Below, in pieces: positions 1 through 54,136 of a stretch of DNA of 54,136 bases (position 1 is the stretch's first letter; each line of letters starts with the position of its first letter). The stretch lies in IMG/VR virus record IMGVR_UViG_3300006853_000020, positions 1 to 54,136 of that record; one strand, 5' to 3'. The translations under genes were made by a program, and so were the position numbers. The notes under the pieces are model-generated. The model saw nothing but the letters and a program-made list of their open reading frames with translations. It had not been told where the DNA came from and made no database searches. The stretch is from a virus.

Positions 1-22
1 GGGGGGGGGGGGGGGGGGGGGG
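1..22. other. Poly-G run at contig end
   Basis: The first 22 bases are all G and run directly into the stop codon of the first gene. A homopolymer of this kind at a contig end is typical of no-signal base calls in two-colour short-read chemistry, so it is probably not biological. It hides the true junction with the other end of the molecule. Confidence 0.85.
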
Positions 23-223
23 TTAGCGTGAGAAATGCTTCTTACAGTTGGAGCAAGTCCATCTGTTCTGCCAATTGGGTGTTCCGGTGCATAAGAGTTT
101 TCCCCTATGACACCAAGGGCAGTTGTTCCTCGTGTAACACTTAGGGCACATTCCGTTCATTAGGATTGCCACCTCATTCGTACACAGGTCGCATTTACCT
201 TCCAACACGCTTGCAGTTGCCAT
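23..223 (-). CDS. Small zinc-ribbon protein
   Basis: A 66-residue protein with four Cys-x2-Cys pairs (CDLC, CPKC, CPWC, CSNC), so it probably folds as two small zinc-binding knuckles. A GTG directly precedes the chosen ATG (GTGATGGCA); the ATG is preferred. It is the last leftward gene before the contig end, so its operon may continue past the window. The function is unknown; phages often encode such zinc-ribbon proteins near replication genes. Confidence 0.7.
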   Translation of the reverse strand: MATASVLEGKCDLCTNEVAILMNGMCPKCYTRNNCPWCHRGKLLCTGTPNWQNRWTCSNCKKHFSR

Positions 224-257
224 CACGCCGGACTCCCTGGGTTAGCTGAATAGCCCA

Positions 258-467
258 TCATCCTGATAGTTCCTGACAATTCAACTCTTGTTCTCTCGCG
301 TCCCAGCCTGCCTGAAACGCTTTGTTAAGCCGGTTGCGAAGATACTCGCTGTATCCAGCTCCAATGCCAGCAGTGTTGAATGTTTCTGGGTTGGCCTCTT
401 GGAATTGCTTCCAGTGTTTCACGATGGGGTAATACAGAGGTTTCTGTTTTGGCTTTGATCTCTTCAT
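258..467 (-). CDS. Small basic hypothetical protein
   Basis: A 69-residue, Lys/Arg-rich protein preceded by an AAGAGGAAACC-type ribosome binding site. It contains the stretch NKAFQAGWDAREQE, a pattern that recurs in small phage early proteins with an amphipathic helix. No enzymatic motif is visible. It lies 15 bp downstream of the J-domain gene in the early operon. Confidence 0.65.
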   Translation of the reverse strand: MKRSKPKQKPLYYPIVKHWKQFQEANPETFNTAGIGAGYSEYLRNRLNKAFQAGWDAREQELNCQELSG

Positions 468-481
468 CGGTTTCCTCTTGG

Positions 482-1063
482 TTAGGCAACTCCACGAACC
501 TGCTTGAAATGGTCGTAAGCTGAGTTGATCCGCGTCATGGCCTCAGTGCTACCGCCTCGATCAGGGTGGTTAAGCATCGCCAACCTTCGATAAGACGCTG
601 TCACTTCCTCAGTCGGCGTGTGGGACTGAACATTAAGCACCTGCCACCACTGAAGCTGATTCTCGCTCGCTGGGAGTGCCTTGAACCCGTGGAAGGCTGC
701 GTTCACCATCTTGCCGCTACCCCATCGCTCGATTCCACGGAGAGCGTCTATCGTCTTGGCGATGGCTTGCATGTTGTCGCAGACGGTGTCCCAGCGGTCG
801 CAGGGGATGCACTGCTCCTTCCCGTTACGCTGAAAATAGACTGCTACCCCTGGGTCTTCTGGCGGCCTGCGATCATGGCGAGGCTCACCATTGGCTTTTA
901 ACTCGTTATTGGTGCTCAAAACCACATTTCTTGCACCAAGACGGTCGAGTTCGGCAAACAGAAAATCCCTGGCCCTGGAGAATGTTAACTTGAACCGGGA
1001 AGTGGTACGAACCTTCGTTCGCTCCCACCCTGCGGGCCACTCAAGAGGGTAAGCATTAGGCAT
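482..1063 (-). CDS. J-domain (DnaJ-like) protein
   Basis: 193 residues. The last 60 form a J domain: helix II with YRRLAMLNHPDRGG carries the invariant HPD tripeptide that stimulates Hsp70 ATPase, followed by NSAYDHFKQV of helix III. The N-terminal 130 residues are unrecognised. Phages use J-domain proteins to recruit the host DnaK chaperone for replication or assembly; that role here is inferred. It is in the leftward early operon after the RusA gene. Confidence 0.85.
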   Translation of the reverse strand: MPNAYPLEWPAGWERTKVRTTSRFKLTFSRARDFLFAELDRLGARNVVLSTNNELKANGEPRHDRRPPEDPGVAVYFQRNGKEQCIPCDRWDTVCDNMQAIAKTIDALRGIERWGSGKMVNAAFHGFKALPASENQLQWWQVLNVQSHTPTEEVTASYRRLAMLNHPDRGGSTEAMTRINSAYDHFKQVRGVA

Positions 1064-1117
1064 TCTCAGTTGTCTCCTTCATCATTTTCTCTTCTCCTCC
1101 CGGCTGGCGGGTGGGGG

Positions 1118-1549
1118 TTAAACAAGCACATCGATCTCAACTTCCACACAAGGCTGCTCGTCTTGGGCTGCGTAGAATTTGGTCAAGTGCTCTTGTGCCA
1201 CCTGGGCATCATCATGGAACAAGAGCTTAGACATCGCATCCTTGGCGGACTTACTCAGATTGTCGGCGTCTGGCTTTGATGGACACCATAGCCTCCCTAT
1301 TGGGTCTTTCTTTCGGCAGAACTTCTTGGGTCTTGGTAGCACGAATACGATTCGCAGGCTTATCGGCCCATCCAGCGGCGCCCCCTGATACGCTGCTCTC
1401 GCCGCCATCTGCACTGCACTCTTAAACGCATTCACTGGGTGCTTTGTTGGCGTGTAGTTCTGCGCAAACGACTTGTTGCCCATCGACATGATCCGGTGTC
1501 TTTGGCGTGGCTGGGCAACAGGTACGGTAGGGATAGTGAAGGTGATCAT
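1118..1549 (-). CDS. rusA: RusA-family Holliday junction resolvase
   Basis: 143 residues, close to the usual RusA length of about 120. The signature KPDADNLSKS, followed by an Asp-Asp (FHDDAQV) near residue 110, matches the RusA metal-binding aspartates, and the N-terminus ITFTIPTVPVAQPRQR is typical of the family. The enzyme resolves four-way DNA junctions made during phage recombination or replication. Its start overlaps the end of the metallopeptidase gene by 4 bp, so the two are probably translationally coupled. Confidence 0.9.
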   Translation of the reverse strand: MITFTIPTVPVAQPRQRHRIMSMGNKSFAQNYTPTKHPVNAFKSAVQMAARAAYQGAPLDGPISLRIVFVLPRPKKFCRKKDPIGRLWCPSKPDADNLSKSAKDAMSKLLFHDDAQVAQEHLTKFYAAQDEQPCVEVEIDVLV

Positions 1550-2097
1550 GATTTCACCTTCTCTTTCTTTTTCTCGTCTGGTGGCGTGTCTATTGGGAAT
1601 AATCGTGACTTCACTTCGTTTACTTTTGATTCTGCTTTACGCAGGCTAGCCAGCTCAACAGCATAGTCGCCGTGGCGTTCGATAACTGACTGGAAGCCAT
1701 CGCCCACATTCCAATCGCCGAGCTTGATCTTGAGCGAAGGCCTGCCAAGATCATCTTTCTTGAATCCTCCTTCTTCCTCGTCCTCGACAAGTTCAAGGTG
1801 GCTTAACTCATGGTCGATCAACGCTTCGTGGTGCTTTGACGTTCCTTCTGTCCGCCAGGTCAAATCAATCACCAACTCAGCTTCGTAATCCTTCTCGCAT
1901 CGATCCTTAAGTGATACGATGCTGATCTTTCCAACGCAGGGATAACCTCCTTTTTTTACCGAGGCTCCCTCGGTGTTGTTGGCGAAGATGACGCCAACAC
2001 GCACACTCTGGTTTGTTAATTCAGTGTGGTACTTCTTTTGAACCGCGGCTACCAGTTTGTGGACATCTTCCTTGGCTTTCTCGTAGGTCGTTGGCAC
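1546..2097 (-). CDS. Putative phage zinc metallopeptidase
   Basis: 183 residues. The motif ALIDHELSHLEL resembles the HExxH-type zinc site of the putative phage metallopeptidase family, with Asp-His-Glu-x2-His. The segment VGVIFANN near residue 35 and the acidic EDEEEGGFKKDDLGRP after the motif are also typical of the family. Its substrate is unknown. It sits between the DnaC-like gene and rusA in the early operon. Confidence 0.75.
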   Translation of the reverse strand: MPTTYEKAKEDVHKLVAAVQKKYHTELTNQSVRVGVIFANNTEGASVKKGGYPCVGKISIVSLKDRCEKDYEAELVIDLTWRTEGTSKHHEALIDHELSHLELVEDEEEGGFKKDDLGRPSLKIKLGDWNVGDGFQSVIERHGDYAVELASLRKAESKVNEVKSRLFPIDTPPDEKKKEKVKS

Positions 2098-2133
2098 GTT
2101 CTCTCCTTGTTGGTGCTAGGGTTAAGTGGTTAA

Positions 2134-2181
2134 CTAAAATGGTGTCCATCCGGGGATGTTGAGGGTCCAGGTGGTGGTCAT
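2134..2181 (-). pseudogene. 15-codon remnant of a RusA-like gene?
   Basis: A 15-codon frame (MTTTWTLNIPGWTPF) starts on an ATG overlapping the stop of the DnaC-like gene. The TLNIPGWTP pattern resembles the N-terminus of RusA-like resolvases, and a full rusA lies just downstream, so this may be a truncated relic or a leader peptide. It is too short for certainty. Confidence 0.25.
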
Positions 2182-2825
2182 TTTCTAAATGACTCCCAGC
2201 CAAATACATGCACCTGACCAGAATCGTTAATCCTCGACATCACCCTGTCTCCAACCAGAGATGCAAACTCCTCTGGTGATTCATTGGATATCAGTACGGT
2301 GTCCCGCATGGAGTCATAGCGACGGCTCAACACTCGCTGAAGCAGCCGAGTGTCGAACACCGAAAGCCCACGGTTCACCTCGTCAATAACAAGAAGCTTT
2401 GGGCCAGTGAATCGGTAAAGAGCCTGTCTGGATGAGCCATCACCACCAAAAGAATCCTTGACGCTGTCTGTGAGCTCCATGGCCTCCACCATACAGACAG
2501 TGCTTCCAGCGTGTAATGACACCTTCGCCAGGGAAACACCCATCTGGCTCTTGCCTGTTCCGCACATCCCCACCAAACCAGAGATGAAGCCTGAGCCGAG
2601 AAGTGGCTTCAGTTTGTCGAATTTCCTTGTCCACTCAGGAGAGATGGAGTTTGACACCTGAAAGGCCATTAGTCGCTCAGGAAGTCCAGCAGAGACAGGA
2701 TCAATCGGCAATCCGAGGTTTGATCCCTTCGTACTGACCTCCTCCCGCTGACATTGGCGTCCCAAGACCTGGGGTTCTTGGAGCTTGACGGTTGGTCGCT
2801 CTTTCACCAGTTCTGCTGCGGTCAT
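2178..2825 (-). CDS. DnaC-like helicase loader ATPase
   Basis: 215 residues with an AAA+ core. The Walker A loop GMCGTGKSQMG is near residue 90, Walker B is KLLVIDEV near 148, and sensor 1 is TVLISNESPEEF followed by GDRVMSRI, whose arginine fits the finger of DnaC/IstB-type ATPases. It probably loads the host replicative helicase at the phage origin. An AAGGAA ribosome binding site supports the start, which lies 125 bp inside the end of the replication gene upstream. Confidence 0.85.
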   Translation of the reverse strand: MTAAELVKERPTVKLQEPQVLGRQCQREEVSTKGSNLGLPIDPVSAGLPERLMAFQVSNSISPEWTRKFDKLKPLLGSGFISGLVGMCGTGKSQMGVSLAKVSLHAGSTVCMVEAMELTDSVKDSFGGDGSSRQALYRFTGPKLLVIDEVNRGLSVFDTRLLQRVLSRRYDSMRDTVLISNESPEEFASLVGDRVMSRINDSGQVHVFGWESFRK

Positions 2826-3561
2826 TTCCTTCCTCCGCGTCGAGGTGGATGTGCTTCCACTGCCTCTTGATTGCCAGTCTTATCTTCTTCTCCGCTTCAG
2901 CCGGCCCCAGCTTCGCCAGGTCGCTGAAAACCTGAACCCGGGTGATCGGTTGGACCACGCCATGACCAGAATCGACGCGGTATTTCTCCCAAAGAAGCCA
3001 CGCTTCCTCGAAGCCAGGAGAACTAAGCGACTCAGGCAAGTCATGAATTTTCGATGAGACCGGCGGCGCGTGCGCAGTATGGATTAAGTGTTTTGTTTTC
3101 TTCTGTTCTGTGGTCCCGATTTTGTCCCCTAAATTTGGGGACAAATGTCCCTCTAATTCAGGGACATCTTCTTTCCCGCCTCGCTGCGACCGTTTCTTCT
3201 TTCTGCCGTAAGCCCTGGTTTTCGCACTGGTTCCGTTGTGGCGGGCAAGGTTGGGAAAGACGCAGCGGCCCCCGGAGCGAGCTTCTAACCAGCGGACTTC
3301 GGGGGAGGCCATCGCCTCGGCCATACCAGGAAGGCCCAACAGAGCATCTACAAAAGCAGTCGGCCTGTCCCCCAAAAATAGGGACACGTCGCCAGTTTCG
3401 GAAACGATGTCAGCGTCGGAAAAGTTCTCGTCACACCACTCCCAGAGGACCATCAATCGTCCTGCGATTTCATGACGATCCCTGCCGAGTTTGGACGCTA
3501 GAACAGCCACCTCCCTTCTGGACGCCAGTCCTTTTACCCAGACAATCCAATCGCCTGCCAT
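2701..3561 (-). CDS. Replication initiation-like protein
   Basis: 286 residues. The N-terminal 100 residues (WIVWVKGLASRREVAVLASKLGRDRHEIAGRLMVLWEWCDEN) look like a winged-helix DNA-binding domain of the kind found at the start of phage replication proteins partnered with DnaC. A charged linker follows, then a helical C-terminal domain (FEEAWLLWEKYRV...RQWKHIHLDAEEG). Position directly before the helicase loader supports a role as origin-binding initiator, as with DnaD or lambda O. Its 3' end overlaps the loader gene by 125 bp. Confidence 0.7.
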   Translation of the reverse strand: MAGDWIVWVKGLASRREVAVLASKLGRDRHEIAGRLMVLWEWCDENFSDADIVSETGDVSLFLGDRPTAFVDALLGLPGMAEAMASPEVRWLEARSGGRCVFPNLARHNGTSAKTRAYGRKKKRSQRGGKEDVPELEGHLSPNLGDKIGTTEQKKTKHLIHTAHAPPVSSKIHDLPESLSSPGFEEAWLLWEKYRVDSGHGVVQPITRVQVFSDLAKLGPAEAEKKIRLAIKRQWKHIHLDAEEGNDRSRTGERATNRQAPRTPGLGTPMSAGGGQYEGIKPRIAD

Positions 3562-3600
3562 TCGTTGCGTTCCTTCGCATCTAAAGTGTCGGTCAGTTGG

Positions 3601-3819
3601 TCAAAACAGTCTTACCACTTCAGTGATAACGTCACTGTCTAAGTATCCTTTTCGTGTCTGACACCTAATGGCCTTGCGAGCCTTGGCTTTGGTTGGGTAA
3701 GCCAAGAACTCATCTTGGCCGTCGTTGTCAAGTGGTGGCCATAGCCATGTTGGCCTGGTGCTTTCAGGATCAGCATCCCGGCACACAATGACCCAAGCTT
3801 CAGTTAGACCGTGTTTCAT
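3601..3819 (-). CDS. Hypothetical early protein
   Basis: 72 residues. The start at 3819 is chosen because GAGGAACTGAG precedes the ATG; the frame is open further upstream but without a ribosome binding site. The sequence WVIVCRDADPESTRPTWLWPP and the C-terminal TKAKARKAIRCQ suggest a small globular domain. Function unknown. Confidence 0.6.
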   Translation of the reverse strand: MKHGLTEAWVIVCRDADPESTRPTWLWPPLDNDGQDEFLAYPTKAKARKAIRCQTRKGYLDSDVITEVVRLF

Positions 3820-3820
3820 C

Positions 3821-4399
3821 TCAGTTCCTCGCCTTGACCCTTGGTTTTGGTGGGCTATTCTCGCCTGGAGTAATAGCCATGATCGCTGCATATCCACCCT
3901 TAAAGACAAATACTCCCATCGGGCACGAGTGATTTCCGCTCGATTGAATGACCGTGAATTTCATATCTCCAATCGAATCAAGCCGATGCAGAAAATCTAA
4001 ATCAAAGAGGTAGTAGTCGTCGCCACTTTCGAGCCAAACCTTCCCGTGCCTCTGCGAAGATGAAAGCGTGAACCCTGTCTTGTCGCATTGATCGCAGGTG
4101 TCGCGATTCACAAATTCGCAATACAGGCAATACTCACGCTCAAAAAGTGCTGGGGGCAAAACGCTCGCCCTGATTGGATTCTTTGCCTTAGCTTTACGGC
4201 AGTCTTCTAGCAGTTCACTCACGTTTGGAACTTTACCAAGAGCAGACGGTGGCTCGGCATACCCTTGTTGCAAAAAAATAGCACACTTGCCATTGGTGGC
4301 GCATCGCCATCCGTCAACAAGGAATGGACGATTCGTTTCATCAAATCTGGCACTAAGCGCATCGTAACAATGTAGATGCAAGAGCATATTGTGTTTCAT
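3821..4399 (-). CDS. Hypothetical protein with zinc-knuckle-like cysteines
   Basis: 192 residues starting at an ATG that overlaps the stop of the upstream gene (TGATG), with GAGAGGAACTG before it. A central CLYCEFVNRDTCDQC carries two Cys-x2-Cys pairs likely to bind zinc. The N-terminal half (FLVDGWRCATNGKCAIFL) resembles small phage proteins of sliding-clamp-like fold, but this is a loose impression. Function unknown. Confidence 0.6.
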   Translation of the reverse strand: MKHNMLLHLHCYDALSARFDETNRPFLVDGWRCATNGKCAIFLQQGYAEPPSALGKVPNVSELLEDCRKAKAKNPIRASVLPPALFEREYCLYCEFVNRDTCDQCDKTGFTLSSSQRHGKVWLESGDDYYLFDLDFLHRLDSIGDMKFTVIQSSGNHSCPMGVFVFKGGYAAIMAITPGENSPPKPRVKARN

Positions 4400-5118
4400 C
4401 AGTTCCTCTCCGCCGGCTTCGAAGTAAAGGTGATCACCCACAGCCAGGGATTACTCTTCCACGGGTGTTTTCGACCGTTGATCTTGTTCCATGTTGCGGC
4501 CCAAAGTGAACGTAGGTCTGGATAGCAGATATCATCATGGCCAACTGGGCACTTGGGGTTCGCCCCTATCATTGCGAATGCTTCACAGTCGTGTGAACGC
4601 GCAACCACTCCTTCAGCAAGGATGTCTTTTGCGCTGATTGAATGCAGCCTCTGCACCCTCACCTCAGTCACCTCAAGGGTGAGGCGTGATGCCCAGCGGG
4701 GCATGAAGAGTGGGTATCGCCAGCAGTAGTTATTGCCCCATTCAGGATGATCTGCACGGTAGAAAACCTTGTCAGGTTTTTCATGTTGCTCACCAGTGGG
4801 CTGAAGGGCCGAGTATCCATCTAAGCCATTGTGCCACCCGAAACCATAAGCCTCCTTCACCCACAACCGCTGACCGACTTGGTACTGCGAGTACTTGCAC
4901 ATCTCATCGCCAATGGCATTTTCCGGCCACGCCTGTAATTCCTGCCTCTTATTTATGAGCCAACGCCAGCCAGCTGCCACCAAACCTTTGCCATCTCTCC
5001 ATGTAGGTTGCGGCTTCACCACTCGTCGCGTTTGAGTCTTCTTTCCCTCCCGGATTGCGCGTACCGATTCACAAGTCATGATGATCGGTCGTTCGGTTGT
5101 CTTTGTTGCAGTTGCCAT
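4399..5118 (-). CDS. ASCH/PUA-like phage protein
   Basis: 239 residues. The N-terminal ESVRAIREGKKTQTRRVVKPQP and the central GQRLWVKEAYGFG are the conserved blocks of the ASCH-like phage family, an RNA- or nucleotide-binding PUA-like fold. The segment LTLEVTEVRVQRLHSISAKDILAEGV and the C-terminal SLWAATWNKINGRKHPWKSNPWLWVITF also fit. The cellular role is unclear. Start and stop overlap the neighbours (ATG at 5118 over the preceding stop). Confidence 0.8.
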   Translation of the reverse strand: MATATKTTERPIIMTCESVRAIREGKKTQTRRVVKPQPTWRDGKGLVAAGWRWLINKRQELQAWPENAIGDEMCKYSQYQVGQRLWVKEAYGFGWHNGLDGYSALQPTGEQHEKPDKVFYRADHPEWGNNYCWRYPLFMPRWASRLTLEVTEVRVQRLHSISAKDILAEGVVARSHDCEAFAMIGANPKCPVGHDDICYPDLRSLWAATWNKINGRKHPWKSNPWLWVITFTSKPAERN

Positions 5119-5444
5119 CAGATCCCACTCGCATCCTTGAAAGTATCAAACAACATCCCCTGCCTGACGCGCTCAGGCACCGGGGCGAGGAGTTGGTATT
5201 CCCAGAGGCCACCACTGACCCGCCTGGCATTCACCCCGCCATTCGGATACTGCTCTCGGGCATCCTCATTCCTGAGTTGCCTCAGTCGTGCTGATGCCCC
5301 AGTGACGCTGGTCTTGCACAGCTCTGCGATTTCTGCCAGCGTTCGCCACTGGCCATCAAGCATCAAAACGTAAACCCTGCCAAGAGCCGTTTCCAGCCTG
5401 GGGCCGTCAAGCTGCGCGTCGAAAGTGGTGCCGTGGAAGGTCAT
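5118..5444 (-). CDS. Winged-helix DNA-binding protein
   Basis: 108 residues. Residues 20-75 (LGRVYVLMLDGQWRTLAEIAELCKTSVTGASARLRQLRNED) form a winged helix: a first helix, a turn at GQWRTL, a recognition helix in VTGASARLRQLR and a wing ending with YQLL. Similar small proteins accompany replication genes in many phages. It overlaps the methyltransferase gene at its start by 4 bp (ATGA). DNA target unknown. Confidence 0.75.
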   Translation of the reverse strand: MTFHGTTFDAQLDGPRLETALGRVYVLMLDGQWRTLAEIAELCKTSVTGASARLRQLRNEDAREQYPNGGVNARRVSGGLWEYQLLAPVPERVRQGMLFDTFKDASGI

Positions 5445-6535
5445 GATGAAGCCTCCGCTTGCATGATGGCTCGCCCAATCAGTTCCGCTACCTGTGGCAC
5501 TACAGCATTGCCCAGTGCCTTCAGTTGCTCTCGTCTAAGTCTAGCCAGCCGTCTGGAAATCCCATGAGTTGGCTTACCCACGCTGGGTTTAGCTTTGATT
5601 GAATTGCTACGTACTCCTTGTCCGACAATAAGCCTTGGTGCTTCCCAGTCGTGTTGTGGCTCGCCTGGACGGCTAGGCCATGGGCTGATCCTGAGTTCGC
5701 TGATCCTGTAAAGTTCGGGCCCTTGTGGTCGCTGTTCTGAGGAGATGCCCAACTCTTCACCTGCTTGCTGAACACCCCGCCCGCTCCCTGTTTTCCGTCT
5801 TCCGTTTGCCCGGTCATCCCGTGAGGTGTCAGCCATTCCTTCCGATGCCTCAACTGGGGCGAGTGCCCTGGAGTTGCGCTGCCCAGTGACTTCCAGTCGT
5901 TGGTGTCGGGGGATGGCCAGTTCACATGAACCCAATCCGCTAAGTCTCCCCGATAACTGCCGATTGTGTTCGGATCTCGCCTGGTGTTCTTTTCGCTTTC
6001 CGCATCGCCCTTGTACCTCAGTGGACTGGGCCCGCTTTTGGCATCCACCGTCTGAGGCGTTGGCCAGCCTATGCCCAATGATCCACACCCGTTTTCGGCG
6101 ATGGGGAGCGCCGACATCATCGGCACCCAGAACCAGTGTCCAGACTTCGTAACCCTCTCCTCGAAGTTCATCACAAACCTGCCCAAACATCGTAGAGAGC
6201 AGGCCAGGGACATTTTCAAAGAGGCACCAACGGGGTCGCAGCAGTCGAACAAGTCGAATACATTCTGGCCAGAGGTTGCGTTCATCGTCCTTGCCTTTAC
6301 GTTTGCCGGCCACTGAGTGCGGCTGACAGGGGAATCCACCACACAGCAAGTCTGCCCACGGCAAGCCCTCACCCAGCTTTGTCAGGTCTTCATAGCACGG
6401 CACATGAGGCCAGTGCTTAGCAAGAACACGGCGGCAGAATGGATCAATCTCGCACATCCATAATGCTCTCATGCCCGATCGCTCCAGGCCGAGATCAAGA
6501 CCGCCAATTCCTGTGCAGATGCTTCCGAACGTCAC
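5441..6535 (-). CDS. DNA cytosine-5 methyltransferase
   Basis: The N-terminus FGSICTGIGGLDLGLERSG is motif I, GGFPCQPHSVAGKRKG carries the catalytic Pro-Cys (motif IV), FENVPGL is motif VI, APHRRKRVW is motif VIII and LKALGNAVVPQVAEL is motif X. It methylates cytosines, probably to resist host restriction. A GTG at 6535 with AAGGA upstream is chosen because the family starts at this point; an ATG at 6619 is also in frame. The stretch between motifs VIII and X is also open in a second frame (5521-6372) that carries different methyltransferase-like sequence; see findings. Confidence 0.85.
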   Translation of the reverse strand: MTFGSICTGIGGLDLGLERSGMRALWMCEIDPFCRRVLAKHWPHVPCYEDLTKLGEGLPWADLLCGGFPCQPHSVAGKRKGKDDERNLWPECIRLVRLLRPRWCLFENVPGLLSTMFGQVCDELRGEGYEVWTLVLGADDVGAPHRRKRVWIIGHRLANASDGGCQKRAQSTEVQGRCGKRKEHQARSEHNRQLSGRLSGLGSCELAIPRHQRLEVTGQRNSRALAPVEASEGMADTSRDDRANGRRKTGSGRGVQQAGEELGISSEQRPQGPELYRISELRISPWPSRPGEPQHDWEAPRLIVGQGVRSNSIKAKPSVGKPTHGISRRLARLRREQLKALGNAVVPQVAELIGRAIMQAEASS

Positions 6536-6537
6536 AC

Positions 6538-6819
6538 TCAGATTCCTTCCAAAAAGAACCCCCTGACCACCCGTCTCGTCCAGTACCATTGTGGCCTGGT
6601 GGCTGGAACCCCCAGCCATGCCAGACCGCCGGGTGGGCAGGGGGTGTGGTTAGTCGTCGTAGCCTCGAATTCGTCATCACATTCGCAAAGACCTTCTAGC
6701 ATTGGTGCATGGCAGTGTTGGCAGATTTCGACCATGTCTTCGCCTGCCGATTGAATGCAGCCAGCACCATGACATATGTCATCGCAACACGCCTCAAGGT
6801 TAACTGGACAAACTCGCAT
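6538..6819 (-). CDS. Cys-rich hypothetical protein
   Basis: 93 residues. The N-terminal half is rich in cysteine and histidine (CPVNLEACCDDICHGAGC, then CQHCHAP and CECDDE), consistent with zinc binding. The C-terminal half is Pro/Trp-rich and less protein-like, so the true end is uncertain. Its stop lies 2 bp before the proposed GTG start of the methyltransferase. Confidence 0.5.
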   Translation of the reverse strand: MRVCPVNLEACCDDICHGAGCIQSAGEDMVEICQHCHAPMLEGLCECDDEFEATTTNHTPCPPGGLAWLGVPATRPQWYWTRRVVRGFFLEGI

Positions 6820-6832
6820 GACACGTCTCCTG

Positions 6833-8134
6833 TTAGCTGAGTTCCTTCATGAGTTCACCGTGCAACCCCTCAGGCATGTACTTCTTCCATCCCTCGACCG
6901 TCGCCTTGAGAATCGGCACCTCAGATGCTTTCGCCAGAGCCTTCGCCTGCTTCACCCAGGCCGCGAACAGCACAGGGTAGAGTTCCGCCTTATCCATGTC
7001 GTCGCACTGATCAGATCGGTACTCGCCCAGCAGGTCGTTAGCCATCGGGTTGAGCATGGACATCTTCTTGCATTCGGCGATGTTGTTCAGGCCGACGTGA
7101 ACCCACTCGGGATAGCTGGGGATTGGCTTGGCTTCGACAAAAACTGGCGATGGCTGTTGCTGTTTAACCTCTTCATCTGAGGGCGGCGACTCGACGATTG
7201 GTGCTTTAGCTTTGGCGTTTTTGAATATCTCAACGAGTTGCGAGTTCTCTTCCGGTGTAACACCAGCGACTTCACTTGCCCAGTTTCTGCGAATCGATTC
7301 CCGCTCCTCCTTGGTTGCGTTTTTGATCCTTTCGACAAGAAGCTCAAATTTACTTTGGGTCCTCTCACCCATCGACCAGCGGGCCATGAACTCACCCGCA
7401 GCCTCGTCCAGCGGCTTTCCTTTACTCTCACCAAGGAAGTGATTACGGAACTGCTCTGGCAGCTTGATCATGGTGCGCTCACCAATCTCTTCGCTCATCC
7501 AGGTGGGCACTCCGCCAGCACCAGGGAGCAATAAAGCGTTGGCAGTCATCTCAAAGACGAGTTCTTCGCCAGCGATAGGCATAAAGCCAAGCTGTGTTGG
7601 CTGTTCACCCTTCTTAATCTTGATCTTGTCCTTCGCCCGAAAACAGAAGATGAATGCAGCGTTGATTTGCAGGAGGGCATTGATCATGCGTCGGCGGGCT
7701 TGCTTCGGCTTCGACCATGCCAACATGGTCAAGGCTTGCGCCTTCTTCCAGTCACCACCCGAGAGCCGTTGAAGCTCTGCTTCGTGGCACTCGAGACAGC
7801 CGCCTTCGCCCTCGTGCTCGTGCGACATTGAATCAATGATGATGATGCCAGCCCCTTTGCTGACGCAGTACTTGACCGCTTCGACGTAATCAAGGGAACC
7901 AAACGGGGCATTGAATGGAACATGGCGAAAGTTAAACTTGTCGGCATAGTGGAGCATTCGCTTCGACTCAGTGTCGATGCCAAAGATGTCACCACCATGA
8001 ACACGCTGCATACCCTTGGCTAGTCGGTGGGCACTGTAGGTCTTTCCACCACCTGAAGGGCCAGCAAGACCAACCCACAGTGGGACCTTCTCCCGTACGG
8101 CCTGATTATCTACAAACTGACGCGGTTCAGACAT
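6833..8134 (-). CDS. Sak4-like RecA-family ATPase (recombination)
   Basis: 433 residues. Walker A is GLAGPSGGGKTYSAHRLAKG at 22-41 and Walker B is AGIIIIDSMSHEHEGEGG. This arrangement, together with FGIDTESKRMLHYAD, is characteristic of phage ATP-binding proteins of the Sak4/RecA group used in single-strand annealing or recombination. The C-terminal 180 residues are a helical, charged extension. It follows the exonuclease gene with an 8-bp overlap, the usual pairing of annealing ATPase and exonuclease. Confidence 0.85.
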   Translation of the reverse strand: MSEPRQFVDNQAVREKVPLWVGLAGPSGGGKTYSAHRLAKGMQRVHGGDIFGIDTESKRMLHYADKFNFRHVPFNAPFGSLDYVEAVKYCVSKGAGIIIIDSMSHEHEGEGGCLECHEAELQRLSGGDWKKAQALTMLAWSKPKQARRRMINALLQINAAFIFCFRAKDKIKIKKGEQPTQLGFMPIAGEELVFEMTANALLLPGAGGVPTWMSEEIGERTMIKLPEQFRNHFLGESKGKPLDEAAGEFMARWSMGERTQSKFELLVERIKNATKEERESIRRNWASEVAGVTPEENSQLVEIFKNAKAKAPIVESPPSDEEVKQQQPSPVFVEAKPIPSYPEWVHVGLNNIAECKKMSMLNPMANDLLGEYRSDQCDDMDKAELYPVLFAAWVKQAKALAKASEVPILKATVEGWKKYMPEGLHGELMKELS

Positions 8135-8987
8135 TGATGACTCCTAGTTGTTCCGCTTCCATCTCTTTTGTGATTGCCCATGCTGGTGCAGACACAGTTG
8201 ACTTGCCGTAGGCTGGCCAGTGTCCTGATCGCAGACACTCAGACCAAATATTGATCGCTCTCGTCCACTTGGTTCGACCAAGGGTCAGCATGGATTCATC
8301 CTGAGTGATCTCGCAGGCGAGGTATGGATACTCAGTCTCAAAGAAGAGGTTCTTGAACTTCACACGGCCAGCCATGTCAGGAAACTTCTTCCCAATTGCT
8401 TCAAGGTAAGCAGCCGCCTGGATGTCATAGCCATATTCGATGATGCTCCTGACGCATGCTGAAGGGTGAGCACAGGATGTTTTCTTTAGGTCGTAAATCA
8501 CATTGTCTTTGATGTGATCGATCATCGCCCGGCAATGCACCTCGCGTCCCTTGTTGTCCTGTACCTGCCACAAGACCACACCTTCGCTCTGGCCGTTTAG
8601 TTCAATTCCAAAACTGTAGAGCTGCTGCTGAATCGCACTGGCCATGCTCGAATACTTCTTTTCCTCTTTCGCCAGCATTGGTATCAGGCCATTGAAACGC
8701 GCTTCGTCGCGGGCGTTTTGCGCCGCCTTGGTTCGGTAGTCGTTGAACTCTTCGGGCATCCAAGCAACCTTGGGTTTGGTTCCCAAAAGCAATGAATGCA
8801 GGATCGTGCCCTCTTCCATATCCTTCGTTGGCTCACCCCTGGCTTTGCCGAGTTTGGGATGTTCCAGCCAGGCGTGATATGGAGAGCGAGTCAATAACTT
8901 GTGGGCAATCGACTGACTCAAAGAAGGCTCTTCGCATGGATCAGCGAAGTACTCCTCTTCAGTCATCACTTGCAAAAGCTCTCGCAT
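8127..8987 (-). CDS. PD-(D/E)XK exonuclease (RecE/YqaJ-like)
   Basis: 286 residues from an ATG preceded by AGGGAGGAAAG; the frame is open 240 bp further upstream but without a plausible start. Key features are EGTILHSLLLG near residue 60, HCRAMIDHI and VIYDLKKTS (the Asp...x-Lys core of the nuclease fold) and YGYDIQAAAYLEAIG (the Gln-x2-x-Tyr helix). This is the pattern of the PDDEXK_12 exonuclease family that resects double-stranded DNA for recombination with the adjacent ATPase. Confidence 0.85.
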   Translation of the reverse strand: MRELLQVMTEEEYFADPCEEPSLSQSIAHKLLTRSPYHAWLEHPKLGKARGEPTKDMEEGTILHSLLLGTKPKVAWMPEEFNDYRTKAAQNARDEARFNGLIPMLAKEEKKYSSMASAIQQQLYSFGIELNGQSEGVVLWQVQDNKGREVHCRAMIDHIKDNVIYDLKKTSCAHPSACVRSIIEYGYDIQAAAYLEAIGKKFPDMAGRVKFKNLFFETEYPYLACEITQDESMLTLGRTKWTRAINIWSECLRSGHWPAYGKSTVSAPAWAITKEMEAEQLGVINV

Positions 8988-9003
8988 CTTTCCTCCCTCT
9001 ATC

Positions 9004-9079
9004 ACTGGGGCAGGGTGGTGTTTTACCCCCTGGCCAACTATCCCTGTCGTGGTTTCTGTAGCCGGCCAGTTGCCCCAGT
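9004..9079 (-). other. Long intergenic stem-loop
   Basis: The 9-bp arms ACTGGGGCA (9004-9012) and TGCCCCAGT (9071-9079) pair perfectly, with an inner 6-bp stem CTGGCC (9030-9035)/GGCCAG (9064-9069). It lies between the membrane protein gene and the exonuclease gene. No T-run follows, so it is more likely a processing or translational control structure than a terminator. Confidence 0.5.
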
Positions 9080-9090
9080 GGTTCCGTTGG

Positions 9091-9504
9091 TTATCTCTTG
9101 AAAAGCCAGTTCCCCAATTGAATCCCGGCGAACAATATCGCCGAGATGACCATGATCCCCACGCCTGACCAAGCCACCACCCTGGCAAAGTAGCCCACAA
9201 AGCCAGGGCTATTCGTGGCAGCGTCAATCAGCGGATAGTTGAGTTTGTTTTCAGCGTCATGGCGCACGATGCAGACGTTGCCGAAGTCAGTGACATTGAA
9301 TATGTCCTGCCCATTCGCTTGGCCGATCCGCTCGATGAATCCAGACCCAAGCAGCCCAGCGATTTCGCCAGGAGGCAACCGATAGCAGATATGCTCCCAC
9401 TCCAACCACTCACCGTAGCAGTTGTGCTTGAGAGTGAAGCCATCGTTCATCAGAGCGAGGATATCGCCCACGGTTATTTCTTCGTTGTCAATTTGGGATA
9501 CCAC
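9091..9504 (-). CDS. Hypothetical protein with C-terminal membrane segment
   Basis: 137 residues, starting at GTG 9504 with GGAGGCAGCCA upstream and overlapping the end of the preceding gene by 17 bp. Residues 1-90 are soluble (ITVGDILALMNDGFTLKHNC, then a LLGSGFIERIG segment). The last 30 (GYFARVVAWSGVGIMVISAILFAGIQLG) form a likely transmembrane helix with a basic tail. Function unknown. Confidence 0.6.
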   Translation of the reverse strand: MVSQIDNEEITVGDILALMNDGFTLKHNCYGEWLEWEHICYRLPPGEIAGLLGSGFIERIGQANGQDIFNVTDFGNVCIVRHDAENKLNYPLIDAATNSPGFVGYFARVVAWSGVGIMVISAILFAGIQLGNWLFKR

Positions 9505-9757
9505 TGGCTGCCTCCTTTGCAGTAATAAACTCATCAAGCACACGTCGATGAGCTGCACCACAGATAATGTCAAAGTCGATGTCATTTTGTCTCTTGGCTG
9601 CTTCCTTGAAAAACCGGTCGATGGCGTTTCTAAATGGGCCAGATATCTGAGATGGAGTGTGGTTAGGAAACTTGTCAGCGACAGTTTTCCATGCATCCTC
9701 AAGCAATGGTGTCATGGTTCTTTTCAAGATGGAAATCAGCCGGTCAAGGTCTTTCAT
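9488..9757 (-). CDS. Hypothetical helical protein
   Basis: 89 residues, all predicted helical by eye (MKDLDRLISILKRTMTPLLED ... FKEAAKRQNDID). The ATG at 9757 is preceded by GGGGGCTTGCAA; a TTG two codons earlier is an alternative. Function unknown. It is translationally overlapped by the membrane-segment gene downstream. Confidence 0.6.
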   Translation of the reverse strand: MKDLDRLISILKRTMTPLLEDAWKTVADKFPNHTPSQISGPFRNAIDRFFKEAAKRQNDIDFDIICGAAHRRVLDEFITAKEAASGIPN

Positions 9758-9851
9758 TTGCAAGCCCCCACCCTCGCACCCTCAGTAGAACCAGTGTGTC
9801 TTTCCATAGCTGATCCTCCAAAGAGTGCGGGGGTCGTTGCTCGCGGGGTTG

Positions 9852-10142
9852 TTATCTGACCTTAGCCTTCATGTCTAATTTGGTTCTGTCGTACAATCCG
9901 AGACGTTCACAGATGCGCATCATCTGGTGAGGTTGATTTCTCTTCTCCAGGAAGATCAGCGCCCCAGCACAATGGAGGCTACTACCGGTTGCTCTAAATT
10001 CAGTAGATCCAGATTCGTCGTCGGTAAGTTCTGCTGTCTTGTGACAAGGGAATTCGCCAGATGAATACCCATTAAGCTGTTTCATCGTGTACCCTCGGGT
10101 GTGCTTGGAGAGGAATGGACAATCAGAGCAAGGTTTTGTCAT
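9852..10142 (-). CDS. Cys/His-rich protein (DUF6283-like)
   Basis: About 96 residues. The order KPCSDCPFL near the start, FPCHKTAE in the middle and LHCAGALIFLEK later matches a small phage family in which Cys-x2-Cys-Pro-Phe, Pro-Cys-His and Cys-Ala-Gly-Ala form a metal site. The start at 10142 is chosen because the motif begins there; the frame is open to 10217. Role unknown. Confidence 0.6.
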   Translation of the reverse strand: MTKPCSDCPFLSKHTRGYTMKQLNGYSSGEFPCHKTAELTDDESGSTEFRATGSSLHCAGALIFLEKRNQPHQMMRICERLGLYDRTKLDMKAKVR

Positions 10143-10210
10143 CGTGTATTGCACTTCAAAGATCCCCCACCATCCCCCATCACGGCACCGGCTACACACC
10201 GGGGCCTGAG

Positions 10211-10384
10211 TCACCACTCGCCATTAGCAGTATCCGCTTCGCCAAAAGTGCATGGGCCGCACATCCCAGTCAGGGGAAGAGTTGGGACTGAGCCACAGAC
10301 AATGCACTCCGTCTGGTAATCTGGGGTAGCGTCAAGTTCTTCAGATTCCAGCGACTCGTTTTCTTTGTGCTTTCGCTTACTCAT
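10211..10384 (-). CDS. Small zinc-finger protein
   Basis: 57 residues: an acidic N-terminal half after a SKRKHK start, then CIVCGSVPTLPLTGMCGPC, a Cys4 zinc knuckle. The ATG at 10384 follows AAAGGGATTGATCCA. It is one of several small zinc-knuckle proteins in this operon and has no recognisable function. Confidence 0.6.
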   Translation of the reverse strand: MSKRKHKENESLESEELDATPDYQTECIVCGSVPTLPLTGMCGPCTFGEADTANGEW

Positions 10385-10443
10385 TGGATCAATCCCTTTA
10401 GCGACAGTTCCCACACCCCCGCCCCCTGCACCGGCAGGGAGGG

Positions 10444-10659
10444 TCAATTCCCAACCGAGCAAACTGGTTGATTATCCTTATCCCGCTGAATCCGGTCATA
10501 CAGTTCCTTTCGCATCGCTCGCATAGTCTGTGAGCCACCGAAACTGAGGATGACTCCACCATGATTCAGACCCGTAACCTTCACGACAAGCAAGGTGTCA
10601 GGCCGAGACACGTCGTATATCACGAGTTCTTCGTTTAGCTTTCGCTTTAGGGATAACAT
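10444..10659 (-). CDS. CsrA/RsmA-like RNA-binding protein
   Basis: 71 residues from an ATG with a strong CGGAGG ribosome binding site. The start MLSLKRKLNEELVIYD aligns by eye with the CsrA first strand (MLxLTRKxGExIxIGD). LLVVKVTGLNHGGVILSF corresponds to the middle strands and MRKELYDRIQRDKD to the last strand and helix, keeping the RNA-contacting arginine of the HR-E-Y segment (here MRKELY). CsrA proteins bind GGA motifs in mRNA leaders to control translation. A phage copy could retune host or early phage mRNA. The divergent middle makes this a homologue, not a canonical CsrA. Confidence 0.7.
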   Translation of the reverse strand: MLSLKRKLNEELVIYDVSRPDTLLVVKVTGLNHGGVILSFGGSQTMRAMRKELYDRIQRDKDNQPVCSVGN

Positions 10660-10882
10660 GCCGAACCTCCGTGGTTTGAAAATCGTTACACACCTTCGAC
10701 TCAAGGTTGCACCTCTTGTGGCACACCTCTCCTGCTTGATTCCAGACGACGCAAACGAGCATTCCGCGATGGATCAGATCATTGACCATTCCCTGGTCGC
10801 CTTGGCTGACCAATAGATTCCCACTGGCTGAGAAGATGTCCTTGGTTGCTGTCAGTCGTTCGTTTGGCTGGAAGAACTTCAT
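10598..10882 (-). CDS. Hypothetical protein overlapping csrA-like gene
   Basis: 94 residues. The N-terminal 60 (MKFFQPNERLTATKDIFSASGNLLVSQGDQGMV) look like a small beta domain of the KOW/SH3 type that handles charged ligands. The last 20 residues overlap the start of the CsrA-like gene in another frame and are basic. An AAGGTGAATC ribosome binding site precedes the ATG. Function unknown. Confidence 0.55.
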   Translation of the reverse strand: MKFFQPNERLTATKDIFSASGNLLVSQGDQGMVNDLIHRGMLVCVVWNQAGEVCHKRCNLESKVCNDFQTTEVRHVIPKAKAKRRTRDIRRVSA

Positions 10883-10932
10883 GATTCACCTTCACGGGGT
10901 AGGCTGGCGTTTAGGAGCATGGGAGGGGCTCC

Positions 10933-11145
10933 TTAATTGAGTTCGGCAATGGATTCGGCCAGTGCTTTGCGGCACTCATGCTTTGAAAACCAAGCCTCGT
11001 AGCTTTCAGCAAATGCCTTAGCAGATGATTTCATTTCATCAGACCAACTGCTGTTGCTTGTGTCTCGCTCAGCCCTCAAAATCAACGCCCTTATGGTTGA
11101 TGCTGAGTAGGCGGATAAACCTCGATTGAAAGACCTGATTTCCAT
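10933..11145 (-). CDS. Hypothetical protein
   Basis: 70 residues, helical and charged, with AGGAGAACTCAAG upstream. It contains SFNRGLSAYSASTIRALILRAERD and ends in ALAESIAELN. No known motif. Part of the tightly packed small-gene section of the early operon. Confidence 0.6.
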   Translation of the reverse strand: MEIRSFNRGLSAYSASTIRALILRAERDTSNSSWSDEMKSSAKAFAESYEAWFSKHECRKALAESIAELN

Positions 11146-11159
11146 CTTGAGTTCTCCTG

Positions 11160-11402
11160 TTAAGCCGCCACCCCCACCGATTCCGCCAGCCGCTGTGAAG
11201 CTCCTACCGAAGAAGCCAGGCGTTCAGCAGTCAGCCGCACATACCGCTGGCCAAGAAGCATGTAGTCGATCATTGCGCATCGGTCAGGAATATTCCGATA
11301 GTCCGTGTTGATAATCAGTTGCTCTTCTTCGACGAAGGCCTTGGCTAGATCTGGGTGGTGCTTTCGCATGTGGCCGAGGATCGAGGCGGTTGAGAGGGTC
11401 AT
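11160..11402 (-). CDS. Hypothetical protein
   Basis: 80 residues; TLSTASILGHMRKHHPDLAKAF at the N-terminus looks like a helix-turn segment, and DYMLLGQRYVRLTAERLASSVGASQRLAESV is helical. It directly follows the small zinc protein gene (3 bp gap). Function unknown. Confidence 0.55.
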   Translation of the reverse strand: MTLSTASILGHMRKHHPDLAKAFVEEEQLIINTDYRNIPDRCAMIDYMLLGQRYVRLTAERLASSVGASQRLAESVGVAA

Positions 11403-11405
11403 TGT

Positions 11406-11645
11406 TTAAGACTCCCAGGGTTGATTGTTCTTGGCTGCATCAATAGCCGTTTCGACAGCTAGATGAGTGTCCACACCAAAGCGACCTGCCAAATATCGTG
11501 GATCATGTTGCGCAGAAAATTCAGCAGCCATGTCAGCGGCACCAAACTCGTAATCCTGCTCACATTGCTTTGAGCAAAAATCACTACCACATGACGCATT
11601 ACACATGATGCAGTAGCCATCCCACGGATTGGTGATGGGGGTCAT
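11406..11645 (-). CDS. Zinc-knuckle protein
   Basis: 79 residues. CIMCNASCGSDFCSKQCEQDY near the N-terminus provides two Cys-x2/3-Cys pairs typical of a treble-clef or HNH-like zinc finger. The remainder (RFGVDTHLAVETAIDAAKNN) is helical. Function unknown. Confidence 0.6.
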   Translation of the reverse strand: MTPITNPWDGYCIMCNASCGSDFCSKQCEQDYEFGAADMAAEFSAQHDPRYLAGRFGVDTHLAVETAIDAAKNNQPWES

Positions 11646-11657
11646 TGGGTGGGCTCC

Positions 11658-11897
11658 TTAAAGAGATGGCTTCTCAACCTCAACAGGGTCGATCAGCCCT
11701 TTCCTAACACAGGCAATCATCAGCCTGCCAAATCGTTCAGTGTGGCGTGCGTGGGCAATCGTGGGATGGTCCATGATGCCCACAAAGATTTCTTTAGGCT
11801 CGATTGGCTTGTGGCGCTCATTGAACAGATCAGCATGCATGGCCACAATGTTGGCCTTGGTGATCGTGTTCTTTCGCCGAATCGCAGTAGCTGGCAT
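11658..11897 (-). CDS. Hypothetical early protein
   Basis: 79 residues. MPATAIRRKNTITKANIVAMHADLF is followed by KEIFVGIMDHPTIAHARHTERFGRLMIACVRKGLI, a compact alpha-helical domain with conserved-looking His residues. The ribosome binding site GAGGAGGAGTTGAG lies at the base of an upstream stem-loop (11921-11945). Function unknown. Confidence 0.6.
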   Translation of the reverse strand: MPATAIRRKNTITKANIVAMHADLFNERHKPIEPKEIFVGIMDHPTIAHARHTERFGRLMIACVRKGLIDPVEVEKPSL

Positions 11898-11920
11898 CTC
11901 TCAACTCCTCCTCACCCACC

Positions 11921-11945
11921 CCACCTGAACCGTTCGGTCGGGTGG
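11921..11945 (-). other. Intergenic stem-loop before ribosome binding site
   Basis: CCACC (11921-11925) pairs with GGTGG (11941-11945), and the inner ACCG/CGGT closes a short loop with one bulge. It lies between two early genes, just upstream of a GAGGAGGAG ribosome binding site. A related hairpin occurs at 12606-12644. The pair may be mRNA processing or stability elements. Confidence 0.45.
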
Positions 11946-12173
11946 TTAAGATGATTTTGGTTGGTTCTCGTAATACAAAACCTTGCCAATCAGCCATGCG
12001 TTTTGATCTTGAAGTTGCCTGATGTAATGCATTAGATGCCGATGACTCGATTGATGGTAAACGACACATGGTGAGTCAGATTGAAAGCCAACTCTTCGTT
12101 TCAATTTGACTGGGACCAATATTGGCTCGTCGATTGGCTTCATGAGGTCAAATTTTCGTTTACTCAGAACCAT
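11946..12173 (-). CDS. Hypothetical early protein
   Basis: 75 residues, basic, with LKRRVGFQSDSPCVVYHQSSHRHLMHYIRQLQDQNAWLI suggesting an amphipathic or coiled helix at the C-terminus. Function unknown. Confidence 0.55.
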   Translation of the reverse strand: MVLSKRKFDLMKPIDEPILVPVKLKRRVGFQSDSPCVVYHQSSHRHLMHYIRQLQDQNAWLIGKVLYYENQPKSS

Positions 12174-12252
12174 GTCTCTTCTTCCTGTTAACTCCCCTAA
12201 TCACTCGCCCCGCCGAACCGTTCAGACAGGGATTCACTTCTATCTCAGTTGG

Positions 12253-12402
12253 CTACTCACGCTTAGAAGCCAATTCCTCGTCTTTTTCATTCAGGTACTC
12301 ACCTGCTGTTGCGAGGAACTCGTTCCAGTCAGGAGCGTCAAGCTCTCTTGCTGCGTTGTCGATAGCGGTCTTGACTGCGTTCTCATGCTCTTGCAGTTTC
12401 AT
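12253..12402 (-). CDS. Small acidic hypothetical protein
   Basis: 49 residues (MKLQEHENAVKTAIDNAAREL ... NEKDEELASKRE), preceded by a perfect GAGGAGGAAAC ribosome binding site. It is helical and highly charged. The strong ribosome binding site and clean packing between neighbours support it as a real gene. Confidence 0.55.
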   Translation of the reverse strand: MKLQEHENAVKTAIDNAARELDAPDWNEFLATAGEYLNEKDEELASKRE

Positions 12403-12419
12403 GTTTCCTCCTCACAGCT

Positions 12420-12569
12420 TTAAGAGGATCGGGCTTGAATGGTCTTTGAGCTAGCAAGCGCACACATTGCGTTCGCCGCATTGCAGGCAGCCTGTGAATA
12501 CTTCATCGCTTCATCAGCCGATTTCGCTTCACTGGCCTTCTTGATCAATTCCTCAACTTGCTTTTCCAT
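12420..12569 (-). CDS. Small helical hypothetical protein
   Basis: 49 residues with the phage-like repeat EAMKYSQAACNAANAMCALA, a small amphipathic helical protein of a type common in phage early regions. GGAGTTAGAACCCA precedes the ATG. Function unknown. Confidence 0.6.
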   Translation of the reverse strand: MEKQVEELIKKASEAKSADEAMKYSQAACNAANAMCALASSKTIQARSS

Positions 12570-12605
12570 TGGGTTCTAACTCCAAAAGAAGATCACCTTC
12601 CAGAA

Positions 12606-12644
12606 CCACCCGCCCCATCTAGACCGTCCAGGTGGGGCGAGTGG
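12606..12644 (-). other. Intergenic stem-loop
   Basis: Twelve bases at 12606-12617 pair with 12633-12644 (11 of 12 pairs; GC-rich). It lies between the first and second genes of the leftward early operon and has no T-run on either side. A similar hairpin occurs at 11921-11945. Confidence 0.45.
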
Positions 12645-12662
12645 GTTTCTCTGACTGATTGG

Positions 12663-12896
12663 TTAGGATGCTTTCCTTGTTGCTTGGTACTGGGGAATAG
12701 CTCGATAAGCTTGCCCCCGTTGGTGTCGATATTTGCGGGCCTGCGCTGCAGTTGTTTGGACGTCAGCGATAGAGCAGCATGCCCGAAACTGGACATCAGT
12801 AGCAGCGAATGAAGCGTTGGTGATTGCCGGGAAGGAAGGCTGACTAGGAACGTATCCTTTGTACTTTGCTTCCCATTGTGGACTTGGTCTTGGCAT
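12663..12896 (-). CDS. First gene of leftward early operon, hypothetical
   Basis: 77 residues, basic, Ala/Gln-rich (ADVQTTAAQARKYRHQRGQAYRAIPQYQ). GAAAGGGAAACAAG precedes the ATG. It is the first gene after the operator/promoter, where a Cro-like or antirepressor function would be expected, but no helix-turn-helix is obvious. Confidence 0.5.
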   Translation of the reverse strand: MPRPSPQWEAKYKGYVPSQPSFPAITNASFAATDVQFRACCSIADVQTTAAQARKYRHQRGQAYRAIPQYQATRKAS

Positions 12897-12968
12897 CTTG
12901 TTTCCCTTTCAGGCTTAGCCTTCCGTTGGGTCGTATAACACTGTTGCTTCTTGCATTGCTGCTGTCAC

Positions 12969-13025
12969 TACAGTATACTGTAGATACAGTACAATACTGT
13001 CACGACAGCATACTGTCAAGACAGT
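12969..13025. promoter_or_regulatory. Palindromic operator cluster of the repressor
   Basis: Three palindromes with the half-site ACAGTA lie in tandem: a perfect 14-mer TACAGTATACTGTA (12969-12982), ACAGTA-CAA-TACTGT (12986-13000) and GACAGCATACTGTC (13004-13017, one mismatch). A half-site GACAGTAT follows at 13020. They overlap the leftward promoter and lie about 50 bp before the repressor gene, the classic layout of a temperate-phage immunity switch. Confidence 0.8.
12991..13019 (-). promoter_or_regulatory. Leftward early promoter
   Basis: On the minus strand a perfect -35 box TTGACA (13014-13019) is followed by a 17-bp spacer and TATTGT (12991-12996, four of six matches, keeping the two first bases and the last). 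The boxes lie within the repressor operators, so repressor binding should shut the early operon off. Expected start near 12984. Confidence 0.7.
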
Positions 13026-13073
13026 ATGGCAATTTTTTCAAATAAACCGAACCTATGGGGGTAGTAACCCTTT

Positions 13074-13337
13074 ATGACTGTGGATTGCTTGATGACATAT
13101 GGCGAGAAGCTCAGTGAGCTCATGGAGATCAAGGGCTTTACCGCTAGATCGCTTTCTGAAGCCACGAATGGCGAAGTTGCAGTAGGAACAATCAACCAGA
13201 TAAAGCAGGATTTGGCGAAGGCACCGAATGCCCATACGCTCGCGCAACTTTGCGTTGCGCTTGATGTTCCTATGGATGAATTTAAGGGGCTCGAGCTGGC
13301 TCCTGGTCGTCGAACGCGGAAGAAGAAAAAGAAGTAG
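13074..13337 (+). CDS. XRE-family repressor-like protein
   Basis: 87 residues. YGEKLSELMEIKGFTARSLSEATNGEVAVGTINQIKQD is a helix-turn-helix of the XRE type, and ALDVPMDEFKGLEL closes the domain; the C-terminus is a run of lysines and arginines. There is no peptidase or dimerisation domain, so it is shorter than lambda CI. Divergent orientation across palindromic operators makes it the likely lysogeny regulator. An ATG at 13092, inside the frame, is an alternative start. Confidence 0.75.
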   Translation: MTVDCLMTYGEKLSELMEIKGFTARSLSEATNGEVAVGTINQIKQDLAKAPNAHTLAQLCVALDVPMDEFKGLELAPGRRTRKKKKK

Positions 13338-13459
13338 CTGTTCATCCGTCACTCTCCCCTTAATCCCTCATCCATGATGTCGCTTTGCAAACAAATCCGT
13401 GTTACTCTCTTCATCATCCACGATACCGCATGTATCAGTGTGGCTCTTAACTCTACCGG

Positions 13460-13651
13460 TTACCGGGTCTTGGGCTCAAACCGCTCCCTCACCTCAGCCA
13501 GGCTGATGCACTTCCCATTAGCCCGATAGAATGTGATGTGCCCTTTGGCTTTCCAACGGATCAGGATGATCGGCGTGATCTTCTTCTTGAGTAGGTTGGA
13601 AATCAGTGTCGCGGCTTCATGGATGGTGATCAGATCGTCCGGTAACTGCAT
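13460..13651 (-). CDS. Excisionase/MerR-like helix-turn-helix protein
   Basis: 63 residues. LITIHEAATLISNLLKKKITPIILIRWKAKGHITFYRANGKCISLAEVRERF has the helix-turn-helix, Trp and wing spacing of MerR/excisionase-type proteins. CAAGGGGCAAAAACG precedes the ATG. It is transcribed opposite to the repressor, and may regulate excision or the switch. Confidence 0.65.
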   Translation of the reverse strand: MQLPDDLITIHEAATLISNLLKKKITPIILIRWKAKGHITFYRANGKCISLAEVRERFEPKTR

Positions 13652-13757
13652 CGTTTTTGCCCCTTGGGGGAGCAAATTTTAGCAAACGGGGTTTCCAAAC
13701 TGGGCAGATTAAGGGAAGAATAAGGGCAGGTTTTGGGAAACTTTGGGAGGTATGATC

Positions 13758-14006
13758 ATGGCAGCTATTCAGGATTTCATGGGTTCACGTTCGATTCAAA
13801 AGGCTATGTGCCAGAGATGTTTTTCGCGTTATCCCCTAGAATCATTAAGCGGTAGTATTGGTCAGCTTCCCCGATGCAGCAGCTGCAACGGCTACTTGGT
13901 TAAGATCGAAGAGTTCTCGTGCGGGGCAGTCATGATATGGTCTGGTGCGCCAACTGATTTCGAGGAGAAAACGAGTGCTGTGCCTGCTGACTCTCTTGGA
14001 CAATGA
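13758..14006 (+). CDS. Zinc-ribbon hypothetical protein
   Basis: 82 residues; CQRCFSRYPLESLSGSIGQLPRCSSC is a zinc ribbon with two Cys-x2-Cys knuckles. The ATG at 13758 has GGGAGG 7 bp upstream; earlier in-frame starts are too close to it. The 3' end overlaps the next plus-strand gene. Function unknown. Confidence 0.6.
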   Translation: MAAIQDFMGSRSIQKAMCQRCFSRYPLESLSGSIGQLPRCSSCNGYLVKIEEFSCGAVMIWSGAPTDFEEKTSAVPADSLGQ

Positions 14007-14217
14007 CCCACTAACCTGGGTGACTGCCATGAACCTTGCTGATCTGAGGCGGTTCCTTCCGGCCCAGATGCAGCAGCTAATCGGTGCGGAACTTGTTCGT
14101 ATGTCTGCACCGGGAACAGGGAAGTATCTGTGGGATGTGGCTATTGGCCGATTCGTGCTTGTTTCTAAGGTTAACTATGCTCAGGGTGTTGAGCAGGTGA
14201 TCTTGCTGGTGAACTGA
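13975..14217 (+). CDS. Hypothetical protein
   Basis: 80 residues starting at GTG 13975 preceded by GAGGAGAAAACGA. VTAMNLADLRRFLPAQMQQLIGAELVR is helical, followed by a beta segment WDVAIGRFVLVSK. It overlaps the preceding zinc-ribbon gene in another frame. Function unknown. Confidence 0.5.
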   Translation: MLCLLTLLDNDPLTWVTAMNLADLRRFLPAQMQQLIGAELVRMSAPGTGKYLWDVAIGRFVLVSKVNYAQGVEQVILLVN

Positions 14218-14229
14218 GGAGAATGTCAG

Positions 14230-14454
14230 ATGAAGATTATCGGGCAGTTGGTCGGAGGGCCTTGTGATGGAGTCGAGATCGATGTTGATCCCAGCGATGA
14301 CTATCCAGATACAGTAGAGGCTTCAGGAACGGACCACGATGAAGTCATCACTTATTACAGACGCCCCATCAAAGGAATGCTGGTCAATAAGCCGAATGCC
14401 ATCAAGAAGGGTATTGGCTATATTTATTTCGACGATCAAGAGGCAGATGAGTAA
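14230..14454 (+). CDS. Hypothetical acidic protein
   Basis: 74 residues. KIIGQLVGGPCDGVEIDVD followed by an aromatic YYRRPIKG segment is the pattern of a small beta-sandwich phage family (GGPxDG). The ribosome binding site is GAGGAGAATGTCAG. Function unknown. Confidence 0.65.
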   Translation: MKIIGQLVGGPCDGVEIDVDPSDDYPDTVEASGTDHDEVITYYRRPIKGMLVNKPNAIKKGIGYIYFDDQEADE

Positions 14455-14462
14455 TCAAGCTA

Positions 14463-14906
14463 TCAAATCACCTGAACACTCAGCCAGTAAATCCCCCGGT
14501 TCTTCCGTTTGATCTTGTTGGCCTTCTCAATTGCCAGTTCCTCGTCGGATACCTCTTCGTAGCGGATCATGGTTCCCCAGGCTTCGTGGCCTTGGAAGAT
14601 GACTGACAGCTTGTCGCTGACCATACCAGCAGCTTCCAGGAGGGCAGCGGATCCCATCTGCGGGGTGCCATTCTCCCACGCTTTCCACAGTGGCTTGATT
14701 ACCCTGGATTGGGCAATCGAGAACTCGTACGCGGTCCCGAGCCAGTTCACGCTCCGAAAGTCCGGTGAGTGACGGCAGGGGGAGAGTCGCTCGATAATCT
14801 TCGCAAGAGAAGCGGATCGGAGAAAAGGATAATGCTTGTCCACAAACTGTGCTACGTGGAGAACAGCACGGTATGCGACCACCTTCCGTGGGATGGCTGC
14901 GGACAT
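14463..14906 (-). CDS. Hypothetical protein
   Basis: 147 residues on the opposite strand, converging on the plus-strand genes. KVVAYRAVLHVAQFVDKHYPFLRSASLAKIIERLSPCRH is helical and is followed by LWKAWENGTPQM, which resembles the helix-turn start of regulators that measure cell or target state, but no motif is decisive. Position between the immunity and integration genes suggests a lysogenic conversion or regulatory gene. Confidence 0.55.
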   Translation of the reverse strand: MSAAIPRKVVAYRAVLHVAQFVDKHYPFLRSASLAKIIERLSPCRHSPDFRSVNWLGTAYEFSIAQSRVIKPLWKAWENGTPQMGSAALLEAAGMVSDKLSVIFQGHEAWGTMIRYEEVSDEELAIEKANKIKRKNRGIYWLSVQVI

Positions 14907-15288
14907 GGGAAATTGCTCAGTATCTGTGTCATCCTAGAGGCCCCAGGGTGTGGGATGAGTTGGGAAATAAAACTACACATCCTTGCGTCCGAGCGAAAAT
15001 CGCCTTGTGAGGATACCAAACTTGGTCAACCGTTAAAAGTAAAAATCGTCACAATTGGCGACTTGGGGTTAATGAGTTTGAGGGGTGGGAAAGATTTGAT
15101 AGCCCGAGACGACGACGTCGAAAACGCCTTGTTTTTCTCTCATAAAGTCAAAAACGACTATAAAAGTGCCCGGGACTTTCTTGAGGCGACGACATTCCCG
15201 AAAACTGCCCCAAATCTTCCCTTAAACTGCCCTGAAAATCTGGCCGGGTTGGTAGAGTGCTGGCCCCTTAACCTGGAGCTAGCCTCAG
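14907..15288. other. Intergenic region before excisionase
   Basis: 382 bp with no convincing gene. It contains AT-rich segments and small inverted repeats: AGTCAAAAACGACT near 15148 and AAAGT(7)ACTTT near 15165, and a GACGACGACGTCG palindrome-like run near 15108. It may hold the attachment site or excisionase binding sites for the integrase, but no such site can be named. Confidence 0.4.
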
Positions 15289-15480
15289 ATGACCTACACG
15301 AAGATCCAACTGGCAACACTGCTCAACATCTCCACCACCACGATTCAGCGGCTAGCTTCCTCTGGGGCTATTCCTGGCAGGATCAGCACCAGGCCTGCTC
15401 TGTGGTCGAAGGCCAAGGTGGATGCCTGGGTATCCAAAGGGGGGCCGAATCTGCTGAGTGCGAAGATTGCTGCCAAGTGA
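15289..15480 (+). CDS. Excisionase-like helix-turn-helix protein
   Basis: 63 residues. MTYTKIQLATLLNISTTTIQRLASSGAIPGRISTRPALWSKAKVDAWVSKG is the winged helix of the excisionase/MerR group (tyrosine, then IQRLASSGAIPGR turn, then WSKAKVDAWV wing). GGAGCTAGCCTCAG precedes the ATG. Located immediately upstream of the integrase gene, it is the likely directionality factor. Confidence 0.8.
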   Translation: MTYTKIQLATLLNISTTTIQRLASSGAIPGRISTRPALWSKAKVDAWVSKGGPNLLSAKIAAK

Positions 15481-15493
15481 ACGCGCCCTATTG

Positions 15494-15513
15494 CGCCTAA
15501 ATACGCCTAAATA
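15494..15513. repeat. Tandem 10-bp repeat between excisionase and integrase genes
   Basis: CGCCTAAATA is repeated twice head to tail, flanked by degenerate copies (GCGCCCTATT before, GCGCCCCTAT after). The four-unit array is in the spacer between the excisionase and integrase genes, where arm-type integrase or excisionase binding sites usually lie. Confidence 0.65.
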
Positions 15514-15579
15514 GCGCCCCTATCTAGCCTGCAATTTTCTGGCCTTGCACGAATCATCGTCTTTCGCCATACCCCCGCA

Positions 15580-16656
15580 ATGGCCTATCTCTACAGGGTT
15601 AAAAAGGCTGGGTACGAATCGCCCAAGTGGTACGGCCGGTGGAAGGACTCTGCCGGCCAATGGCGATCTATGGCCCTGAGCAAGCACAAGGCCACAGCGC
15701 AAAAGATGTTGTCGGCGCTGTCGATCAATCAGGAGCTTGAGACTGTCGGCATTGGCCGGAACAAGATCACGCTCGATCAACTGGTGCTCAAGTTCCGGGA
15801 ATCGATCGCTTCAGCCAGCACCCCGGACTATGCCAAACTCATTCATGGCCGGGTGCATCGAACGATCGCGCATCTCCATATCGGCAGGCCCGAGCAGATC
15901 AACGCGGCCAACACTCAGATTGCGGTTGCCGAACTCACTAATTCCCTGCGGACCAGGAACCACTATGCAGCGGCTATCAAGCAGTTCTGCCGGTGGCTGG
16001 TGGATAATGGTTACTCAAGGAAGAACCCGGTGGCTGGTCTGAAGCCTGCCAAGGCCGATGCAGACAAGAGGTATGTGCGACGGGCTCTCACCCGGGAAGA
16101 GTGGGCAAGGCTCTCAGAAGCCACCCGGGGTAGCCCGGCTCAATTCAGGGGACTAACCGGGGTAGACCGGCTGGCACTCTACCAGGTCGTAATGGCCACA
16201 GGCTGGAGGGCAGGGGGGTTGGCTCAACTTCGGGTGGGAGACTTCTATCCCGATGGGTTGGTGATTCTCCAAGCGAAATATTCCAAGAACCGAAAAGAGC
16301 AGCGGAAGTTTTTACCCCCGACGCTCACTAAGGTGATGCAGAAGTATTTGCAGGATCGGAAGCCACAGGAGCATGCCTGGCCAGGCACCTGGGCCCAAGA
16401 CGCGGCTGAGATGTTGCGAGTGGATCTGAAGGCGGCTGGCATTGCTCACAAGAACGAAGAAGGTATCCTTGACTTCCACTCGTTCCGCAACACATCGATT
16501 ACCTGGCTCTTGGAAGCTGGCACCCCGATTTATCTGGTGCAGAAGCATGCTGACCATGCGAATCCGGCGCAGACGATGCGCTATGCGAGGCCATCGCGGG
16601 GGACGCTGGACAAGGCGGTGGAAGATGTGTTTTCGGGGACGGTTGGAACTGGTTAA
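15580..16656 (+). CDS. int: Tyrosine-family integrase
   Basis: 358 residues, normal length for a phage integrase. An N-terminal arm-binding segment (YESPKWYGRWKDSAGQWRS) is followed by a core-binding SAM-like domain and a catalytic domain: GWRAGGLAQLR carries the first Arg, KNRKEQRKFLP the Lys, HSFRNTSITWLLEAG the His-x2-Arg, and HADHANPAQTMRYAR the His/Tyr with Tyr as nucleophile. It integrates the phage genome into the host chromosome. Adjacent excisionase and repressor make the phage temperate. It converges with the MT-A70 gene. Confidence 0.95.
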   Translation: MAYLYRVKKAGYESPKWYGRWKDSAGQWRSMALSKHKATAQKMLSALSINQELETVGIGRNKITLDQLVLKFRESIASASTPDYAKLIHGRVHRTIAHLHIGRPEQINAANTQIAVAELTNSLRTRNHYAAAIKQFCRWLVDNGYSRKNPVAGLKPAKADADKRYVRRALTREEWARLSEATRGSPAQFRGLTGVDRLALYQVVMATGWRAGGLAQLRVGDFYPDGLVILQAKYSKNRKEQRKFLPPTLTKVMQKYLQDRKPQEHAWPGTWAQDAAEMLRVDLKAAGIAHKNEEGILDFHSFRNTSITWLLEAGTPIYLVQKHADHANPAQTMRYARPSRGTLDKAVEDVFSGTVGTG

Positions 16657-17213
16657 GGTTTAACTTCATCTCCGAACTGATCCCATCCTGCTCTCGGAAA
16701 GCGAGCGAACATTTCCAGATAAGGCCCCGGGCTACATGCTTCAACAATGCCATAAATCTCATCTGGCTTGCGGGAATGCTCTCGTTTGCGAGTGGCAAGC
16801 ATATTAACTTGCCTCCTGCCAGCAGCGCCAGTTCGTACCGATCCCTTAACGCCGAACAAGATAGCCTCAGTCACGTTGCGGAAGTAGAAGCCAACGCCGC
16901 GTCCGTCTGGCCCACCATCTTTCCTGATTTTGAACCACGTCAGCATGGTTTTATATTGGAAACCCCAGCACTCCATGACTCTCAACCCGTCTGGGATCAA
17001 GGCATTTGGAACCCATAGATACAGGTGACTTTTTGCAGCAGCATGATTCGCTACCGGCAAATCACAAATATCGAGCAATCCCATCGTTTGATAACGCTTC
17101 AGCCTTTTGTGCTCTGGCGCAACCTTTCCAGTCCTATTGGCGAACTGCCAAGGCGGATCAGCCATGATAGTTGAGTAGGTTCCAGTCACGCCGTTCAGTT
17201 GGGTATTCTTCAT
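16653..17213 (-). CDS. MT-A70-family adenine methyltransferase
   Basis: 186 residues from ATG 17213, 2 bp after the stop of the XRE gene. IMADPPWQF carries the catalytic Asp-Pro-Pro-Trp of MT-A70 N6-adenine methyltransferases, and SHLYLWVPNALIPDGLRVMECWGFQYKTMLTWFK and RKPDEIYGIVEACSPGPYLEMFARFPRAGWDQFGDE are the family's other blocks. It methylates adenine in DNA, probably as anti-restriction. It is the last gene of the leftward operon. An upstream start at 17300 is open but lies inside the XRE gene. Confidence 0.85.
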   Translation of the reverse strand: MKNTQLNGVTGTYSTIMADPPWQFANRTGKVAPEHKRLKRYQTMGLLDICDLPVANHAAAKSHLYLWVPNALIPDGLRVMECWGFQYKTMLTWFKIRKDGGPDGRGVGFYFRNVTEAILFGVKGSVRTGAAGRRQVNMLATRKREHSRKPDEIYGIVEACSPGPYLEMFARFPRAGWDQFGDEVKP

Positions 17214-17217
17214 TTCG

Positions 17218-17406
17218 TTACTCCGGCCAAACATCCGCAATCCACTTCTTGAAAAACCTGGCGATCTTCCGGGCTGTTGATAGTTGCACTTCGGCACCAC
17301 GCTCGAGGCGAGCCAGTGTTGAATGTGGGATGCCTGTCTTGGCAGACAGTTCTCGCAGGGAGAGCTTGCTGGCTTTGCGGATGTGGCGGAGGTGGCATTT
17401 CATCAT
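17218..17406 (-). CDS. Small XRE helix-turn-helix protein
   Basis: 62 residues. LRHIRKASKLSLRELSAKTGIPHSTLARLERGAEVQLSTARKIARFF is a complete XRE helix-turn-helix with the conserved SxxxLARLERG recognition segment. It overlaps the upstream gene by 4 bp and precedes the MT-A70 gene. It could autoregulate this second operon or act as a second phage regulator beside the immunity repressor. Confidence 0.8.
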   Translation of the reverse strand: MMKCHLRHIRKASKLSLRELSAKTGIPHSTLARLERGAEVQLSTARKIARFFKKWIADVWPE

Positions 17407-17702
17407 TCATCCCAATAGCTGATTTCGCTTTGGTATGCTTCAGTTGGAGAAAGACCGTCCCAATAGCTATCAATCCAGCAGTCCAACCCAGTGTCTTTTG
17501 TGTATGACCCGTCGTAGGCATGCTGATCAAAGAGGCTGTCAACCCGGCAGCACCAGCCCCGAAAGAATGGACTTATTAAGGTGACACACCTCGCAGTCGC
17601 ATACAAGAAAGCATCGAGCCAGAGCCACGATACCCAAGATTTTCCCCAGCCATGAGACTTGGAGAAGTGCCGATGCTTGTAATAATTGATCCACGTATTC
17701 AT
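17403..17702 (-). CDS. Hypothetical Trp/Tyr-rich protein
   Basis: 99 residues rich in aromatics (WINYYKHRHFSKSHGWGKSWVSWLWLDAFLYATAR); the middle could be an amphipathic or membrane helix. The C-terminus is acidic. Its ATG follows GAGGCGGCGACG. Function unknown. Confidence 0.5.
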   Translation of the reverse strand: MNTWINYYKHRHFSKSHGWGKSWVSWLWLDAFLYATARCVTLISPFFRGWCCRVDSLFDQHAYDGSYTKDTGLDCWIDSYWDGLSPTEAYQSEISYWDE

Positions 17703-17717
17703 CGTCGCCGCCTCCGG

Positions 17718-17945
17718 TTAGTTGCATGCACCACATTGACACGGGTCACTTTGACAAAGATGGCAGCCACTTGATTTTTTTACATGCTCTGGATTACAGG
17801 GTTGCTCCAGTACTCTTTGCACGATCACATTTTCATGAAAGGTGATGGCGACCGAACTGCACTGATTGCACACAATCTCCTGAATAGGTTCGTGTGCAAA
17901 TCGGTGTTCGGTTGCTGCTTCACAAGTCCTGCAGTACGCTTTCAT
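17718..17945 (-). CDS. Zinc-ribbon protein
   Basis: 75 residues: CRTCEAATEHRFAHEPIQEIVCNQC forms one ribbon and CHLCQSDPCQCGAC at the C-terminus a second Cys cluster. A GGAGGCGACG ribosome binding site precedes it. Function unknown; one of several zinc-knuckle proteins of this phage. Confidence 0.6.
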   Translation of the reverse strand: MKAYCRTCEAATEHRFAHEPIQEIVCNQCSSVAITFHENVIVQRVLEQPCNPEHVKKSSGCHLCQSDPCQCGACN

Positions 17946-17957
17946 CGTCGCCTCCGG

Positions 17958-18134
17958 TTAGGGTTGTGGAATTGGCTTATTGCATGGTTCCTTGTTGAGC
18001 TTGTCCCAGTGAACAGGGCAATAGTAAACGAACTTGCTGCCGTCCCACACTTGCCCCCACGGCAATGGAATGTCGCCGAAGAATCCTTCCTTGACTTGTT
18101 CTTCGCAGTATTCACATTTATGAGTCTCACGCAT
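17958..18134 (-). CDS. Small zinc-knuckle protein
   Basis: 58 residues (MRETHKCEYCEEQVKEGFFG ... YYCPVHWDKLNKEPC). CEYC and CPVH provide a Cys3His zinc site. The stop is followed by CCGGAGGCGACG, the ribosome binding site of the next gene. Function unknown. Confidence 0.6.
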   Translation of the reverse strand: MRETHKCEYCEEQVKEGFFGDIPLPWGQVWDGSKFVYYCPVHWDKLNKEPCNKPIPQP

Positions 18135-18185
18135 GCTTCACCGTCCGGTAATAGGGGATTATGTCTCATCGCTATACTTCGCAGT

Positions 18186-18647
18186 CTACCTGCTTACCCA
18201 AATGTGTTCCGCTGATCGCAAGGCACAGCAGTGAGATTCCATGAGCCAGTGAATTATTACTTCAGCATCCTCTCTTCTGGAGAACCTGATCGCATCATCG
18301 ATCTTGGGTGTGAATCCACGATTGTCTGTGTGTCTGCCCATCCAGTAGGTTTGGTTTGCCGTCTCTATGAGCCACGCCTTTTCTTCTTGACCAATCTTCG
18401 GTGCCGAATAGGACGCATACTCAACAGCTTGCCTTAGTTGCTCAAACTCATAACGAGCAAACACCCTATCTGTTTCCTCGCCCAGTTTTGCATCAATTGG
18501 AACATCATCAATTAGCTTCAGTAGGCCGGTAGCCGCTGTCGAAAGAACAGCGATCTTTGATTCAAGCCCCATCTCTTTCTGGGACTTGGCTCCTGTGATA
18601 TTTGATAGCTCCAAATAGAGCCGATCAAGTGTTTCGGTTCTGCTCAT
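18186..18647 (-). CDS. Hypothetical helical protein
   Basis: 153 residues, mostly helical (TLDRLYLELSNITGAKSQKEMGLESKIAVLSTAATGLLKLIDD), with a C-terminal segment RREDAEVIIHWLMESHCCALRSAEHIW containing a Cys-Cys. Function unknown. It is in the second leftward operon. Confidence 0.55.
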   Translation of the reverse strand: MSRTETLDRLYLELSNITGAKSQKEMGLESKIAVLSTAATGLLKLIDDVPIDAKLGEETDRVFARYEFEQLRQAVEYASYSAPKIGQEEKAWLIETANQTYWMGRHTDNRGFTPKIDDAIRFSRREDAEVIIHWLMESHCCALRSAEHIWVSR

Positions 18648-18660
18648 TCTTTACCTCCGG

Positions 18661-18891
18661 TTATGGCTCAAAATCTTCCTTGGTCGCTCTCAGCGAGCTT
18701 CTAAGGATACTGCTCCGATTCACAACGAAACCCATCCACTCATGCGGAACAAGTTCGGCGTCCGCAAGAGTCATGCACTCCGCGTAGATTGCTCTATGCC
18801 CTTGCACCGTAAACACCCTTACCCCAAGAATGCCACGGTCGGAGAGGCTTCTTCTTAAGTCGTCGATAGCTCTTGTTCGCATGCTTTCCAT
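18661..18891 (-). CDS. Hypothetical protein
   Basis: 76 residues. DDLRRSLSDRGILGVRVFTVQGHRAIYAECMTLADAELVPHEWMGFVV looks like a small alpha/beta domain. Function unknown. Confidence 0.5.
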   Translation of the reverse strand: MESMRTRAIDDLRRSLSDRGILGVRVFTVQGHRAIYAECMTLADAELVPHEWMGFVVNRSSILRSSLRATKEDFEP

Positions 18892-18945
18892 GACATCACG
18901 TCTGATAACCGTTGGTATGTTTCATCGCTGCCTTGCGCAGGCTTC

Positions 18946-19167
18946 CTAGGTTGTTGCCGATTTGTGACGCATCAGCGAGCTTTGCGGCACTGCCACCTTC
19001 TTGCCGCCGATCAGTTCTACTTGTGCCATTGCGTTTATCGATGGTGATGCTTCACGCAGGTCAATAATTACACCGTGCTTGTTTGCCATTCCTTTGTCCA
19101 CCATGTCGGTGGTCTGCATGATCCGAACGCTGTCGCCGATTTTGAACTTGGGAATCGTGTCGCTCAT
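18946..19167 (-). CDS. SH3-like/KOW-type small protein
   Basis: 73 residues. IPKFKIGDSVRIMQTTDMVDKGMANKHGVIIDLREASPSINAMAQVELIGGKKVAVPQSSLM is a five-strand barrel of the KOW/SH3 kind, used in RNA- or protein-binding. Function unknown. Confidence 0.55.
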   Translation of the reverse strand: MSDTIPKFKIGDSVRIMQTTDMVDKGMANKHGVIIDLREASPSINAMAQVELIGGKKVAVPQSSLMRHKSATT

Positions 19168-19170
19168 GAT

Positions 19171-19389
19171 TCATCCTCCTTGCGTTGGCTTGTATGTAAA
19201 CCCAATTCTGTCTGCGTATTCAAGGAGTTTGCGTAGCACCTCTGGCTCTAGAGCGATGCTGTCTTGAACGGATTCCCCATTACTTGCATTGAGCCACAGA
19301 CATCCGCAGGAATAGAACACATAGACACCATCGCCTATGTAGTCAGTGGTCTTGTTCTTTCTCAGTTCGTTCATAGTGACCATTGTCAT
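19171..19389 (-). CDS. First gene of second leftward operon, hypothetical
   Basis: 72 residues; VYVFYSCGCLWLNASNGESVQDSIALEPEVLRKLLEYADRIG. A GGAGGAGTAATCA ribosome binding site is well placed before the ATG. Function unknown. A promoter at 19411-19439 sits just upstream, so this gene probably begins a separate transcription unit running to the MT-A70 gene. Confidence 0.55.
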   Translation of the reverse strand: MTMVTMNELRKNKTTDYIGDGVYVFYSCGCLWLNASNGESVQDSIALEPEVLRKLLEYADRIGFTYKPTQGG

Positions 19390-19410
19390 TGATTACTCCT
19401 CCAGATCCTC

Positions 19411-19439
19411 ACTGTACCAATTCTGAAACACCAGTTCAA
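19411..19439 (-). promoter_or_regulatory. Promoter of second leftward operon
   Basis: TTGAAC (19434-19439) and TACAGT (19411-19416) on the minus strand are separated by exactly 17 bp, 15-20 bp before a GGAGGAG ribosome binding site. The tandem 12-bp repeats at 19444-19467 abut the -35 box, consistent with an activator or repressor site. Confidence 0.55.
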
Positions 19440-19443
19440 CACT

Positions 19444-19467
19444 TTTCTCACACGATTTCTCACACGA
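19444..19467. repeat. Tandem 12-bp repeats next to promoter
   Basis: TTTCTCACACGA (plus strand) is repeated perfectly head to tail at 19444-19455 and 19456-19467. A third copy with one change (TTTCTCACACGG) is at 19631-19642, on the other side of the terminator. The pair touches the -35 box of the second leftward promoter, suggesting a dedicated regulator binding site. Confidence 0.75.
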
Positions 19468-19541
19468 ACTCGCACATCTCAGACTAATCACAGGTATAGC
19501 TAAGGCACTGAAATCAAGGAAAATCTAGCGTATTCCGCAGT

Positions 19542-19578
19542 GAAAACGAAAAAGGCCCACGGGAGGACGCCCGTGGGC
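19542..19578 (-). terminator. Intrinsic terminator
   Basis: A 9-bp GC-rich stem, GCCCACGGG (19555-19563) with CCCGTGGGC (19570-19578), and a 6-base loop are followed on the minus strand by a T-rich tract (complement of 19542-19554). It ends leftward transcription from the 19647-25.7 kb gene block before the second operon promoter. Confidence 0.85.
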
Positions 19579-19646
19579 AAATCGGGGTATAGCTAGGCGT
19601 TTATGGCGGTTTTTAGGTTGGTAGTACGTATTTCTCACACGGAAAA

Positions 19647-19802
19647 TCACCTGAACGCCCGAATCAGGCACACAATCCCAAGCACCAGCGCAGCCAAACC
19701 CATAATTGGTTCTGCCCACACTACTTGAATGTTAGTCACCTTGAAGATTCCGAACAGGATGGCCCAGATGCCCAGCAGAATCAGGATGAGTTTGTCGAAC
19801 AT
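19647..19802 (-). CDS. Small two-helix membrane protein (holin candidate)
   Basis: 51 residues: LILILLGIWAILFGIFKV and IMGLAALVLGIVCLIRAF form two transmembrane helices joined by a short turn. TTAGGAGACTGAC precedes the ATG. It is the last gene before the terminator. Holin-like function is inferred only from topology and place; other small membrane proteins lie nearby. Confidence 0.6.
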   Translation of the reverse strand: MFDKLILILLGIWAILFGIFKVTNIQVVWAEPIMGLAALVLGIVCLIRAFR

Positions 19803-19811
19803 GTCAGTCTC

Positions 19812-20096
19812 CTAAGCGGCTTCAGTGGCCATCTCAATCGGACTAAAGTCCGCCAGATGCTCAACTGGGACTGTGAACGGATAATGATCTACAGCCTGCT
19901 CCGAGCGAACAAACACAACGGCGACACCGTTGCGAACTTCTTTGACATAGACCTCGAGTGTCGCCATGCAAGGTGTAGGGATTTCCAATTTAGTGCCACT
20001 GCCTTTGCACTTCGGGTAATTGTGGGCAGGTATTTCATGCCAGCCATCCCACTCATCCGGGTCGTATTGCCATTGGCACACTGGGCACGTTTTCAT
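19812..20096 (-). CDS. Zinc-ribbon hypothetical protein
   Basis: 94 residues. MKTCPVCQWQYDPDEWDGWHEIPAHNYPKCKGSG forms a zinc ribbon at the N-terminus, followed by a beta-rich domain LEVYVKEVRNGVAVVFVRSEQAVDHYPFTV. The ATG at 20096 is preceded by GGAGACGAGGCGA; an earlier TTG at 20129 would overlap the PAS gene. Function unknown. Confidence 0.6.
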   Translation of the reverse strand: MKTCPVCQWQYDPDEWDGWHEIPAHNYPKCKGSGTKLEIPTPCMATLEVYVKEVRNGVAVVFVRSEQAVDHYPFTVPVEHLADFSPIEMATEAA

Positions 20097-20125
20097 TCGC
20101 CTCGTCTCCTGTTCGACTTTGCTGG

Positions 20126-20680
20126 TCAATGTGGCCTGAACTTAGTCACGAACTTCCATTCTCCTGAACTCTTGTCGCCAACGACATAGAGATCACACAC
20201 CTTAAGTTTCACGTCGGGAAGTTCGCGTGTTTCCTTTGTCAGCACTGGCACATTGGGAATCGTGTGCTTCATCTCGATCTTGGCTGATCCAAGCAGCGCT
20301 TTAAACTTGTCGCCGTGCTTACTGCGCAGGCTGGGCGGCACAAGCATTTCCTCAACCGAATGGCCTACAGCTTCTGGTATCGAGTACCCAAAGAACTTAG
20401 CGGCAGCAAACGACCAGAATGTTATCAATCCTGCTTGATCCGCACCTACTGCGATATCTTCAGCGCCAATGACTTGTCCAAGATTGGCATCTTCCAAGTG
20501 CTTCATTTGCAGTTTGAGTATTTTGATTTCGCCATTCATCGTAGCCATTTTTACTTGGCAGTCTGTGTGCTCGGCCTGCACGGAGTCATGCTTCTTTGTA
20601 AGCTCCTTCATGTCGCTCCATAGCTTGCCGACAGCACCAAAAATAACTGCTGCGATTGCTAAGAATGCTACTTCAGTCAT
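20126..20680 (-). CDS. Membrane-anchored PAS-domain protein
   Basis: 184 residues. VAFLAIAAVIFGAVGKLW is an N-terminal membrane helix, followed by a coiled coil to about residue 75. Then comes a PAS-like domain: GLITFWSFAAAKFFGYSIPEAVGHSVEEMLVPPSLRSKHGDKFKALL matches the core block of PAS sensors (a strand, two helices, the GxSxxExL turn and the H-rich helix). PAS domains sense small ligands, redox or light. There is no attached kinase or cyclase. A phage copy is unusual. The start may be the GTG at 20689, three codons earlier. Confidence 0.7.
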   Translation of the reverse strand: MTEVAFLAIAAVIFGAVGKLWSDMKELTKKHDSVQAEHTDCQVKMATMNGEIKILKLQMKHLEDANLGQVIGAEDIAVGADQAGLITFWSFAAAKFFGYSIPEAVGHSVEEMLVPPSLRSKHGDKFKALLGSAKIEMKHTIPNVPVLTKETRELPDVKLKVCDLYVVGDKSSGEWKFVTKFRPH

Positions 20681-20701
20681 GTGCTTCACACCGTTTTGAA
20701 G

Positions 20702-20955
20702 GTATCCACCCCCGGATAGTCAGGGGTGGAAAAGACAAAAGCATCTAAGGAAATTCACAGTGGGATTGCCTTGATGCCACCATCTTTGCAAACCGTGATT
20801 CCGGTGTTTCGTTGCAAAGAGAGCGACTTGGCGGTTTATCGTTGGGCAGTCTTGGCTTACTGCCTGTTGGTCTCAGGGATGGCAACGGCTCTTCATAATC
20901 GTCTATGTAGTCTTCTTCAGCCATCGCCATGACTCGTTTGTATCCACCCCCGGAT
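20702..20955. repeat. Two dispersed copies of a 16-bp GTATCCACCCCCGGAT repeat
   Basis: The 16-bp repeat occurs at 20702-20717 and 20940-20955, the two spacers flanking the 20745-20930 gene. In the first copy CCACCCC pairs with GGGGTGG 10 bases later; in the second, a C-run pairs with a following G-run. A shorter match occurs inside the portal gene at about 49287, which weakens the case for function. Confidence 0.55.
20745..20930 (-). CDS. Small acidic/proline-rich protein
   Basis: 61 residues: MAMAEEDYIDDYEEPLPSLRP at the N-terminus is acidic, followed by a Pro/Ser/Arg-rich segment. It sits between the CAP-domain gene and the PAS gene. The lack of a clear ribosome binding site and low-complexity composition make it a weak call. 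Confidence 0.4.
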   Translation of the reverse strand: MAMAEEDYIDDYEEPLPSLRPTGSKPRLPNDKPPSRSLCNETPESRFAKMVASRQSHCEFP

Positions 20956-20975
20956 GTGGGGGCGGATGGGGTTGA

Positions 20976-21593
20976 TTATCGTCTCCGCGAGAACAACCCA
21001 CGCCGAGAGGACTGGGCAGCCGAACCACAGGAGCCAGTGGAACAATCGCCCGTAGAAACTTTCGTGGTGTCAGGAAAGGTTTCAACGACCTTACTTCCTC
21101 TGACAAACAGGTGCATATACCTTTTGCCATCTGATCCACGCACCCACGCCGCCCCAGCATGGCTGTAGTTGTCGTCCATGCAGCATGTCGCCCAGCCCCA
21201 GCTATCATCCAGAGCCCCACAGCCAGCGGAATCCGCATGGGCGCCAGCAGGCAGACAGGCGAAGTCACTCTGCAGATGCCCAGCCCAGAGGTGATTCGCC
21301 CTGGCTTGAGCTGCTGTGAGCGCTGCTTCGGTCAACTGTGGATCGTGCTGGAATGGTGGTAGTCCACGTTTGGCCCGGTACTCGTTCACTTCGGCGAGAG
21401 CGTTAGGGCAGGACTCCGTGGTAGCCGTCGTTGGCTTAGTGGAGTTAGTTGTCTCCGTCACCTTCCAAACCGTCTCGTTGCTGACAACAGTCCACGCCCA
21501 AGCAGCGCGGCCACGGGCTTTTTGGGCGGATGCGGTAAGGCCAGCAGTTAGACAGGTGGACAGGATGAGCAGGGAAATGATCGTTTTTTTCAA
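20976..21593 (-). CDS. Secreted CAP/SCP-domain protein
   Basis: 205 residues from a TTG preceded by AAGGAGAATTGAC. LKKTIISLLILSTCLTAGLTASAQKA is a signal peptide. The mature part contains CPNALAEVNEYRAKRGLPPFQHDPQLTEAALTAAQARANH, the first helix region of CAP/SCP domains, then GAHADSAG and SHAGAAWVRG, typical of bacterial CAP proteins. Such proteins bind lipids or the cell wall outside the cell. It has no catalytic cell-wall hydrolase motif. Its presence may modify the infected host envelope or aid lysis. Confidence 0.75.
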   Translation of the reverse strand: MKKTIISLLILSTCLTAGLTASAQKARGRAAWAWTVVSNETVWKVTETTNSTKPTTATTESCPNALAEVNEYRAKRGLPPFQHDPQLTEAALTAAQARANHLWAGHLQSDFACLPAGAHADSAGCGALDDSWGWATCCMDDNYSHAGAAWVRGSDGKRYMHLFVRGSKVVETFPDTTKVSTGDCSTGSCGSAAQSSRRGLFSRRR

Positions 21594-21594
21594 G

Positions 21595-21714
21595 TCAATT
21601 CTCCTTAGGTGGTTTCGGTAGCACTCCAAACCATTCAAGAAACATCCGCCCCAGTTCTCGAAGGAGAACCAGGGTGAGTAGTACATCAACGATGAGACGT
21701 TGCTTTCGGGTCAT
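21595..21714 (-). CDS. 39-residue single-helix membrane protein
   Basis: MTRKQRLIVDVLLTLVLLREL then GRMFLEWFGVLPKPPKEN; one transmembrane or membrane-surface helix with a basic N-terminus. Its stop is 1 bp before the CAP gene's TTG start, indicating coupling. Candidate holin/antiholin or spanin component; unproven. Confidence 0.5.
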   Translation of the reverse strand: MTRKQRLIVDVLLTLVLLRELGRMFLEWFGVLPKPPKEN

Positions 21715-21817
21715 TAATCACCACTAAAAATGATGATTAAGAGAAACGGAAGGAACGCGATACGTTCAGACAGACTCATCACGTCCCTGTCTGCATTAAT
21801 TAGCCAGTGCCAAATGA

Positions 21818-22273
21818 TCATTCGTCATCTTCCTCGTCATCCTCGTCGTCGATGTCAGGCGGGGCAGTAGCGACAGCCTGACTAACAACTGCAAACGTAG
21901 CACCGCCAAGACGGGCTCTATCAAGCAGCATAATTGCAGCTTCTTCCTGTTGACTCTTGTCGAGCAGCATTCGAGGCGTTTGCTTCTTGCCCGCTTTTCG
22001 TGCTTGCTTCATTGCTCGTCTTAGTAATGGCCGGTCATAGCCACGACTTGATGAGTATCGAGCATTAACATAGTTCTTGAGCGCGGATGCAGCATTGGCC
22101 GGATCAGGCTTCTGGCAATTGATTAACTGCTGAATCATCGACATGATGAACGCAAGGATCGAAGGCAGCGGGAGCGCACTATAGCCCACTGTTTCTCTTT
22201 GCAATCTCAAGGCGATGTCCGTGGCTTTTGCCCTTAGTTCGGTAGAGTCAACAGTGGTGTGTTCCATCGGCAC
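21818..22273 (-). CDS. Hypothetical protein
   Basis: 151 residues. A helical N-terminal half (LRAKATDIALRLQRETVGYSALPLPSILAFIMSMIQQLINC), a basic middle (RRAMKQARKAGKKQTPRML) and a strongly acidic tail (DIDDEDDEEDDE). An intergenic stretch of about 100 bp precedes it. Function unknown. Confidence 0.6.
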   Translation of the reverse strand: MPMEHTTVDSTELRAKATDIALRLQRETVGYSALPLPSILAFIMSMIQQLINCQKPDPANAASALKNYVNARYSSSRGYDRPLLRRAMKQARKAGKKQTPRMLLDKSQQEEAAIMLLDRARLGGATFAVVSQAVATAPPDIDDEDDEEDDE

Positions 22274-22284
22274 AGAGAATCCTC

Positions 22285-23091
22285 CTAGTTACATGAAGCG
22301 TTGATAACCCGGATGGCAACGGCGCCATCCGGAATAGCCTTTTGGCCTTGAAGAACGAATGACCCAAGTTCGCCCCAACCGTCCGTCCACGAGTTGTCAC
22401 CTTCAGGACAGAAGCTGCCTGGCTCAACTTCGCGAGGAGTGTGAAGGTTCACGCTGTGCCCCCACCAGTTGAAGTCAGCAGCAACTGGAATACGCAGCAA
22501 CAGCAAAGTAAACATCTGATCGAAACTCAACTGCTGGTCATAGACGGCAACATTTGCGTCATACCAGCCTTCAGTGATAATGTTTTCTGCTGCGTTCTCC
22601 CAAACAGCGGGCTTGTCATTGGCCCGGTTCATTGACTTCTCTGGCCAAACATCAACAGACGGCACACCGCGACGACGAATGAACTCTAACGACAAGCCGC
22701 ACCAACCACCCTCATCACGAAACCCCTTGACCATGCAAGCCACGGCATGGGCCGAGAGCCGTTTGTAGGGCTGGTTCATAATCGCCCGCTGATACATCAC
22801 AGCACGAGTTACTGAATATGCCCAGCAATACCCCTGCCCGTTTTGGTCGAGCGTTGGCATCTGCTGCCCGTTGGCTGCATACTTCCGGATGTCAGCAAGT
22901 GACGACTGTGTTCCCTCCATCTCTTTGATTCGGGCAGACCACTCATGCCGGGGGATTACTTTCAACTGATCGGGTGCGTCGCCAAAGATAGACTTCAGCC
23001 CGGTCGAAGTAACTTGTGATTGGTCATATCCACGGCCAAACATCTTGGGATAAATGAGGTCTGATTTCGTCGAGTCGTTGATGATGAACAT
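22285..23091 (-). CDS. Papain-like (C1) cysteine peptidase
   Basis: 268 residues. The full catalytic set of family C1 is visible: Gln83 in LDQNGQGYCWA (oxyanion hole), Cys89 (nucleophile, six residues later, as in papain), His212 in NWWGHSVNLH, and Asn233 in DNSWTDGWGELGSF. The NSW-WG motif is textbook C1. There is no signal peptide. Phage members of this family are very rare. It lies beside secreted and small membrane proteins, where the lysis cassette would be expected, and overlaps the preceding secreted-protein gene by 1 bp. Confidence 0.8.
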   Translation of the reverse strand: MFIINDSTKSDLIYPKMFGRGYDQSQVTSTGLKSIFGDAPDQLKVIPRHEWSARIKEMEGTQSSLADIRKYAANGQQMPTLDQNGQGYCWAYSVTRAVMYQRAIMNQPYKRLSAHAVACMVKGFRDEGGWCGLSLEFIRRRGVPSVDVWPEKSMNRANDKPAVWENAAENIITEGWYDANVAVYDQQLSFDQMFTLLLLRIPVAADFNWWGHSVNLHTPREVEPGSFCPEGDNSWTDGWGELGSFVLQGQKAIPDGAVAIRVINASCN

Positions 23092-23957
23092 TAGTTGCCC
23101 CCATATTGCTTGAGCTTCTTCATCAACTCGGCAACGTTGACTGGCAGTGGTCCCTCAAAGCCATCAACTCCATTACTAATCACGATCCACGGAAGAGACT
23201 GGCGAGGCCTGGCCATAGCGTCCTGCCAAACCTTGGATTCGCGGGTGACGTTCGTCTGTTGGTCGTACACCCGCCACTCAGGTTGATTGCCATCCTTTGC
23301 ACACTTTAAATTCATGTACTCGCGGACTTCGCGAGCATTGATTGCAGAGATCTGAGAGGAAGGTAGATTGCTCAGGTCTTTCGACTCAAGCACAATCAAA
23401 ACGCGTAGGCCTTGTGTTGGAATAGGAGGAGGATTTGGCGGTTGCGGCTCAGGAGGCTGAGGCCCTGGTGGCGTGGGTGGTGGCTGTGGTCCTGCCCCAA
23501 TCGTTATCAACTTCTCAACAACCGTAACAATCGAGTTGCCATCCTCGCTAATGCCAAGCACTGTCACCCAAGACGTACCATTCTTGGTGGCCTTCAATCG
23601 CCAGTAGTCGTCAGGCTGGGGCGGAAACTCATACTCCTTGATGCCGGTGTCACCTACGCGAGTTCCATCAATCATCAGCACAACGCCAGCGGGAACCGTT
23701 CGCAGGGCTAATACCGTGGGGTCACTCAGCTTGAGCAGCAGCTTTGTGCCCGGCTTTGTTTTGATCGTACTGCCACGCTCAAATATCTGGAACTGGCCAA
23801 CGTCCCACTTCTCGCCAGCCTTGGCACCATCAATGAGCTTCTGCGCTTTGTCCAGCGCTTCCTGATTGACACCTTCGCCAAGACGGATCGCTCCAGGTAT
23901 CTGCCCCCAGACCCACGCCGGCAACAACAGAAGTAGCAGCAACGCTAATCGTTTCAC
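23091..23957 (-). CDS. Secreted protein with proline-rich linker
   Basis: 288 residues. MKRLALLLLLLLPAWVWGQ is a signal peptide (the GTG start overlaps the stop of the next small gene). Residues 20-160 form a beta-rich domain; a PPPTPPGPQPPEPQPPNPPP linker follows; the C-terminal domain (LRVLIVLESKDLSNLPSSQISAINAREVREYMNLKC) looks like a thioredoxin-like or bacterial cell-surface alpha/beta fold with DQQTNVTRESKVWQDAM. Function unknown. It is exported, and is co-translated with the papain-like peptidase. Confidence 0.7.
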   Translation of the reverse strand: MKRLALLLLLLLPAWVWGQIPGAIRLGEGVNQEALDKAQKLIDGAKAGEKWDVGQFQIFERGSTIKTKPGTKLLLKLSDPTVLALRTVPAGVVLMIDGTRVGDTGIKEYEFPPQPDDYWRLKATKNGTSWVTVLGISEDGNSIVTVVEKLITIGAGPQPPPTPPGPQPPEPQPPNPPPIPTQGLRVLIVLESKDLSNLPSSQISAINAREVREYMNLKCAKDGNQPEWRVYDQQTNVTRESKVWQDAMARPRQSLPWIVISNGVDGFEGPLPVNVAELMKKLKQYGGN

Positions 23958-24076
23958 TTTCGCTCCTTCCGTTGGGACACCATTCCACGTTCACATGGTA
24001 GAAAATGGTGAGATATCAGTGCAAAAGTAAGACCAAGAGCGATACCAATTAACAACACAGGAATCCAATCAGTCAT
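23954..24076 (-). CDS. Small single-helix membrane protein
   Basis: 40 residues: MTDWIPVLLIGIALGLTFALISHHFLP is a transmembrane helix and ERGMVSQRKERK a basic tail. GGAGAAGCAACT precedes the ATG. Its stop overlaps the start of the secreted-protein gene. Confidence 0.55.
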   Translation of the reverse strand: MTDWIPVLLIGIALGLTFALISHHFLPCERGMVSQRKERK

Positions 24077-24089
24077 AGTTGCTTCTCCA

Positions 24090-24251
24090 TTAACAATGTT
24101 GTCGATCCTTCCAGTTATCGCACTGCCGAACTTCGCCCAAATAGTTGGTTCCAAACACCAGGTCAGCCGCACTCATCAGGATCACCACGGCAAGAGGAAT
24201 GATGAAATCGAGGACTTGGGTGGCGTAGGTGGAGAGGGTTTGATTAGTCAT
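24090..24251 (-). CDS. Small membrane protein
   Basis: 53 residues from ATG 24251. LDFIIPLAVVILMSAADLVFG is one transmembrane helix. Overlaps the Acb2-like gene by 4 bp. Function unknown. Confidence 0.5.
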   Translation of the reverse strand: MTNQTLSTYATQVLDFIIPLAVVILMSAADLVFGTNYLGEVRQCDNWKDRQHC

Positions 24252-24621
24252 TTGTCGTGTGTGCCTTCCACACCGCGAGCGAGTCGGTCTCTTGTTCGTT
24301 TCTGAAGCCACATCATGGCCTCTTGAATCTTGGTCAGAGCAACAGCGTTTTCGCGGCAGGCATAAGGGCCGGACTGAAAACCGATCAACCGATCTTCCAC
24401 GATAGCCAGCAAAGCTTCATGGGTTACACCATTGGTGCCAACTTCTTTGATTGGGCCATTCTGGAAACGGACAGGAAACCGTGTTGCTTCAGACTCTTTC
24501 CCCCCATCAGGCAACACTACCTCATAGCATGACAGGCATTTCCTTGCCCTGGCTCATCGTGAACCTCAATACGCAGTTGCTCATTACACTCATTGACTTT
24601 GTGATTCACTAGCTCTCGCAT
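24248..24621 (-). CDS. acb2: Acb2-like cyclic-oligonucleotide sponge (anti-CBASS), apparent frameshift
   Basis: In the downstream frame (24248-24517), RFQNGPIKEVGTNGVTHEAL, then CRENAVALTKIQEAMMWLQ and RTRDRLARGVEGTHDK, form the hallmark of the Acb2/Tad1-hairpin proteins, which bind and sequester CBASS second messengers. The expected N-terminal part, EVHDEPGQGNACH, is in another frame in a short upstream piece (24517-24621) with a perfect AGGAGG ribosome binding site. Family proteins read CHxYEV here; the DNA reads GCTATGAGG where GCTTATGAGG would restore one frame. So one base appears missing near 24526. Either a sequencing error, a broken gene, or a programmed shift. If the shift is real, GTG 24517 would give a shorter protein. 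Confidence 0.75.
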
Positions 24622-24646
24622 TTCCGCGCCTCCTCGAAATGGTTAT

Positions 24647-24730
24647 CTAAATGTTCAGAAGCAGGAAGATCACCACCCAGATGACCAGGCCCAGCAGGAT
24701 TCCGTTGAAACAGCCGCGGGCTTCGTTCAT
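24647..24730 (-). CDS. 27-residue membrane peptide
   Basis: MNEARGCFNGILLGLVIWVVIFLLLNI: one transmembrane helix. A GGAAAAGAC ribosome binding site is plausible. Small, so uncertain, but fits the run of tiny membrane proteins in this region. Confidence 0.4.
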   Translation of the reverse strand: MNEARGCFNGILLGLVIWVVIFLLLNI

Positions 24731-24779
24731 GTCTTTTCCGCTTTCGGTGTCGGCGTCCTCACCGTAGCCACAGGTCCGG

Positions 24780-24923
24780 CTATGAGTCAGGGCAGCCAGT
24801 CTTAACTATTGCCCAGTTGGTACTGCACTGCCCTCCGGCAGCAGGGCATGGAGGATCACAATTTCCTGCAAGAAACTCAAGCTGTCCGTTGATGCACACG
24901 TGATAGCATGCGTGCTCTTCCAT
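24780..24923 (-). CDS. Small Cys-rich protein
   Basis: 47 residues with seven cysteines (CYHVC, CDPPC, C, C), a likely disulphide- or metal-bound peptide. GGAGAAATGAC precedes the ATG, which overlaps the stop of the preceding membrane protein region. Function unknown. Confidence 0.5.
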   Translation of the reverse strand: MEEHACYHVCINGQLEFLAGNCDPPCPAAGGQCSTNWAIVKTGCPDS

Positions 24924-24924
24924 G

Positions 24925-25230
24925 TCATTTCTCCATAAGTGCCACAACCATGTTCATCGCTTCATTAGCGGCATTGACATTGCCGTTTCTCAAGAGGACG
25001 ATTCCCAAGGCAAGGAAGTAGAACGGCTTCTTACTAACATCCTCGCTCGCCTGCCATTCGTGGAGATGCTTGGACGCCTCAAAGCTATTACCGACTTTCA
25101 GGGCTGCTGCAATCTGGCTGCTGTAGTGTTTCTCGCCCATTGACCACCCCACGTAGAAGATAAGAACAGCCAGACCGGACACTATCAGGAAAAGACCTGA
25201 CACTACCATAGGCCTCATCCATTTGTTCAT
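24925..25230 (-). CDS. Membrane-anchored hypothetical protein
   Basis: 101 residues. VVSGLFLIVSGLAVLIFYVGW is an N-terminal transmembrane helix; the rest (AASKHLHEWQASEDVSKKPFYFLALGIVLLRNGNVNAANEAMNMVVALME) resembles a short TPR-like pair of helices. Overlaps the upstream holin-like gene by 4 bp. Confidence 0.55.
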   Translation of the reverse strand: MNKWMRPMVVSGLFLIVSGLAVLIFYVGWSMGEKHYSSQIAAALKVGNSFEASKHLHEWQASEDVSKKPFYFLALGIVLLRNGNVNAANEAMNMVVALMEK

Positions 25231-25694
25231 GGCTGCTTTCTGTCGATTTCCCTCTGATCCTTCATCCCTTCATCACGACTCTTTTCCTTCTCCAGGGAAA
25301 GCAGTCTTGTCATTCGCCCATTGATGTCGGTCTTCGTCTCCTGTGCTATCTCTTTTGCCTCCTTGGTTATTACAGTGTTCTCCTCGACAGCTTCTTTTGT
25401 GCCCTTAACGTCTGACTTGACAACCTTCATATCCCTCTGCAGCCTGTAGTTCATGTAAGTGCTGAACATCGACGGGAGCGACAATATGAATTGGACACCA
25501 AGAACTGAGAGCAAGCCTATCCATAGTTTGGTGTTGTCTTCCGATGGCTGTGGTGATACTTGGGCCATAACTGCCTGCTGGGAAAGCAACGCCTCGGTAT
25601 CAACGTACGCTTTCCCGATCAGGAAAAGACCAGCCGCCAGAACGATGGCAGCCAGCAGTACCAGCAGCAAGAACCCAGTCTTTCCACGTCTCAT
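25227..25694 (-). CDS. Two-helix membrane protein with coiled coil (holin-like)
   Basis: 155 residues from ATG 25694 (GAGGTTGCGGA upstream); an earlier TTG at 25733 is open. Two membrane helices, LLLVLLAAIVLAAGLFLIG and WIGLLSVLGVQFILSLPSMF, precede a coiled coil and charged tail. This topology is seen in some phage holins and in Rz-like or membrane-bound proteins. It is the first sizeable gene downstream of late promoter element 7. Confidence 0.55.
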   Translation of the reverse strand: MRRGKTGFLLLVLLAAIVLAAGLFLIGKAYVDTEALLSQQAVMAQVSPQPSEDNTKLWIGLLSVLGVQFILSLPSMFSTYMNYRLQRDMKVVKSDVKGTKEAVEENTVITKEAKEIAQETKTDINGRMTRLLSLEKEKSRDEGMKDQREIDRKQP

Positions 25695-25801
25695 TCCGCA
25701 ACCTCGTTGGCGAGGGTAATTCCATGCGTTCAATATTGCATGAAACTTCAGAACTGTCTAAAATCTCTGGAACTGACAGGTAGTGCAAGGATTGGCCCAC
25801 A

Positions 25802-25843
25802 CTACCCGCCAGTACCAAGGAGGAGCCGTCGATGGGCTCTCAT
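25802..25843 (-). CDS. 13-codon leaderless peptide at promoter 7
   Basis: A 13-codon reading frame (MRAHRRLLLGTGG) begins exactly 10 nt downstream of the promoter element, so its ATG would be the first base of the transcript. No ribosome binding site. It may be a leader peptide or a relic of the former first gene of the operon. Confidence 0.3.
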   Translation of the reverse strand: MRAHRRLLLGTGG

Positions 25844-26482
25844 GTACCGAGACTAACATCGGTATCAGTGGGGCAAATACAGGCGGTACAGAAGTATATT
25901 CAAAAAACTTTCTGGCCCGTGGAACTGCAACCGATACCCCCACGAACGAAGATTGTTATCAGGGAACAAGACTCTTGGCAGGTGCTCAAGCAGAAGTGTG
26001 ATTACTTACGGCGAGAGATGAAGGATAGGGATCGGTATATTTCCAAACAGGATTCGCTGATTGCAAAATGTGATAAGTTCATCGACCAATGCACGATGAA
26101 ACTGCCCAAAGTAGGGCGAGTGCCAAGCGTCCGGTGTGCTGATTGTCGCAAGCCACATCCCTTAACCGATTACAACCTGCGAGTTCCAAGGAATACTACC
26201 GCCGAGCACTGGCTGGTACTGCCCTATTGCAAGAGCTGCAGGCGCAAGAGGCAGACCCGGGCCGATCAAGAGGCAAGACGGATCGCCAAACAGGTTGACG
26301 AAGGAGAACACGTTACCGAGATGGCGGGAATGATGGTATCCCGGCTGAAGGGGTATCTGGAGCGGAGCGCGGAGCAGTCGAGAGTCACGGTATTCAGCCA
26401 GTCATCACGAGGGCGGCGGGTGTATCGGGGTAGCTGTCCGGAAGATGACGAGGATGGTGATGGCGACTGGGGAGACGATTAG
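25832..26482 (+). CDS. Zinc-finger protein on plus strand
   Basis: 216 residues, AAGGAGGAGCCGTCG before the ATG. CADCRKPHPLTDYNLRVPRNTTAEHWLVLPYCKSC is a zinc finger of four cysteines, followed by a basic stretch; the first part has a coiled coil (LKQKCDYLRREMKDRDRYISKQDSLIAKCDKF). The C-terminus is acidic. Function unknown. Its first codons run through promoter element 7 on the other strand, so the two are likely to interfere. Confidence 0.65.
   Translation: MGSHVPRLTSVSVGQIQAVQKYIQKTFWPVELQPIPPRTKIVIREQDSWQVLKQKCDYLRREMKDRDRYISKQDSLIAKCDKFIDQCTMKLPKVGRVPSVRCADCRKPHPLTDYNLRVPRNTTAEHWLVLPYCKSCRRKRQTRADQEARRIAKQVDEGEHVTEMAGMMVSRLKGYLERSAEQSRVTVFSQSSRGRRVYRGSCPEDDEDGDGDWGDD
25844..25868 (-). 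promoter_or_regulatory. Late promoter element 7
   Basis: CTGATACCGATGTTA (25854-25868, complement) with TAGTCT in the extended -10 position. An ATG begins 10 nt after the element. It also lies within the first 13 codons of the plus-strand gene at 25832. It should drive the 25.7-19.6 kb membrane/lysis block. Confidence 0.7.
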
Positions 26483-26706
26483 CCCTTCTTGCACATCCAG
26501 GCCTTTATTCTGTAACCGGACACCCCGCCTAGCCCGTCATTTATCGACACGATCTCCCAACCAAGCAGTCTAAGAATTGGGTTGGCGATCACTTTCCACA
26601 AGGGGCGATGACATCTGCCCGATGAAAAAATTGGAATTCGACTTCCATCTGGAAGAACAATCAAGTTAGAACGATCTTCGATTGGTGCCCAAGTAATCCA
26701 TTTCAT
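26479..26706 (-). CDS. Hypothetical protein
   Basis: 75 residues from ATG 26706 (GGGAGTTGCGCG upstream). KWITWAPIEDRSNLIVLPDGSRIPIFSSGRCHRPLWKVIANPILRLLGWEIV, with a SGYRIKAWMC tail, is a small beta-rich domain. Function unknown. It follows the FkbM methyltransferase gene in the same direction and converges with the plus-strand zinc-finger gene. Confidence 0.5.
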   Translation of the reverse strand: MKWITWAPIEDRSNLIVLPDGSRIPIFSSGRCHRPLWKVIANPILRLLGWEIVSINDGLGGVSGYRIKAWMCKKG

Positions 26707-26720
26707 CGCGCAACTCCCAA

Positions 26721-27494
26721 CTAAGCCTGCAACCACAGATTCCGCATGACCGGCTTCAACAGGTCATCAATCGAAATATCCACCGTCAAGCCATCAGTGG
26801 TGATATCCCGCAGTCGAAAACTCTTGGCAATAGCCCCAGCGAAGAACTGAGCATCAGGGTAACGGGCAGGCTCCCACTCCATGACGATGATGATGTTCGG
26901 GTTGCGGTCGATGGTCTTCTGCATGCCATCCCAAGCGTCCCGTTCGCCACCTTCGATGTCCATTTTGATGAAGTCGATCTTATCCTCTTCACCATCTATT
27001 GTTACAACTGAGACGTTTTCCTCACCATTTGGAGAAAGCCTGCTGCCTCCCCCATCAGTGCGGAGAAATCTGCCATCAGTGTCTTCGTTTCCGGCTGCCT
27101 CTTGATAACATTTCACCCAGTGCTGCCCATTGGCTCGTACGGAACGCTCGCACAACACAACATGTCGATGGTTCGGTTCAAAAGCAATCACCTTGCCAGT
27201 AGGTCCCACCAGATCAGCCATCAGCACTGTGTAGTAACCACACCATGCTCCAACGTCCAAGCACGTCCACCCGGGCTGGATGGCCCGGCCAATGGCCATT
27301 GTAACCCAAGGCTCCCAGTAGCCATCGAGCATGAGCCAGGGAGCCATGTCGTAATTCAAAGGGTCAACGTACATGTTGAACCGATTGATAACTCGACACA
27401 ATACCGCATCGCCTAGGAAAGCAGTCCTGGCATTTGCCCGGCAAGCGTTTTCGATCTGGTCTCGGTTGTGGTTCATCAGTTCTCTAGTTGTCAT
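26721..27494 (-). CDS. FkbM-family methyltransferase (1)
   Basis: 257 residues from ATG 27494 overlapping the radical SAM stop. WTCLDVGAWCGYYTVLMADLVGPTGKVIAFEP is the S-adenosylmethionine-binding motif I; DFIKMDIEGGERDAWDGM is the acidic catalytic segment of FkbM enzymes, which methylate sugar or polyketide hydroxyls. It forms a three-gene overlapping set with a radical SAM/SPASM enzyme and a glycosyltransferase. Confidence 0.85.
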   Translation of the reverse strand: MTTRELMNHNRDQIENACRANARTAFLGDAVLCRVINRFNMYVDPLNYDMAPWLMLDGYWEPWVTMAIGRAIQPGWTCLDVGAWCGYYTVLMADLVGPTGKVIAFEPNHRHVVLCERSVRANGQHWVKCYQEAAGNEDTDGRFLRTDGGGSRLSPNGEENVSVVTIDGEEDKIDFIKMDIEGGERDAWDGMQKTIDRNPNIIIVMEWEPARYPDAQFFAGAIAKSFRLRDITTDGLTVDISIDDLLKPVMRNLWLQA

Positions 27495-28348
27495 GATGTC
27501 ACGCAATCCTTTCGACTTTTACAGTTACCGCAGGGGATGCGCCTGTCTGTCTTGTGCCACATATCTCGGATTTGAATCATCTCGGCGGATTCCCAGACCT
27601 GTTTCAATGTTCGTTCACCAATATTGCCTAATCCCCAATCATCCATGCCCACGCAGCACGGAATAACTGTACCGTCCGCTGTGACCATTAGATAGCGATT
27701 CGGCATGTCGCACTCAGCACTCATTGACCGTGGAGTAGCCAAGGTTTCGCACAACACCTTGGGATGCCCTGCCATCTCTGGGCGTAGAAAACCATTGATC
27801 GGTAGAGAATTGGGCCATGTTCGTGGCTGCTTCAAATAGAGAAAGATGTTGGGTCTGATAGTGTAGGGGAATAGCTCGTCCATTAGCCGATGGTAGTGCG
27901 GTTGAGCACCTTCTGAGCAAACCATCTGAATATAAACGCGGTAATTCTGCGATGGCTGCGATAAGTACAGTTGAGCATTCGTGAGACATCGTTCCACGAA
28001 GTCATTTTTCGCCGTCCACGGGACAGATAGAATCAAGTTGAGTTTCTTAAACTTCCGTAGATCATCAGCCAACTCGGGAAGCTTTAAGCAATTGGTACTT
28101 AGCCAGTATTCCGGGATGATGGATTCAGCAAGCCTGAGAATGCTGATAAGGTCTGTGTGTAGCGTAGCTTCACCTACACCATGATAATTCATCGTTCGCA
28201 CACCGAGCGATGCACATTCCCGAATAAGACGAAATGCCAATTCCGTTGGCATGGATTTACGTTTCGTGGTTCGTTGCTGCCAGGTGCAATAATCGCAGAC
28301 GGTATTACAACTACTCATTAACTCCAAGTGTACTTCATCCAGCTTCAT
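27491..28348 (-). CDS. Radical SAM/SPASM enzyme
   Basis: 285 residues. CNTVCDYC (Cys14, Cys18, Cys21) is the Cys-x3-Cys-x2-Cys iron-sulphur site; NYHGVGEATLHTD is the radical SAM GGE-like strand. The C-terminal region VIPCCVGMDDWGLGNIGERTLKQVWESAEMIQIRDMW...CGNCKSRKDC is a SPASM domain with additional clusters. SPASM enzymes modify peptides or sugars. Rare in phages. Overlaps both neighbouring genes by 4 bp. Confidence 0.9.
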   Translation of the reverse strand: MKLDEVHLELMSSCNTVCDYCTWQQRTTKRKSMPTELAFRLIRECASLGVRTMNYHGVGEATLHTDLISILRLAESIIPEYWLSTNCLKLPELADDLRKFKKLNLILSVPWTAKNDFVERCLTNAQLYLSQPSQNYRVYIQMVCSEGAQPHYHRLMDELFPYTIRPNIFLYLKQPRTWPNSLPINGFLRPEMAGHPKVLCETLATPRSMSAECDMPNRYLMVTADGTVIPCCVGMDDWGLGNIGERTLKQVWESAEMIQIRDMWHKTDRRIPCGNCKSRKDCVTS

Positions 28349-29151
28349 ATCAGCTTCCTCAGTTCATTCAGGTAACTATCAATCTCTCTCGACCAAGGGA
28401 TTGATCGCTTGCCCTTCAGTTGATTGCTAGTGTACGTATGGTTGCCCAGTTGCGGTTTAATGTGAATTCTGTGTTCCCACATATCAGAACCGTCGAACCA
28501 CTTCTGCATCAGTCCCCAGTTTCCCCCACCAGGAGCATAAGGTGGAACTGCATACGTTTGTCCTGCAAGCCGGGCTGCAATCGCTGGCGTGGTCTTGTCG
28601 CCATACACGATCTTGTAAACTAGGTCACTGTAGGAGTTCAGCACCACTGTCAGATGCAGAGCCAGCCCCCAGGGCCGTTTATCGATCAGGAATGCCCCTG
28701 TCTCTAAGTCCCATGCTCTCTCTGTTGGCAATCCAAACATTTCAAACACCTGCGGTTTGATCAGTTCAAACTTAGTGCAATCCCGTTGGAACACTGCCCC
28801 GCTGCCAAGAAAACGTGGATCATTCAAAGTGAATGTCGGGTCTCGCATCGGGTAGCAATCAGCATCCAGGAAGATGACCCGCCTGAAAGATGACTGCTGC
28901 ACAGCGTAGAACTTCAGTTCCCAGCCATTGAGGATTCGTATCGGCTTGGTCGTTCTTCTCTCGTCTGCATCGCAGCAAGCCACGTCGTAGGGTTCAACGA
29001 TCTTCTGCCAAGCTTCGGGCATTTCGTTGTTGCGCCCAAGATACCAAAGCTCGATAGGCAGCTTGCACCCATGATGACGAATGAGCCTGATGTTGCAGTA
29101 GGCGGCTGCAAAGTACTTACCCCCGCCGACTATTACGATCCCATCACCCAC
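28345..29151 (-). CDS. Glycosyltransferase (Mnn1-like)
   Basis: 268 residues. IFLDADCYPMRDPT carries the DxD metal/sugar-nucleotide motif; IVIVGGGKYFAAAYCNIRLIRHHGC, GWELKFYAVQQSSFRR and WDLETGAFLIDKRPW are conserved blocks of the mannosyltransferase-like GT families. It probably adds a sugar to a surface glycan or virion protein. Together with the radical SAM enzyme and FkbM methyltransferase it makes a glycan-modifying cassette. Confidence 0.8.
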   Translation of the reverse strand: MGDGIVIVGGGKYFAAAYCNIRLIRHHGCKLPIELWYLGRNNEMPEAWQKIVEPYDVACCDADERRTTKPIRILNGWELKFYAVQQSSFRRVIFLDADCYPMRDPTFTLNDPRFLGSGAVFQRDCTKFELIKPQVFEMFGLPTERAWDLETGAFLIDKRPWGLALHLTVVLNSYSDLVYKIVYGDKTTPAIAARLAGQTYAVPPYAPGGGNWGLMQKWFDGSDMWEHRIHIKPQLGNHTYTSNQLKGKRSIPWSREIDSYLNELRKLI

Positions 29152-29680
29152 GGAAGCCTTCCTTTTCCTTTTGGATGATGGAACGGAACAGGGCCCAGAC
29201 GTTGGGGTCTTTGATCCATTCGCCGTTGACGGGGAGTTCGTCGGGAAGTTCCTGATATAGCGCAGCCTGTGCTACATTGGCTTTTGCCTCCCACCTATCA
29301 CACTTCCCCGTACACCAAGCCAACGTGGTATAACCATCATGCCCACCGCCACCATGGCACCGTTGAAGAGTCGTCTGCCCAGAGCATTGCCGACAAGAGG
29401 TATCAAGCTTCCGGGCTGTTTCTGATAGCCCCTTGGCTTCCTCATTTGTCAGCCGATGCGGATCAAGATGCCTGCACTGCCTAGCAATAGGCAGGGAGCG
29501 GAGGAGTTTCTTGGGGGCATCAACCTTTTGACTCCCACGCTTCTTCTGCCACAGATCACGATATGCTTGGGCAAGCGGAGTTAATTGTTGAGACAGTACC
29601 AGCGTGTGCCCGCGATGGTGCCGTTTGCAATCCAAGCACCATGCCCCAGTCTCACGCTGCTCAAGGCGGCAAGGGGTCAT
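29144..29680 (-). CDS. Cys-rich hypothetical protein
   Basis: 178 residues with three zinc knuckles: CLDCKRHHRGH, CRHLDPHRLTNEEAKGLSETARKLDTSCRQC and CHGGGGHDGYTTLAWCTGKCDRW. The Trp/Cys pattern of the last part resembles small planctomycete-type zinc domains. Overlaps both neighbours. Function unknown; virion or modifying-enzyme accessory possible. Confidence 0.55.
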   Translation of the reverse strand: MTPCRLEQRETGAWCLDCKRHHRGHTLVLSQQLTPLAQAYRDLWQKKRGSQKVDAPKKLLRSLPIARQCRHLDPHRLTNEEAKGLSETARKLDTSCRQCSGQTTLQRCHGGGGHDGYTTLAWCTGKCDRWEAKANVAQAALYQELPDELPVNGEWIKDPNVWALFRSIIQKEKEGFRG

Positions 29681-30360
29681 AGCGTCACCTCAAGAGTGAG
29701 GGTTGTTAGTTCGCAGTTTTGGCACCCGGTCTGGCCGACTTGAATGAGATCGCCGTCGCAATTGATTAATCCGCACGACACCGGAGCCGACAGACTGATA
29801 AAGAATGGATCACACTCCACAAGTCCTTCTACCCCGCATACATCTGGCCCGTAGGGTTGGCCTTGATAAAGAACATTGTCGTTGGCATAGCTGGTTCCGT
29901 TCCAAAGAGCATTGGTTGTGATGGAATAAGCCTGAACCACCGCTCGCCAGCGTTTAGGGTCAGAAAAAAAGCCACCAGTGGATTCACACCAAATCCATAC
30001 ATACAAGTCGGGGGTCTCACTCCAAGCTGTAATACCCCCGCCGCAATCAAGACACCCTCCGTCCACCAAGTCCGTCGAAGTTCCCTCGTAAGATAGCCCT
30101 AAACCCGCATTACAATTAGCTGTTCGGTTCAGGGTGATCGACTTGGTTCCGGCACAAGACGTCACCGTGGCTTGCAAAGTAGCTGGGGGGCTATTGTTGA
30201 GTCCTGCGGCCGTGCAATAGCCACAACATGCCTGGGAGTTGGGGCCGTCACCGCCACTCCCTGACCCACTTCCCCCGCAGCATGGCTTGCAGAGCTTTGC
30301 CGTCGCCACAGCAAGCTTCTGTGTAAGCGTCAGGCCCGGTGGAAGCTCAAACGGTGGCAT
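29677..30360 (-). CDS. Cys-rich virion protein (tail tip)
   Basis: 227 residues with a flexible SGSGSGGDG linker and many cysteines in a beta-rich fold (SCAGTKSITLNRTANCNAGLGLSYEG). Similar Gly/Ser-linked, Cys-rich domains occur in tail-tip proteins. Immediately follows the 30363-30932 gene (2 bp gap). Role inferred from position at the end of the tail module. Confidence 0.55.
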   Translation of the reverse strand: MPPFELPPGLTLTQKLAVATAKLCKPCCGGSGSGSGGDGPNSQACCGYCTAAGLNNSPPATLQATVTSCAGTKSITLNRTANCNAGLGLSYEGTSTDLVDGGCLDCGGGITAWSETPDLYVWIWCESTGGFFSDPKRWRAVVQAYSITTNALWNGTSYANDNVLYQGQPYGPDVCGVEGLVECDPFFISLSAPVSCGLINCDGDLIQVGQTGCQNCELTTLTLEVTL

Positions 30361-30362
30361 TG

Positions 30363-30932
30363 TTATTCCACCGGGGTCACAGTGTTACCGTTAATCGTGA
30401 ATACGTGCGTGGTGCCATCGCCGCAGTCTACGGTGAAGGTGTTGCCACCGGAGCCGGAGCCTTCTGCCCCAGCGCCGCCAATTATCACCCAGTGGCTTGC
30501 AGCCTTCTTGAGCAATACATTCTGGCCAGCAAGCCAGGAATCCCCATTAAGCGGATAGGCATAGTTGGCCCCAGATGTTCCGGTTTGAGGCAGAGTCGTT
30601 GTCACGCCATTGGGGACAATCACGCCCTTCCAAGGGAAGTCGTCGTAAATCTGATCAAAGGCATAAGCCAGGTAGCCTTCCTCGTCTGTGAATCCTTCGC
30701 CAGCAGGATCCAGAGAGAATCCACTTCCGCCACTTCCACTGCCTTCGGCTCGAATCTGGCCGTAGATGAACACTTGAGGTGATGGCACCTCAGTAGGCAT
30801 AGTGCCGCCCTGGACATGCTCCCCCTGATAGCGGCTGATAGAATCGAGTTGCTCATCAGTACGACGCATCCACTGCCGCTGAGGAGGGCTAGCGTCGTAG
30901 GGAATCCGGGTTGGAGTGCGCGGGGTGAACAT
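30363..30932 (-). CDS. Virion protein, tail tip/fibre-associated
   Basis: 189 residues from ATG 30932 (stop of the preceding gene overlaps as TAATG). Gly/Ser linkers (EGSGSGGSGFSLD, GAEGSGSGGNTFTVD) connect beta modules, and DGTTHVFTINGNTVTPV ends in a short repeat-like strand. Probably part of the tail tip. Confidence 0.6.
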   Translation of the reverse strand: MFTPRTPTRIPYDASPPQRQWMRRTDEQLDSISRYQGEHVQGGTMPTEVPSPQVFIYGQIRAEGSGSGGSGFSLDPAGEGFTDEEGYLAYAFDQIYDDFPWKGVIVPNGVTTTLPQTGTSGANYAYPLNGDSWLAGQNVLLKKAASHWVIIGGAGAEGSGSGGNTFTVDCGDGTTHVFTINGNTVTPVE

Positions 30933-32104
30933 TATGGCCCCGCTGGCAACGCAGGTGGCTGAATGCACTCAGGCGGGATCCAGAATAGCTTTCTGAAGTC
31001 CACCAGGTCGATGAGAGGGTTTCCTGCGACTACTGAGGTTGTTCCGTCTGCGCTAGTCCTATACAGCCTCAACCGGGTAACTCCAGCAGCATCCTTAACC
31101 GTCTTTCGCACGTAGTTATGGCCAACTACAGCACCCGCTCCGGTGGGGCTGTTGTCGATGTTGTGGACCTTGCGGAAGCCATATTGCACGTTCCAGTATC
31201 GTCGTCCCATTCGCAGGGGCTGGCGAACGATATCAGCGGAAACAAAGTGCAGGGTTTCTTTCGGTTGGCCTGCGGTGTAATCAGGAGTGGGAAAGATGGC
31301 GTTGGAGTTCACTCGCCCGAAGCACAGGTTGATCGCCGCAATCGGGTCGTAGGGCAGATCGTAAATGTACAGCCAGAAGTCTGCGATGTTGTCCAAGACG
31401 CTGGGCTTCTGCTCATATTGAACTGTACCCAGGGGTCCGCCTTCCTGCCCTGTCGTGGGATAGCCAACAATCTTCAAGGCCTCAGAAGGGTACTGAAAGA
31501 AGATGCTTGCAGGCTTCTGAACGATTCGAGCATAGCGAAGCCACTCCCGACAACAGCCGATCGTTCCCGACCCTGCGGATCCGCCACCGTTGTAGACTTC
31601 AGCATCTGAGTAAAGGTCGTAGTCCAAAGCAGCGAAGGAAACCAGTATCTTCGCATAAGTGCCTTTCGGCCTGTTCACTGAGAGGGAGGGTGCACCGTCG
31701 TTGCTCTTAGCGCCATCGGGCATTGCCACGGCACGAACTGCATGCACCCAATCAATCGGCACCGGTGGAGTAGATCCATCCACCAGCCCCATGTGATAGC
31801 CAACAGGCAGCTTGCGATGAACATGTCGCCCATCGTAGGTCGTGGTCCCCGGCGTGCCGTACCCATCTGCCGACACTCCATTAGTGCCAGCAGCATTGAT
31901 TTTGGCAAAGCCCACCATGTTTTCGATGAAATTAAATCGGTCAGCCCAAGCAACAAGGAAGGTGCGTGTGCAGCCACTTCCTTCGGGTGAGAACTGCTCT
32001 ACTAATTCAGGATCGCTACGTTCTTCGCTGTACGCAATGCTATAAGAGGCACCCGTCGTGTAGTTTTCACAAGTGAGACTTTGCTGGAGTGGACGATCCG
32101 CCAC
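30932..32104 (-). CDS. Tail tip/distal tail protein
   Basis: 390 residues; no recognised family, but size, position after the tape measure and beta-rich composition with repeated Gly turns fit a distal tail or baseplate protein (FVSADIVRQPLRMGRRYWNVQYGFRKVHNID near the C-terminus). The GTG start at 32104 has AAGGG upstream. The frame is also open back to the transcript start predicted from promoter element 6, 15 codons earlier. Confidence 0.6.
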   Translation of the reverse strand: MADRPLQQSLTCENYTTGASYSIAYSEERSDPELVEQFSPEGSGCTRTFLVAWADRFNFIENMVGFAKINAAGTNGVSADGYGTPGTTTYDGRHVHRKLPVGYHMGLVDGSTPPVPIDWVHAVRAVAMPDGAKSNDGAPSLSVNRPKGTYAKILVSFAALDYDLYSDAEVYNGGGSAGSGTIGCCREWLRYARIVQKPASIFFQYPSEALKIVGYPTTGQEGGPLGTVQYEQKPSVLDNIADFWLYIYDLPYDPIAAINLCFGRVNSNAIFPTPDYTAGQPKETLHFVSADIVRQPLRMGRRYWNVQYGFRKVHNIDNSPTGAGAVVGHNYVRKTVKDAAGVTRLRLYRTSADGTTSVVAGNPLIDLVDFRKLFWIPPECIQPPALPAGP

Positions 32105-32149
32105 AGGGAATACCCTTGATTCCTGCCATCCAGAAGCTAGGTTGGCTAT

Positions 32150-32174
32150 GAATGCACGGTATCATCGGTATCAG
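32150..32174 (-). promoter_or_regulatory. Late promoter element 6
   Basis: CTGATACCGATGATA (32160-32174, complement), with TACCGT in the extended -10 position. The codon 10 nt downstream is ATA, not ATG, and is in frame with the tail-tip gene 15 codons before its GTG. It lies between that gene and the divergent plus-strand gene. Confidence 0.7.
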
Positions 32175-32203
32175 TGACTCAGAGATAAGGAGATGTCGTC
32201 CAG

Positions 32204-32716
32204 GTGATTAACTTCTTGTGTCCCAACTGCAAGAAATCCCTTAAAGCCAAGGATGAAGACGAAGGGAAAAAGGTTAAATGTAACAAGTGCGGTGAACTAC
32301 TGACGGTTCCTGCATTGGCTGATCGAGAACCGGTGGTACTAATGCAATCCACTGAGCCAGTAGTCGAAGATTCCAAAGCAATTGAAGAACCACCTAAGAA
32401 AGCATGGCAGAAAGCCTTTGCAGACGAGTTAAGCCCAAAGAAAACAGCAACAAAGGAATCGCTGTCATCTAAGTTTTTCCGCTTTATTTTCGTAACTATG
32501 CTGATCGCTGGCGGCACATATTGTTGCATTAAGTGGCTATACTTCCTGTCTGCCGTCGATAAGCACAAGACCTACATTCACACTCAAGAAAACATCACAA
32601 TCGGCGAGAGTAGCTTCGGTACGTATCACATCTTGTCGGAGATGGCAGAACCACTTGTGCTTACAATCTTCTGGGCGATATTCTTCCTGGTAGGACAGAT
32701 GAAACGTGCTAAGTAG
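32204..32716 (+). CDS. Zinc-ribbon membrane protein
   Basis: 170 residues from GTG (AAGGAG upstream). FLCPNCKKSLKAKDEDEGKKVKCNKCGELLTVP is a zinc ribbon of the kind frequent in planctomycete proteins (CPxCxxxxxxxxxxAGKxVxCxxCxxxL). Two transmembrane helices follow, FFRFIFVTMLIAGGTYCCIKW and LVLTIFWAIFFLVGQ. Not part of the virion; probably host-derived. Divergent from the tail-tip gene, convergent with the tape-measure gene (8-bp overlap). Confidence 0.7.
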   Translation: MINFLCPNCKKSLKAKDEDEGKKVKCNKCGELLTVPALADREPVVLMQSTEPVVEDSKAIEEPPKKAWQKAFADELSPKKTATKESLSSKFFRFIFVTMLIAGGTYCCIKWLYFLSAVDKHKTYIHTQENITIGESSFGTYHILSEMAEPLVLTIFWAIFFLVGQMKRAK

Positions 32717-33761
32717 GCGGGGTCACGTTTTTAGAATTGACTGCCCCTTTGCCTCCCTCAATCGCTCCCGTGTTCTTGTTGACGGCTTCGGTGTTTAGCT
32801 TCAATTCCCTGACGGTGTTCTCTGCCCCAAGATCACCACCGGCCCCAAAGACTCCCAACTGTGCTTGCTGCCTCAGGTCAGCCAACCCGCTGTAAGATCC
32901 AGGCATGCCGATTCCTGCCGTCTTCAACTCGTCGCCCTGTAGTTTCTGCTTTGATTCAAAAGCCCGAATAGCCCCACGGCGTTTGGCAATCTCGACATTG
33001 TTGCCAACGAAGGGGATATTCGACCACCAATCTTTCTCCAAGTCGTTTACTTCCTTCAGCAGGGTTTCGATGTACTTGGGATCCCCCTTGAGCTTCTCGA
33101 CCATCCTCCTCTTGTCGGCAAAGTCGTTGACAGCCTTCTCACCAATACCACCGGCCAGACCGCCGCCAAGGCCTCCGATCAATGAACCCAATGGTCCACC
33201 GAATCGAGCACCGATGGCAGCGCCAGTAGCAGCACCGCCGAGGCCACCGATCAGACCGTTGGGAGCTTTGTCTGTTGCCCGAGCTAGCGATTGAATCAGT
33301 GCCGACAGTTTCAGCACAGGAGCTTGTGTCTTCGTGCCTGCAGCCAGGCTCAGCATCTTGAGCGAACCGGTGAGCGTATCCAGAGTTGTTGAACCGGCTG
33401 CAGCAGCCCCGGAAAAGGCCATGGCAGCAGCCCCTGCGCCCACAGCTCCGACTCCAGCCGCGAACTTGCCCAGTCCACCAGCAATATTCGGCGAATCATA
33501 AGAGACAGTACGCCATGGGTTTGATCGTCTCCTTTCTTCTGCAACCAGGCGATGCTCCGCCATCAGTTGCATTCGTGCTGATAGCTTCTCCCTTTCGGCT
33601 AGCTTTTTTTTGTAATTGATACCGGCTTTATTCAATATTTCTTCTATCTGTTTGCTAGTTGAGACGCTGGCATCCTTCAGCTCCTTCATGTCCTGGAGCA
33701 TCTTCTCTTTGCCTTGCAGCCTCAGTTCTACTGCCCCTTCCAGGGCTGCTCCTGCGGACAT
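32709..33761 (-). CDS. Short tape-measure-like tail protein
   Basis: 350 residues. An N-terminal coiled coil (KEKMLQDMKELKDASVSTSKQIEEILNKAGINYKKKL) and a Gly/Ala-rich hydrophobic middle (GGLGGAATGAAIGARFGGPLGSLIGGLGGG) match tape-measure composition. It follows the assembly chaperones as in lambda-like phages. The short length predicts a short tail if the one-residue to 1.5 angstrom rule holds. Confidence 0.65.
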   Translation of the reverse strand: MSAGAALEGAVELRLQGKEKMLQDMKELKDASVSTSKQIEEILNKAGINYKKKLAEREKLSARMQLMAEHRLVAEERRRSNPWRTVSYDSPNIAGGLGKFAAGVGAVGAGAAAMAFSGAAAAGSTTLDTLTGSLKMLSLAAGTKTQAPVLKLSALIQSLARATDKAPNGLIGGLGGAATGAAIGARFGGPLGSLIGGLGGGLAGGIGEKAVNDFADKRRMVEKLKGDPKYIETLLKEVNDLEKDWWSNIPFVGNNVEIAKRRGAIRAFESKQKLQGDELKTAGIGMPGSYSGLADLRQQAQLGVFGAGGDLGAENTVRELKLNTEAVNKNTGAIEGGKGAVNSKNVTPPT

Positions 33762-33764
33762 GGC

Positions 33765-34010
33765 TTACCCTCTTGCTAGCTTCGATTCCACTTCATCATG
33801 CCATCGACACCAGATGGAAAATTCAGACTCCCCCTTGATCCTTGAGGCTTTCCAGAACGCTTGTCGGGCATCCACTTGTGGCATGTTGCTGACTCCGTTG
33901 TAGCCAAACAGGTTCTTCAGTTGCCACACTGTTAGTTTTCCAAACTCCCACGGCTTGTACTTTCCGATCATGAGCACCTTGGGGTTATCCTGCGCGGCCC
34001 CCAAGATCAT
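33765..34010 (-). CDS. Tail assembly chaperone, frameshift extension (GT-like)
   Basis: 81 residues beginning MILGAAQDNPKVLM. Its ATG lies inside the A7 slippery site of the upstream chaperone gene. Ribosomes slipping back one base at 34010-34016 would fuse it to the 166-residue protein, giving about 247 residues (lambda G and GT are 140 and 279). It may also be translated independently through the ATGA overlap. Confidence 0.75.
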   Translation of the reverse strand: MILGAAQDNPKVLMIGKYKPWEFGKLTVWQLKNLFGYNGVSNMPQVDARQAFWKASRIKGESEFSIWCRWHDEVESKLARG

Positions 34011-34507
34011 TTTTTTGAACTCTCGCCATGATTCTCGGAAGGGCTGCCATGTTCGTTCAAGGCGGGTTCGTCCTGGCCAGTCAGCCCCGACTTGTCCTTC
34101 TGCTGACCACTCCGGGGGTTTGCTTTGTGGACCGCTTCAGCAACAAGATTCCAGTTGTCCTTCACTATTTCTAGGGCAAGTTGGAGGTTGATATTCCGAT
34201 CATGTGGAGAGAGTAGATGGTACAGCAAGGTTGCCATGAGTTCATTGTCCACCAGACCACCATCGAGCATGATGGCATCGAAGTCATAGGCGCCCAAGGC
34301 AAACGATCGGGCTAAGGCAATCTCCCGCTGGGCAACTGCTTTATCGCTACCACCCATCATGCGTGCCATCTGTGCAGCCTTTAGGAATGCTGCAGTCGAT
34401 ACAGCCTCCAGGGCATCAGCGTACCACTGAGAAAGCCTAAACTTCCTCCCCTTGTATTCCAGTTCGGAATAGACTCCGTTGCCTGTGACTGCCCCAATCG
34501 CTGACAT
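34007..34507 (-). CDS. Tail assembly chaperone (G-like)
   Basis: 166 residues ending in SSKK at the slippery run. Helical core (DALEAVSTAAFLKAAQMARMM, NELMATLLYHLLSPHDRNINLQLALEIVKDNWNLV) with a disordered polar tail (RSGQQKDKSGLTGQDEPALN). It chaperones the tape measure during tail assembly. Position between tail tube and tape measure is exact for lambda G. Confidence 0.8.
   Translation of the reverse strand: MSAIGAVTGNGVYSELEYKGRKFRLSQWYADALEAVSTAAFLKAAQMARMMGGSDKAVAQREIALARSFALGAYDFDAIMLDGGLVDNELMATLLYHLLSPHDRNINLQLALEIVKDNWNLVAEAVHKANPRSGQQKDKSGLTGQDEPALNEHGSPSENHGESSKK
34010..34016 (-). promoter_or_regulatory. A-AAA-AAA ribosomal slippery site
   Basis: On the minus strand the zero frame reads TCA AAA AAA TGA; the seven As (34010-34016) fit X-XXY-YYZ for -1 slippage. 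The -1 frame continues directly into the 33765-34010 gene without a stop. The stop TGA is one codon after the heptamer. Confidence 0.85.
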
Positions 34508-34516
34508 ACATTCCTC

Positions 34517-34990
34517 CTACGTTAAGGTTGTTGACCAGGTGATAGCCTGTGGAATGGTTGAGATGGTTTGCCCCTTGGGATGAATCTCGAAGTTGACTTC
34601 GATCATGCCAGCATCATCAGTGACGCCGGTGAGCCCTAGTGGAAATATCTTGCAGTCACCGAAGACGTAGCCCTTACGTGAACCGCCTGCGTCTGTGTTG
34701 ACATCCAGGACGATTTCGACATTGGTGTAATCGAAATTAGAAGCAACCACTGCCCCGGAGACAGAGGACAGGATCAGCGCCACCAGAGTATCAGCCGGAT
34801 CGACGTAGCCAGTGCCACGAATAAGACCGCCAGCCGATTCAAAGACTGTGAGGGGAATGCAGTCAAAATCGCTGGTGACACTACGACGATAACGAATCTC
34901 AAAATCGACATCCCAGCGGGTGACTTTGAGTTTGAGGGCTGGCCCGGTATTGGCACGGATGGAGGCTGCGCTTGCTGGACGGTCGGCCAT
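34517..34990 (-). CDS. Major tail (tube) protein, copy B
   Basis: 157 residues: MADRPASAASIRANTGPALKLKVTRWDVDFEIRYRRSVTSDF, then GTGYVDPADTLVALILS and GYVFGDCKIFPLGLTGVTDDAGMIEVNFEIHPKG. Homologous over its length to the next gene (35008), so a tandem duplicate. The beta-sandwich with repeated VNFEIH strand is typical of tail-tube subunits. Confidence 0.75.
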   Translation of the reverse strand: MADRPASAASIRANTGPALKLKVTRWDVDFEIRYRRSVTSDFDCIPLTVFESAGGLIRGTGYVDPADTLVALILSSVSGAVVASNFDYTNVEIVLDVNTDAGGSRKGYVFGDCKIFPLGLTGVTDDAGMIEVNFEIHPKGQTISTIPQAITWSTTLT

Positions 34991-35007
34991 GCTTCACCGT
35001 CCGTTCG

Positions 35008-35445
35008 TTAGGTCAGGGTTGACGAATAGGCAACGCCAGCCTGCGAATGAATCTCAAAATTGATCTCCTGCATACCTGCTTCATCAGTTTGACCAGTAAG
35101 ACCAAGCACCACCAGTTTGCAACTGCCAAAGGTATAACCATGGCGGGAACCGGTGACTTCTGCCAAATCGATCAGGTAAATGCAAGACGTTAAGTCTTGG
35201 GCAGTGCCTGTAGGGCCAATTGAAGCAAGCAGGAAGGCTGATGCCGCATTAGAAGGATCCACGTAGCCAGTTAGCTTAAGGATACCGCCGTTCTGAGTGA
35301 GAACGCTGCGAGGATTGAGAAGTGCATCGGTCGTGACAGACCGGTTTACCTTAATCTCAGGGTCCATTTCGCTTCTGGTGACTTTGATGCTGAGGGGGCC
35401 AGCATTAGCACGAAATCCCATCACGCTCCCTGAACGATCAGCCAC
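35008..35445 (-). CDS. Major tail (tube) protein, copy A
   Basis: 145 residues: MADRSGSVMGFRANAGPLSIKVTRSEMDPEIKVNRSVTTD, then GYVDPSNAASAFLLASIG and GYTFGSCKLVVLGLTGQTDEAGMQEINFEIHSQAG. Clear paralogue of 34517-34990. Two related tube proteins may form alternating or separate parts of the tube. Confidence 0.75.
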   Translation of the reverse strand: MADRSGSVMGFRANAGPLSIKVTRSEMDPEIKVNRSVTTDALLNPRSVLTQNGGILKLTGYVDPSNAASAFLLASIGPTGTAQDLTSCIYLIDLAEVTGSRHGYTFGSCKLVVLGLTGQTDEAGMQEINFEIHSQAGVAYSSTLT

Positions 35446-35623
35446 GGATCACCTCATGGAGCGTCTGCCCCTTAAAGACTTCGGTTTGGAGATGCTTGGC
35501 ATCGGGAGCCTGCAACTGGACGCGAGCTGCTTCGATAGCTTGTTCCACAGTCTTTGCCCGGTCTGAGGCGATGAATACCGCTGGCTTACTTTCGAGTTGA
35601 ACCATGAACTGCAAGGTTTCCAT
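35438..35623 (-). CDS. Small hypothetical tail protein
   Basis: 61 residues from ATG 35623, with GGAGCTAGCG before it; the ATG at 35635 is in frame but less well placed. METLQFMVQLESKPAVFIASDRAKTVEQAIEAARVQLQAPDAKHLQTEV. Lies between the tail-completion and tube genes. Confidence 0.55.
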   Translation of the reverse strand: METLQFMVQLESKPAVFIASDRAKTVEQAIEAARVQLQAPDAKHLQTEVFKGQTLHEVIRG

Positions 35624-35625
35624 CG

Positions 35626-36069
35626 CTAGCTCCATTGCACCCTGATAGTCATCCCATGCGGCTTGCCCACAACACTGTTCCCAGCCCGCCTGTCCTCTGG
35701 AGTCGCCAGACTCTTGCCCGTGGGCTTCCGCTGCCAGGCATAGCTCACCGTGCCCGTTGGCTCTCCCCCTCCGCCCCCCAGTGTCCCTGTCGCAGAAGCC
35801 GCCAGCAGCAGTTGCATTTTGCTTTCCAAGGTGGCGATAGCTGCCGGTGTTGCATTGTCTGCAAATATCTCCACCACCACTGCATAGATCGCATAGCGGG
35901 CTTGGTCGCTGGTGTACCCCTCTTTTTCTGTCGAGATCGAACAGCGGGCATAGGGTGTTCCGGTGCCAGTGTTCTGGTCAAGCTGGATGCCACCGGGGAC
36001 CGCCGCACTCAATCCAGATACAGCCGCCCAGTCAACAGCCAGCTTGCGCAGCACGTAGCTCTCGTACAT
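35626..36069 (-). CDS. Tail terminator/completion-like protein
   Basis: 147 residues. MYESYVLRKLAVDWAAVSGLSAAVPGGIQ and PYARCSISTEKEGYTSDQARYAIYAVVVEIFAD fit the DUF3168/lambda U family that caps the tail tube and joins head to tail. The ATG is exactly 10 nt after promoter element 5, so it should be the first codon of the mRNA. No ribosome binding site. Confidence 0.65.
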   Translation of the reverse strand: MYESYVLRKLAVDWAAVSGLSAAVPGGIQLDQNTGTGTPYARCSISTEKEGYTSDQARYAIYAVVVEIFADNATPAAIATLESKMQLLLAASATGTLGGGGGEPTGTVSYAWQRKPTGKSLATPEDRRAGNSVVGKPHGMTIRVQWS

Positions 36070-36094
36070 GCACCGAGAGTAGCATCGGTATCAG
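36070..36094 (-). promoter_or_regulatory. Late promoter element 5
   Basis: CTGATACCGATGCTA (36080-36094, complement), TACTCT in the extended -10 position, ATG of the tail-terminator gene exactly 10 nt later. Confidence 0.8.
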
Positions 36095-36104
36095 TGGGGA
36101 AGAT

Positions 36105-36467
36105 TTAGTCGTAACCGGCGATGATCTTTTGCAGTTCATCGAACATCTGCGAATAGCAGAGAAGCAGGCCTAAACGCCCGCGTTCGATCTCCAAATAGGG
36201 CATGTACCAGGCAGCAGGCAGGTAGCCGACTCGCACGTAACCAAGTTGCATGATTTCCCGGGCAGTCTCGGGCATCACCACTAGGGAATCGCGGCCATTC
36301 CAGGTACGGCCGTGGGGGTATTCGCCAGGGACAGAGGCTGGAGGATAGGCCGTAGAAAGGTTGATCTTCATCTCAGTTTGAAGCGTGAAAGCCGCTCTCA
36401 GTAGACGCTGAGCGGCTTCCATTTGGACTTCTTCCAGCCATTCTTCGGTTCGGTCTGTGATGGTCAT
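36105..36467 (-). CDS. HK97 gp10-like tail component
   Basis: 120 residues. WLEEVQMEAAQRLLRAAFTLQTEMKINLSTAYPPASVPGEYPHGRTWNGRDSL matches the HK97 gp10/minor tail protein fold (N-terminal helix, then a PHxRTGxLxxS-like turn). It overlaps the next gene by 4 bp. Confidence 0.7.
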   Translation of the reverse strand: MTITDRTEEWLEEVQMEAAQRLLRAAFTLQTEMKINLSTAYPPASVPGEYPHGRTWNGRDSLVVMPETAREIMQLGYVRVGYLPAAWYMPYLEIERGRLGLLLCYSQMFDELQKIIAGYD

Positions 36468-36676
36468 GCGGATCGCTCAAAATGAGTCCGCCTGAACTCT
36501 CCAATTTCGATAACAATCTTGGCTGTTCCGTTCAGGGTGGTCCGTGGATAAGTCCACTCCAAGACACGGTCGTAGCCGATTTGATTATCCCACTTGATTT
36601 CAAGGCCTTTATCGACTGCTTGGTCGATCTGATCGGCGAGGAATTTTTTCATAATCTGTGCTTTTTCTTTGGTCAT
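36464..36676 (-). CDS. Small head-tail connector protein
   Basis: 70 residues: KAQIMKKFLADQIDQAVDKGLEIKWDNQIGYDRVLEWTYPRTTLNGTAKIVIEIGEFRRTHFER. Overlaps both neighbours by 4 bp, in the head-tail joining block. Family unknown. Confidence 0.55.
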   Translation of the reverse strand: MTKEKAQIMKKFLADQIDQAVDKGLEIKWDNQIGYDRVLEWTYPRTTLNGTAKIVIEIGEFRRTHFERSA

Positions 36677-37368
36677 GCCACCCTCACAGTAGCCCGCATC
36701 AGTTCATCAATCCGCTGGGCATTAGTTACGCTGAGAACATCGGCAATAATCGTGGCTGCCCCTTCAGTCCAGCGCAAAACGTGTCTGTCGGGCAACAGAT
36801 CGAAGTTGCTGGCGAAGAACACGTCATACATCTTGTCGTTATCCTGTCGCCCCATCATCACTGCCATCCGCACATCGGTAGGCTGACGACGGCAAACAAC
36901 TCCAGTGGCTACGTCCGAATCGGTGGTCTGGCGGGTCAGGATGGTGCTGACGGATTGAGTCTTGAGAACGACATCGACGGTGTCGCGGAGATTGAAACAA
37001 ATCTTGGGATTGATGACTGCCAACAGCCAGTAATAGGGGTCTGCCAATGCCCTTAGAACGGTGTAAGTAACAGGTGTTGGCGTTTGCTGGGTAGGGTCTT
37101 GTTCGTTCGCGTCAGTGAGCGTATCGCCAGGCTTCCAGGGTCCAGCGCCATTGGTGTCAGCATGCTTAGAGAGTAGGTAGCTGCATTCGGGATCAACATA
37201 GGCCCCGTTGCACATTTGCCTGACTTTGTAGTTGACTCCCCCGCGTTGTGACCAGGAAACAGCAGTCGTCACGTTAGGTAGATTCGACGGCCTAACGCTC
37301 ACCATCGTGATTGCACGAGGGGTGGGGAAAGTGAATTTCAAATAGTCTGTGGCGGGATCAAGGGGCAT
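36673..37368 (-). CDS. Head-tail connector/neck protein
   Basis: 231 residues; the N-terminal half (FTFPTPRAITMVSVRPSNLPNVTTAVSWSQRGGVNYKVRQ) and the C-terminal half (VVLKTQSVSTILTRQTTDSD...RMAVMMGRQDNDKMYDVFFASNFDLLPDRHVLR) are beta-rich. First gene of the head-tail block; its ATG is 10 nt after promoter element 4. Family not recognised. Confidence 0.6.
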   Translation of the reverse strand: MPLDPATDYLKFTFPTPRAITMVSVRPSNLPNVTTAVSWSQRGGVNYKVRQMCNGAYVDPECSYLLSKHADTNGAGPWKPGDTLTDANEQDPTQQTPTPVTYTVLRALADPYYWLLAVINPKICFNLRDTVDVVLKTQSVSTILTRQTTDSDVATGVVCRRQPTDVRMAVMMGRQDNDKMYDVFFASNFDLLPDRHVLRWTEGAATIIADVLSVTNAQRIDELMRATVRVA

Positions 37369-37393
37369 GACCCCAGACTAGCATCGGTATCAG
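37369..37393 (-). promoter_or_regulatory. Late promoter element 4
   Basis: CTGATACCGATGCTA (37379-37393, complement), TAGTCT in the extended -10 position, ATG exactly 10 nt later. Confidence 0.8.
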
Positions 37394-37398
37394 ACGAG

Positions 37399-38184
37399 TT
37401 ACTTGGGCCGGGCTACTACATGGAAGATATCATTGCTCTCAAAAGTCGTTGGCCTCCCCTGGAGAGTGAGCAGTTCGTACCCATGTCGTTCGAATACTTC
37501 ACGAATCAAATAGGCACGTTCATTGCCGTGAATTTCCAAAAGAATCACAGGACGCGCCTCGCCTAACAATCGGGAGGAGCCCTGTGAGATTGCTTCCCAT
37601 TCAGCACCTTCGATATCAATTTTGACGACATGAGGCTTGCCATGGCGATCAATAAGGGCATCGGGCGTGGTAGATTTTACCTCACGATGGTTCTGTCCTT
37701 GTGGATTCTCGCCCGTGAACTTGCGTAACGTAATTAAGTGACCACCTGGATCACCTTCGTCGCGTGTTTGAAAGATGGCAGTTCCGATTTCGCCAGCTAT
37801 TGCTTCTTGCAGAATGACCCAGTTGTCTATTTTGTTGATTTCCTTCAGGTCCATCATGTGACTGCAATTGCCCGGGTCAGGATCGACTGAGACGCACTTG
37901 CCTTCCTGGCCAACCAACTTCCTGGCCATCAGGCTATAGAAGCCAGCATTGGCCCCAAGGTCAAAAAAGGTCATTCCCGGTTTTAGCTCAGCTGCAAGAG
38001 CAGTTTGAAAGGCGGGCTCAAAATCACCTGTCCAATAGCTGTTGATGTACCGTCGCCGTCGTCGCCAGAGCATTCCCTCGGCATGGCCTGCGTGGATAGG
38101 AACGATTGACCCCTCAAGGAATACGCTGATGCACCATCTGGCAATTTGTCGAACGATAGGGATAGATTTGAAATATCGAAGCAT
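37399..38184 (-). CDS. FkbM-family methyltransferase (2)
   Basis: 261 residues. MTFFDLGANAGFYSLMARKLVGQEGKCVSVDPDPGN is motif I; HVVKIDIEGAEWEAISQGSSRLL is the FkbM catalytic segment. Differs from the first copy in sequence and has a basic N-terminal part (RRRRRYINSYW). Inserted between the fibre and connector genes, just before promoter element 4, so a probable cargo gene. A 19-bp palindrome (38229-38247) lies upstream. Confidence 0.8.
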   Translation of the reverse strand: MLRYFKSIPIVRQIARWCISVFLEGSIVPIHAGHAEGMLWRRRRRYINSYWTGDFEPAFQTALAAELKPGMTFFDLGANAGFYSLMARKLVGQEGKCVSVDPDPGNCSHMMDLKEINKIDNWVILQEAIAGEIGTAIFQTRDEGDPGGHLITLRKFTGENPQGQNHREVKSTTPDALIDRHGKPHVVKIDIEGAEWEAISQGSSRLLGEARPVILLEIHGNERAYLIREVFERHGYELLTLQGRPTTFESNDIFHVVARPK

Positions 38185-38228
38185 AATGGAGAGACTGTAT
38201 CATAAGGCTGGGTATTTAGCGTGACTCG

Positions 38229-38300
38229 ACTCGACATTTTGTCGAGTACAATCGTATGTTATTTGGTGGCATAAAGTTACAGCATCGTCATTTGTCGAGT
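38229..38300. repeat. Palindrome and direct repeat before FkbM gene
   Basis: ACTCGACA-TTT-TGTCGAGT (38229-38247) is a perfect 8-bp palindrome with 3-bp spacer. Its second arm recurs in CATTTGTCGAGT at 38289-38300 (CATTTTGTCGAGT in the palindrome). They flank the spacer between fibre gene end and FkbM gene, a possible operator for the cargo gene. A nearby hairpin could also slow transcription. Confidence 0.6.
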
Positions 38301-40183
38301 GCTACACTCGGCACCCTCTGCATAAACTCCGTCAACGCAGGCTGCACCACATTAGTCAATGCCTGAATGCCATCACTACCATTGGTATCTACAACCAATC
38401 GGTTATAGCTGCAGTGATAGACCATGCAGTTTTCTCCCTCAACCCGCATGCCCACCCAGTCATTAAGTAAGAGCCGATGTTTCTCTTTGGTGACTGGAGC
38501 ACGGGAAACGAAATCCCATCCGGCAGTGTCGCCCAGTTTAATGCTCACCTTGGGACGTGGCTTGTAAGACGTATAGTCCAGCAGACAATGCCCACGTTTA
38601 TCCACGAACAGTTGATCGACTGACAGAGTTGCGATCCATCCAATTTGGAAGAGTTGCTTGCTGGCTGCGATATTCAAGCCACCAGTGAAGTAGGCTGCTC
38701 CCCCATCGAGGATGATTGGCCCAGTCGGAAAGCCGAGCATATGCGTTGTGTGGAAGCGATTGTTGACCGACTGATTGCCTTCAATCCGAATACTGCAAAA
38801 GCTGCAGCGTTCAAAGAGCCATTCGCTCTGAATGTGCCCGCCTGGCACCGATCCGCACTCCCAACCGATATGCAGCCCCTCTTTTGTAACCGTTGGGTGA
38901 GGGTCAAGGCTGAACTGGCAATCGATTCCTCTGAGCTTGAACCCCTGGCCACCTGAGTAATCGCTGCAGGTGAGGCACATTGAGGCACCAGGCCCACGAG
39001 AGCGGTCATCCTGGCAGAACATACTGTAGAGAGTCGTGCCCTGGACTTCTTCGTTCTGGGCAACGAACAAGGGCCAGTAGGTGGGGTGAGTGTTGGGCAT
39101 GCCTGGAGCGTTGGCTCTCTGCGTGAGTGTCCAGCCTCCAAAGCCGGGGGCCGAGTAGGTGCGCTTCTTGAGGCCTGGCTTGTAGGGTTCGATCATTGGC
39201 CCGTAGACGTGGGCACTGGCATCCACCGTAATCGAGTTATCGTTACTGAAGGCAGATTGCTGAATTGGTGACACCACCGATCGCGCGTCTACCACTGGCT
39301 CTGGCCCCAAGTGATCTTCCCAGAGAATCGGTTGATTGTCGTGGACGCCGAATAGGTACTTGTCTGGCAGGCTGCTGGCCTTCCACCAGGGGGCTGCGAG
39401 CTGACGTCTCCATTTGCCGTCGATCTTGAGGTAGAGATATCGGCCTATGGCGCCCATGGGGATTGGCTCAGCAATCGTCAGCCGGCGGTATCCGTAAGCA
39501 CTCGAGGCAAATCCACCGATCGGCGACGTTGGGCTCAGTGCAGTTTCCCCGCCGTGAGTAGCCCAGGCCCATGCGACTTGACCGGCTTTGAGTTGATGCG
39601 TCGCTGGCCAACATATCGGAGTCCCCAGTGGTGGAGCTCCGGCAAGTATCGTGCTGTTCTGCAGTGGAATCCCGGCGTTGCCACGGGTATGAAACACCAG
39701 TGGATAGGGCGAAGTTAGATTAGCGGACCAGGGATAGGGGTTGAGGGTGTCTTGCGGGTTGGCCACGTCCCCGAAGGCTCCGGAGTCAATTCCCCGGTGA
39801 CCCTGGCACATGAGTAGTACTTCGCCGGTGGATACACGAGTTGCCCGCCAGGCTACGGCCGCCCGGTCCTTGTGGTTAGGAATATTGGAGTTGCTGGCGA
39901 TCAATATCCAGCCCTGAGGCATATTGAGTACTAGCGGTTGGCTCCATGGTCCTATTCTGTTTTCCCTGTCTACCATCGCGTTCTGAATGAGCCAGTCACC
40001 GGCCGGGGCATAGACCCAAGTGCCATTCGGAAACCATCGCAGACTGATGAAACTGGTGTTCTCTTTGGCTGAGGTGGTGGGTGCTGAAACAGTAACAATC
40101 TTGTCCTGTAGGGCGGAGAGCTTGAGTTCGGCGTGAGCTGGTGAAGCAAGTAAGAACAGGCCGACAACAAATATCCGAATCAT
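38288..40183 (-). CDS. Large beta-helix-like tail/surface protein with signal peptide
   Basis: 631 residues from ATG 40183. MIRIFVVGLFLLASPAHAEL is a signal peptide, unusual for a virion protein. The mature part has repeated short strands (ANAPGMPNTHPTYWPLFVAQNEEV, FSLDPHPTVTKEGLHIGWECGSVPGGHIQ, LFERCSFCSIRIEGNQSVNNRFHTTHM) like a right-handed beta-helix. It lies downstream of the SGNH fibre gene, so either a secreted depolymerase or host-surface protein. An upstream frame to 40342 lies inside the SGNH gene and is not used. Confidence 0.6.
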   Translation of the reverse strand: MIRIFVVGLFLLASPAHAELKLSALQDKIVTVSAPTTSAKENTSFISLRWFPNGTWVYAPAGDWLIQNAMVDRENRIGPWSQPLVLNMPQGWILIASNSNIPNHKDRAAVAWRATRVSTGEVLLMCQGHRGIDSGAFGDVANPQDTLNPYPWSANLTSPYPLVFHTRGNAGIPLQNSTILAGAPPLGTPICWPATHQLKAGQVAWAWATHGGETALSPTSPIGGFASSAYGYRRLTIAEPIPMGAIGRYLYLKIDGKWRRQLAAPWWKASSLPDKYLFGVHDNQPILWEDHLGPEPVVDARSVVSPIQQSAFSNDNSITVDASAHVYGPMIEPYKPGLKKRTYSAPGFGGWTLTQRANAPGMPNTHPTYWPLFVAQNEEVQGTTLYSMFCQDDRSRGPGASMCLTCSDYSGGQGFKLRGIDCQFSLDPHPTVTKEGLHIGWECGSVPGGHIQSEWLFERCSFCSIRIEGNQSVNNRFHTTHMLGFPTGPIILDGGAAYFTGGLNIAASKQLFQIGWIATLSVDQLFVDKRGHCLLDYTSYKPRPKVSIKLGDTAGWDFVSRAPVTKEKHRLLLNDWVGMRVEGENCMVYHCSYNRLVVDTNGSDGIQALTNVVQPALTEFMQRVPSVALDK

Positions 40184-40185
40184 AG

Positions 40186-42228
40186 TTACGCCCATGGGGT
40201 AAGTGCCTGCAGTTCTGCGAGTGCCTTCGTGCCTAGGAAGAAATACATGTCCTGAACCGTCACGTTGTAGGAGGCGGAGTTGTCGGCCCCGCAACGAAGA
40301 TAGGCAGTGCCCGTATCTGGAGCTAAGGGCCCACCTGTCCAACCCTCGCCACTGGCTTTAAGCACAAGATTGGCAGGATTTTCATCAGGCGATGCATACA
40401 ACTTTCCACCGATGGCATCAGTAACGAAAGCAGCCATATGCCAGGCGTTGTCTCGATAGTTTGTTCCTGCACTGGACAGACCAGCCATCCCGTTTGTTCC
40501 GCAGAATAGATTGCCCGCGCTAGTTACACCGAGATACCAGTTTGTGCCCGACCCTTGGTACTTGCTAACCAGCTGCATGTTCGCAACATGGCTAGTCTTG
40601 AACCAGATCACTGCGGTAAAGTATGGCTGATCGAACGCACGATTGACTACGGGATATCGTGCATAGTTATTGCCTGTTGTGCAAACTAAGGCTTGCCTGC
40701 TCCAGAGGCCGCTCGTGTAAGTCGGGGCCCCAACTGCTTCAAAATCCCTAGTGTAGAGGCCGCTGTCCAGCAGATTGCCATTGAAGCGAAGATGGAAGTG
40801 TTCTGTAGTGACATCCTCATTCATGAACCCGTCAAGAACTTGACGACAGGCACGGAGAATCACGGAATGCCCGGTGGCAGTCAGATGAATTGTGTCTGGG
40901 TCGTAGTATTGCCGGTCTGAAGCATCAGCGGACGTGTCGTTTTTCCTCATCTCGATGGGAGTCGGCACGTAAACGCCGTATTTTCTCGGATCAAGTGCTG
41001 CCATCGCGGCATTCACCGCAAGACGCTTGGTGTTCTGAACCGCCGTCAAGTCACCGCGGGGAGCGAAAGCGTTAAAGATCGTTCGATAACCATAGGACAT
41101 CAACCGATTTCGCCAGTCCGTGAACTCCGTGATGATGGTTGCCGCACTCGTGGCATCGTTGGGCAGATCATTGGTTGGTGGGTAGACCAACACGACTTGG
41201 CGTTTGGTCGGGTCATAGAACCTTGTGCCCACGGGTTGATTATTAATGGCTGAAATAACCGGCGCACGGGTTGTCATCTGAACTGCAGTGATCCCGCCCA
41301 AATCCTCGTGCACGCACATGAGGTCTGTCTTGCCCAGGATGTATTGGCGAGCAAAGCCAAGATTACCTTGAGCGTTCTGGCCACTGGCTATCGAGGCCCC
41401 CCAGATGAATAGTTGCTTCGAGACAGATGAAGCGGGTATGGCCTTTCGCCCAACGGCCCATGCTCGAAATGCTGCCAGCTTCGTTGAGTCAACGGCCTCA
41501 TTGCAAGGAACGGCACAGTTGATGCCCCCCATGAAGCCACTGGTTAAGCCGGCAAGTGAGCCGCTGAATAGCGAGAAACCAGTAGTAGTACCTGGTGCGA
41601 GTGGGCTAGCAATTTCATATGACAAGTCATCAAGTACGATGGTGATCCCGGTAGCCCGCAGGATCACGCCCACAAGAGTTAGACTTGATTTCAGACGCAA
41701 CCCTGTATCAACCGTCCCATTGACTCCGTCCCGCCAGACAAGCGTTGCTGGCACTGCTGAAGCAGGAGCGAGCGAGTAAAGATCGCCTACTCCGCCTGCA
41801 AGGCCCATGATGACCTTAGTCTCAGCAACACCATTAGTCATCAGCCTGTCATCTTCGATCAGGAAAAATAAACTGGCTGCCTGGTTGTCGATGCTGACAG
41901 TAGATTGCGGGAACGTCGGAAGATTAGTAGCCCCCTCAACGAAGTTGGAATACACAACCGGAGTGACATTTCTTCGGATTCGCAACTGGTTGGCAACAGT
42001 AGCCTGAACCAGGTGATGGCCGTTGCCGCTTAGATCCTGCCACGTTTTTAGTTTTTCGTACTCATTCGCAGCAACATCGCTGGCGTTAAGAGTTCCACGC
42101 GATGCTTCATAGAGGGCTGAATGGATGGATGGGTAGGGGGGCGAATCACCATAATAGTCTTCTAAGTAGATCGGGAGTGACCCCGTCACCCCCATCACAT
42201 TCCTGCCGCGGTTTGGCAATACTTTCAC
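40186..42228 (-). CDS. Receptor-binding protein with SGNH hydrolase and lectin-like domains
   Basis: 680 residues. Residues 60-250 and 490-670 resemble LamG-like concanavalin folds (LKTWQDLSGNGHHLVQA...; FHLRFNGNLLDSGLYTRDFE...GYNYARY; MAAFVTDAIGGKLYAS). Between them, FIWGASIASGQN (block I Ser), YPPTNDLPND (block III Asn), and DPDTIHLTATGH (block V Asp-x2-His) form a GDSL/SGNH esterase. It probably deacetylates or cleaves surface polysaccharide at infection. It is the large protein of the fibre module. Confidence 0.75.
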   Translation of the reverse strand: MKVLPNRGRNVMGVTGSLPIYLEDYYGDSPPYPSIHSALYEASRGTLNASDVAANEYEKLKTWQDLSGNGHHLVQATVANQLRIRRNVTPVVYSNFVEGATNLPTFPQSTVSIDNQAASLFFLIEDDRLMTNGVAETKVIMGLAGGVGDLYSLAPASAVPATLVWRDGVNGTVDTGLRLKSSLTLVGVILRATGITIVLDDLSYEIASPLAPGTTTGFSLFSGSLAGLTSGFMGGINCAVPCNEAVDSTKLAAFRAWAVGRKAIPASSVSKQLFIWGASIASGQNAQGNLGFARQYILGKTDLMCVHEDLGGITAVQMTTRAPVISAINNQPVGTRFYDPTKRQVVLVYPPTNDLPNDATSAATIITEFTDWRNRLMSYGYRTIFNAFAPRGDLTAVQNTKRLAVNAAMAALDPRKYGVYVPTPIEMRKNDTSADASDRQYYDPDTIHLTATGHSVILRACRQVLDGFMNEDVTTEHFHLRFNGNLLDSGLYTRDFEAVGAPTYTSGLWSRQALVCTTGNNYARYPVVNRAFDQPYFTAVIWFKTSHVANMQLVSKYQGSGTNWYLGVTSAGNLFCGTNGMAGLSSAGTNYRDNAWHMAAFVTDAIGGKLYASPDENPANLVLKASGEGWTGGPLAPDTGTAYLRCGADNSASYNVTVQDMYFFLGTKALAELQALTPWA

Positions 42229-42230
42229 GA

Positions 42231-42464
42231 TTAGTACCCCGTCGAAAGATACATGCGGGGGTAGTAGCTACGGAGTAGTTTCTGGTAATATTCCATCAGT
42301 TTGATCAGATCGCTGCTCTTGAAGCCGCTACTCACCGTCACTCCGGTCGGAAGTGTGTAACTATCCAGAAGACTGCCTGAAGCGATCGCAGTCGCCAGGA
42401 GACCATCCAGAGCGACCAGCGAGGCTTCAAGCTGTTCCAGGGTGAACGGGGGATCGGGGGGCAT
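42231..42464 (-). CDS. Small helical head-tail/fibre-associated protein
   Basis: 77 residues: LEQLEASLVALDGLLATAIASGSLLDSYTLPTGVTVSSGFKSSDLIKLMEYYQKLLRSYYP, which resembles the gpW/head-tail adaptor fold (helix, beta hairpin, helix). Overlaps the next gene by 1 bp. Confidence 0.6.
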   Translation of the reverse strand: MPPDPPFTLEQLEASLVALDGLLATAIASGSLLDSYTLPTGVTVSSGFKSSDLIKLMEYYQKLLRSYYPRMYLSTGY

Positions 42465-42832
42465 TATTGTTTCTTGTGGTGGTCAGCGTGCTTGGCTGGC
42501 TCATGGTGCTTTGGCTCTTCCTTTTCCTTGGGCTCCTTCTTTGGGCCCTCTAGGCTCTTGGCAACTGATTCAGTCACCACTGCAGGGTCAACGGACACTG
42601 GCTTGAGTTCTGGAGATGGATGTTCTTTGGCCCACTGCTCGGCCAGGGCGGCTGCCTGTTGGCTCGTCACGTCCACCACAGCCCCGTTATCGCTGATAAT
42701 GCGATAATTAAGGTTCAGTCCATCAAGGCCCCGGGCTTTCTGGAACGCCCTGATTGCCTCAATAGGAGTACCTTCGGTTTCGACCGGCTGATGTTCCTTG
42801 TAGTCCGTTGCCATTACGGTTAGCTTCGCCAT
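42464..42832 (-). CDS. Hypothetical protein with charged Lys/His tail
   Basis: 122 residues from ATG 42832 (CGAGGAGCAACACAG upstream). AKLTVMATDYKEHQPVETEGTPIEAIRAFQKARGLDGLNLNYRIISDNG, then a long Lys/Glu/His/Pro-rich tail (EGPKKEPKEKEEPKHHEPAKHADHHKKQ). The frame open to 42904 includes the terminator and is not used. First gene after the capsid terminator. Confidence 0.6.
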   Translation of the reverse strand: MAKLTVMATDYKEHQPVETEGTPIEAIRAFQKARGLDGLNLNYRIISDNGAVVDVTSQQAAALAEQWAKEHPSPELKPVSVDPAVVTESVAKSLEGPKKEPKEKEEPKHHEPAKHADHHKKQ

Positions 42833-42859
42833 CTGTGTTGCTCCTCGAAAGTCTGTTAA

Positions 42860-42891
42860 GAAAACAGCCAGAGCCATCGGGCCTCTGGCTG
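42860..42891 (-). terminator. Intrinsic terminator after capsid gene
   Basis: CAGCCAGAG (42865-42873) and CTCTGGCTG (42883-42891) form a 9-bp stem with a 9-base loop, followed on the minus strand by TTTTCTT. It ends transcription from the capsid operon before the fibre block, so fibre-block expression needs read-through or another promoter. Confidence 0.85.
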
Positions 42892-42912
42892 GTGATTGTT
42901 TCAATTGGCTGA

Positions 42913-44142
42913 TTAGGTGTTGGCGATCTTGAGAACGCGAGTCGGGTTGTCTGAGATGTAGGCTTCGTAGTAGCCCATTTTCAGAGTCAACTCCAAGTCT
43001 TTCCAGAAACTAGCTTCGCTGCCTGAGCCAAGCTCCTGATACCTTGGACCATAGACACGGTCGCAGAGGAAGGCTCTGGGGAAGTCACCCATGAACCAGG
43101 TGTAGACTGAAGCTGTGGCACCAGTGATTTCATCAACGTAGGGACTGGCAAGAACTTCGATTTCCATGCCAGGGTAAACGTAATCAAGTGGATTCTTACC
43201 GTCATAACGAATGGTTGCTGAAGCATAGACGGCGTTGAAGGTGTTGACTGTAATGGCGTTCTTGATCACCTGGGCCTTGGCGTAAATCACCATCGGAACG
43301 ATGATTTGCAGCTTCTTCGGCATGGCCAGGAATTCGCCACTGACCGGATCACGCATGTTGCGATAAGCCTGCAAGGCAGTATCGATGCTGGTCCAATCAT
43401 TCAGCGGAAGTGAGGTCAGGCTATTAAGCGGCGAAGGGCCAGAGGCAGCGGTGTTGTAAGTGTTGTAGGCTGTCGGCGCTCCGTCATTGAGACCGAACTT
43501 CCATTGGCCACTGGCACCCAAAGCAACCTTGAGTTGCAGGATGTTTCGGGTGATCAACCCACCGTCCATGGTGTTCTTGCAACTGCGAACAATTACAGCA
43601 GCCGTGTCAGCCAGCATCGATTCCATTGAAATCGGGCAGGCCTTTCCTCGCTTATTCTGCTTGGGATACTGGAGATAACCATTGCGAGGGCCGACTAGAG
43701 GGTATGGTTCCGTTTCAGCAACGATGCTTTCGTCCCAGCGGGTCGGACCACCAACCCAAGGAAGGTTCTGTGAGTTTTGGCGAGGGATAGACTCTTCCAC
43801 CCGGAACAGTCTGTCACCAATCAATTCAGCCGTCTCGGGAGAATCCTTGATAGCCCGCATGATCATACCGGCAGTGACGAGCTTAAAATCGCTCATGGTC
43901 ACTGCAGTGGCAGATTCCTGCAGAGCAATCTGCTGAGTGATGCCAGCGGGATTGGAGCAAAACTGCTGCGGAGTAAAGCCAAACATCCCTTGGAAGAGGC
44001 TGCCGCATTCCAAACCGCCATGTCCAAGCCGGTAATGCCCTTCTTCGACACCTTGCTTGAAGTGTTCGATGGCATTATGCTTAGTGTTTCCATCGGACGA
44101 TTCACGTAGTTCGCCCAGGAAACGGTTGAAGTTGAAATACAT
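42913..44142 (-). CDS. Major capsid protein
   Basis: 409 residues; similar to Mu gpT-like or HK97-fold capsids in length and place after the prohead protease. The central region WTSIDTALQAYRNMRDPVSGEFLAMPKKLQIIVPMVIYAKAQVIKNAITVNTFNAVYASATIRYDGKNPLDYVYPG and the end GYYEAYISDNPTRVLKIANT are typical of the fold. Strong terminator after it. Confidence 0.8.
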   Translation of the reverse strand: MYFNFNRFLGELRESSDGNTKHNAIEHFKQGVEEGHYRLGHGGLECGSLFQGMFGFTPQQFCSNPAGITQQIALQESATAVTMSDFKLVTAGMIMRAIKDSPETAELIGDRLFRVEESIPRQNSQNLPWVGGPTRWDESIVAETEPYPLVGPRNGYLQYPKQNKRGKACPISMESMLADTAAVIVRSCKNTMDGGLITRNILQLKVALGASGQWKFGLNDGAPTAYNTYNTAASGPSPLNSLTSLPLNDWTSIDTALQAYRNMRDPVSGEFLAMPKKLQIIVPMVIYAKAQVIKNAITVNTFNAVYASATIRYDGKNPLDYVYPGMEIEVLASPYVDEITGATASVYTWFMGDFPRAFLCDRVYGPRYQELGSGSEASFWKDLELTLKMGYYEAYISDNPTRVLKIANT

Positions 44143-44186
44143 GGTCAGTCACTCCGCTATTGTCTCGTAAAAGTCAGTTGATTCGA

Positions 44187-44933
44187 TTACCAGGAGCCGT
44201 AAGCGATGCCGTGGGCATAGCCCTGGTGTGTCACAGGCTGGGCAACAGCAGAACACTGCTTGACGCCGAGATATCCGGTCATGGCAACAGCACCGGAATA
44301 TGTCAGGCTGTGCTTAATTGGCTCGCTCCAGGACGTTGATTCATCCAAAAGAGCCTCGCCGTCCACGAAATACTGGATATCTGCAACACCGTTGGTGCAT
44401 TTAATGTCAACGCGCAGCTCCTGTGCCAGTGAACCGCCCGCTACCTTGTTACTCGACTTAGTCTGCAGAGCTGTGCCTACGCTGCAGCCTGCCTGCCAGT
44501 AGATCGAATCGGCCTTGGTGTAAATGATTGCGCCAGAGAAAGACGCTTTGGGCACACCAGTGGAATCGACGATGTTGTTAGCCGCAGGAGCCGACATGAA
44601 GCCAGCGTGAACTGCCGCCTTGTTGGTGGCAGCCTGAGTAAACTTCACTCTCTGCTTCATCGAGAAGGTTGCGCCATCGGCAAAGATGAACCGGCTGACA
44701 GTGAGAAACAAATACGATTCGTTATTGAGTGTTGCATCAGCAGGGCTGATGAGCAGGTTGGCACCCTGATTGCCCGCTGTCGCAACTGGCAAGGTGAGCA
44801 CTGACGCATCGGATGTCAGGGTCCATTCGGTAGCTGTGAGATAATAGAGCCAATTCTCAATGAACTGTTCTTGCTGACGGAAACGGTCGAACCGCACGTC
44901 AGGATAAAAGAGTGCAGGTGTTTGCAAGGCCAT
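44187..44933 (-). CDS. Head decoration/fibre-like virion protein
   Basis: 248 residues, jelly-roll or beta-sandwich composition: ESYLFLTVSRFIFADGATFSMKQRVKFTQAATNKAAVHAGFMSAP, and LAQELRVDIKCTNGVADIQYFVDGEALLDE. Lies between protease and capsid genes, where decoration proteins lie in many phages. Not a recognised family. Confidence 0.6.
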   Translation of the reverse strand: MALQTPALFYPDVRFDRFRQQEQFIENWLYYLTATEWTLTSDASVLTLPVATAGNQGANLLISPADATLNNESYLFLTVSRFIFADGATFSMKQRVKFTQAATNKAAVHAGFMSAPAANNIVDSTGVPKASFSGAIIYTKADSIYWQAGCSVGTALQTKSSNKVAGGSLAQELRVDIKCTNGVADIQYFVDGEALLDESTSWSEPIKHSLTYSGAVAMTGYLGVKQCSAVAQPVTHQGYAHGIAYGSW

Positions 44934-44966
44934 GTGTCAGACTCCGAAAATGCCGTAATTTGTGCG

Positions 44967-46136
44967 TTAGTTAACTGATGTCAGGAAGCGGGGGACGAAC
45001 TTGGGCTTGATGGGGTTGCCGTCTTTGTCCACCGACTCCTGCAGGGCCGTAGTCGTGGTGCGAATGCCGCTCTTCGTCTTCTGATCGTCGGGGATGATCT
45101 TGAGCCTGGCTTCGAGTTGAGCGATCTTGTCCTTGTCAGCCTTGAACGATTCCAGCAATGGCTCTGCCTGCTCCAGAGTTTGGCCACTGAAGGATTCGAC
45201 CAGCGCGGGAGTGATGGTGATCTTGTGCTTGGACAAGAGAGCGACGGCACCCTTGTCGCCCAACACCTTTGTCTCAAGACCTTCCTTGATCGCCGGAGTA
45301 ACCACCTTGGGTTCTTCCCCGGTCAACATCACATGCCGAGCACGTTTCGCGGTCTTCATCTGCTCATCGAAGGCCGCGTCATCGCCATCATAGCTCTCGG
45401 TGATCTTGGCGAAGACCTGTTTAAAGGCATGTTTGACCTGGTCTTCAGGAGTGGCATCGTCAGCCAGCGGGGTGATTTCGATTTCAGCCAGACTCCCCAT
45501 GCTTTCGAGGAGTGTCCCTACGCGCTTTTGCTCAGCGGGAAGGGTGGCCAGCGATTTGGCGAATTCGGTGAACGGTGTGTTTGCCACGGGTTCTGCTCCC
45601 TCAAGCAATCCGCCTGTCGCTCCCGGCTTGGAAACGAGGTCAACGGATTCGACAAGTCTGATTTTGTGAACGACTAAAACGCCAGAAGCATCGATCTGCC
45701 CGACGCTTCCACCTTCAGGAATGTTGTGCGATAGGCCGTATTGGCGTGGATTTTCCTGGCTGGCAACCTTGACCGATTGAGCCAGTTCGCCACGTTTGGT
45801 GAAGTGGAGATTGCCCCGCAGGCCATCACCAGGGACATACTTCACGCCCTTGATGTAACCAAGGACTTCATCCGGGTCGCGGGACTGAACGCCTGGCTTG
45901 GCGTGGTCTTTATAGACCGTCTTGCCTTCGTAGAGGCTGGCTGCTTCTTGTAAGCATTGTTCGGTGTAGCGTCGGCCCGAGGTCTTGTGTCTCACTCCGC
46001 CAACGTCGATGCTCTTGTTCTTGCTGGAGAAGCCGATGATCTTGACATTGGGCACACACCACGGATCATCTGCCGGGGCAGCAGTGCTCCCTTCAAAGGC
46101 TTCCAGGATGATGTGCGGGGCAAGTTCACCTTTCAT
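44967..46136 (-). CDS. Prohead protease with scaffold domain
   Basis: 389 residues. The N-terminal half has GRRYTEQCLQEA, KTVYKDHAKPG, QYGLSHNIPEGGSVGQIDASGVLVVHKIRLVESVDLVSKPGATGG, the His and Ser blocks of the assemblin/S78-type prohead peptidases. The C-terminal half is a coiled coil (LVESFSGQTLEQAEPLLESFKADKDKIAQLEARLKI), the scaffold part. First codon exactly 10 nt after promoter element 3. Confidence 0.8.
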   Translation of the reverse strand: MKGELAPHIILEAFEGSTAAPADDPWCVPNVKIIGFSSKNKSIDVGGVRHKTSGRRYTEQCLQEAASLYEGKTVYKDHAKPGVQSRDPDEVLGYIKGVKYVPGDGLRGNLHFTKRGELAQSVKVASQENPRQYGLSHNIPEGGSVGQIDASGVLVVHKIRLVESVDLVSKPGATGGLLEGAEPVANTPFTEFAKSLATLPAEQKRVGTLLESMGSLAEIEITPLADDATPEDQVKHAFKQVFAKITESYDGDDAAFDEQMKTAKRARHVMLTGEEPKVVTPAIKEGLETKVLGDKGAVALLSKHKITITPALVESFSGQTLEQAEPLLESFKADKDKIAQLEARLKIIPDDQKTKSGIRTTTTALQESVDKDGNPIKPKFVPRFLTSVN

Positions 46137-46161
46137 GTCCCCACGGTAGCATCGGTATCAG
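46137..46161 (-). promoter_or_regulatory. Late promoter element 3
   Basis: CTGATACCGATGCTA (46147-46161, complement), TACCGT in the extended -10 position, ATG of the prohead protease exactly 10 nt later. Confidence 0.8.
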
Positions 46162-46201
46162 TGCGGGCGATTTTGGCAGTTGGAACTATTTTCTGGGAAC
46201 G

Positions 46202-46210
46202 TGCTAGAAT
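46202..46210 (+). promoter_or_regulatory. Extended -10 promoter for plus-strand island
   Basis: TGCTAGAAT contains a TGn extended -10 with TAGAAT (five of six). The GTG of the next gene begins 10 bp after it, so the transcript would be nearly leaderless. The -35 is weak (TTGGAA at 46180). Confidence 0.55.
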
Positions 46211-46219
46211 GAAGTCTCC

Positions 46220-46531
46220 GTGAACATCCTCGCCGTCTGGATTCTCTCCATGCAGGCAACTTATAATGAACCTGTGGACTCACTTGGGCTACCTGTGCCG
46301 ATTTCGATCCCGTGCCGAATCACTGAGCAGAGAGATGAACCGATCCTGATCGGCGGTTGCGTTCCGTACTTTGGCCACTACACTCAGGCCTACGATTTCC
46401 TTCGCACTCAGGGCTACAGTCTGGATGCTGACGGAGAAACTGAACGTGGCATCGTGATTGACTGCTATGGCCTGCAGGCGGCGCGACAGCAGTTTGGGGA
46501 TCGGCTGGTTTCTTATTCGGATATTGTGTAA
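46220..46531 (+). CDS. Plus-strand cargo gene 1, hypothetical
   Basis: 103 residues from GTG (or the ATG at 46250). EPILIGGCVPYFGHYTQAYDFLRTQGYSLDADGETERGIVIDCYGLQAARQQFGDRLVSY reads as a compact beta-alpha domain. Three plus-strand genes interrupt the leftward late genes here, indicating an inserted cargo island. Function unknown. Confidence 0.55.
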   Translation: MNILAVWILSMQATYNEPVDSLGLPVPISIPCRITEQRDEPILIGGCVPYFGHYTQAYDFLRTQGYSLDADGETERGIVIDCYGLQAARQQFGDRLVSYSDIV

Positions 46532-46540
46532 ACTGGCCTC

Positions 46541-46777
46541 ATGTTGCACATCGAAAAAGTATCGGACATCGAGCCAGCCTACAAGAAGGCTGTATTAACC
46601 AACTCATCGCTTCACCATATCCATTCTGTTGGCAAGCACTTTCAACTTAGCGAAACTGATACGCTGAAAATGATGGTGGCACACTTGGACGAAATGGTGA
46701 ATGTCTACCAGAAAGAGAGACTTGACGCTCTGCGGGAGGAGATCGGCTTGCACCCTACAGTGAACTGGCTACGATAG
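46541..46777 (+). CDS. Plus-strand cargo gene 2, hypothetical
   Basis: 78 residues, helical: VSDIEPAYKKAVLTNSSLHHIHSVGKHFQLSETDTLKMMVAHLDEMVNVYQKERLDALREEIG. Second gene of the island. Function unknown. Confidence 0.55.
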   Translation: MLHIEKVSDIEPAYKKAVLTNSSLHHIHSVGKHFQLSETDTLKMMVAHLDEMVNVYQKERLDALREEIGLHPTVNWLR

Positions 46778-46781
46778 TGGC

Positions 46782-47069
46782 ATGAATAAAATCATGTGGA
46801 TCATCAGGGCTTTTAAGTGCTATTTCCTTGGGCATAGACTTAGCGAGTTCGGCAAGCCACCCTGTGAGTTTTGTGGGTTTGGAACACCACTCCCGACGGG
46901 CAACTGTTACGAGTGCAGGATGGATATAACAACATGCCAATCTTTCGTGCAATATCCTAATGGAACATTTCTGTGCAGTTCCTGCTGGTTCAATCAGCGG
47001 ACGGTAAATAATAGGGATCAAGCCTTCAGCCACGGGGACACCCAGCAACGGCAGTTGAAGGCAAGCTGA
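46782..47069 (+). CDS. Plus-strand cargo gene 3, zinc-finger protein
   Basis: 95 residues with CEFCGFGTPLPTGNCYEC and CSSCWF, a zinc ribbon, and an N-terminal hydrophobic stretch (KIMWIIRAFKCYFLGH). Convergent with the gpF-like gene, overlapping by 52 bp. Function unknown. Confidence 0.55.
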   Translation: MNKIMWIIRAFKCYFLGHRLSEFGKPPCEFCGFGTPLPTGNCYECRMDITTCQSFVQYPNGTFLCSSCWFNQRTVNNRDQAFSHGDTQQRQLKAS

Positions 47070-47971
47070 GGCGTTCCCTCCGGCCTCTCCGCCGGGTCCT
47101 CAGGCTCATAAGGTGGTGAAGGTTTTTGTCTCAACCCCTTCTGCCCCTCCTTCGGATTGATGTAGTACACCACCTTATTCCGCTTCCCAAAGTGCCACGG
47201 TCTCGATGACAGGGTATTGACACAATGGCACTGATAGCCCACTAGCATCGATCCTAGCCCCTGGAAGGCGATCATGTTCGCTTCGTTGGATATCAGGGAG
47301 CCAGCATCCCTGGCAACCCGGCGCGCATCACTCTTTGCCCCATGCATCAGCGGCTCTAGTTGCTGTTTGGCGATCTGCACCCGGTTTAAGCCCTTAAGCT
47401 GAGCTTGGGTCATTATCGATACCAACCGGCTTGGTGTAATCAATCGAGTGATGGGAGCAATGCGGTTGAGTGCCTGCTGCTGGAAGAGCAGCGTTTGAAT
47501 AAAGGCCCGCTTGAGTGGTGGAAAGATCACCTGTTTCATCAGGCGCTTGATTTCCTTGGCGGCTAAGCCTGCAAAGTTGGTAATCAGCGGAAGGCCCCAG
47601 CGAGGCGGCCTGCGTGGATGAAGTGGCGGCGGGTTGACTGATTCGGTGAGGCGTGGTGACGCTGCATGTTCGAGCAACTTCACTTGCACTTCCACCGGCA
47701 AAGCATCAATAATCGCGTCAACCGCCTCGTCGTATGCACGGACGGCCAGATCTTCCAAGTCACTCAGATAGGTCTGAATGAGTAAACGGTAGTGTTTGTT
47801 GTGAAGGCCTAGCACTAGGTGGAACGGGGCTGGGGTTGTGCTCACCCCGACTAGGTCAAGGTACCAATCGTTGATGATGGCTGAGATACGGTCAAGGAGG
47901 TCATCCTGACGCTGGTGGTCGTTGTCCTTGGCCTTGGTGAGGTTAGCGGCTATTCGGTGGTTGAGTGTCAT
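47018..47971 (-). CDS. Mu gpF/SPP1 gp7-like minor head protein
   Basis: 317 residues. The C-terminal part, YQCHCVNTLSSRPWHFGKRNKVVYYINPKEG...TPQLAFNCRCWVSPW, is the phage head morphogenesis domain (Cys-rich, with NCRCW). LITPSRLVSIMTQAQLKGLNRVQIAKQQLEPLMHG is the helical core. It associates with the portal and internal head. Starts on an ATG overlapping the preceding stop. Confidence 0.75.
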   Translation of the reverse strand: MTLNHRIAANLTKAKDNDHQRQDDLLDRISAIINDWYLDLVGVSTTPAPFHLVLGLHNKHYRLLIQTYLSDLEDLAVRAYDEAVDAIIDALPVEVQVKLLEHAASPRLTESVNPPPLHPRRPPRWGLPLITNFAGLAAKEIKRLMKQVIFPPLKRAFIQTLLFQQQALNRIAPITRLITPSRLVSIMTQAQLKGLNRVQIAKQQLEPLMHGAKSDARRVARDAGSLISNEANMIAFQGLGSMLVGYQCHCVNTLSSRPWHFGKRNKVVYYINPKEGQKGLRQKPSPPYEPEDPAERPEGTPQLAFNCRCWVSPWLKA

Positions 47972-48108
47972 GGCTCAAGTTGCTGAATGCGATAAATAGC
48001 AAGAACCAGCAAAGAGAACTCGCACGCCAAGCCAATAACGAATAGGATAGCCACCAAAATCAAGACTATTCGAGGGCATACAGGCTTTGAATATCGATGG
48101 TCAATCAT
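47968..48108 (-). CDS. Small membrane protein in portal block
   Basis: 46 residues, one transmembrane helix (IVLILVAILFVIGLACEFSLLVLAIY). Overlaps both neighbours by ATGA, so it is tightly coupled and probably real despite its size. A membrane protein inside the capsid-assembly block is unusual. Confidence 0.55.
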   Translation of the reverse strand: MIDHRYSKPVCPRIVLILVAILFVIGLACEFSLLVLAIYRIQQLEP

Positions 48109-48995
48109 GACCTATCCTTTGGTGGTTGAGGCTGGGCATGGGGAGCCTCTTTGGGTGAAAGCGTAAGCGTCAAATGCCCATCATCAATATCCCACAAGGC
48201 CTCTAATGGAATCGTAGAGGTCACTCGGAGTGATTTCAGCTTGTCTGCAATAGGTGGGTTGATGAACTCACTTGGCCCCATCGGACTACGCCAGCAGAAT
48301 GGATTTTTGGTGTCTGTCGCTCGCTGTTCGAGTTTCGGCTTTACCTCAACCCCAGCAGGCATGAAATGAGTCACACCATCAAACGCCCTGCACCGTGCAG
48401 ATTCAAACATCGCCCACGCCTCATTCATCGTGGGGGCCGAGACCGTCACGGTGACATCGTTGCGTGTCATGGTGAGGCTGTAGGTGTTGTTGATCGACGT
48501 GCCTGTTGGGAGGGTGTAGGAGCTGCCGGTGGGGTGCTTGTTGACTAACGCTTTATCCCTTTCGCTTTGCTTGTCCAGCATCTCAAGAAGATCTTCATTG
48601 GGGCCTGCTCGATATTGCTTCTTCATCTCCTTCGCCACTTTCTCGGAAGTGACAGGATCATCAACTTCCGGGCTGCACAGAACCTGTGCGTTGGTTAAAG
48701 GATGAATAGAGCCCTTACTCATTTCCTCCATCCCAGGCACGGCCCTAAGATGAGCAGTCGCATCATCCCAGTTCGAGGCAACCTTTAGGTACTCTTCCTT
48801 AGCTCTTTGGGTATTGGCGGCTTGTAGTTCCCACTGCTTTGCCTGATCCTGCCGTCGCTGCTCTTCCGCCGCTGGTGATGATGGATCGTGCTTCATGAAT
48901 GTTTCAATCGCTACTATTGGGACGAAATCACTAATGCCCCGGATAATTTCAGGCTGATCAACTACCACCACCGTCGCCTTGTCCGCTTCCATCAC
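48105..48995 (-). CDS. Portal-adjacent structural protein
   Basis: 296 residues. An N-terminal helix/coiled coil (PAAEEQRRQDQAKQWELQAANTQRAKEEYLKV), then a beta-rich C-terminal domain (ADKLKSLRVTSTIPLEALWDIDDGHLTLTLSPKE). AAGGAGCAACC precedes the GTG, with an ATG directly after. No family recognised; likely an internal head or connector protein. Confidence 0.5.
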   Translation of the reverse strand: MMEADKATVVVVDQPEIIRGISDFVPIVAIETFMKHDPSSPAAEEQRRQDQAKQWELQAANTQRAKEEYLKVASNWDDATAHLRAVPGMEEMSKGSIHPLTNAQVLCSPEVDDPVTSEKVAKEMKKQYRAGPNEDLLEMLDKQSERDKALVNKHPTGSSYTLPTGTSINNTYSLTMTRNDVTVTVSAPTMNEAWAMFESARCRAFDGVTHFMPAGVEVKPKLEQRATDTKNPFCWRSPMGPSEFINPPIADKLKSLRVTSTIPLEALWDIDDGHLTLTLSPKEAPHAQPQPPKDRS

Positions 48996-49252
48996 GGTTG
49001 CTCCTTGAAAATCGTCTTACCCAGTTCACCCTTCAACTCATCTATGATGGCAGAGTCCGTGATACGTTCGTTTGAGTACCTGTTAATCTCCTCTTGGACC
49101 TTGCAAAGTGCTGCTTGCAAGTTCTGTGGAATATACAGGTCAACGCCGCAGAATCGCATCTGTGAGATGATCGAATTTATCGAGTGGAGATATCCGAAAG
49201 TGGCCACATCGCGTATTAAGGTGGTCGCACGATCACTTGTTTTGTCTGCCAT
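48992..49252 (-). CDS. Small protein after portal
   Basis: 86 residues from ATG 49252, overlapping the end of the portal gene by 20 bp. KTSDRATTLIRDVATFGYLHSINSIISQMRFCGVDLYIPQNLQAALCKVQEEINRYSNERITDSAIIDELKGELGK. Helical. The longer open frame starting inside the portal is not used. Function unknown. Confidence 0.55.
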   Translation of the reverse strand: MADKTSDRATTLIRDVATFGYLHSINSIISQMRFCGVDLYIPQNLQAALCKVQEEINRYSNERITDSAIIDELKGELGKTIFKEQP

Positions 49253-50768
49253 CTTTGCCACCATTGCCGTTGCCCTCTTCATCACCCATTGTATCCACCC
49301 CCGGCATCTGATCCATCGCAAACTGGGGGTCATCTGCTTGGGCCTGGCGTTTGTTGGCCAACTCGTCGTCATAATCAAGCATGGCCTGAGCGCTGTAAGT
49401 CTGTGGGCTGAGGATGTTGTTGCGGAACCGAATGTCTCGAATCTGTTCCGCCGCCAGTTCATCGTTGATGACACAATCGGGTAGTGTCACATCAACGTCG
49501 CAGTACTCCAGGAAGTCGATTGGCAACAGCCCTTGAGCCATGCGGACCTGGATAACCCACAGCATGCAATCACGCCAGAAGTCGGCAAATTCGGCTTGAT
49601 TCGAGCGAATGGCAATCACGAACGGAGCGCCTGCAACCATAATGCTGGCGTAGTTGTTGTTGGAAGCATCACCGGAAGCGATGTTCTCAGGCATGTCCCA
49701 GCGGTTGGCGATGCAGAGCCTGACCAACAGGCCGACAGCCTCGATGGTCTCCAGGGTGTTGCCCTGGGGCATTGTTACGACACTGACGGTATCAGGGACA
49801 TCAGCTACCGTGCCATCGTTGGGAACAAACAGCTTTTCTTCTCGACCCGTGCGGGGATCGTAGAACGTGCCTGTAGCGGCTGCATCACGGAATCCCTTGG
49901 GCCCACCGGGCAGTGCATCTTTGTGATTTCGGAAGTAGGCAATCTTGGCTCTGGCAATCGTCCCGGCGCCCATCGCGTCCAGGATACGGTCGATCTTGTC
50001 CAGATCGTCGGCATTGGAAAAGAAGTCACTCACCCCGCGGGCAACAGACTGCACCACGTTCCGCTTGAGGTGGATGATCTGCGAGGCGGGTACAAACTGG
50101 CCATAGGGATCGGGATTGCCAGGCACACCCAGCATCCAGTTGATGTTGTAACCCAGCACCTTACAGGTATCGCCCAGCTTGTGCTGTACACCCAAGCGCC
50201 AGCCATGCAGTTCCGTCATTCCAGGTGGGTTGCACAACTGCTCTGGCTCTGGCCGACGGATAGTGGGCTCGCCCTCGTCATCACGTCCTTTGTGCCCCAT
50301 AATCTCACCGTCAACGATGGCGCAGCGAACATGCTCTTTCTCAGCACGTCGCCACTTGTTGACCTTCCGCCATTCGTCGATGATGTCCTGTGCATCGGTC
50401 AAATAGCTCTTCGGTGCCTTGATGTTCTTCGACTTGGGCACGATCTTGTAATTAGCCCCTGTCTGGAGCACAAACGAAACCAGCTTATTCACAGCCCCTT
50501 GAGCGATAGGATTGCTGGCATCGAGATAGCGGGCCAGATCGACCTGACGGAGGAGGTCGTACTCGGATAGGTTCGTGTAGAGATTCTTACCTTGAACCCT
50601 AGATTGCCTTGTGCCGATGATTTCAGCAGGCCTCCAGCCGCCACCGTAGTCGTGCCTGAGCGCCTTATAGGCAAACTCCCAGTCAGGAGCGTTGTAGGCT
50701 TCCTGGAGAGCCGTGGAGGCAGAGCCTGGGGGCATGAATGCCAGATCGGTTTGGGTGGCAAGTCTCAT
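49233..50768 (-). CDS. Portal protein (lambda type)
   Basis: 511 residues. RAEKEHVRCAIVDGEIMGHKG, HLKRNVVQSVARGVSDFFSNADDLDKIDRILDAMG and RWDMPENIASGDASNNNYASIMVAGAPFV match the conserved blocks of the lambda-family portal (PF05136). Forms the dodecameric gate of the head. First codon 10 nt after promoter element 2. Confidence 0.9.
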   Translation of the reverse strand: MRLATQTDLAFMPPGSASTALQEAYNAPDWEFAYKALRHDYGGGWRPAEIIGTRQSRVQGKNLYTNLSEYDLLRQVDLARYLDASNPIAQGAVNKLVSFVLQTGANYKIVPKSKNIKAPKSYLTDAQDIIDEWRKVNKWRRAEKEHVRCAIVDGEIMGHKGRDDEGEPTIRRPEPEQLCNPPGMTELHGWRLGVQHKLGDTCKVLGYNINWMLGVPGNPDPYGQFVPASQIIHLKRNVVQSVARGVSDFFSNADDLDKIDRILDAMGAGTIARAKIAYFRNHKDALPGGPKGFRDAAATGTFYDPRTGREEKLFVPNDGTVADVPDTVSVVTMPQGNTLETIEAVGLLVRLCIANRWDMPENIASGDASNNNYASIMVAGAPFVIAIRSNQAEFADFWRDCMLWVIQVRMAQGLLPIDFLEYCDVDVTLPDCVINDELAAEQIRDIRFRNNILSPQTYSAQAMLDYDDELANKRQAQADDPQFAMDQMPGVDTMGDEEGNGNGGKDGRQNK

Positions 50769-50793
50769 GCATTTAGGCTAGCATCGGTATCAG
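50769..50793 (-). promoter_or_regulatory. Late promoter element 2
   Basis: CTGATACCGATGCTA (50779-50793, complement), TAGCCT in the extended -10 position, ATG of the portal gene exactly 10 nt later. It lies in the 29-bp space after the terminase gene. Confidence 0.8.
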
Positions 50794-50797
50794 AGCA

Positions 50798-52408
50798 TCA
50801 CTTCTTGTTTACGTAACGGTAGGCAGTTTCCCGGGCCATAGCCAGCGCGTCCGGCCCATCGTCATGTTGCCCTGGTGCTGGCACTATGCGGAACTTCTTC
50901 AACTGGTCAATCAATAACGCCGTACCCTCGCTGTTCCGCTTAAACTTAATCCGCCTGGTCACCAGTAGGTCAGTCAGATCCAAGATACGCACAGCCTTCT
51001 TGATGCGATTCTCGAGAGGAATAATCGGCAATCGCATGTGAATACTTTTAGCCTTAGCCGACTCAGCAAGCGGGAACTCCAGCAACTGCTGAAATCCGTT
51101 CACCTCAAGTCCGATAGCGTGGGCAGTCCACTCGCTCTGCAGGTACACGAGGTAGTCGCACCAGATTTTAGTGTCCATTTTCTTAAGGAACGCTTCAACG
51201 TACACCACTTCGTTCCGGTCTTCGGCCCATCTGACGATTGCCTGATAATCCCCTTCCTTGGTATCAATACCCTTGGATGGGTCGCAACCCATGACTCGAA
51301 TCGTGGTGTCAACCGGCCATTCATCGAACCAGAATGTGTCGTCATACTCGAAATAGCTGATGTTGAATTCGGCGTTACTAGGAGGCATTGGATCGCCCTG
51401 ATGCTCGCTGGCAAACGCTCTTTCACCTTGGCTGAACCTCTTCAGCATCAACTCATAAAGCGGAACACGGTCAGGCCAGAGCACCTTGGCACCGTAATCC
51501 ATCCCACCTTCACCCGACTGATGCTGCAGATACCATTGCTCTGCCTTCTCGATTTTCTGCGGATCGTCATGCCGCCAAAGTAGTTCTTTCCACTGCTGCC
51601 ATAGGTGCATGTTGGTTGGTTCTGAAATCAGCGACTTATAGACCTTGTGGCTCCAGGTCGGCAAAGTCTTCTTCACCTGCAGAACCAGGCAGCCATCGAC
51701 CAAAGCCGTGCCGACCATGATGTAGTTTGTCTCAGGCCCGCCAGCATTAAGCACATCGGACTTGAGCCATTCTTCATCCTTCTCCAGGAGAGCCGGGCTG
51801 GTTGCGTCTTCTGAGTTCTGTGGATCATCAATAATGATCAAATCAGGCCGATAGTGCCGATGCCTTCGCCCACGTATCTTTCCCTTACCGTAGCACAGTG
51901 CCTCAATGCGAGTACCGTTGCTCAGTTCGATGGCTTCAGCTCGCCAGGGTAGTGCTGGCATGCAACTGGGGAAGTCTGCTTGCAACTCCAAGTTGTGCTC
52001 AAATTCATCGCTGATGTGCTGCAAAAACAGATTGGCATTAGGCTGTGTATCGCCCAGCAGAATGATGTACTTTTTCTTTTGGTATACCGTCTTCCAGATG
52101 GGATAAATCAGTGTTGTCCAAGTACTTTTGGCTGATCCACGTGGAGCTATTCGGCATATGCTTTCGCCGTCTGGCAATGCCTGCAAGTCACCCACAAGTT
52201 CCTCATGGAACTCGGGCATGGCGTGAGTGAAATGATGCTTGAAATACTTCAGCCCGAAGTCGAGGAGTGGTATTGCTTCTACGGGCTCAGACTCAACCAG
52301 GTCTTCAATTAACTGAAGCTCTTCTTCGTTCCAGTATTTGCTTGAGGCCAGCAGCTCCTCGAGATCTTCGTTCGTCAGTACTGAGGGGTTCTTGCTTAAC
52401 GTCTCCAT
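50798..52408 (-). CDS. terL: Terminase large subunit
   Basis: 536 residues. Walker A is APRGSAKSTW, Walker B is LIIIDDPQN, and the nuclease aspartates are GCDPSKGID and HDDGPDALAMA. Packages DNA into the head. The ATG overlaps the small subunit gene by 104 bp. Confidence 0.95.
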   Translation of the reverse strand: METLSKNPSVLTNEDLEELLASSKYWNEEELQLIEDLVESEPVEAIPLLDFGLKYFKHHFTHAMPEFHEELVGDLQALPDGESICRIAPRGSAKSTWTTLIYPIWKTVYQKKKYIILLGDTQPNANLFLQHISDEFEHNLELQADFPSCMPALPWRAEAIELSNGTRIEALCYGKGKIRGRRHRHYRPDLIIIDDPQNSEDATSPALLEKDEEWLKSDVLNAGGPETNYIMVGTALVDGCLVLQVKKTLPTWSHKVYKSLISEPTNMHLWQQWKELLWRHDDPQKIEKAEQWYLQHQSGEGGMDYGAKVLWPDRVPLYELMLKRFSQGERAFASEHQGDPMPPSNAEFNISYFEYDDTFWFDEWPVDTTIRVMGCDPSKGIDTKEGDYQAIVRWAEDRNEVVYVEAFLKKMDTKIWCDYLVYLQSEWTAHAIGLEVNGFQQLLEFPLAESAKAKSIHMRLPIIPLENRIKKAVRILDLTDLLVTRRIKFKRNSEGTALLIDQLKKFRIVPAPGQHDDGPDALAMARETAYRYVNKK

Positions 52409-52868
52409 CGAGCATCCCCATGTGCTTCATCAAGAGTTCGATGGCTCGCACCTTATCCCACAGCTTTAATTCAGTGGTCACTTCGTCGGTGCTGTTACCG
52501 TCTTTATCCGTCCATCGAGTTCTTTTGATCTTGACCGACTGAACAGCTTTAGAAGCTCGCCTGCCCGAGAGAGGAATTAGTCTACCTGTTGCCTCGTTCA
52601 CCTCGTAGTCGAGGATGTCGCTAAGGGCAACCAAGGCCAACTCTTGAATCACTCGATCCTGAGTGATCTCAACACGCTTTAATCGTTTTTTGAATTCTTT
52701 ACGAATTGCCCGCTTGATGTTAGCTTTTGTTAGCAGACGTGAAGCGGTTACTTTTATCGCCTCATCGGTGTTGCCGAAACCTGCACGTTTAGCAGCCCTG
52801 GTTGCATTCAGGTCAACCAGATACTCATTGACGAACAGTTCCCACTCGGGTTTAAGCGTCTCTGCCAT
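52305..52868 (-). CDS. terS: Terminase small subunit (Terminase_2)
   Basis: 187 residues. WELFVNEYLVDLNATRAAKRAGFGNTDEAIKVTASRLLTKANIKRAI is the Terminase_2 helix-turn-helix, and KLWDKVRAIELLMKHMGMLDGDV its C-terminal block. It recognises phage DNA for packaging. Its 3' end overlaps terL by 104 bp. Promoter element 1 lies 45 bp upstream. Confidence 0.9.
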   Translation of the reverse strand: MAETLKPEWELFVNEYLVDLNATRAAKRAGFGNTDEAIKVTASRLLTKANIKRAIRKEFKKRLKRVEITQDRVIQELALVALSDILDYEVNEATGRLIPLSGRRASKAVQSVKIKRTRWTDKDGNSTDEVTTELKLWDKVRAIELLMKHMGMLDGDVKQEPLSTDERRSRGAAGLKQILERRRASVN

Positions 52869-52902
52869 AATCCCATGCTACCACATACCGCTTCATCTCA
52901 AC

Positions 52903-52927
52903 AAACCAAGTCTACCATCGGTATCAC
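52903..52927 (-). promoter_or_regulatory. Late promoter element 1
   Basis: GTGATACCGATGGTA (52913-52927, complement), one change from the consensus, with TAGACT in the extended -10 position. The predicted start base is G; an ATG six bases later opens a 14-codon frame overlapping the terS start. Confidence 0.65.
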
Positions 52928-52988
52928 GACAGCGGAAAAAGCTGTTTGGCCTTGCAATTGGCGCGTCAATAACGGTATCGTCTTTCAC

Positions 52989-53318
52989 TTAGGACTTGGT
53001 CTCAACTCCTATCACCTCACTCGCAGTCGCAGTCTGCTTGGCGGCTTGCCAGCTGCTCCATTCCTTGGCAACCTCGTCATAGATTGCCTTTTGTTCTGTT
53101 GTCATGTGAACGTAGCCACAGTTGCGGAAGCCGCAATGAATTTGGCAGTGTCTTATCACCTCCTCCAACTGCTGGACGCGGGCTAGTGCGGATTCGGCCT
53201 GGGCGAGGTCGGAAAACACCTCTTTGAAAACCGTCCTGTCATGCTCGTATTTTGGCATGCACGATTCGTAAATCACGTGTCTTTCACGTGCATCGGTCTT
53301 CGGCGTGTACGGTGTCAT
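52989..53318 (-). CDS. Hypothetical protein
   Basis: 109 residues: DLAQAESALARVQQLEEVIRHCQIHCGFRNCGYVHMTTEQKAIYDEVAKEW. A coiled coil, then a Cys/His-rich centre. First gene upstream of the terminase promoter, last of the small-gene block at the right end. Confidence 0.6.
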   Translation of the reverse strand: MTPYTPKTDARERHVIYESCMPKYEHDRTVFKEVFSDLAQAESALARVQQLEEVIRHCQIHCGFRNCGYVHMTTEQKAIYDEVAKEWSSWQAAKQTATASEVIGVETKS

Positions 53319-53515
53319 GTCTTCTCTCCTGTGGCCAGTGCCTGTGCAGCCTTCTCAAGCCTTCTCTGAATTTGCATTAGTCGAATAATTGGCTCATCGT
53401 CGTTTCCGCGTGCCCAATGGCCGTGTAGACACATCCACAGAGTTTCAGCCTGTCTCTTTGTTAGCTTGATGGCTACATGTTTGCCAAAATCAGGCATAAC
53501 ACGGCTGAACTTCAT
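53315..53515 (-). CDS. Hypothetical protein
   Basis: 66 residues: HVAIKLTKRQAETLWMCLHGHWARGNDDEPIIRLMQIQRRLEKAAQAL, helical. Overlaps both neighbours by 4 bp. Function unknown. Confidence 0.6.
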   Translation of the reverse strand: MKFSRVMPDFGKHVAIKLTKRQAETLWMCLHGHWARGNDDEPIIRLMQIQRRLEKAAQALATGEKT

Positions 53516-53889
53516 GTCTTCTCTCCTGGTGGAAGCGGGCGAAGGGAGGAAAGGGGAACGATAGCGGAATGTACAGGCCCACTGCGATCCTGAAGCCTCA
53601 GAGACACATCTACTTCTTCACCACGCCGATACCAGTCGAATACCACCGCCTCCACGAGCACCTTCTCCCCGGCTACTGGCACCCATTGCACAGGCTCGCT
53701 GGGGCCGGAGATGGGGCGAAAGGATGAAGATGGAAATCCGATGGAGTAGCCATCGCACGGCTTAATCCAATACAGCCCAAATTCGTCAACATCACGAATT
53801 GGATATTGGCTACCAATGCACTCTTTGCCCCATCCATGATTGTTTGGAGCAATCACCTCTACCATACTACCCACCTTCAACTGGCTCAT
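53512..53889 (-). CDS. Hypothetical SH3-like protein
   Basis: 125 residues from ATG 53889 overlapping the DUF551 gene. LKVGSMVEVIAPNNHGWGKECIGSQYPIRDVDEFGLYWIKPCDGYSIGFPSSSFRPI is a barrel-like domain; a second beta part follows. The longer open frame begins inside the upstream gene and is not used. Confidence 0.6.
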   Translation of the reverse strand: MSQLKVGSMVEVIAPNNHGWGKECIGSQYPIRDVDEFGLYWIKPCDGYSIGFPSSSFRPISGPSEPVQWVPVAGEKVLVEAVVFDWYRRGEEVDVSLRLQDRSGPVHSAIVPLSSLRPLPPGEKT

Positions 53890-54101
53890 GGCTGCACCTG
53901 GCTTTCGGTTGGTGGTGGAGGAAGGGGCATCCAGTGTGTCCAATGATTTGGAACATATGGTGTCCAGTGCTGGCCGTTCCATTGTGCAAGATGGTAGTAA
54001 TCTCGTTTGTTCGCCCAGCCTGGAATCTTGCCAATAGCTGAACAGAGCATGACTCTCATTCCATCCTTCGGAGCAGTTTCAATCGGTTGCCATTCCATCA
54101 T
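53886..54101 (-). CDS. DUF551-like phage protein
   Basis: 71 residues. WQPIETAPKDGMRVMLCSA at the start and HWTHWMPLPPPPTE near the end are the two signatures of the DUF551/DUF550-like small early proteins. GGAGGGG-type leader before the ATG (ATG ATG). First gene at the right end. Confidence 0.8.
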   Translation of the reverse strand: MMEWQPIETAPKDGMRVMLCSAIGKIPGWANKRDYYHLAQWNGQHWTPYVPNHWTHWMPLPPPPTESQVQP

Positions 54102-54136
54102 CTACCCCTCCCCGTTGTTCCCCGCAGCGGATGGCT

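Follow-up and report, generated by a model that had tools for sequence, protein, structure and literature searches.

Seven repeats in an uncultivated phage as probable late promoters with predicted leaderless starts

The whole virus record of 54,136 bases that was analysed here, which we call the window, comes from an uncultivated phage and carries seven copies of a compact element on the minus strand of its late region. Judged on its sequence, this element is probably a phage-specific late promoter of the sigma-70 type, with an extended -10 box, no -35 box, a conserved block at -25 to -16, a pyrimidine-purine start point and a dependence on a phage factor, and four of its copies would open leaderless messages.

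The repeated element and its genomic setting

The late block is transcribed from the minus strand between 53 and 42 kb and is marked by the large and small terminase subunits, the portal and a major capsid candidate. RusA, a replication initiator, an exonuclease, methyltransferases and a CsrA-like protein are among the products of minus-strand genes in two stretches, one from about 14 kb down to position 1 and the other from 54.1 to 53 kb. Were the genome circular or permuted, these stretches would make up a single early block that leads into the late block. Two DNA methyltransferase genes (5441-6619 and 16653-17300, both on the minus strand) and, inside the late block, a gene for an FkbM-type methyltransferase (PF05050; 37399-38184, minus strand) were also noted, and the contig end at window positions 1-24 is a G-dominated run of about 24 bases, possibly a sequencing artefact. 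Two further genes are referred to below:

15580-16656, plus strand: integrase gene
10444-10659, minus strand: CsrA-like protein of 71 aa (PF02599, E 1.9e-6), in the presumed early block

Among the sampled genomes, the best relatives of the terminase were found in Planctomycetota MAGs, at 33-34% identity, and relatives of the portal were present in 26 of 392 Planctomycetota genomes. The host may tentatively be placed in Planctomycetota, for which low Shine-Dalgarno (SD) usage has been reported (PMC5397173); Thermus is likely not the host.

A pattern search of the window found the 15-mer CTGATACCGATGnTA seven times in the late region, always on the minus strand and at each position named in the original prediction. 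Six copies are exact and the seventh, at 52913, has one mismatch at its first base (GTGATACC...). The full element is CTGATACCGATGnTAnnnT, which spans -25 to -7 relative to a proposed +1, and its copies are as follows:

52909-52927, minus strand: putative late promoter copy 1; predicted +1 at 52902 (G, triplet GTT), so that 34 nt of leader precede the small-terminase ATG at 52868
50775-50793, minus strand: putative late promoter copy 2; predicted +1 on the A of the portal ATG at 50768; occupies the 29-nt gap that follows the terminase gene
46143-46161, minus strand: putative late promoter copy 3; predicted +1 on the A of the ATG at 46136
37375-37393, minus strand: putative late promoter copy 4; predicted +1 on the A of the ATG at 37368; occupies a 30-nt gap
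36076-36094, minus strand: putative late promoter copy 5; predicted +1 on the A of the ATG at 36069; occupies a 35-nt gap
32156-32174, minus strand: putative late promoter copy 6; predicted +1 at 32149, where an ATA stands in frame with ORF 30932-32104
25850-25868, minus strand: putative late promoter copy 7; predicted +1 at 25843, the ATG of a 13-codon ORF only

Alignment of the seven copies bore out the proposed geometry, in which an extended -10 box, TGnTAnnnT at -15 to -7, was to be accompanied by no shared -35 and by a conserved part at -25 to -16. The extended -10 pattern is present in every copy, unlike what a generic binding site would show. Directly before it lies the almost invariant block CTGATACCGA (-25 to -16), within which TGATACCGA (-24 to -16) is invariant in all seven copies, as is TGATACCGATG when the comparison is carried on to -14; the block is not a dyad. 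T-12, A-11 and T-7 are kept throughout, as had been claimed, along with T+2, whereas base -13 is free. Positions -10 and -8 are G or C, so that the -10 core reads TASNST, matches three of the six consensus bases and is never TATAAT-like in its middle. The start point, 6 nt downstream of CTGATACCGATGnTAnnnT, is a pyrimidine followed by a purine in all seven (C-A in six copies, T-G in one), and no TTGACA-like conservation was seen at -36 to -30 across the copies.

With up to three mismatches allowed, the element matched nine times, where 2.6 matches were expected, and 100 shuffles always gave fewer than nine. On a position matrix built over -25 to -7 the seven copies scored 26.6-32.0. The next site in the window, at 8662 and lacking an ATG at +1, scored 16.0, and 30 mononucleotide shuffles reached at most 15.6. 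The element also holds to the late position expected of it: all seven copies lie within 25.8-52.9 kb, and none is near the integrase gene or in the presumed early region.

Genes headed by the element and their predicted leaderless starts

An ATG begins exactly 10 nt past the 15-mer in five copies (25843, 36069, 37368, 46136 and 50768), as the original prediction had counted, although the one at 25843 opens only the 13-codon ORF. At the other four, the copies at 50779, 46147, 37379 and 36080, the ATG at +1 opens ORFs of 511, 389, 231 and 147 aa, respectively. These genes and others in the late region are:

52305-52868, minus strand: terminase small subunit (PF03592), with a short leader
50798-52408, minus strand: terminase large subunit, second cistron of unit 1
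49233-50768, minus strand: portal gene, 511 aa (PF05136), predicted leaderless
44967-46136, minus strand: capsid-module gene, 389 aa, between the portal and the major capsid candidate, protease- or scaffold-like by position only, predicted leaderless
42913-44142, minus strand: candidate for the major capsid protein, judged by gene order and length; an SD-led inner late cistron
36673-37368, minus strand: late gene, 231 aa, in the connector region by position, predicted leaderless
35626-36069, minus strand: late gene, 147 aa, in the connector or tail region by position, predicted leaderless
30932-32104, minus strand: late gene downstream of copy 6

Because transcription at four copies is predicted to begin with the first base of the gene's start codon, the resulting messages would lack a ribosome-binding leader, and three of the promoters fill gaps of only 29-35 nt, which leaves no room for one. 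We computed SD strength for 75 minus-strand genes, the four headed by the element and 71 others. At the ATGs of the four the values lie between 0 and -2.6 kcal/mol, which amounts to no usable SD, whereas the median of the others is -6.2 kcal/mol at annotated starts or -6.9 kcal/mol at best starts. This contrast gave p values of 0.012, 0.004 or 0.001, depending on the choice of start (one-sided Mann-Whitney), with only four genes in the test group. The missing SDs strengthen the leaderless reading of these four genes. Codon usage is coding-like over the first 33 codons after 50768, 46136 and 36069 and is uninformative just after 37368. Together, these data lead us to predict that four late genes are leaderless: the portal gene, the gene between portal and capsid, and two connector-region genes.

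The broader claim that virion genes as a class are leaderless was narrowed by the same analysis. Downstream cistrons of the late units have SDs, the major capsid candidate (42913-44142) among them, so the leaderless claim is limited to first cistrons. Moreover, three of the seven copies have no long ATG-started ORF at +1, and offer instead an AUA, a 34-nt leader and the 13-codon ORF. The gene downstream of copy 6 has a GTG start at 32104 with AAGGG upstream. The small-terminase ATG has its own TGGTAGCAT-N6-ATG (52868-52890, minus strand), which lacks the -25 to -16 block. Plus-strand ORF 25832-26482, whose own ATG is preceded by AAGGAGGAG when the reverse complement is read, contains copy 7 within its 5' end.

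The copies at 46147, 32160 and 25854 adjoin or overlap plus-strand ORFs (46220-47069, 32204-32716 and 25832-26482, respectively), and codon usage is coding-like in ORFs 46220-46531, 46541-46777 and 32204-32716. These opposite-strand ORFs inside the late block are probably cargo (moron) genes, and copies that lie beside them may thus restart late transcription after the cargo. Several copies would then serve to resume transcription either next to such genes or between tightly packed ones.

Mechanism and alternative readings of the repeats

TG at -15 and -14, T-12, A-11 and T-7 are the contacts that sigma-70 makes in an extended -10 promoter, and host RNA polymerase would be expected to initiate at +1 of each copy. 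At four copies the transcript would begin with AUG and be translated as a leaderless mRNA. The middle of the -10 box, which is never TATAAT-like, suggests a weak core promoter, and so poor a core points to dependence on a phage-made factor, which would read the -25 to -16 block and so make the promoters fire late. The invariant stretch at -24 to -16 offers a place for an additional factor or for an unusual sigma contact, in keeping with the original suggestion that an activator or modified sigma touches the block, which we infer as well. No activator or regulator for the element was identified among the phage proteins scanned. Two small ORFs, 53315-53515 and 5118-5444, are conceivable regulators from their early position and size, and their structure predictions were of low confidence.

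Conservation that runs almost without a break from -25 to -11 is unusual for a plain sigma-70 promoter. Together with a -10 core that avoids TATAAT, it would suit recognition of the whole 19-bp element by an RNA polymerase or sigma factor of the phage's own, in which case the start point need not coincide with the ATG. We think this unlikely, since the sigma-70 contacts are all in place and the window proteins scanned gave no family match to a sigma factor or RNA polymerase.

The confinement of the element to the late region bears on a second possibility, that the repeats are operator sites of the stoperator kind, at which a phage repressor binds an asymmetric site near gene starts and silences late transcription in a lysogen. 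Cluster A mycobacteriophages carry asymmetric intergenic 13-mers whose orientation matches transcription (PMC9283540), a likeness that gains from the integrase gene and the single shared orientation seen here. Stoperators are spread genome-wide, over promoter regions and the spaces between genes, at variable distances from starts, whereas these copies keep to the late region, with none near the integrase or the presumed early genes, and stand 10 nt from an ATG in five cases; that distance, the free -13, the T at -7 and the pyrimidine-purine step at -1/+1 fit a promoter, and we regard an operator role as quite improbable.

The fixed distance to ATG in five copies also recalls the start-associated sequences of Cluster K mycobacteriophages, asymmetric 13-mers just before gene starts for which a role in translation has been suggested (PMC3203893). 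It is very improbable that the repeats likewise act in translation, on transcripts begun further upstream, because the element has no SD-like core and the three copies with no long-ORF ATG at that distance bear the same promoter hallmarks as the rest. FliA-like, sigma-54-like and T7-like readings were dropped on geometry or for want of a polymerase gene.

The promoter reading can be extended to a regulatory one, in which a phage factor bound at -25 to -16 mediates the use of a one-piece late promoter of about 25 bp, and the leaderless first cistrons of the regulon let late messages escape CsrA-like repression of SD-led mRNAs. This extension is an unlikely one; if it were true, the late transcription switch would be coupled to a switch in translation initiation through the CsrA-like protein (10444-10659).

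Relatives, known systems and implications

The phage collection held no nucleotide match to window 30001-54136, and protein searches reached relatives at about 21-37% identity; queries with the terminase, the portal, the major capsid candidate and the 389-aa gene found no close relative. In 80 IMG/VR portal loci and Planctomycetota prophages, which are relatives at about 30% identity, portals were mostly SD-led or gave no clear signal, and a multi-copy extended -10 element before ATGs was absent. An extended -10-like site before one of these portals (L161) was single-copy and was set aside. When IMG/VR was scanned with the exact pattern of the element followed by ATG, five loci were returned with one match each; in two of them (L009 and L012), which are identical in sequence, the match immediately precedes an ATG frame, and we read the remainder as chance. 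A looser pattern matched at least 80 loci, with one match each among those listed. Recurrent upstream words in three Planctomycetota prophage regions (G125, G343 and G377) were traced to repeats of the host, dispersed or in tandem, and are not promoters; in G125 and G343 (L084-L087), both strands of these Planctomycetota genomes carry repeats around CATTCCCTCGCTTGCGCTGCGGGCTAGT and GGTCCGCACAGCGGAC in dispersed positions. Among 159 ATG genes sampled from the Planctomycetota regions, a small set, none had TAnnnT 5-7 nt ahead of its ATG, which suggests that the signal is not a general habit of these genomes.

To our knowledge, leaderless late messages are known from few phage systems only, chiefly in Thermus. 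Among the middle and late mRNAs of the Thermus phage phiYS40, the majority are leaderless (PMC3594737). The present phage would share this feature, predicted here only for the first cistrons of four late units, and differs in its integrase, its likely non-Thermus host and the long invariant block before the -10. Thermus phage P23-45 has extended -10 middle and late promoters, used by a host RNA polymerase that phage proteins modify, and its gp39 displaces sigma region 4 (PMC7403470, PMC10770324). The promoter class is alike; the -25 to -16 block is extra here, and no gp39 counterpart was identified in the present phage. A TANNNT box some 10 bp ahead of the start codon is a signature of leaderless genes in Actinobacteria and Deinococcus-Thermus (PMC3160421), and most Deinococcus genes with this box also lack a -35 (PMC12340547). 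Those host genes resemble the present case in -10 spacing and in having little or no leader, but they are scattered and have a minimal box, whereas here a seven-copy phage regulon carries a specific 10-bp upstream block. Late promoters of P1 carry an inverted repeat near -22, which the block here, not being a dyad, does not resemble. They need a phage factor that binds RNA polymerase, Lpa (PMC8198154), of which no relative was identified here. The late promoters of phiKZ have a TATG motif overlapping the start point (PMC7598289), a likeness in placement, but they are read by a phage multisubunit RNA polymerase, and no gene of that type was found among the phage proteins scanned.

Such a pairing of a compact, repeated, element-specific promoter with first cistrons predicted to be leaderless, in a phage of another kind, thus appears to be only partly precedented. 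If the reading is correct, the leaderless late strategy extends to an integrase-bearing phage whose nearest sampled terminase relatives are in Planctomycetota, and a promoter squeezed into a gap of 29-35 nt would set the start of transcription and the start of the gene at once. The -25 to -16 block would provide a concrete handle for identifying the factor.

Follow-up and report, generated by a model that had tools for sequence, protein, structure and literature searches.

The virus record IMGVR_UViG_3300006853_000020 was analysed over its full 54,136 bases, hereafter the window. It carries terminase and portal genes, as well as an integrase gene at 15580-16656 on the plus strand, most of the other genes lying on the minus strand; given the integrase, the phage is probably temperate. 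An earlier note had described a radical SAM enzyme, a glycosyltransferase (GT) and an FkbM methyltransferase as an overlapping set at 26721-29151, and three such ORFs are indeed present there on the minus strand (Table 1). They are joined by ATGA overlaps at the GT stop/radical SAM start and at the radical SAM stop/FkbM ATG, the FkbM start codon at 27494 giving a 4-base overlap with the radical SAM gene. However, transcription follows the order GT, radical SAM, FkbM, instead of the order radical SAM, GT, FkbM given in the note, and the overlapping run extends upstream to tail-region genes (29144-30968). The ORF at 29144 overlaps the start of the GT gene by 8 bases and the ORF at 29677 by 4, and a gap of 2 bases separates the latter from the ORF at 30363. 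As these overlaps continue upstream past the GT gene, the trio forms part of one gene run with the tail-region ORFs.

Table 1. Genes of the gene run and of the second FkbM region, in window coordinates.
Feature	Position	Strand	Evidence
Virion/tail-region protein, upstream in the same gene run	30932..32104	-	ORF list; no Pfam, PHROG or NCBIfam match
Tail-region protein with Gly-Ser linkers GSGSGGSG and GSGSGG; candidate acceptor	30363..30968	-	G/S runs
Cys-rich tail-region protein (17 Cys) with linker GGSGSGSGG; candidate acceptor	29677..30360	-	G/S runs, Cys count
Small Cys-rich protein	29144..29680	-	ORF list, Cys content, overlap with GT
GT71/MNT2-like GT-A glycosyltransferase, DxD at residues 96-98	28345..29151	-	PF11051, model, fold match
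Radical SAM enzyme with BtrN-like twitch auxiliary-cluster domain	27491..28348	-	Profiles, cysteines
FkbM-family O-methyltransferase, ATG at 27494	26721..27506	-	Pfam, NCBIfam
85-aa ORF of no assigned function, overlapping the FkbM end	26479..26736	-	ORF list
Second FkbM methyltransferase, 103 bp behind 38288-40342	37399..38184	-	Pfam, NCBIfam
Large tail-region protein upstream of the second FkbM; weak candidate acceptor	38288..40342	-	Position; no family match

None of the ORFs upstream of the GT matched a family in Pfam, PHROG or NCBIfam, and we infer from their position and composition that they encode tail proteins. Cys-rich proteins precede GT71 genes in a comparable position in three other loci (L163, L171, L187), the likeness being one of placement and Cys content.

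The GT matches PF11051 (Mannosyl_trans3) at E 3.6e-27, with 95.9 bits against a curated cut-off of 22. An AlphaFold2 model, computed from an alignment with 33 viral relatives, reached a pLDDT of 90.9 and a pTM of 0.91, and D96 and D98 are invariant in the 34 sequences. The best solved structure found with Foldseek and VIA-align was yeast MNT2 in its Mn/GDP-mannose form (Z 20.8 over 243 residues, 2.9 A), followed by glycogenin as the next family (Z 17.9), and the profile of the GT family finds MNT2 at E 3.8e-11 with the DxD, ESG and GDK positions aligned. The DxD glycosyltransferase of the earlier note is thus upheld by the Pfam match, the confidently predicted GT-A fold and the motif itself, and the enzyme can be assigned to family GT71. 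The yeast alpha-1,3-mannosyltransferases MNT2/MNN1, its best match in both sequence and fold, extend O-linked mannose on Ser/Thr. However, these are Golgi membrane enzymes with ~16% identity to the phage GT, whose donor and acceptor are predictions.

A full SPASM domain, which holds two auxiliary clusters, is recognized by the seven-cysteine motif CX9-15GX4C..CX2CX5CX3C..C. The radical SAM enzyme of the window matches both Radical_SAM (PF04055, E 1.7e-7, 32 bits against a cut-off of 29.5) and the SPASM profile (E 2.3e-13), and its SAM-cluster motif CX3CX2C is formed by C14, C18 and C21. Towards the C-terminus we found C213, C231, C273, C276 and C282, while the last two SPASM cysteines are absent from the protein, which ends at residue 285. 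The first four of these cysteines align with BtrN, the best PDB match, and are kept in the related enzymes of L215 and L187. BtrN has a twitch domain, a truncated SPASM domain with one auxiliary cluster, held in its case by four cysteines (PMC9012708). The window enzyme is accordingly a BtrN-like twitch radical SAM protein with a putative single auxiliary cluster; of the radical SAM enzyme with a SPASM C-terminus proposed earlier, the first part stands, whereas the second does not hold in its full form despite the match to the Pfam profile.

Since BtrN oxidises an aminocyclitol, we guess that the phage enzyme oxidises a sugar. The two proteins have in common a radical SAM domain followed by one auxiliary-cluster domain with four matching Cys positions, but BtrN belongs to an antibiotic pathway and its overall similarity to the phage protein is low, so that the phage substrate is a guess. 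A RiPP-like pathway, in which the radical SAM enzyme would modify a small peptide such as the 85-aa ORF and the GT and FkbM would decorate it, could draw on weak matches to peptide-maturase models and on the overlap of that small ORF with FkbM. However, none of the maturase models reaches its cut-off, there is a single auxiliary-cluster site, and BtrN acts on an aminocyclitol; we regard such a pathway as very improbable. Viperin-like (pVip) defence was also considered and rejected, as the matches (NCBIfam, 24 bits against a cut-off of 180; PADLOC pVip, 7e-8) reflect the shared N-terminal radical SAM core only. The structure prediction of the radical SAM protein was poor (pLDDT 44.6) and was left out of the evidence, as were matches in 169 of 392 Planctomycetota genomes, which are generic, mostly partial and of 21-40% identity. 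A scan of viral and genome contigs found no close relatives.

Both FkbM genes lie well above the Pfam cut-off of 22.7 bits (E 4.7e-13 and 50.1 bits for 26721-27506; E 1.5e-13 and 51.7 bits for 37399-38184) and the TIGR01444 (fkbM_fam) cut-off of 37.7 bits (1.3e-21 and 77.6 bits; 1e-22 and 81.1 bits), which bears out the earlier assignment of an FkbM O-methyltransferase as well as that of a second copy at 37399. The first copy also matches phrog_8156 (8e-33), and the annotated genes closest to it, from Streptomyces and Rhodococcus phages, lie near DNA-metabolism genes with no adjoining GTs. These matches would suit a stand-alone phage methyltransferase family placed here by chance, the enzymes not forming one pathway; but GT71 and FkbM adjoin or are fused in several independent clusters, and we consider chance placement improbable. 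In Sinorhizobium phage phi3LM21 an FkbM gene is found directly behind tail fiber genes, like the second FkbM of the window. Long collagen-like proteins made of GVSG repeats are encoded in two loci that also have FkbM relatives (L122 and L134).

Six viral GTs, used as scan queries, identified at least 110 stretches encoding this GT family in uncultured viral contigs, and 80 loci were retained from these. Among 50,697 phage records, neither the window GT nor that of L090 found a GT71 relative, tblastn of the window GT gave no match in phages and plasmids, and a close-relative scan of viral contigs found none either. In Planctomycetota, PF11051 was detected in 2 of 294 genomes and the viral GT profile in 3 of 392, the third weakly. 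With many viral contigs, no match in phage records and few Planctomycetota, the family is known here mainly from uncultured viruses. The earlier remark that such a trio is uncommon in a tailed phage therefore applies to cultured phage records, where the GT is unmatched, but not to uncultured viruses.

FkbM lies within 4 kb of GT71 in 4 of the 15 clusters found by GT alone. The two are fused in L187 and apparently also in L211, where the FkbM match is the GT ORF itself, and the radical SAM gene recurs in the L187 cluster and in L215, each time with a Ser-Gly protein, GT71 and FkbM. Fusions to GT2 or GT8-like domains occur among other GT71 proteins, and in L164 a mannose-6-phosphate isomerase-type cupin lies behind GT71. 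Three loci (L086, L087 and L088) encode a 1,022-aa GT71 + GT2 fusion (2904-5972 in L086) with FkbM directly after it. L071 (genome G040:C578, 3713-6418) encodes a cellular protein of 901 aa that contains the PF11051 domain twice and has an end resembling a methyltransferase; its neighbours in that genome are a SPASM protein, a GT9 and a protein of (SSSSSG)n repeats with a Tat signal.

Directly upstream of many GT71 genes we found a tail-region protein with a Ser-Gly tract of 100-500 residues. When GTs were grouped into clusters at 60% identity and a protein was scored positive if it had at least 60% S+G over 40 residues, 5 of the 14 testable clusters had such a tract no more than 2.5 kb upstream of the GT71 gene; among background genes the count was 11 of 656. 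The Fisher p of 7e-6 serves as a guide only, since clusters were taken as independent, the background came from the same pool of loci and one of the five positive clusters (L210) is half positive, with the tract 2 kb off; in addition, the thresholds were set after the first examples. The remaining 9 clusters are not positive, while in the largest one all 44 loci have an upstream tract. In an earlier comparison, at S+G of at least 0.7, 9 of 11 GT loci were positive, compared with 1 of 71 loci that have FkbM but no GT and with 0 of 32 terminase loci. Within the tracts, Ser is encoded by four to six different codons and Gly by three or four, and nearly all 12-mers of most tracts are distinct, which indicates that the composition is held at the protein level and does not stem from simple DNA repeats.

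The window itself has three G/S runs of at least six residues with two Ser, a number reached in none of 500 shuffles, and all of them fall in the two ORFs (29677 and 30363) just upstream of 29144. However, these linkers are 6-9 residues long, and the best 40-residue S+G value is 0.48, for a Gly stretch elsewhere, and 0.38 in the linker proteins, below the 60% threshold applied to the other loci. In the GT tree, the window enzyme groups weakly (94/79) with L164, L206 and L235, all lacking long Ser-Gly neighbours. We found no homology between the tail-region proteins of the window and those of other GT71 loci, and a scan for relatives of the 29677-30360 product gave none. In view of the short linkers, the tree placement and the non-homologous tail proteins, the acceptor in the window is deduced from position.

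We think it rather probable that the cassette glycosylates some virion protein, and give about even chances to the narrower proposal that in this phage it acts on tail proteins, at their Gly-Ser stretches. In the latter case, the soluble GT71-type enzyme would add a sugar either directly to Ser or onto a sugar already linked to Ser, on tail proteins made from its own operon; the sugar would probably be mannose or a related hexose, taken from a nucleotide-sugar donor. FkbM would next O-methylate the glycan, the twitch radical SAM enzyme would probably oxidise a sugar as BtrN does an aminocyclitol, and the second FkbM might serve another tail protein. The role could be shielding or altered receptor binding. 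A virion protein glycosylated elsewhere than on Ser-Gly linkers, for instance the Cys-rich tail protein, the tail tube or the capsid, would agree with the shortness of the window linkers, with tree neighbours devoid of such tracts, and with the glycosylation of capsid and tail-tube proteins by mycobacteriophage GTs (PMC12363180). The repeated Ser-Gly association in related loci speaks against it, and we hold it to be quite unlikely.

The main rival to virion glycosylation is that the trio alters a glycan on the host surface, either in lysogeny or in the course of infection, leading to serotype conversion or superinfection exclusion, the second half of what the earlier note had suggested. The phage looks temperate from its integrase, and phage GTs can modify the host serotype in lysogeny (PMC12619734). 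The best precedent, by analogy, is cyanophage SynMITS9220M01, where a radical SAM gene, a methyltransferase and a GT25 adjoin one another as in the window; these nevertheless belong to other methyltransferase and GT families and sit inside an LPS-heptose cluster, with no link to tail genes seen. Moreover, the trio of the window is soluble, lacking strong hydrophobic segments, no flippase, membrane or lipid-linked glycan enzyme was found among the genes scanned, and the cassette is embedded in the tail-region gene run, a late module, and not beside the integrase, just as its GT71 relatives recur at tail-region genes. Host-surface modification and a block to superinfection are thus left with no direct support, and we judge them unlikely, while the modification of virion glycans is the better supported half of the earlier suggestion, through the coupling to tail-region genes here and the position of GT relatives behind Ser-Gly proteins elsewhere.

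The trio is best read as a variant of phage-encoded virion glycosylation. In Gram-positive adhesin systems of the GlyE/PsrP type, the surface protein has Ser-rich repeats and the GTs dedicated to it are encoded nearby; the structural search with the window GT also matched GlyE. These adhesins are however cellular, have their own secretion pathway, are not virion proteins and employ other GT families; to our knowledge, neither FkbM nor radical SAM enzymes take part in their glycosylation. In mycobacteriophages Che8, Corndog and Myrna, phage GTs modify the capsid and tail proteins of the phage itself (Freeman et al. 2023, cited in PMC12363180). There the glycans were demonstrated, whereas here they are predicted; the portion of that source available mentions neither a radical SAM enzyme nor a Ser-Gly tail protein, and the phage records searched hold no GT71 relative. 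In chlorovirus PBCV-1, A064R combines two GTs with a methyltransferase, which places a methyl group on the terminal rhamnose of the capsid glycan (PMC7826918); A064R and A111/114R are virus-encoded multidomain GT + methyltransferase proteins that build a methylated virion glycan, and in this they resemble the L187 fusion. However, this is a eukaryotic virus with an N-linked capsid glycan and other GTs, and no radical SAM enzyme is mentioned in the sections of the source available (PMC7826918).

The Ser-Gly/GT71/FkbM arrangement that recurs in other loci is a more solid and more interesting result than the trio of the window. Few phage systems are known to glycosylate their virions, and predicting the substrates is difficult; one GT family located directly behind Ser-Gly-tract proteins in many divergent contigs names both an enzyme and its acceptor and, if the link is real, would explain the purpose of these proteins. 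A doubtful but wider possibility is that mucin-like tails are widespread in uncultured phages, GT71 acting on long Ser-Gly proteins and FkbM capping the glycans, while in some lineages, including that of the window, a twitch radical SAM enzyme would rewrite sugars directly on virion glycoproteins. The literature searched does not describe a radical SAM enzyme taking part in the synthesis of a virion glycan. Open-access searches returned no article joining phage, radical SAM, FkbM, glycosyltransferase and virion, nor one joining phage, serine-rich tail fiber, glycosyltransferase and O-glycosylation, which in both cases is weak evidence of absence.

Concerning the host, the papain-like protein encoded at 22285-23091 (Peptidase_C1, 2.2e-5) has relatives in two Schlesneria MAGs (phylum Planctomycetota) and in one further bacterium, which makes a planctomycete host likely. 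Its gene adjoins those of a CAP-domain protein (20976-21689) and of a conserved protein (23091-23957) whose start resembles a signal peptide. No full sister phage was found among viral records: L033 has in common with the window the papain-like protein (66%) and a DNA methylase, and lacks both radical SAM and FkbM genes, and neither FkbM nor Radical_SAM was detected in 28 related viral records, many of these being short fragments. The window also encodes a C5 cytosine DNA methylase (5441-6619) and an MT-A70 methyltransferase (16653-17300). A further tail-region protein, at 40186-42228, shows weak matches to GDSL-lipase-like and concanavalin/laminin-G-like parts and is possibly a glycan-acting tail enzyme. 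Finally, the record starts with a run of 22 G (positions 1-22), probably a sequencing or assembly artefact.
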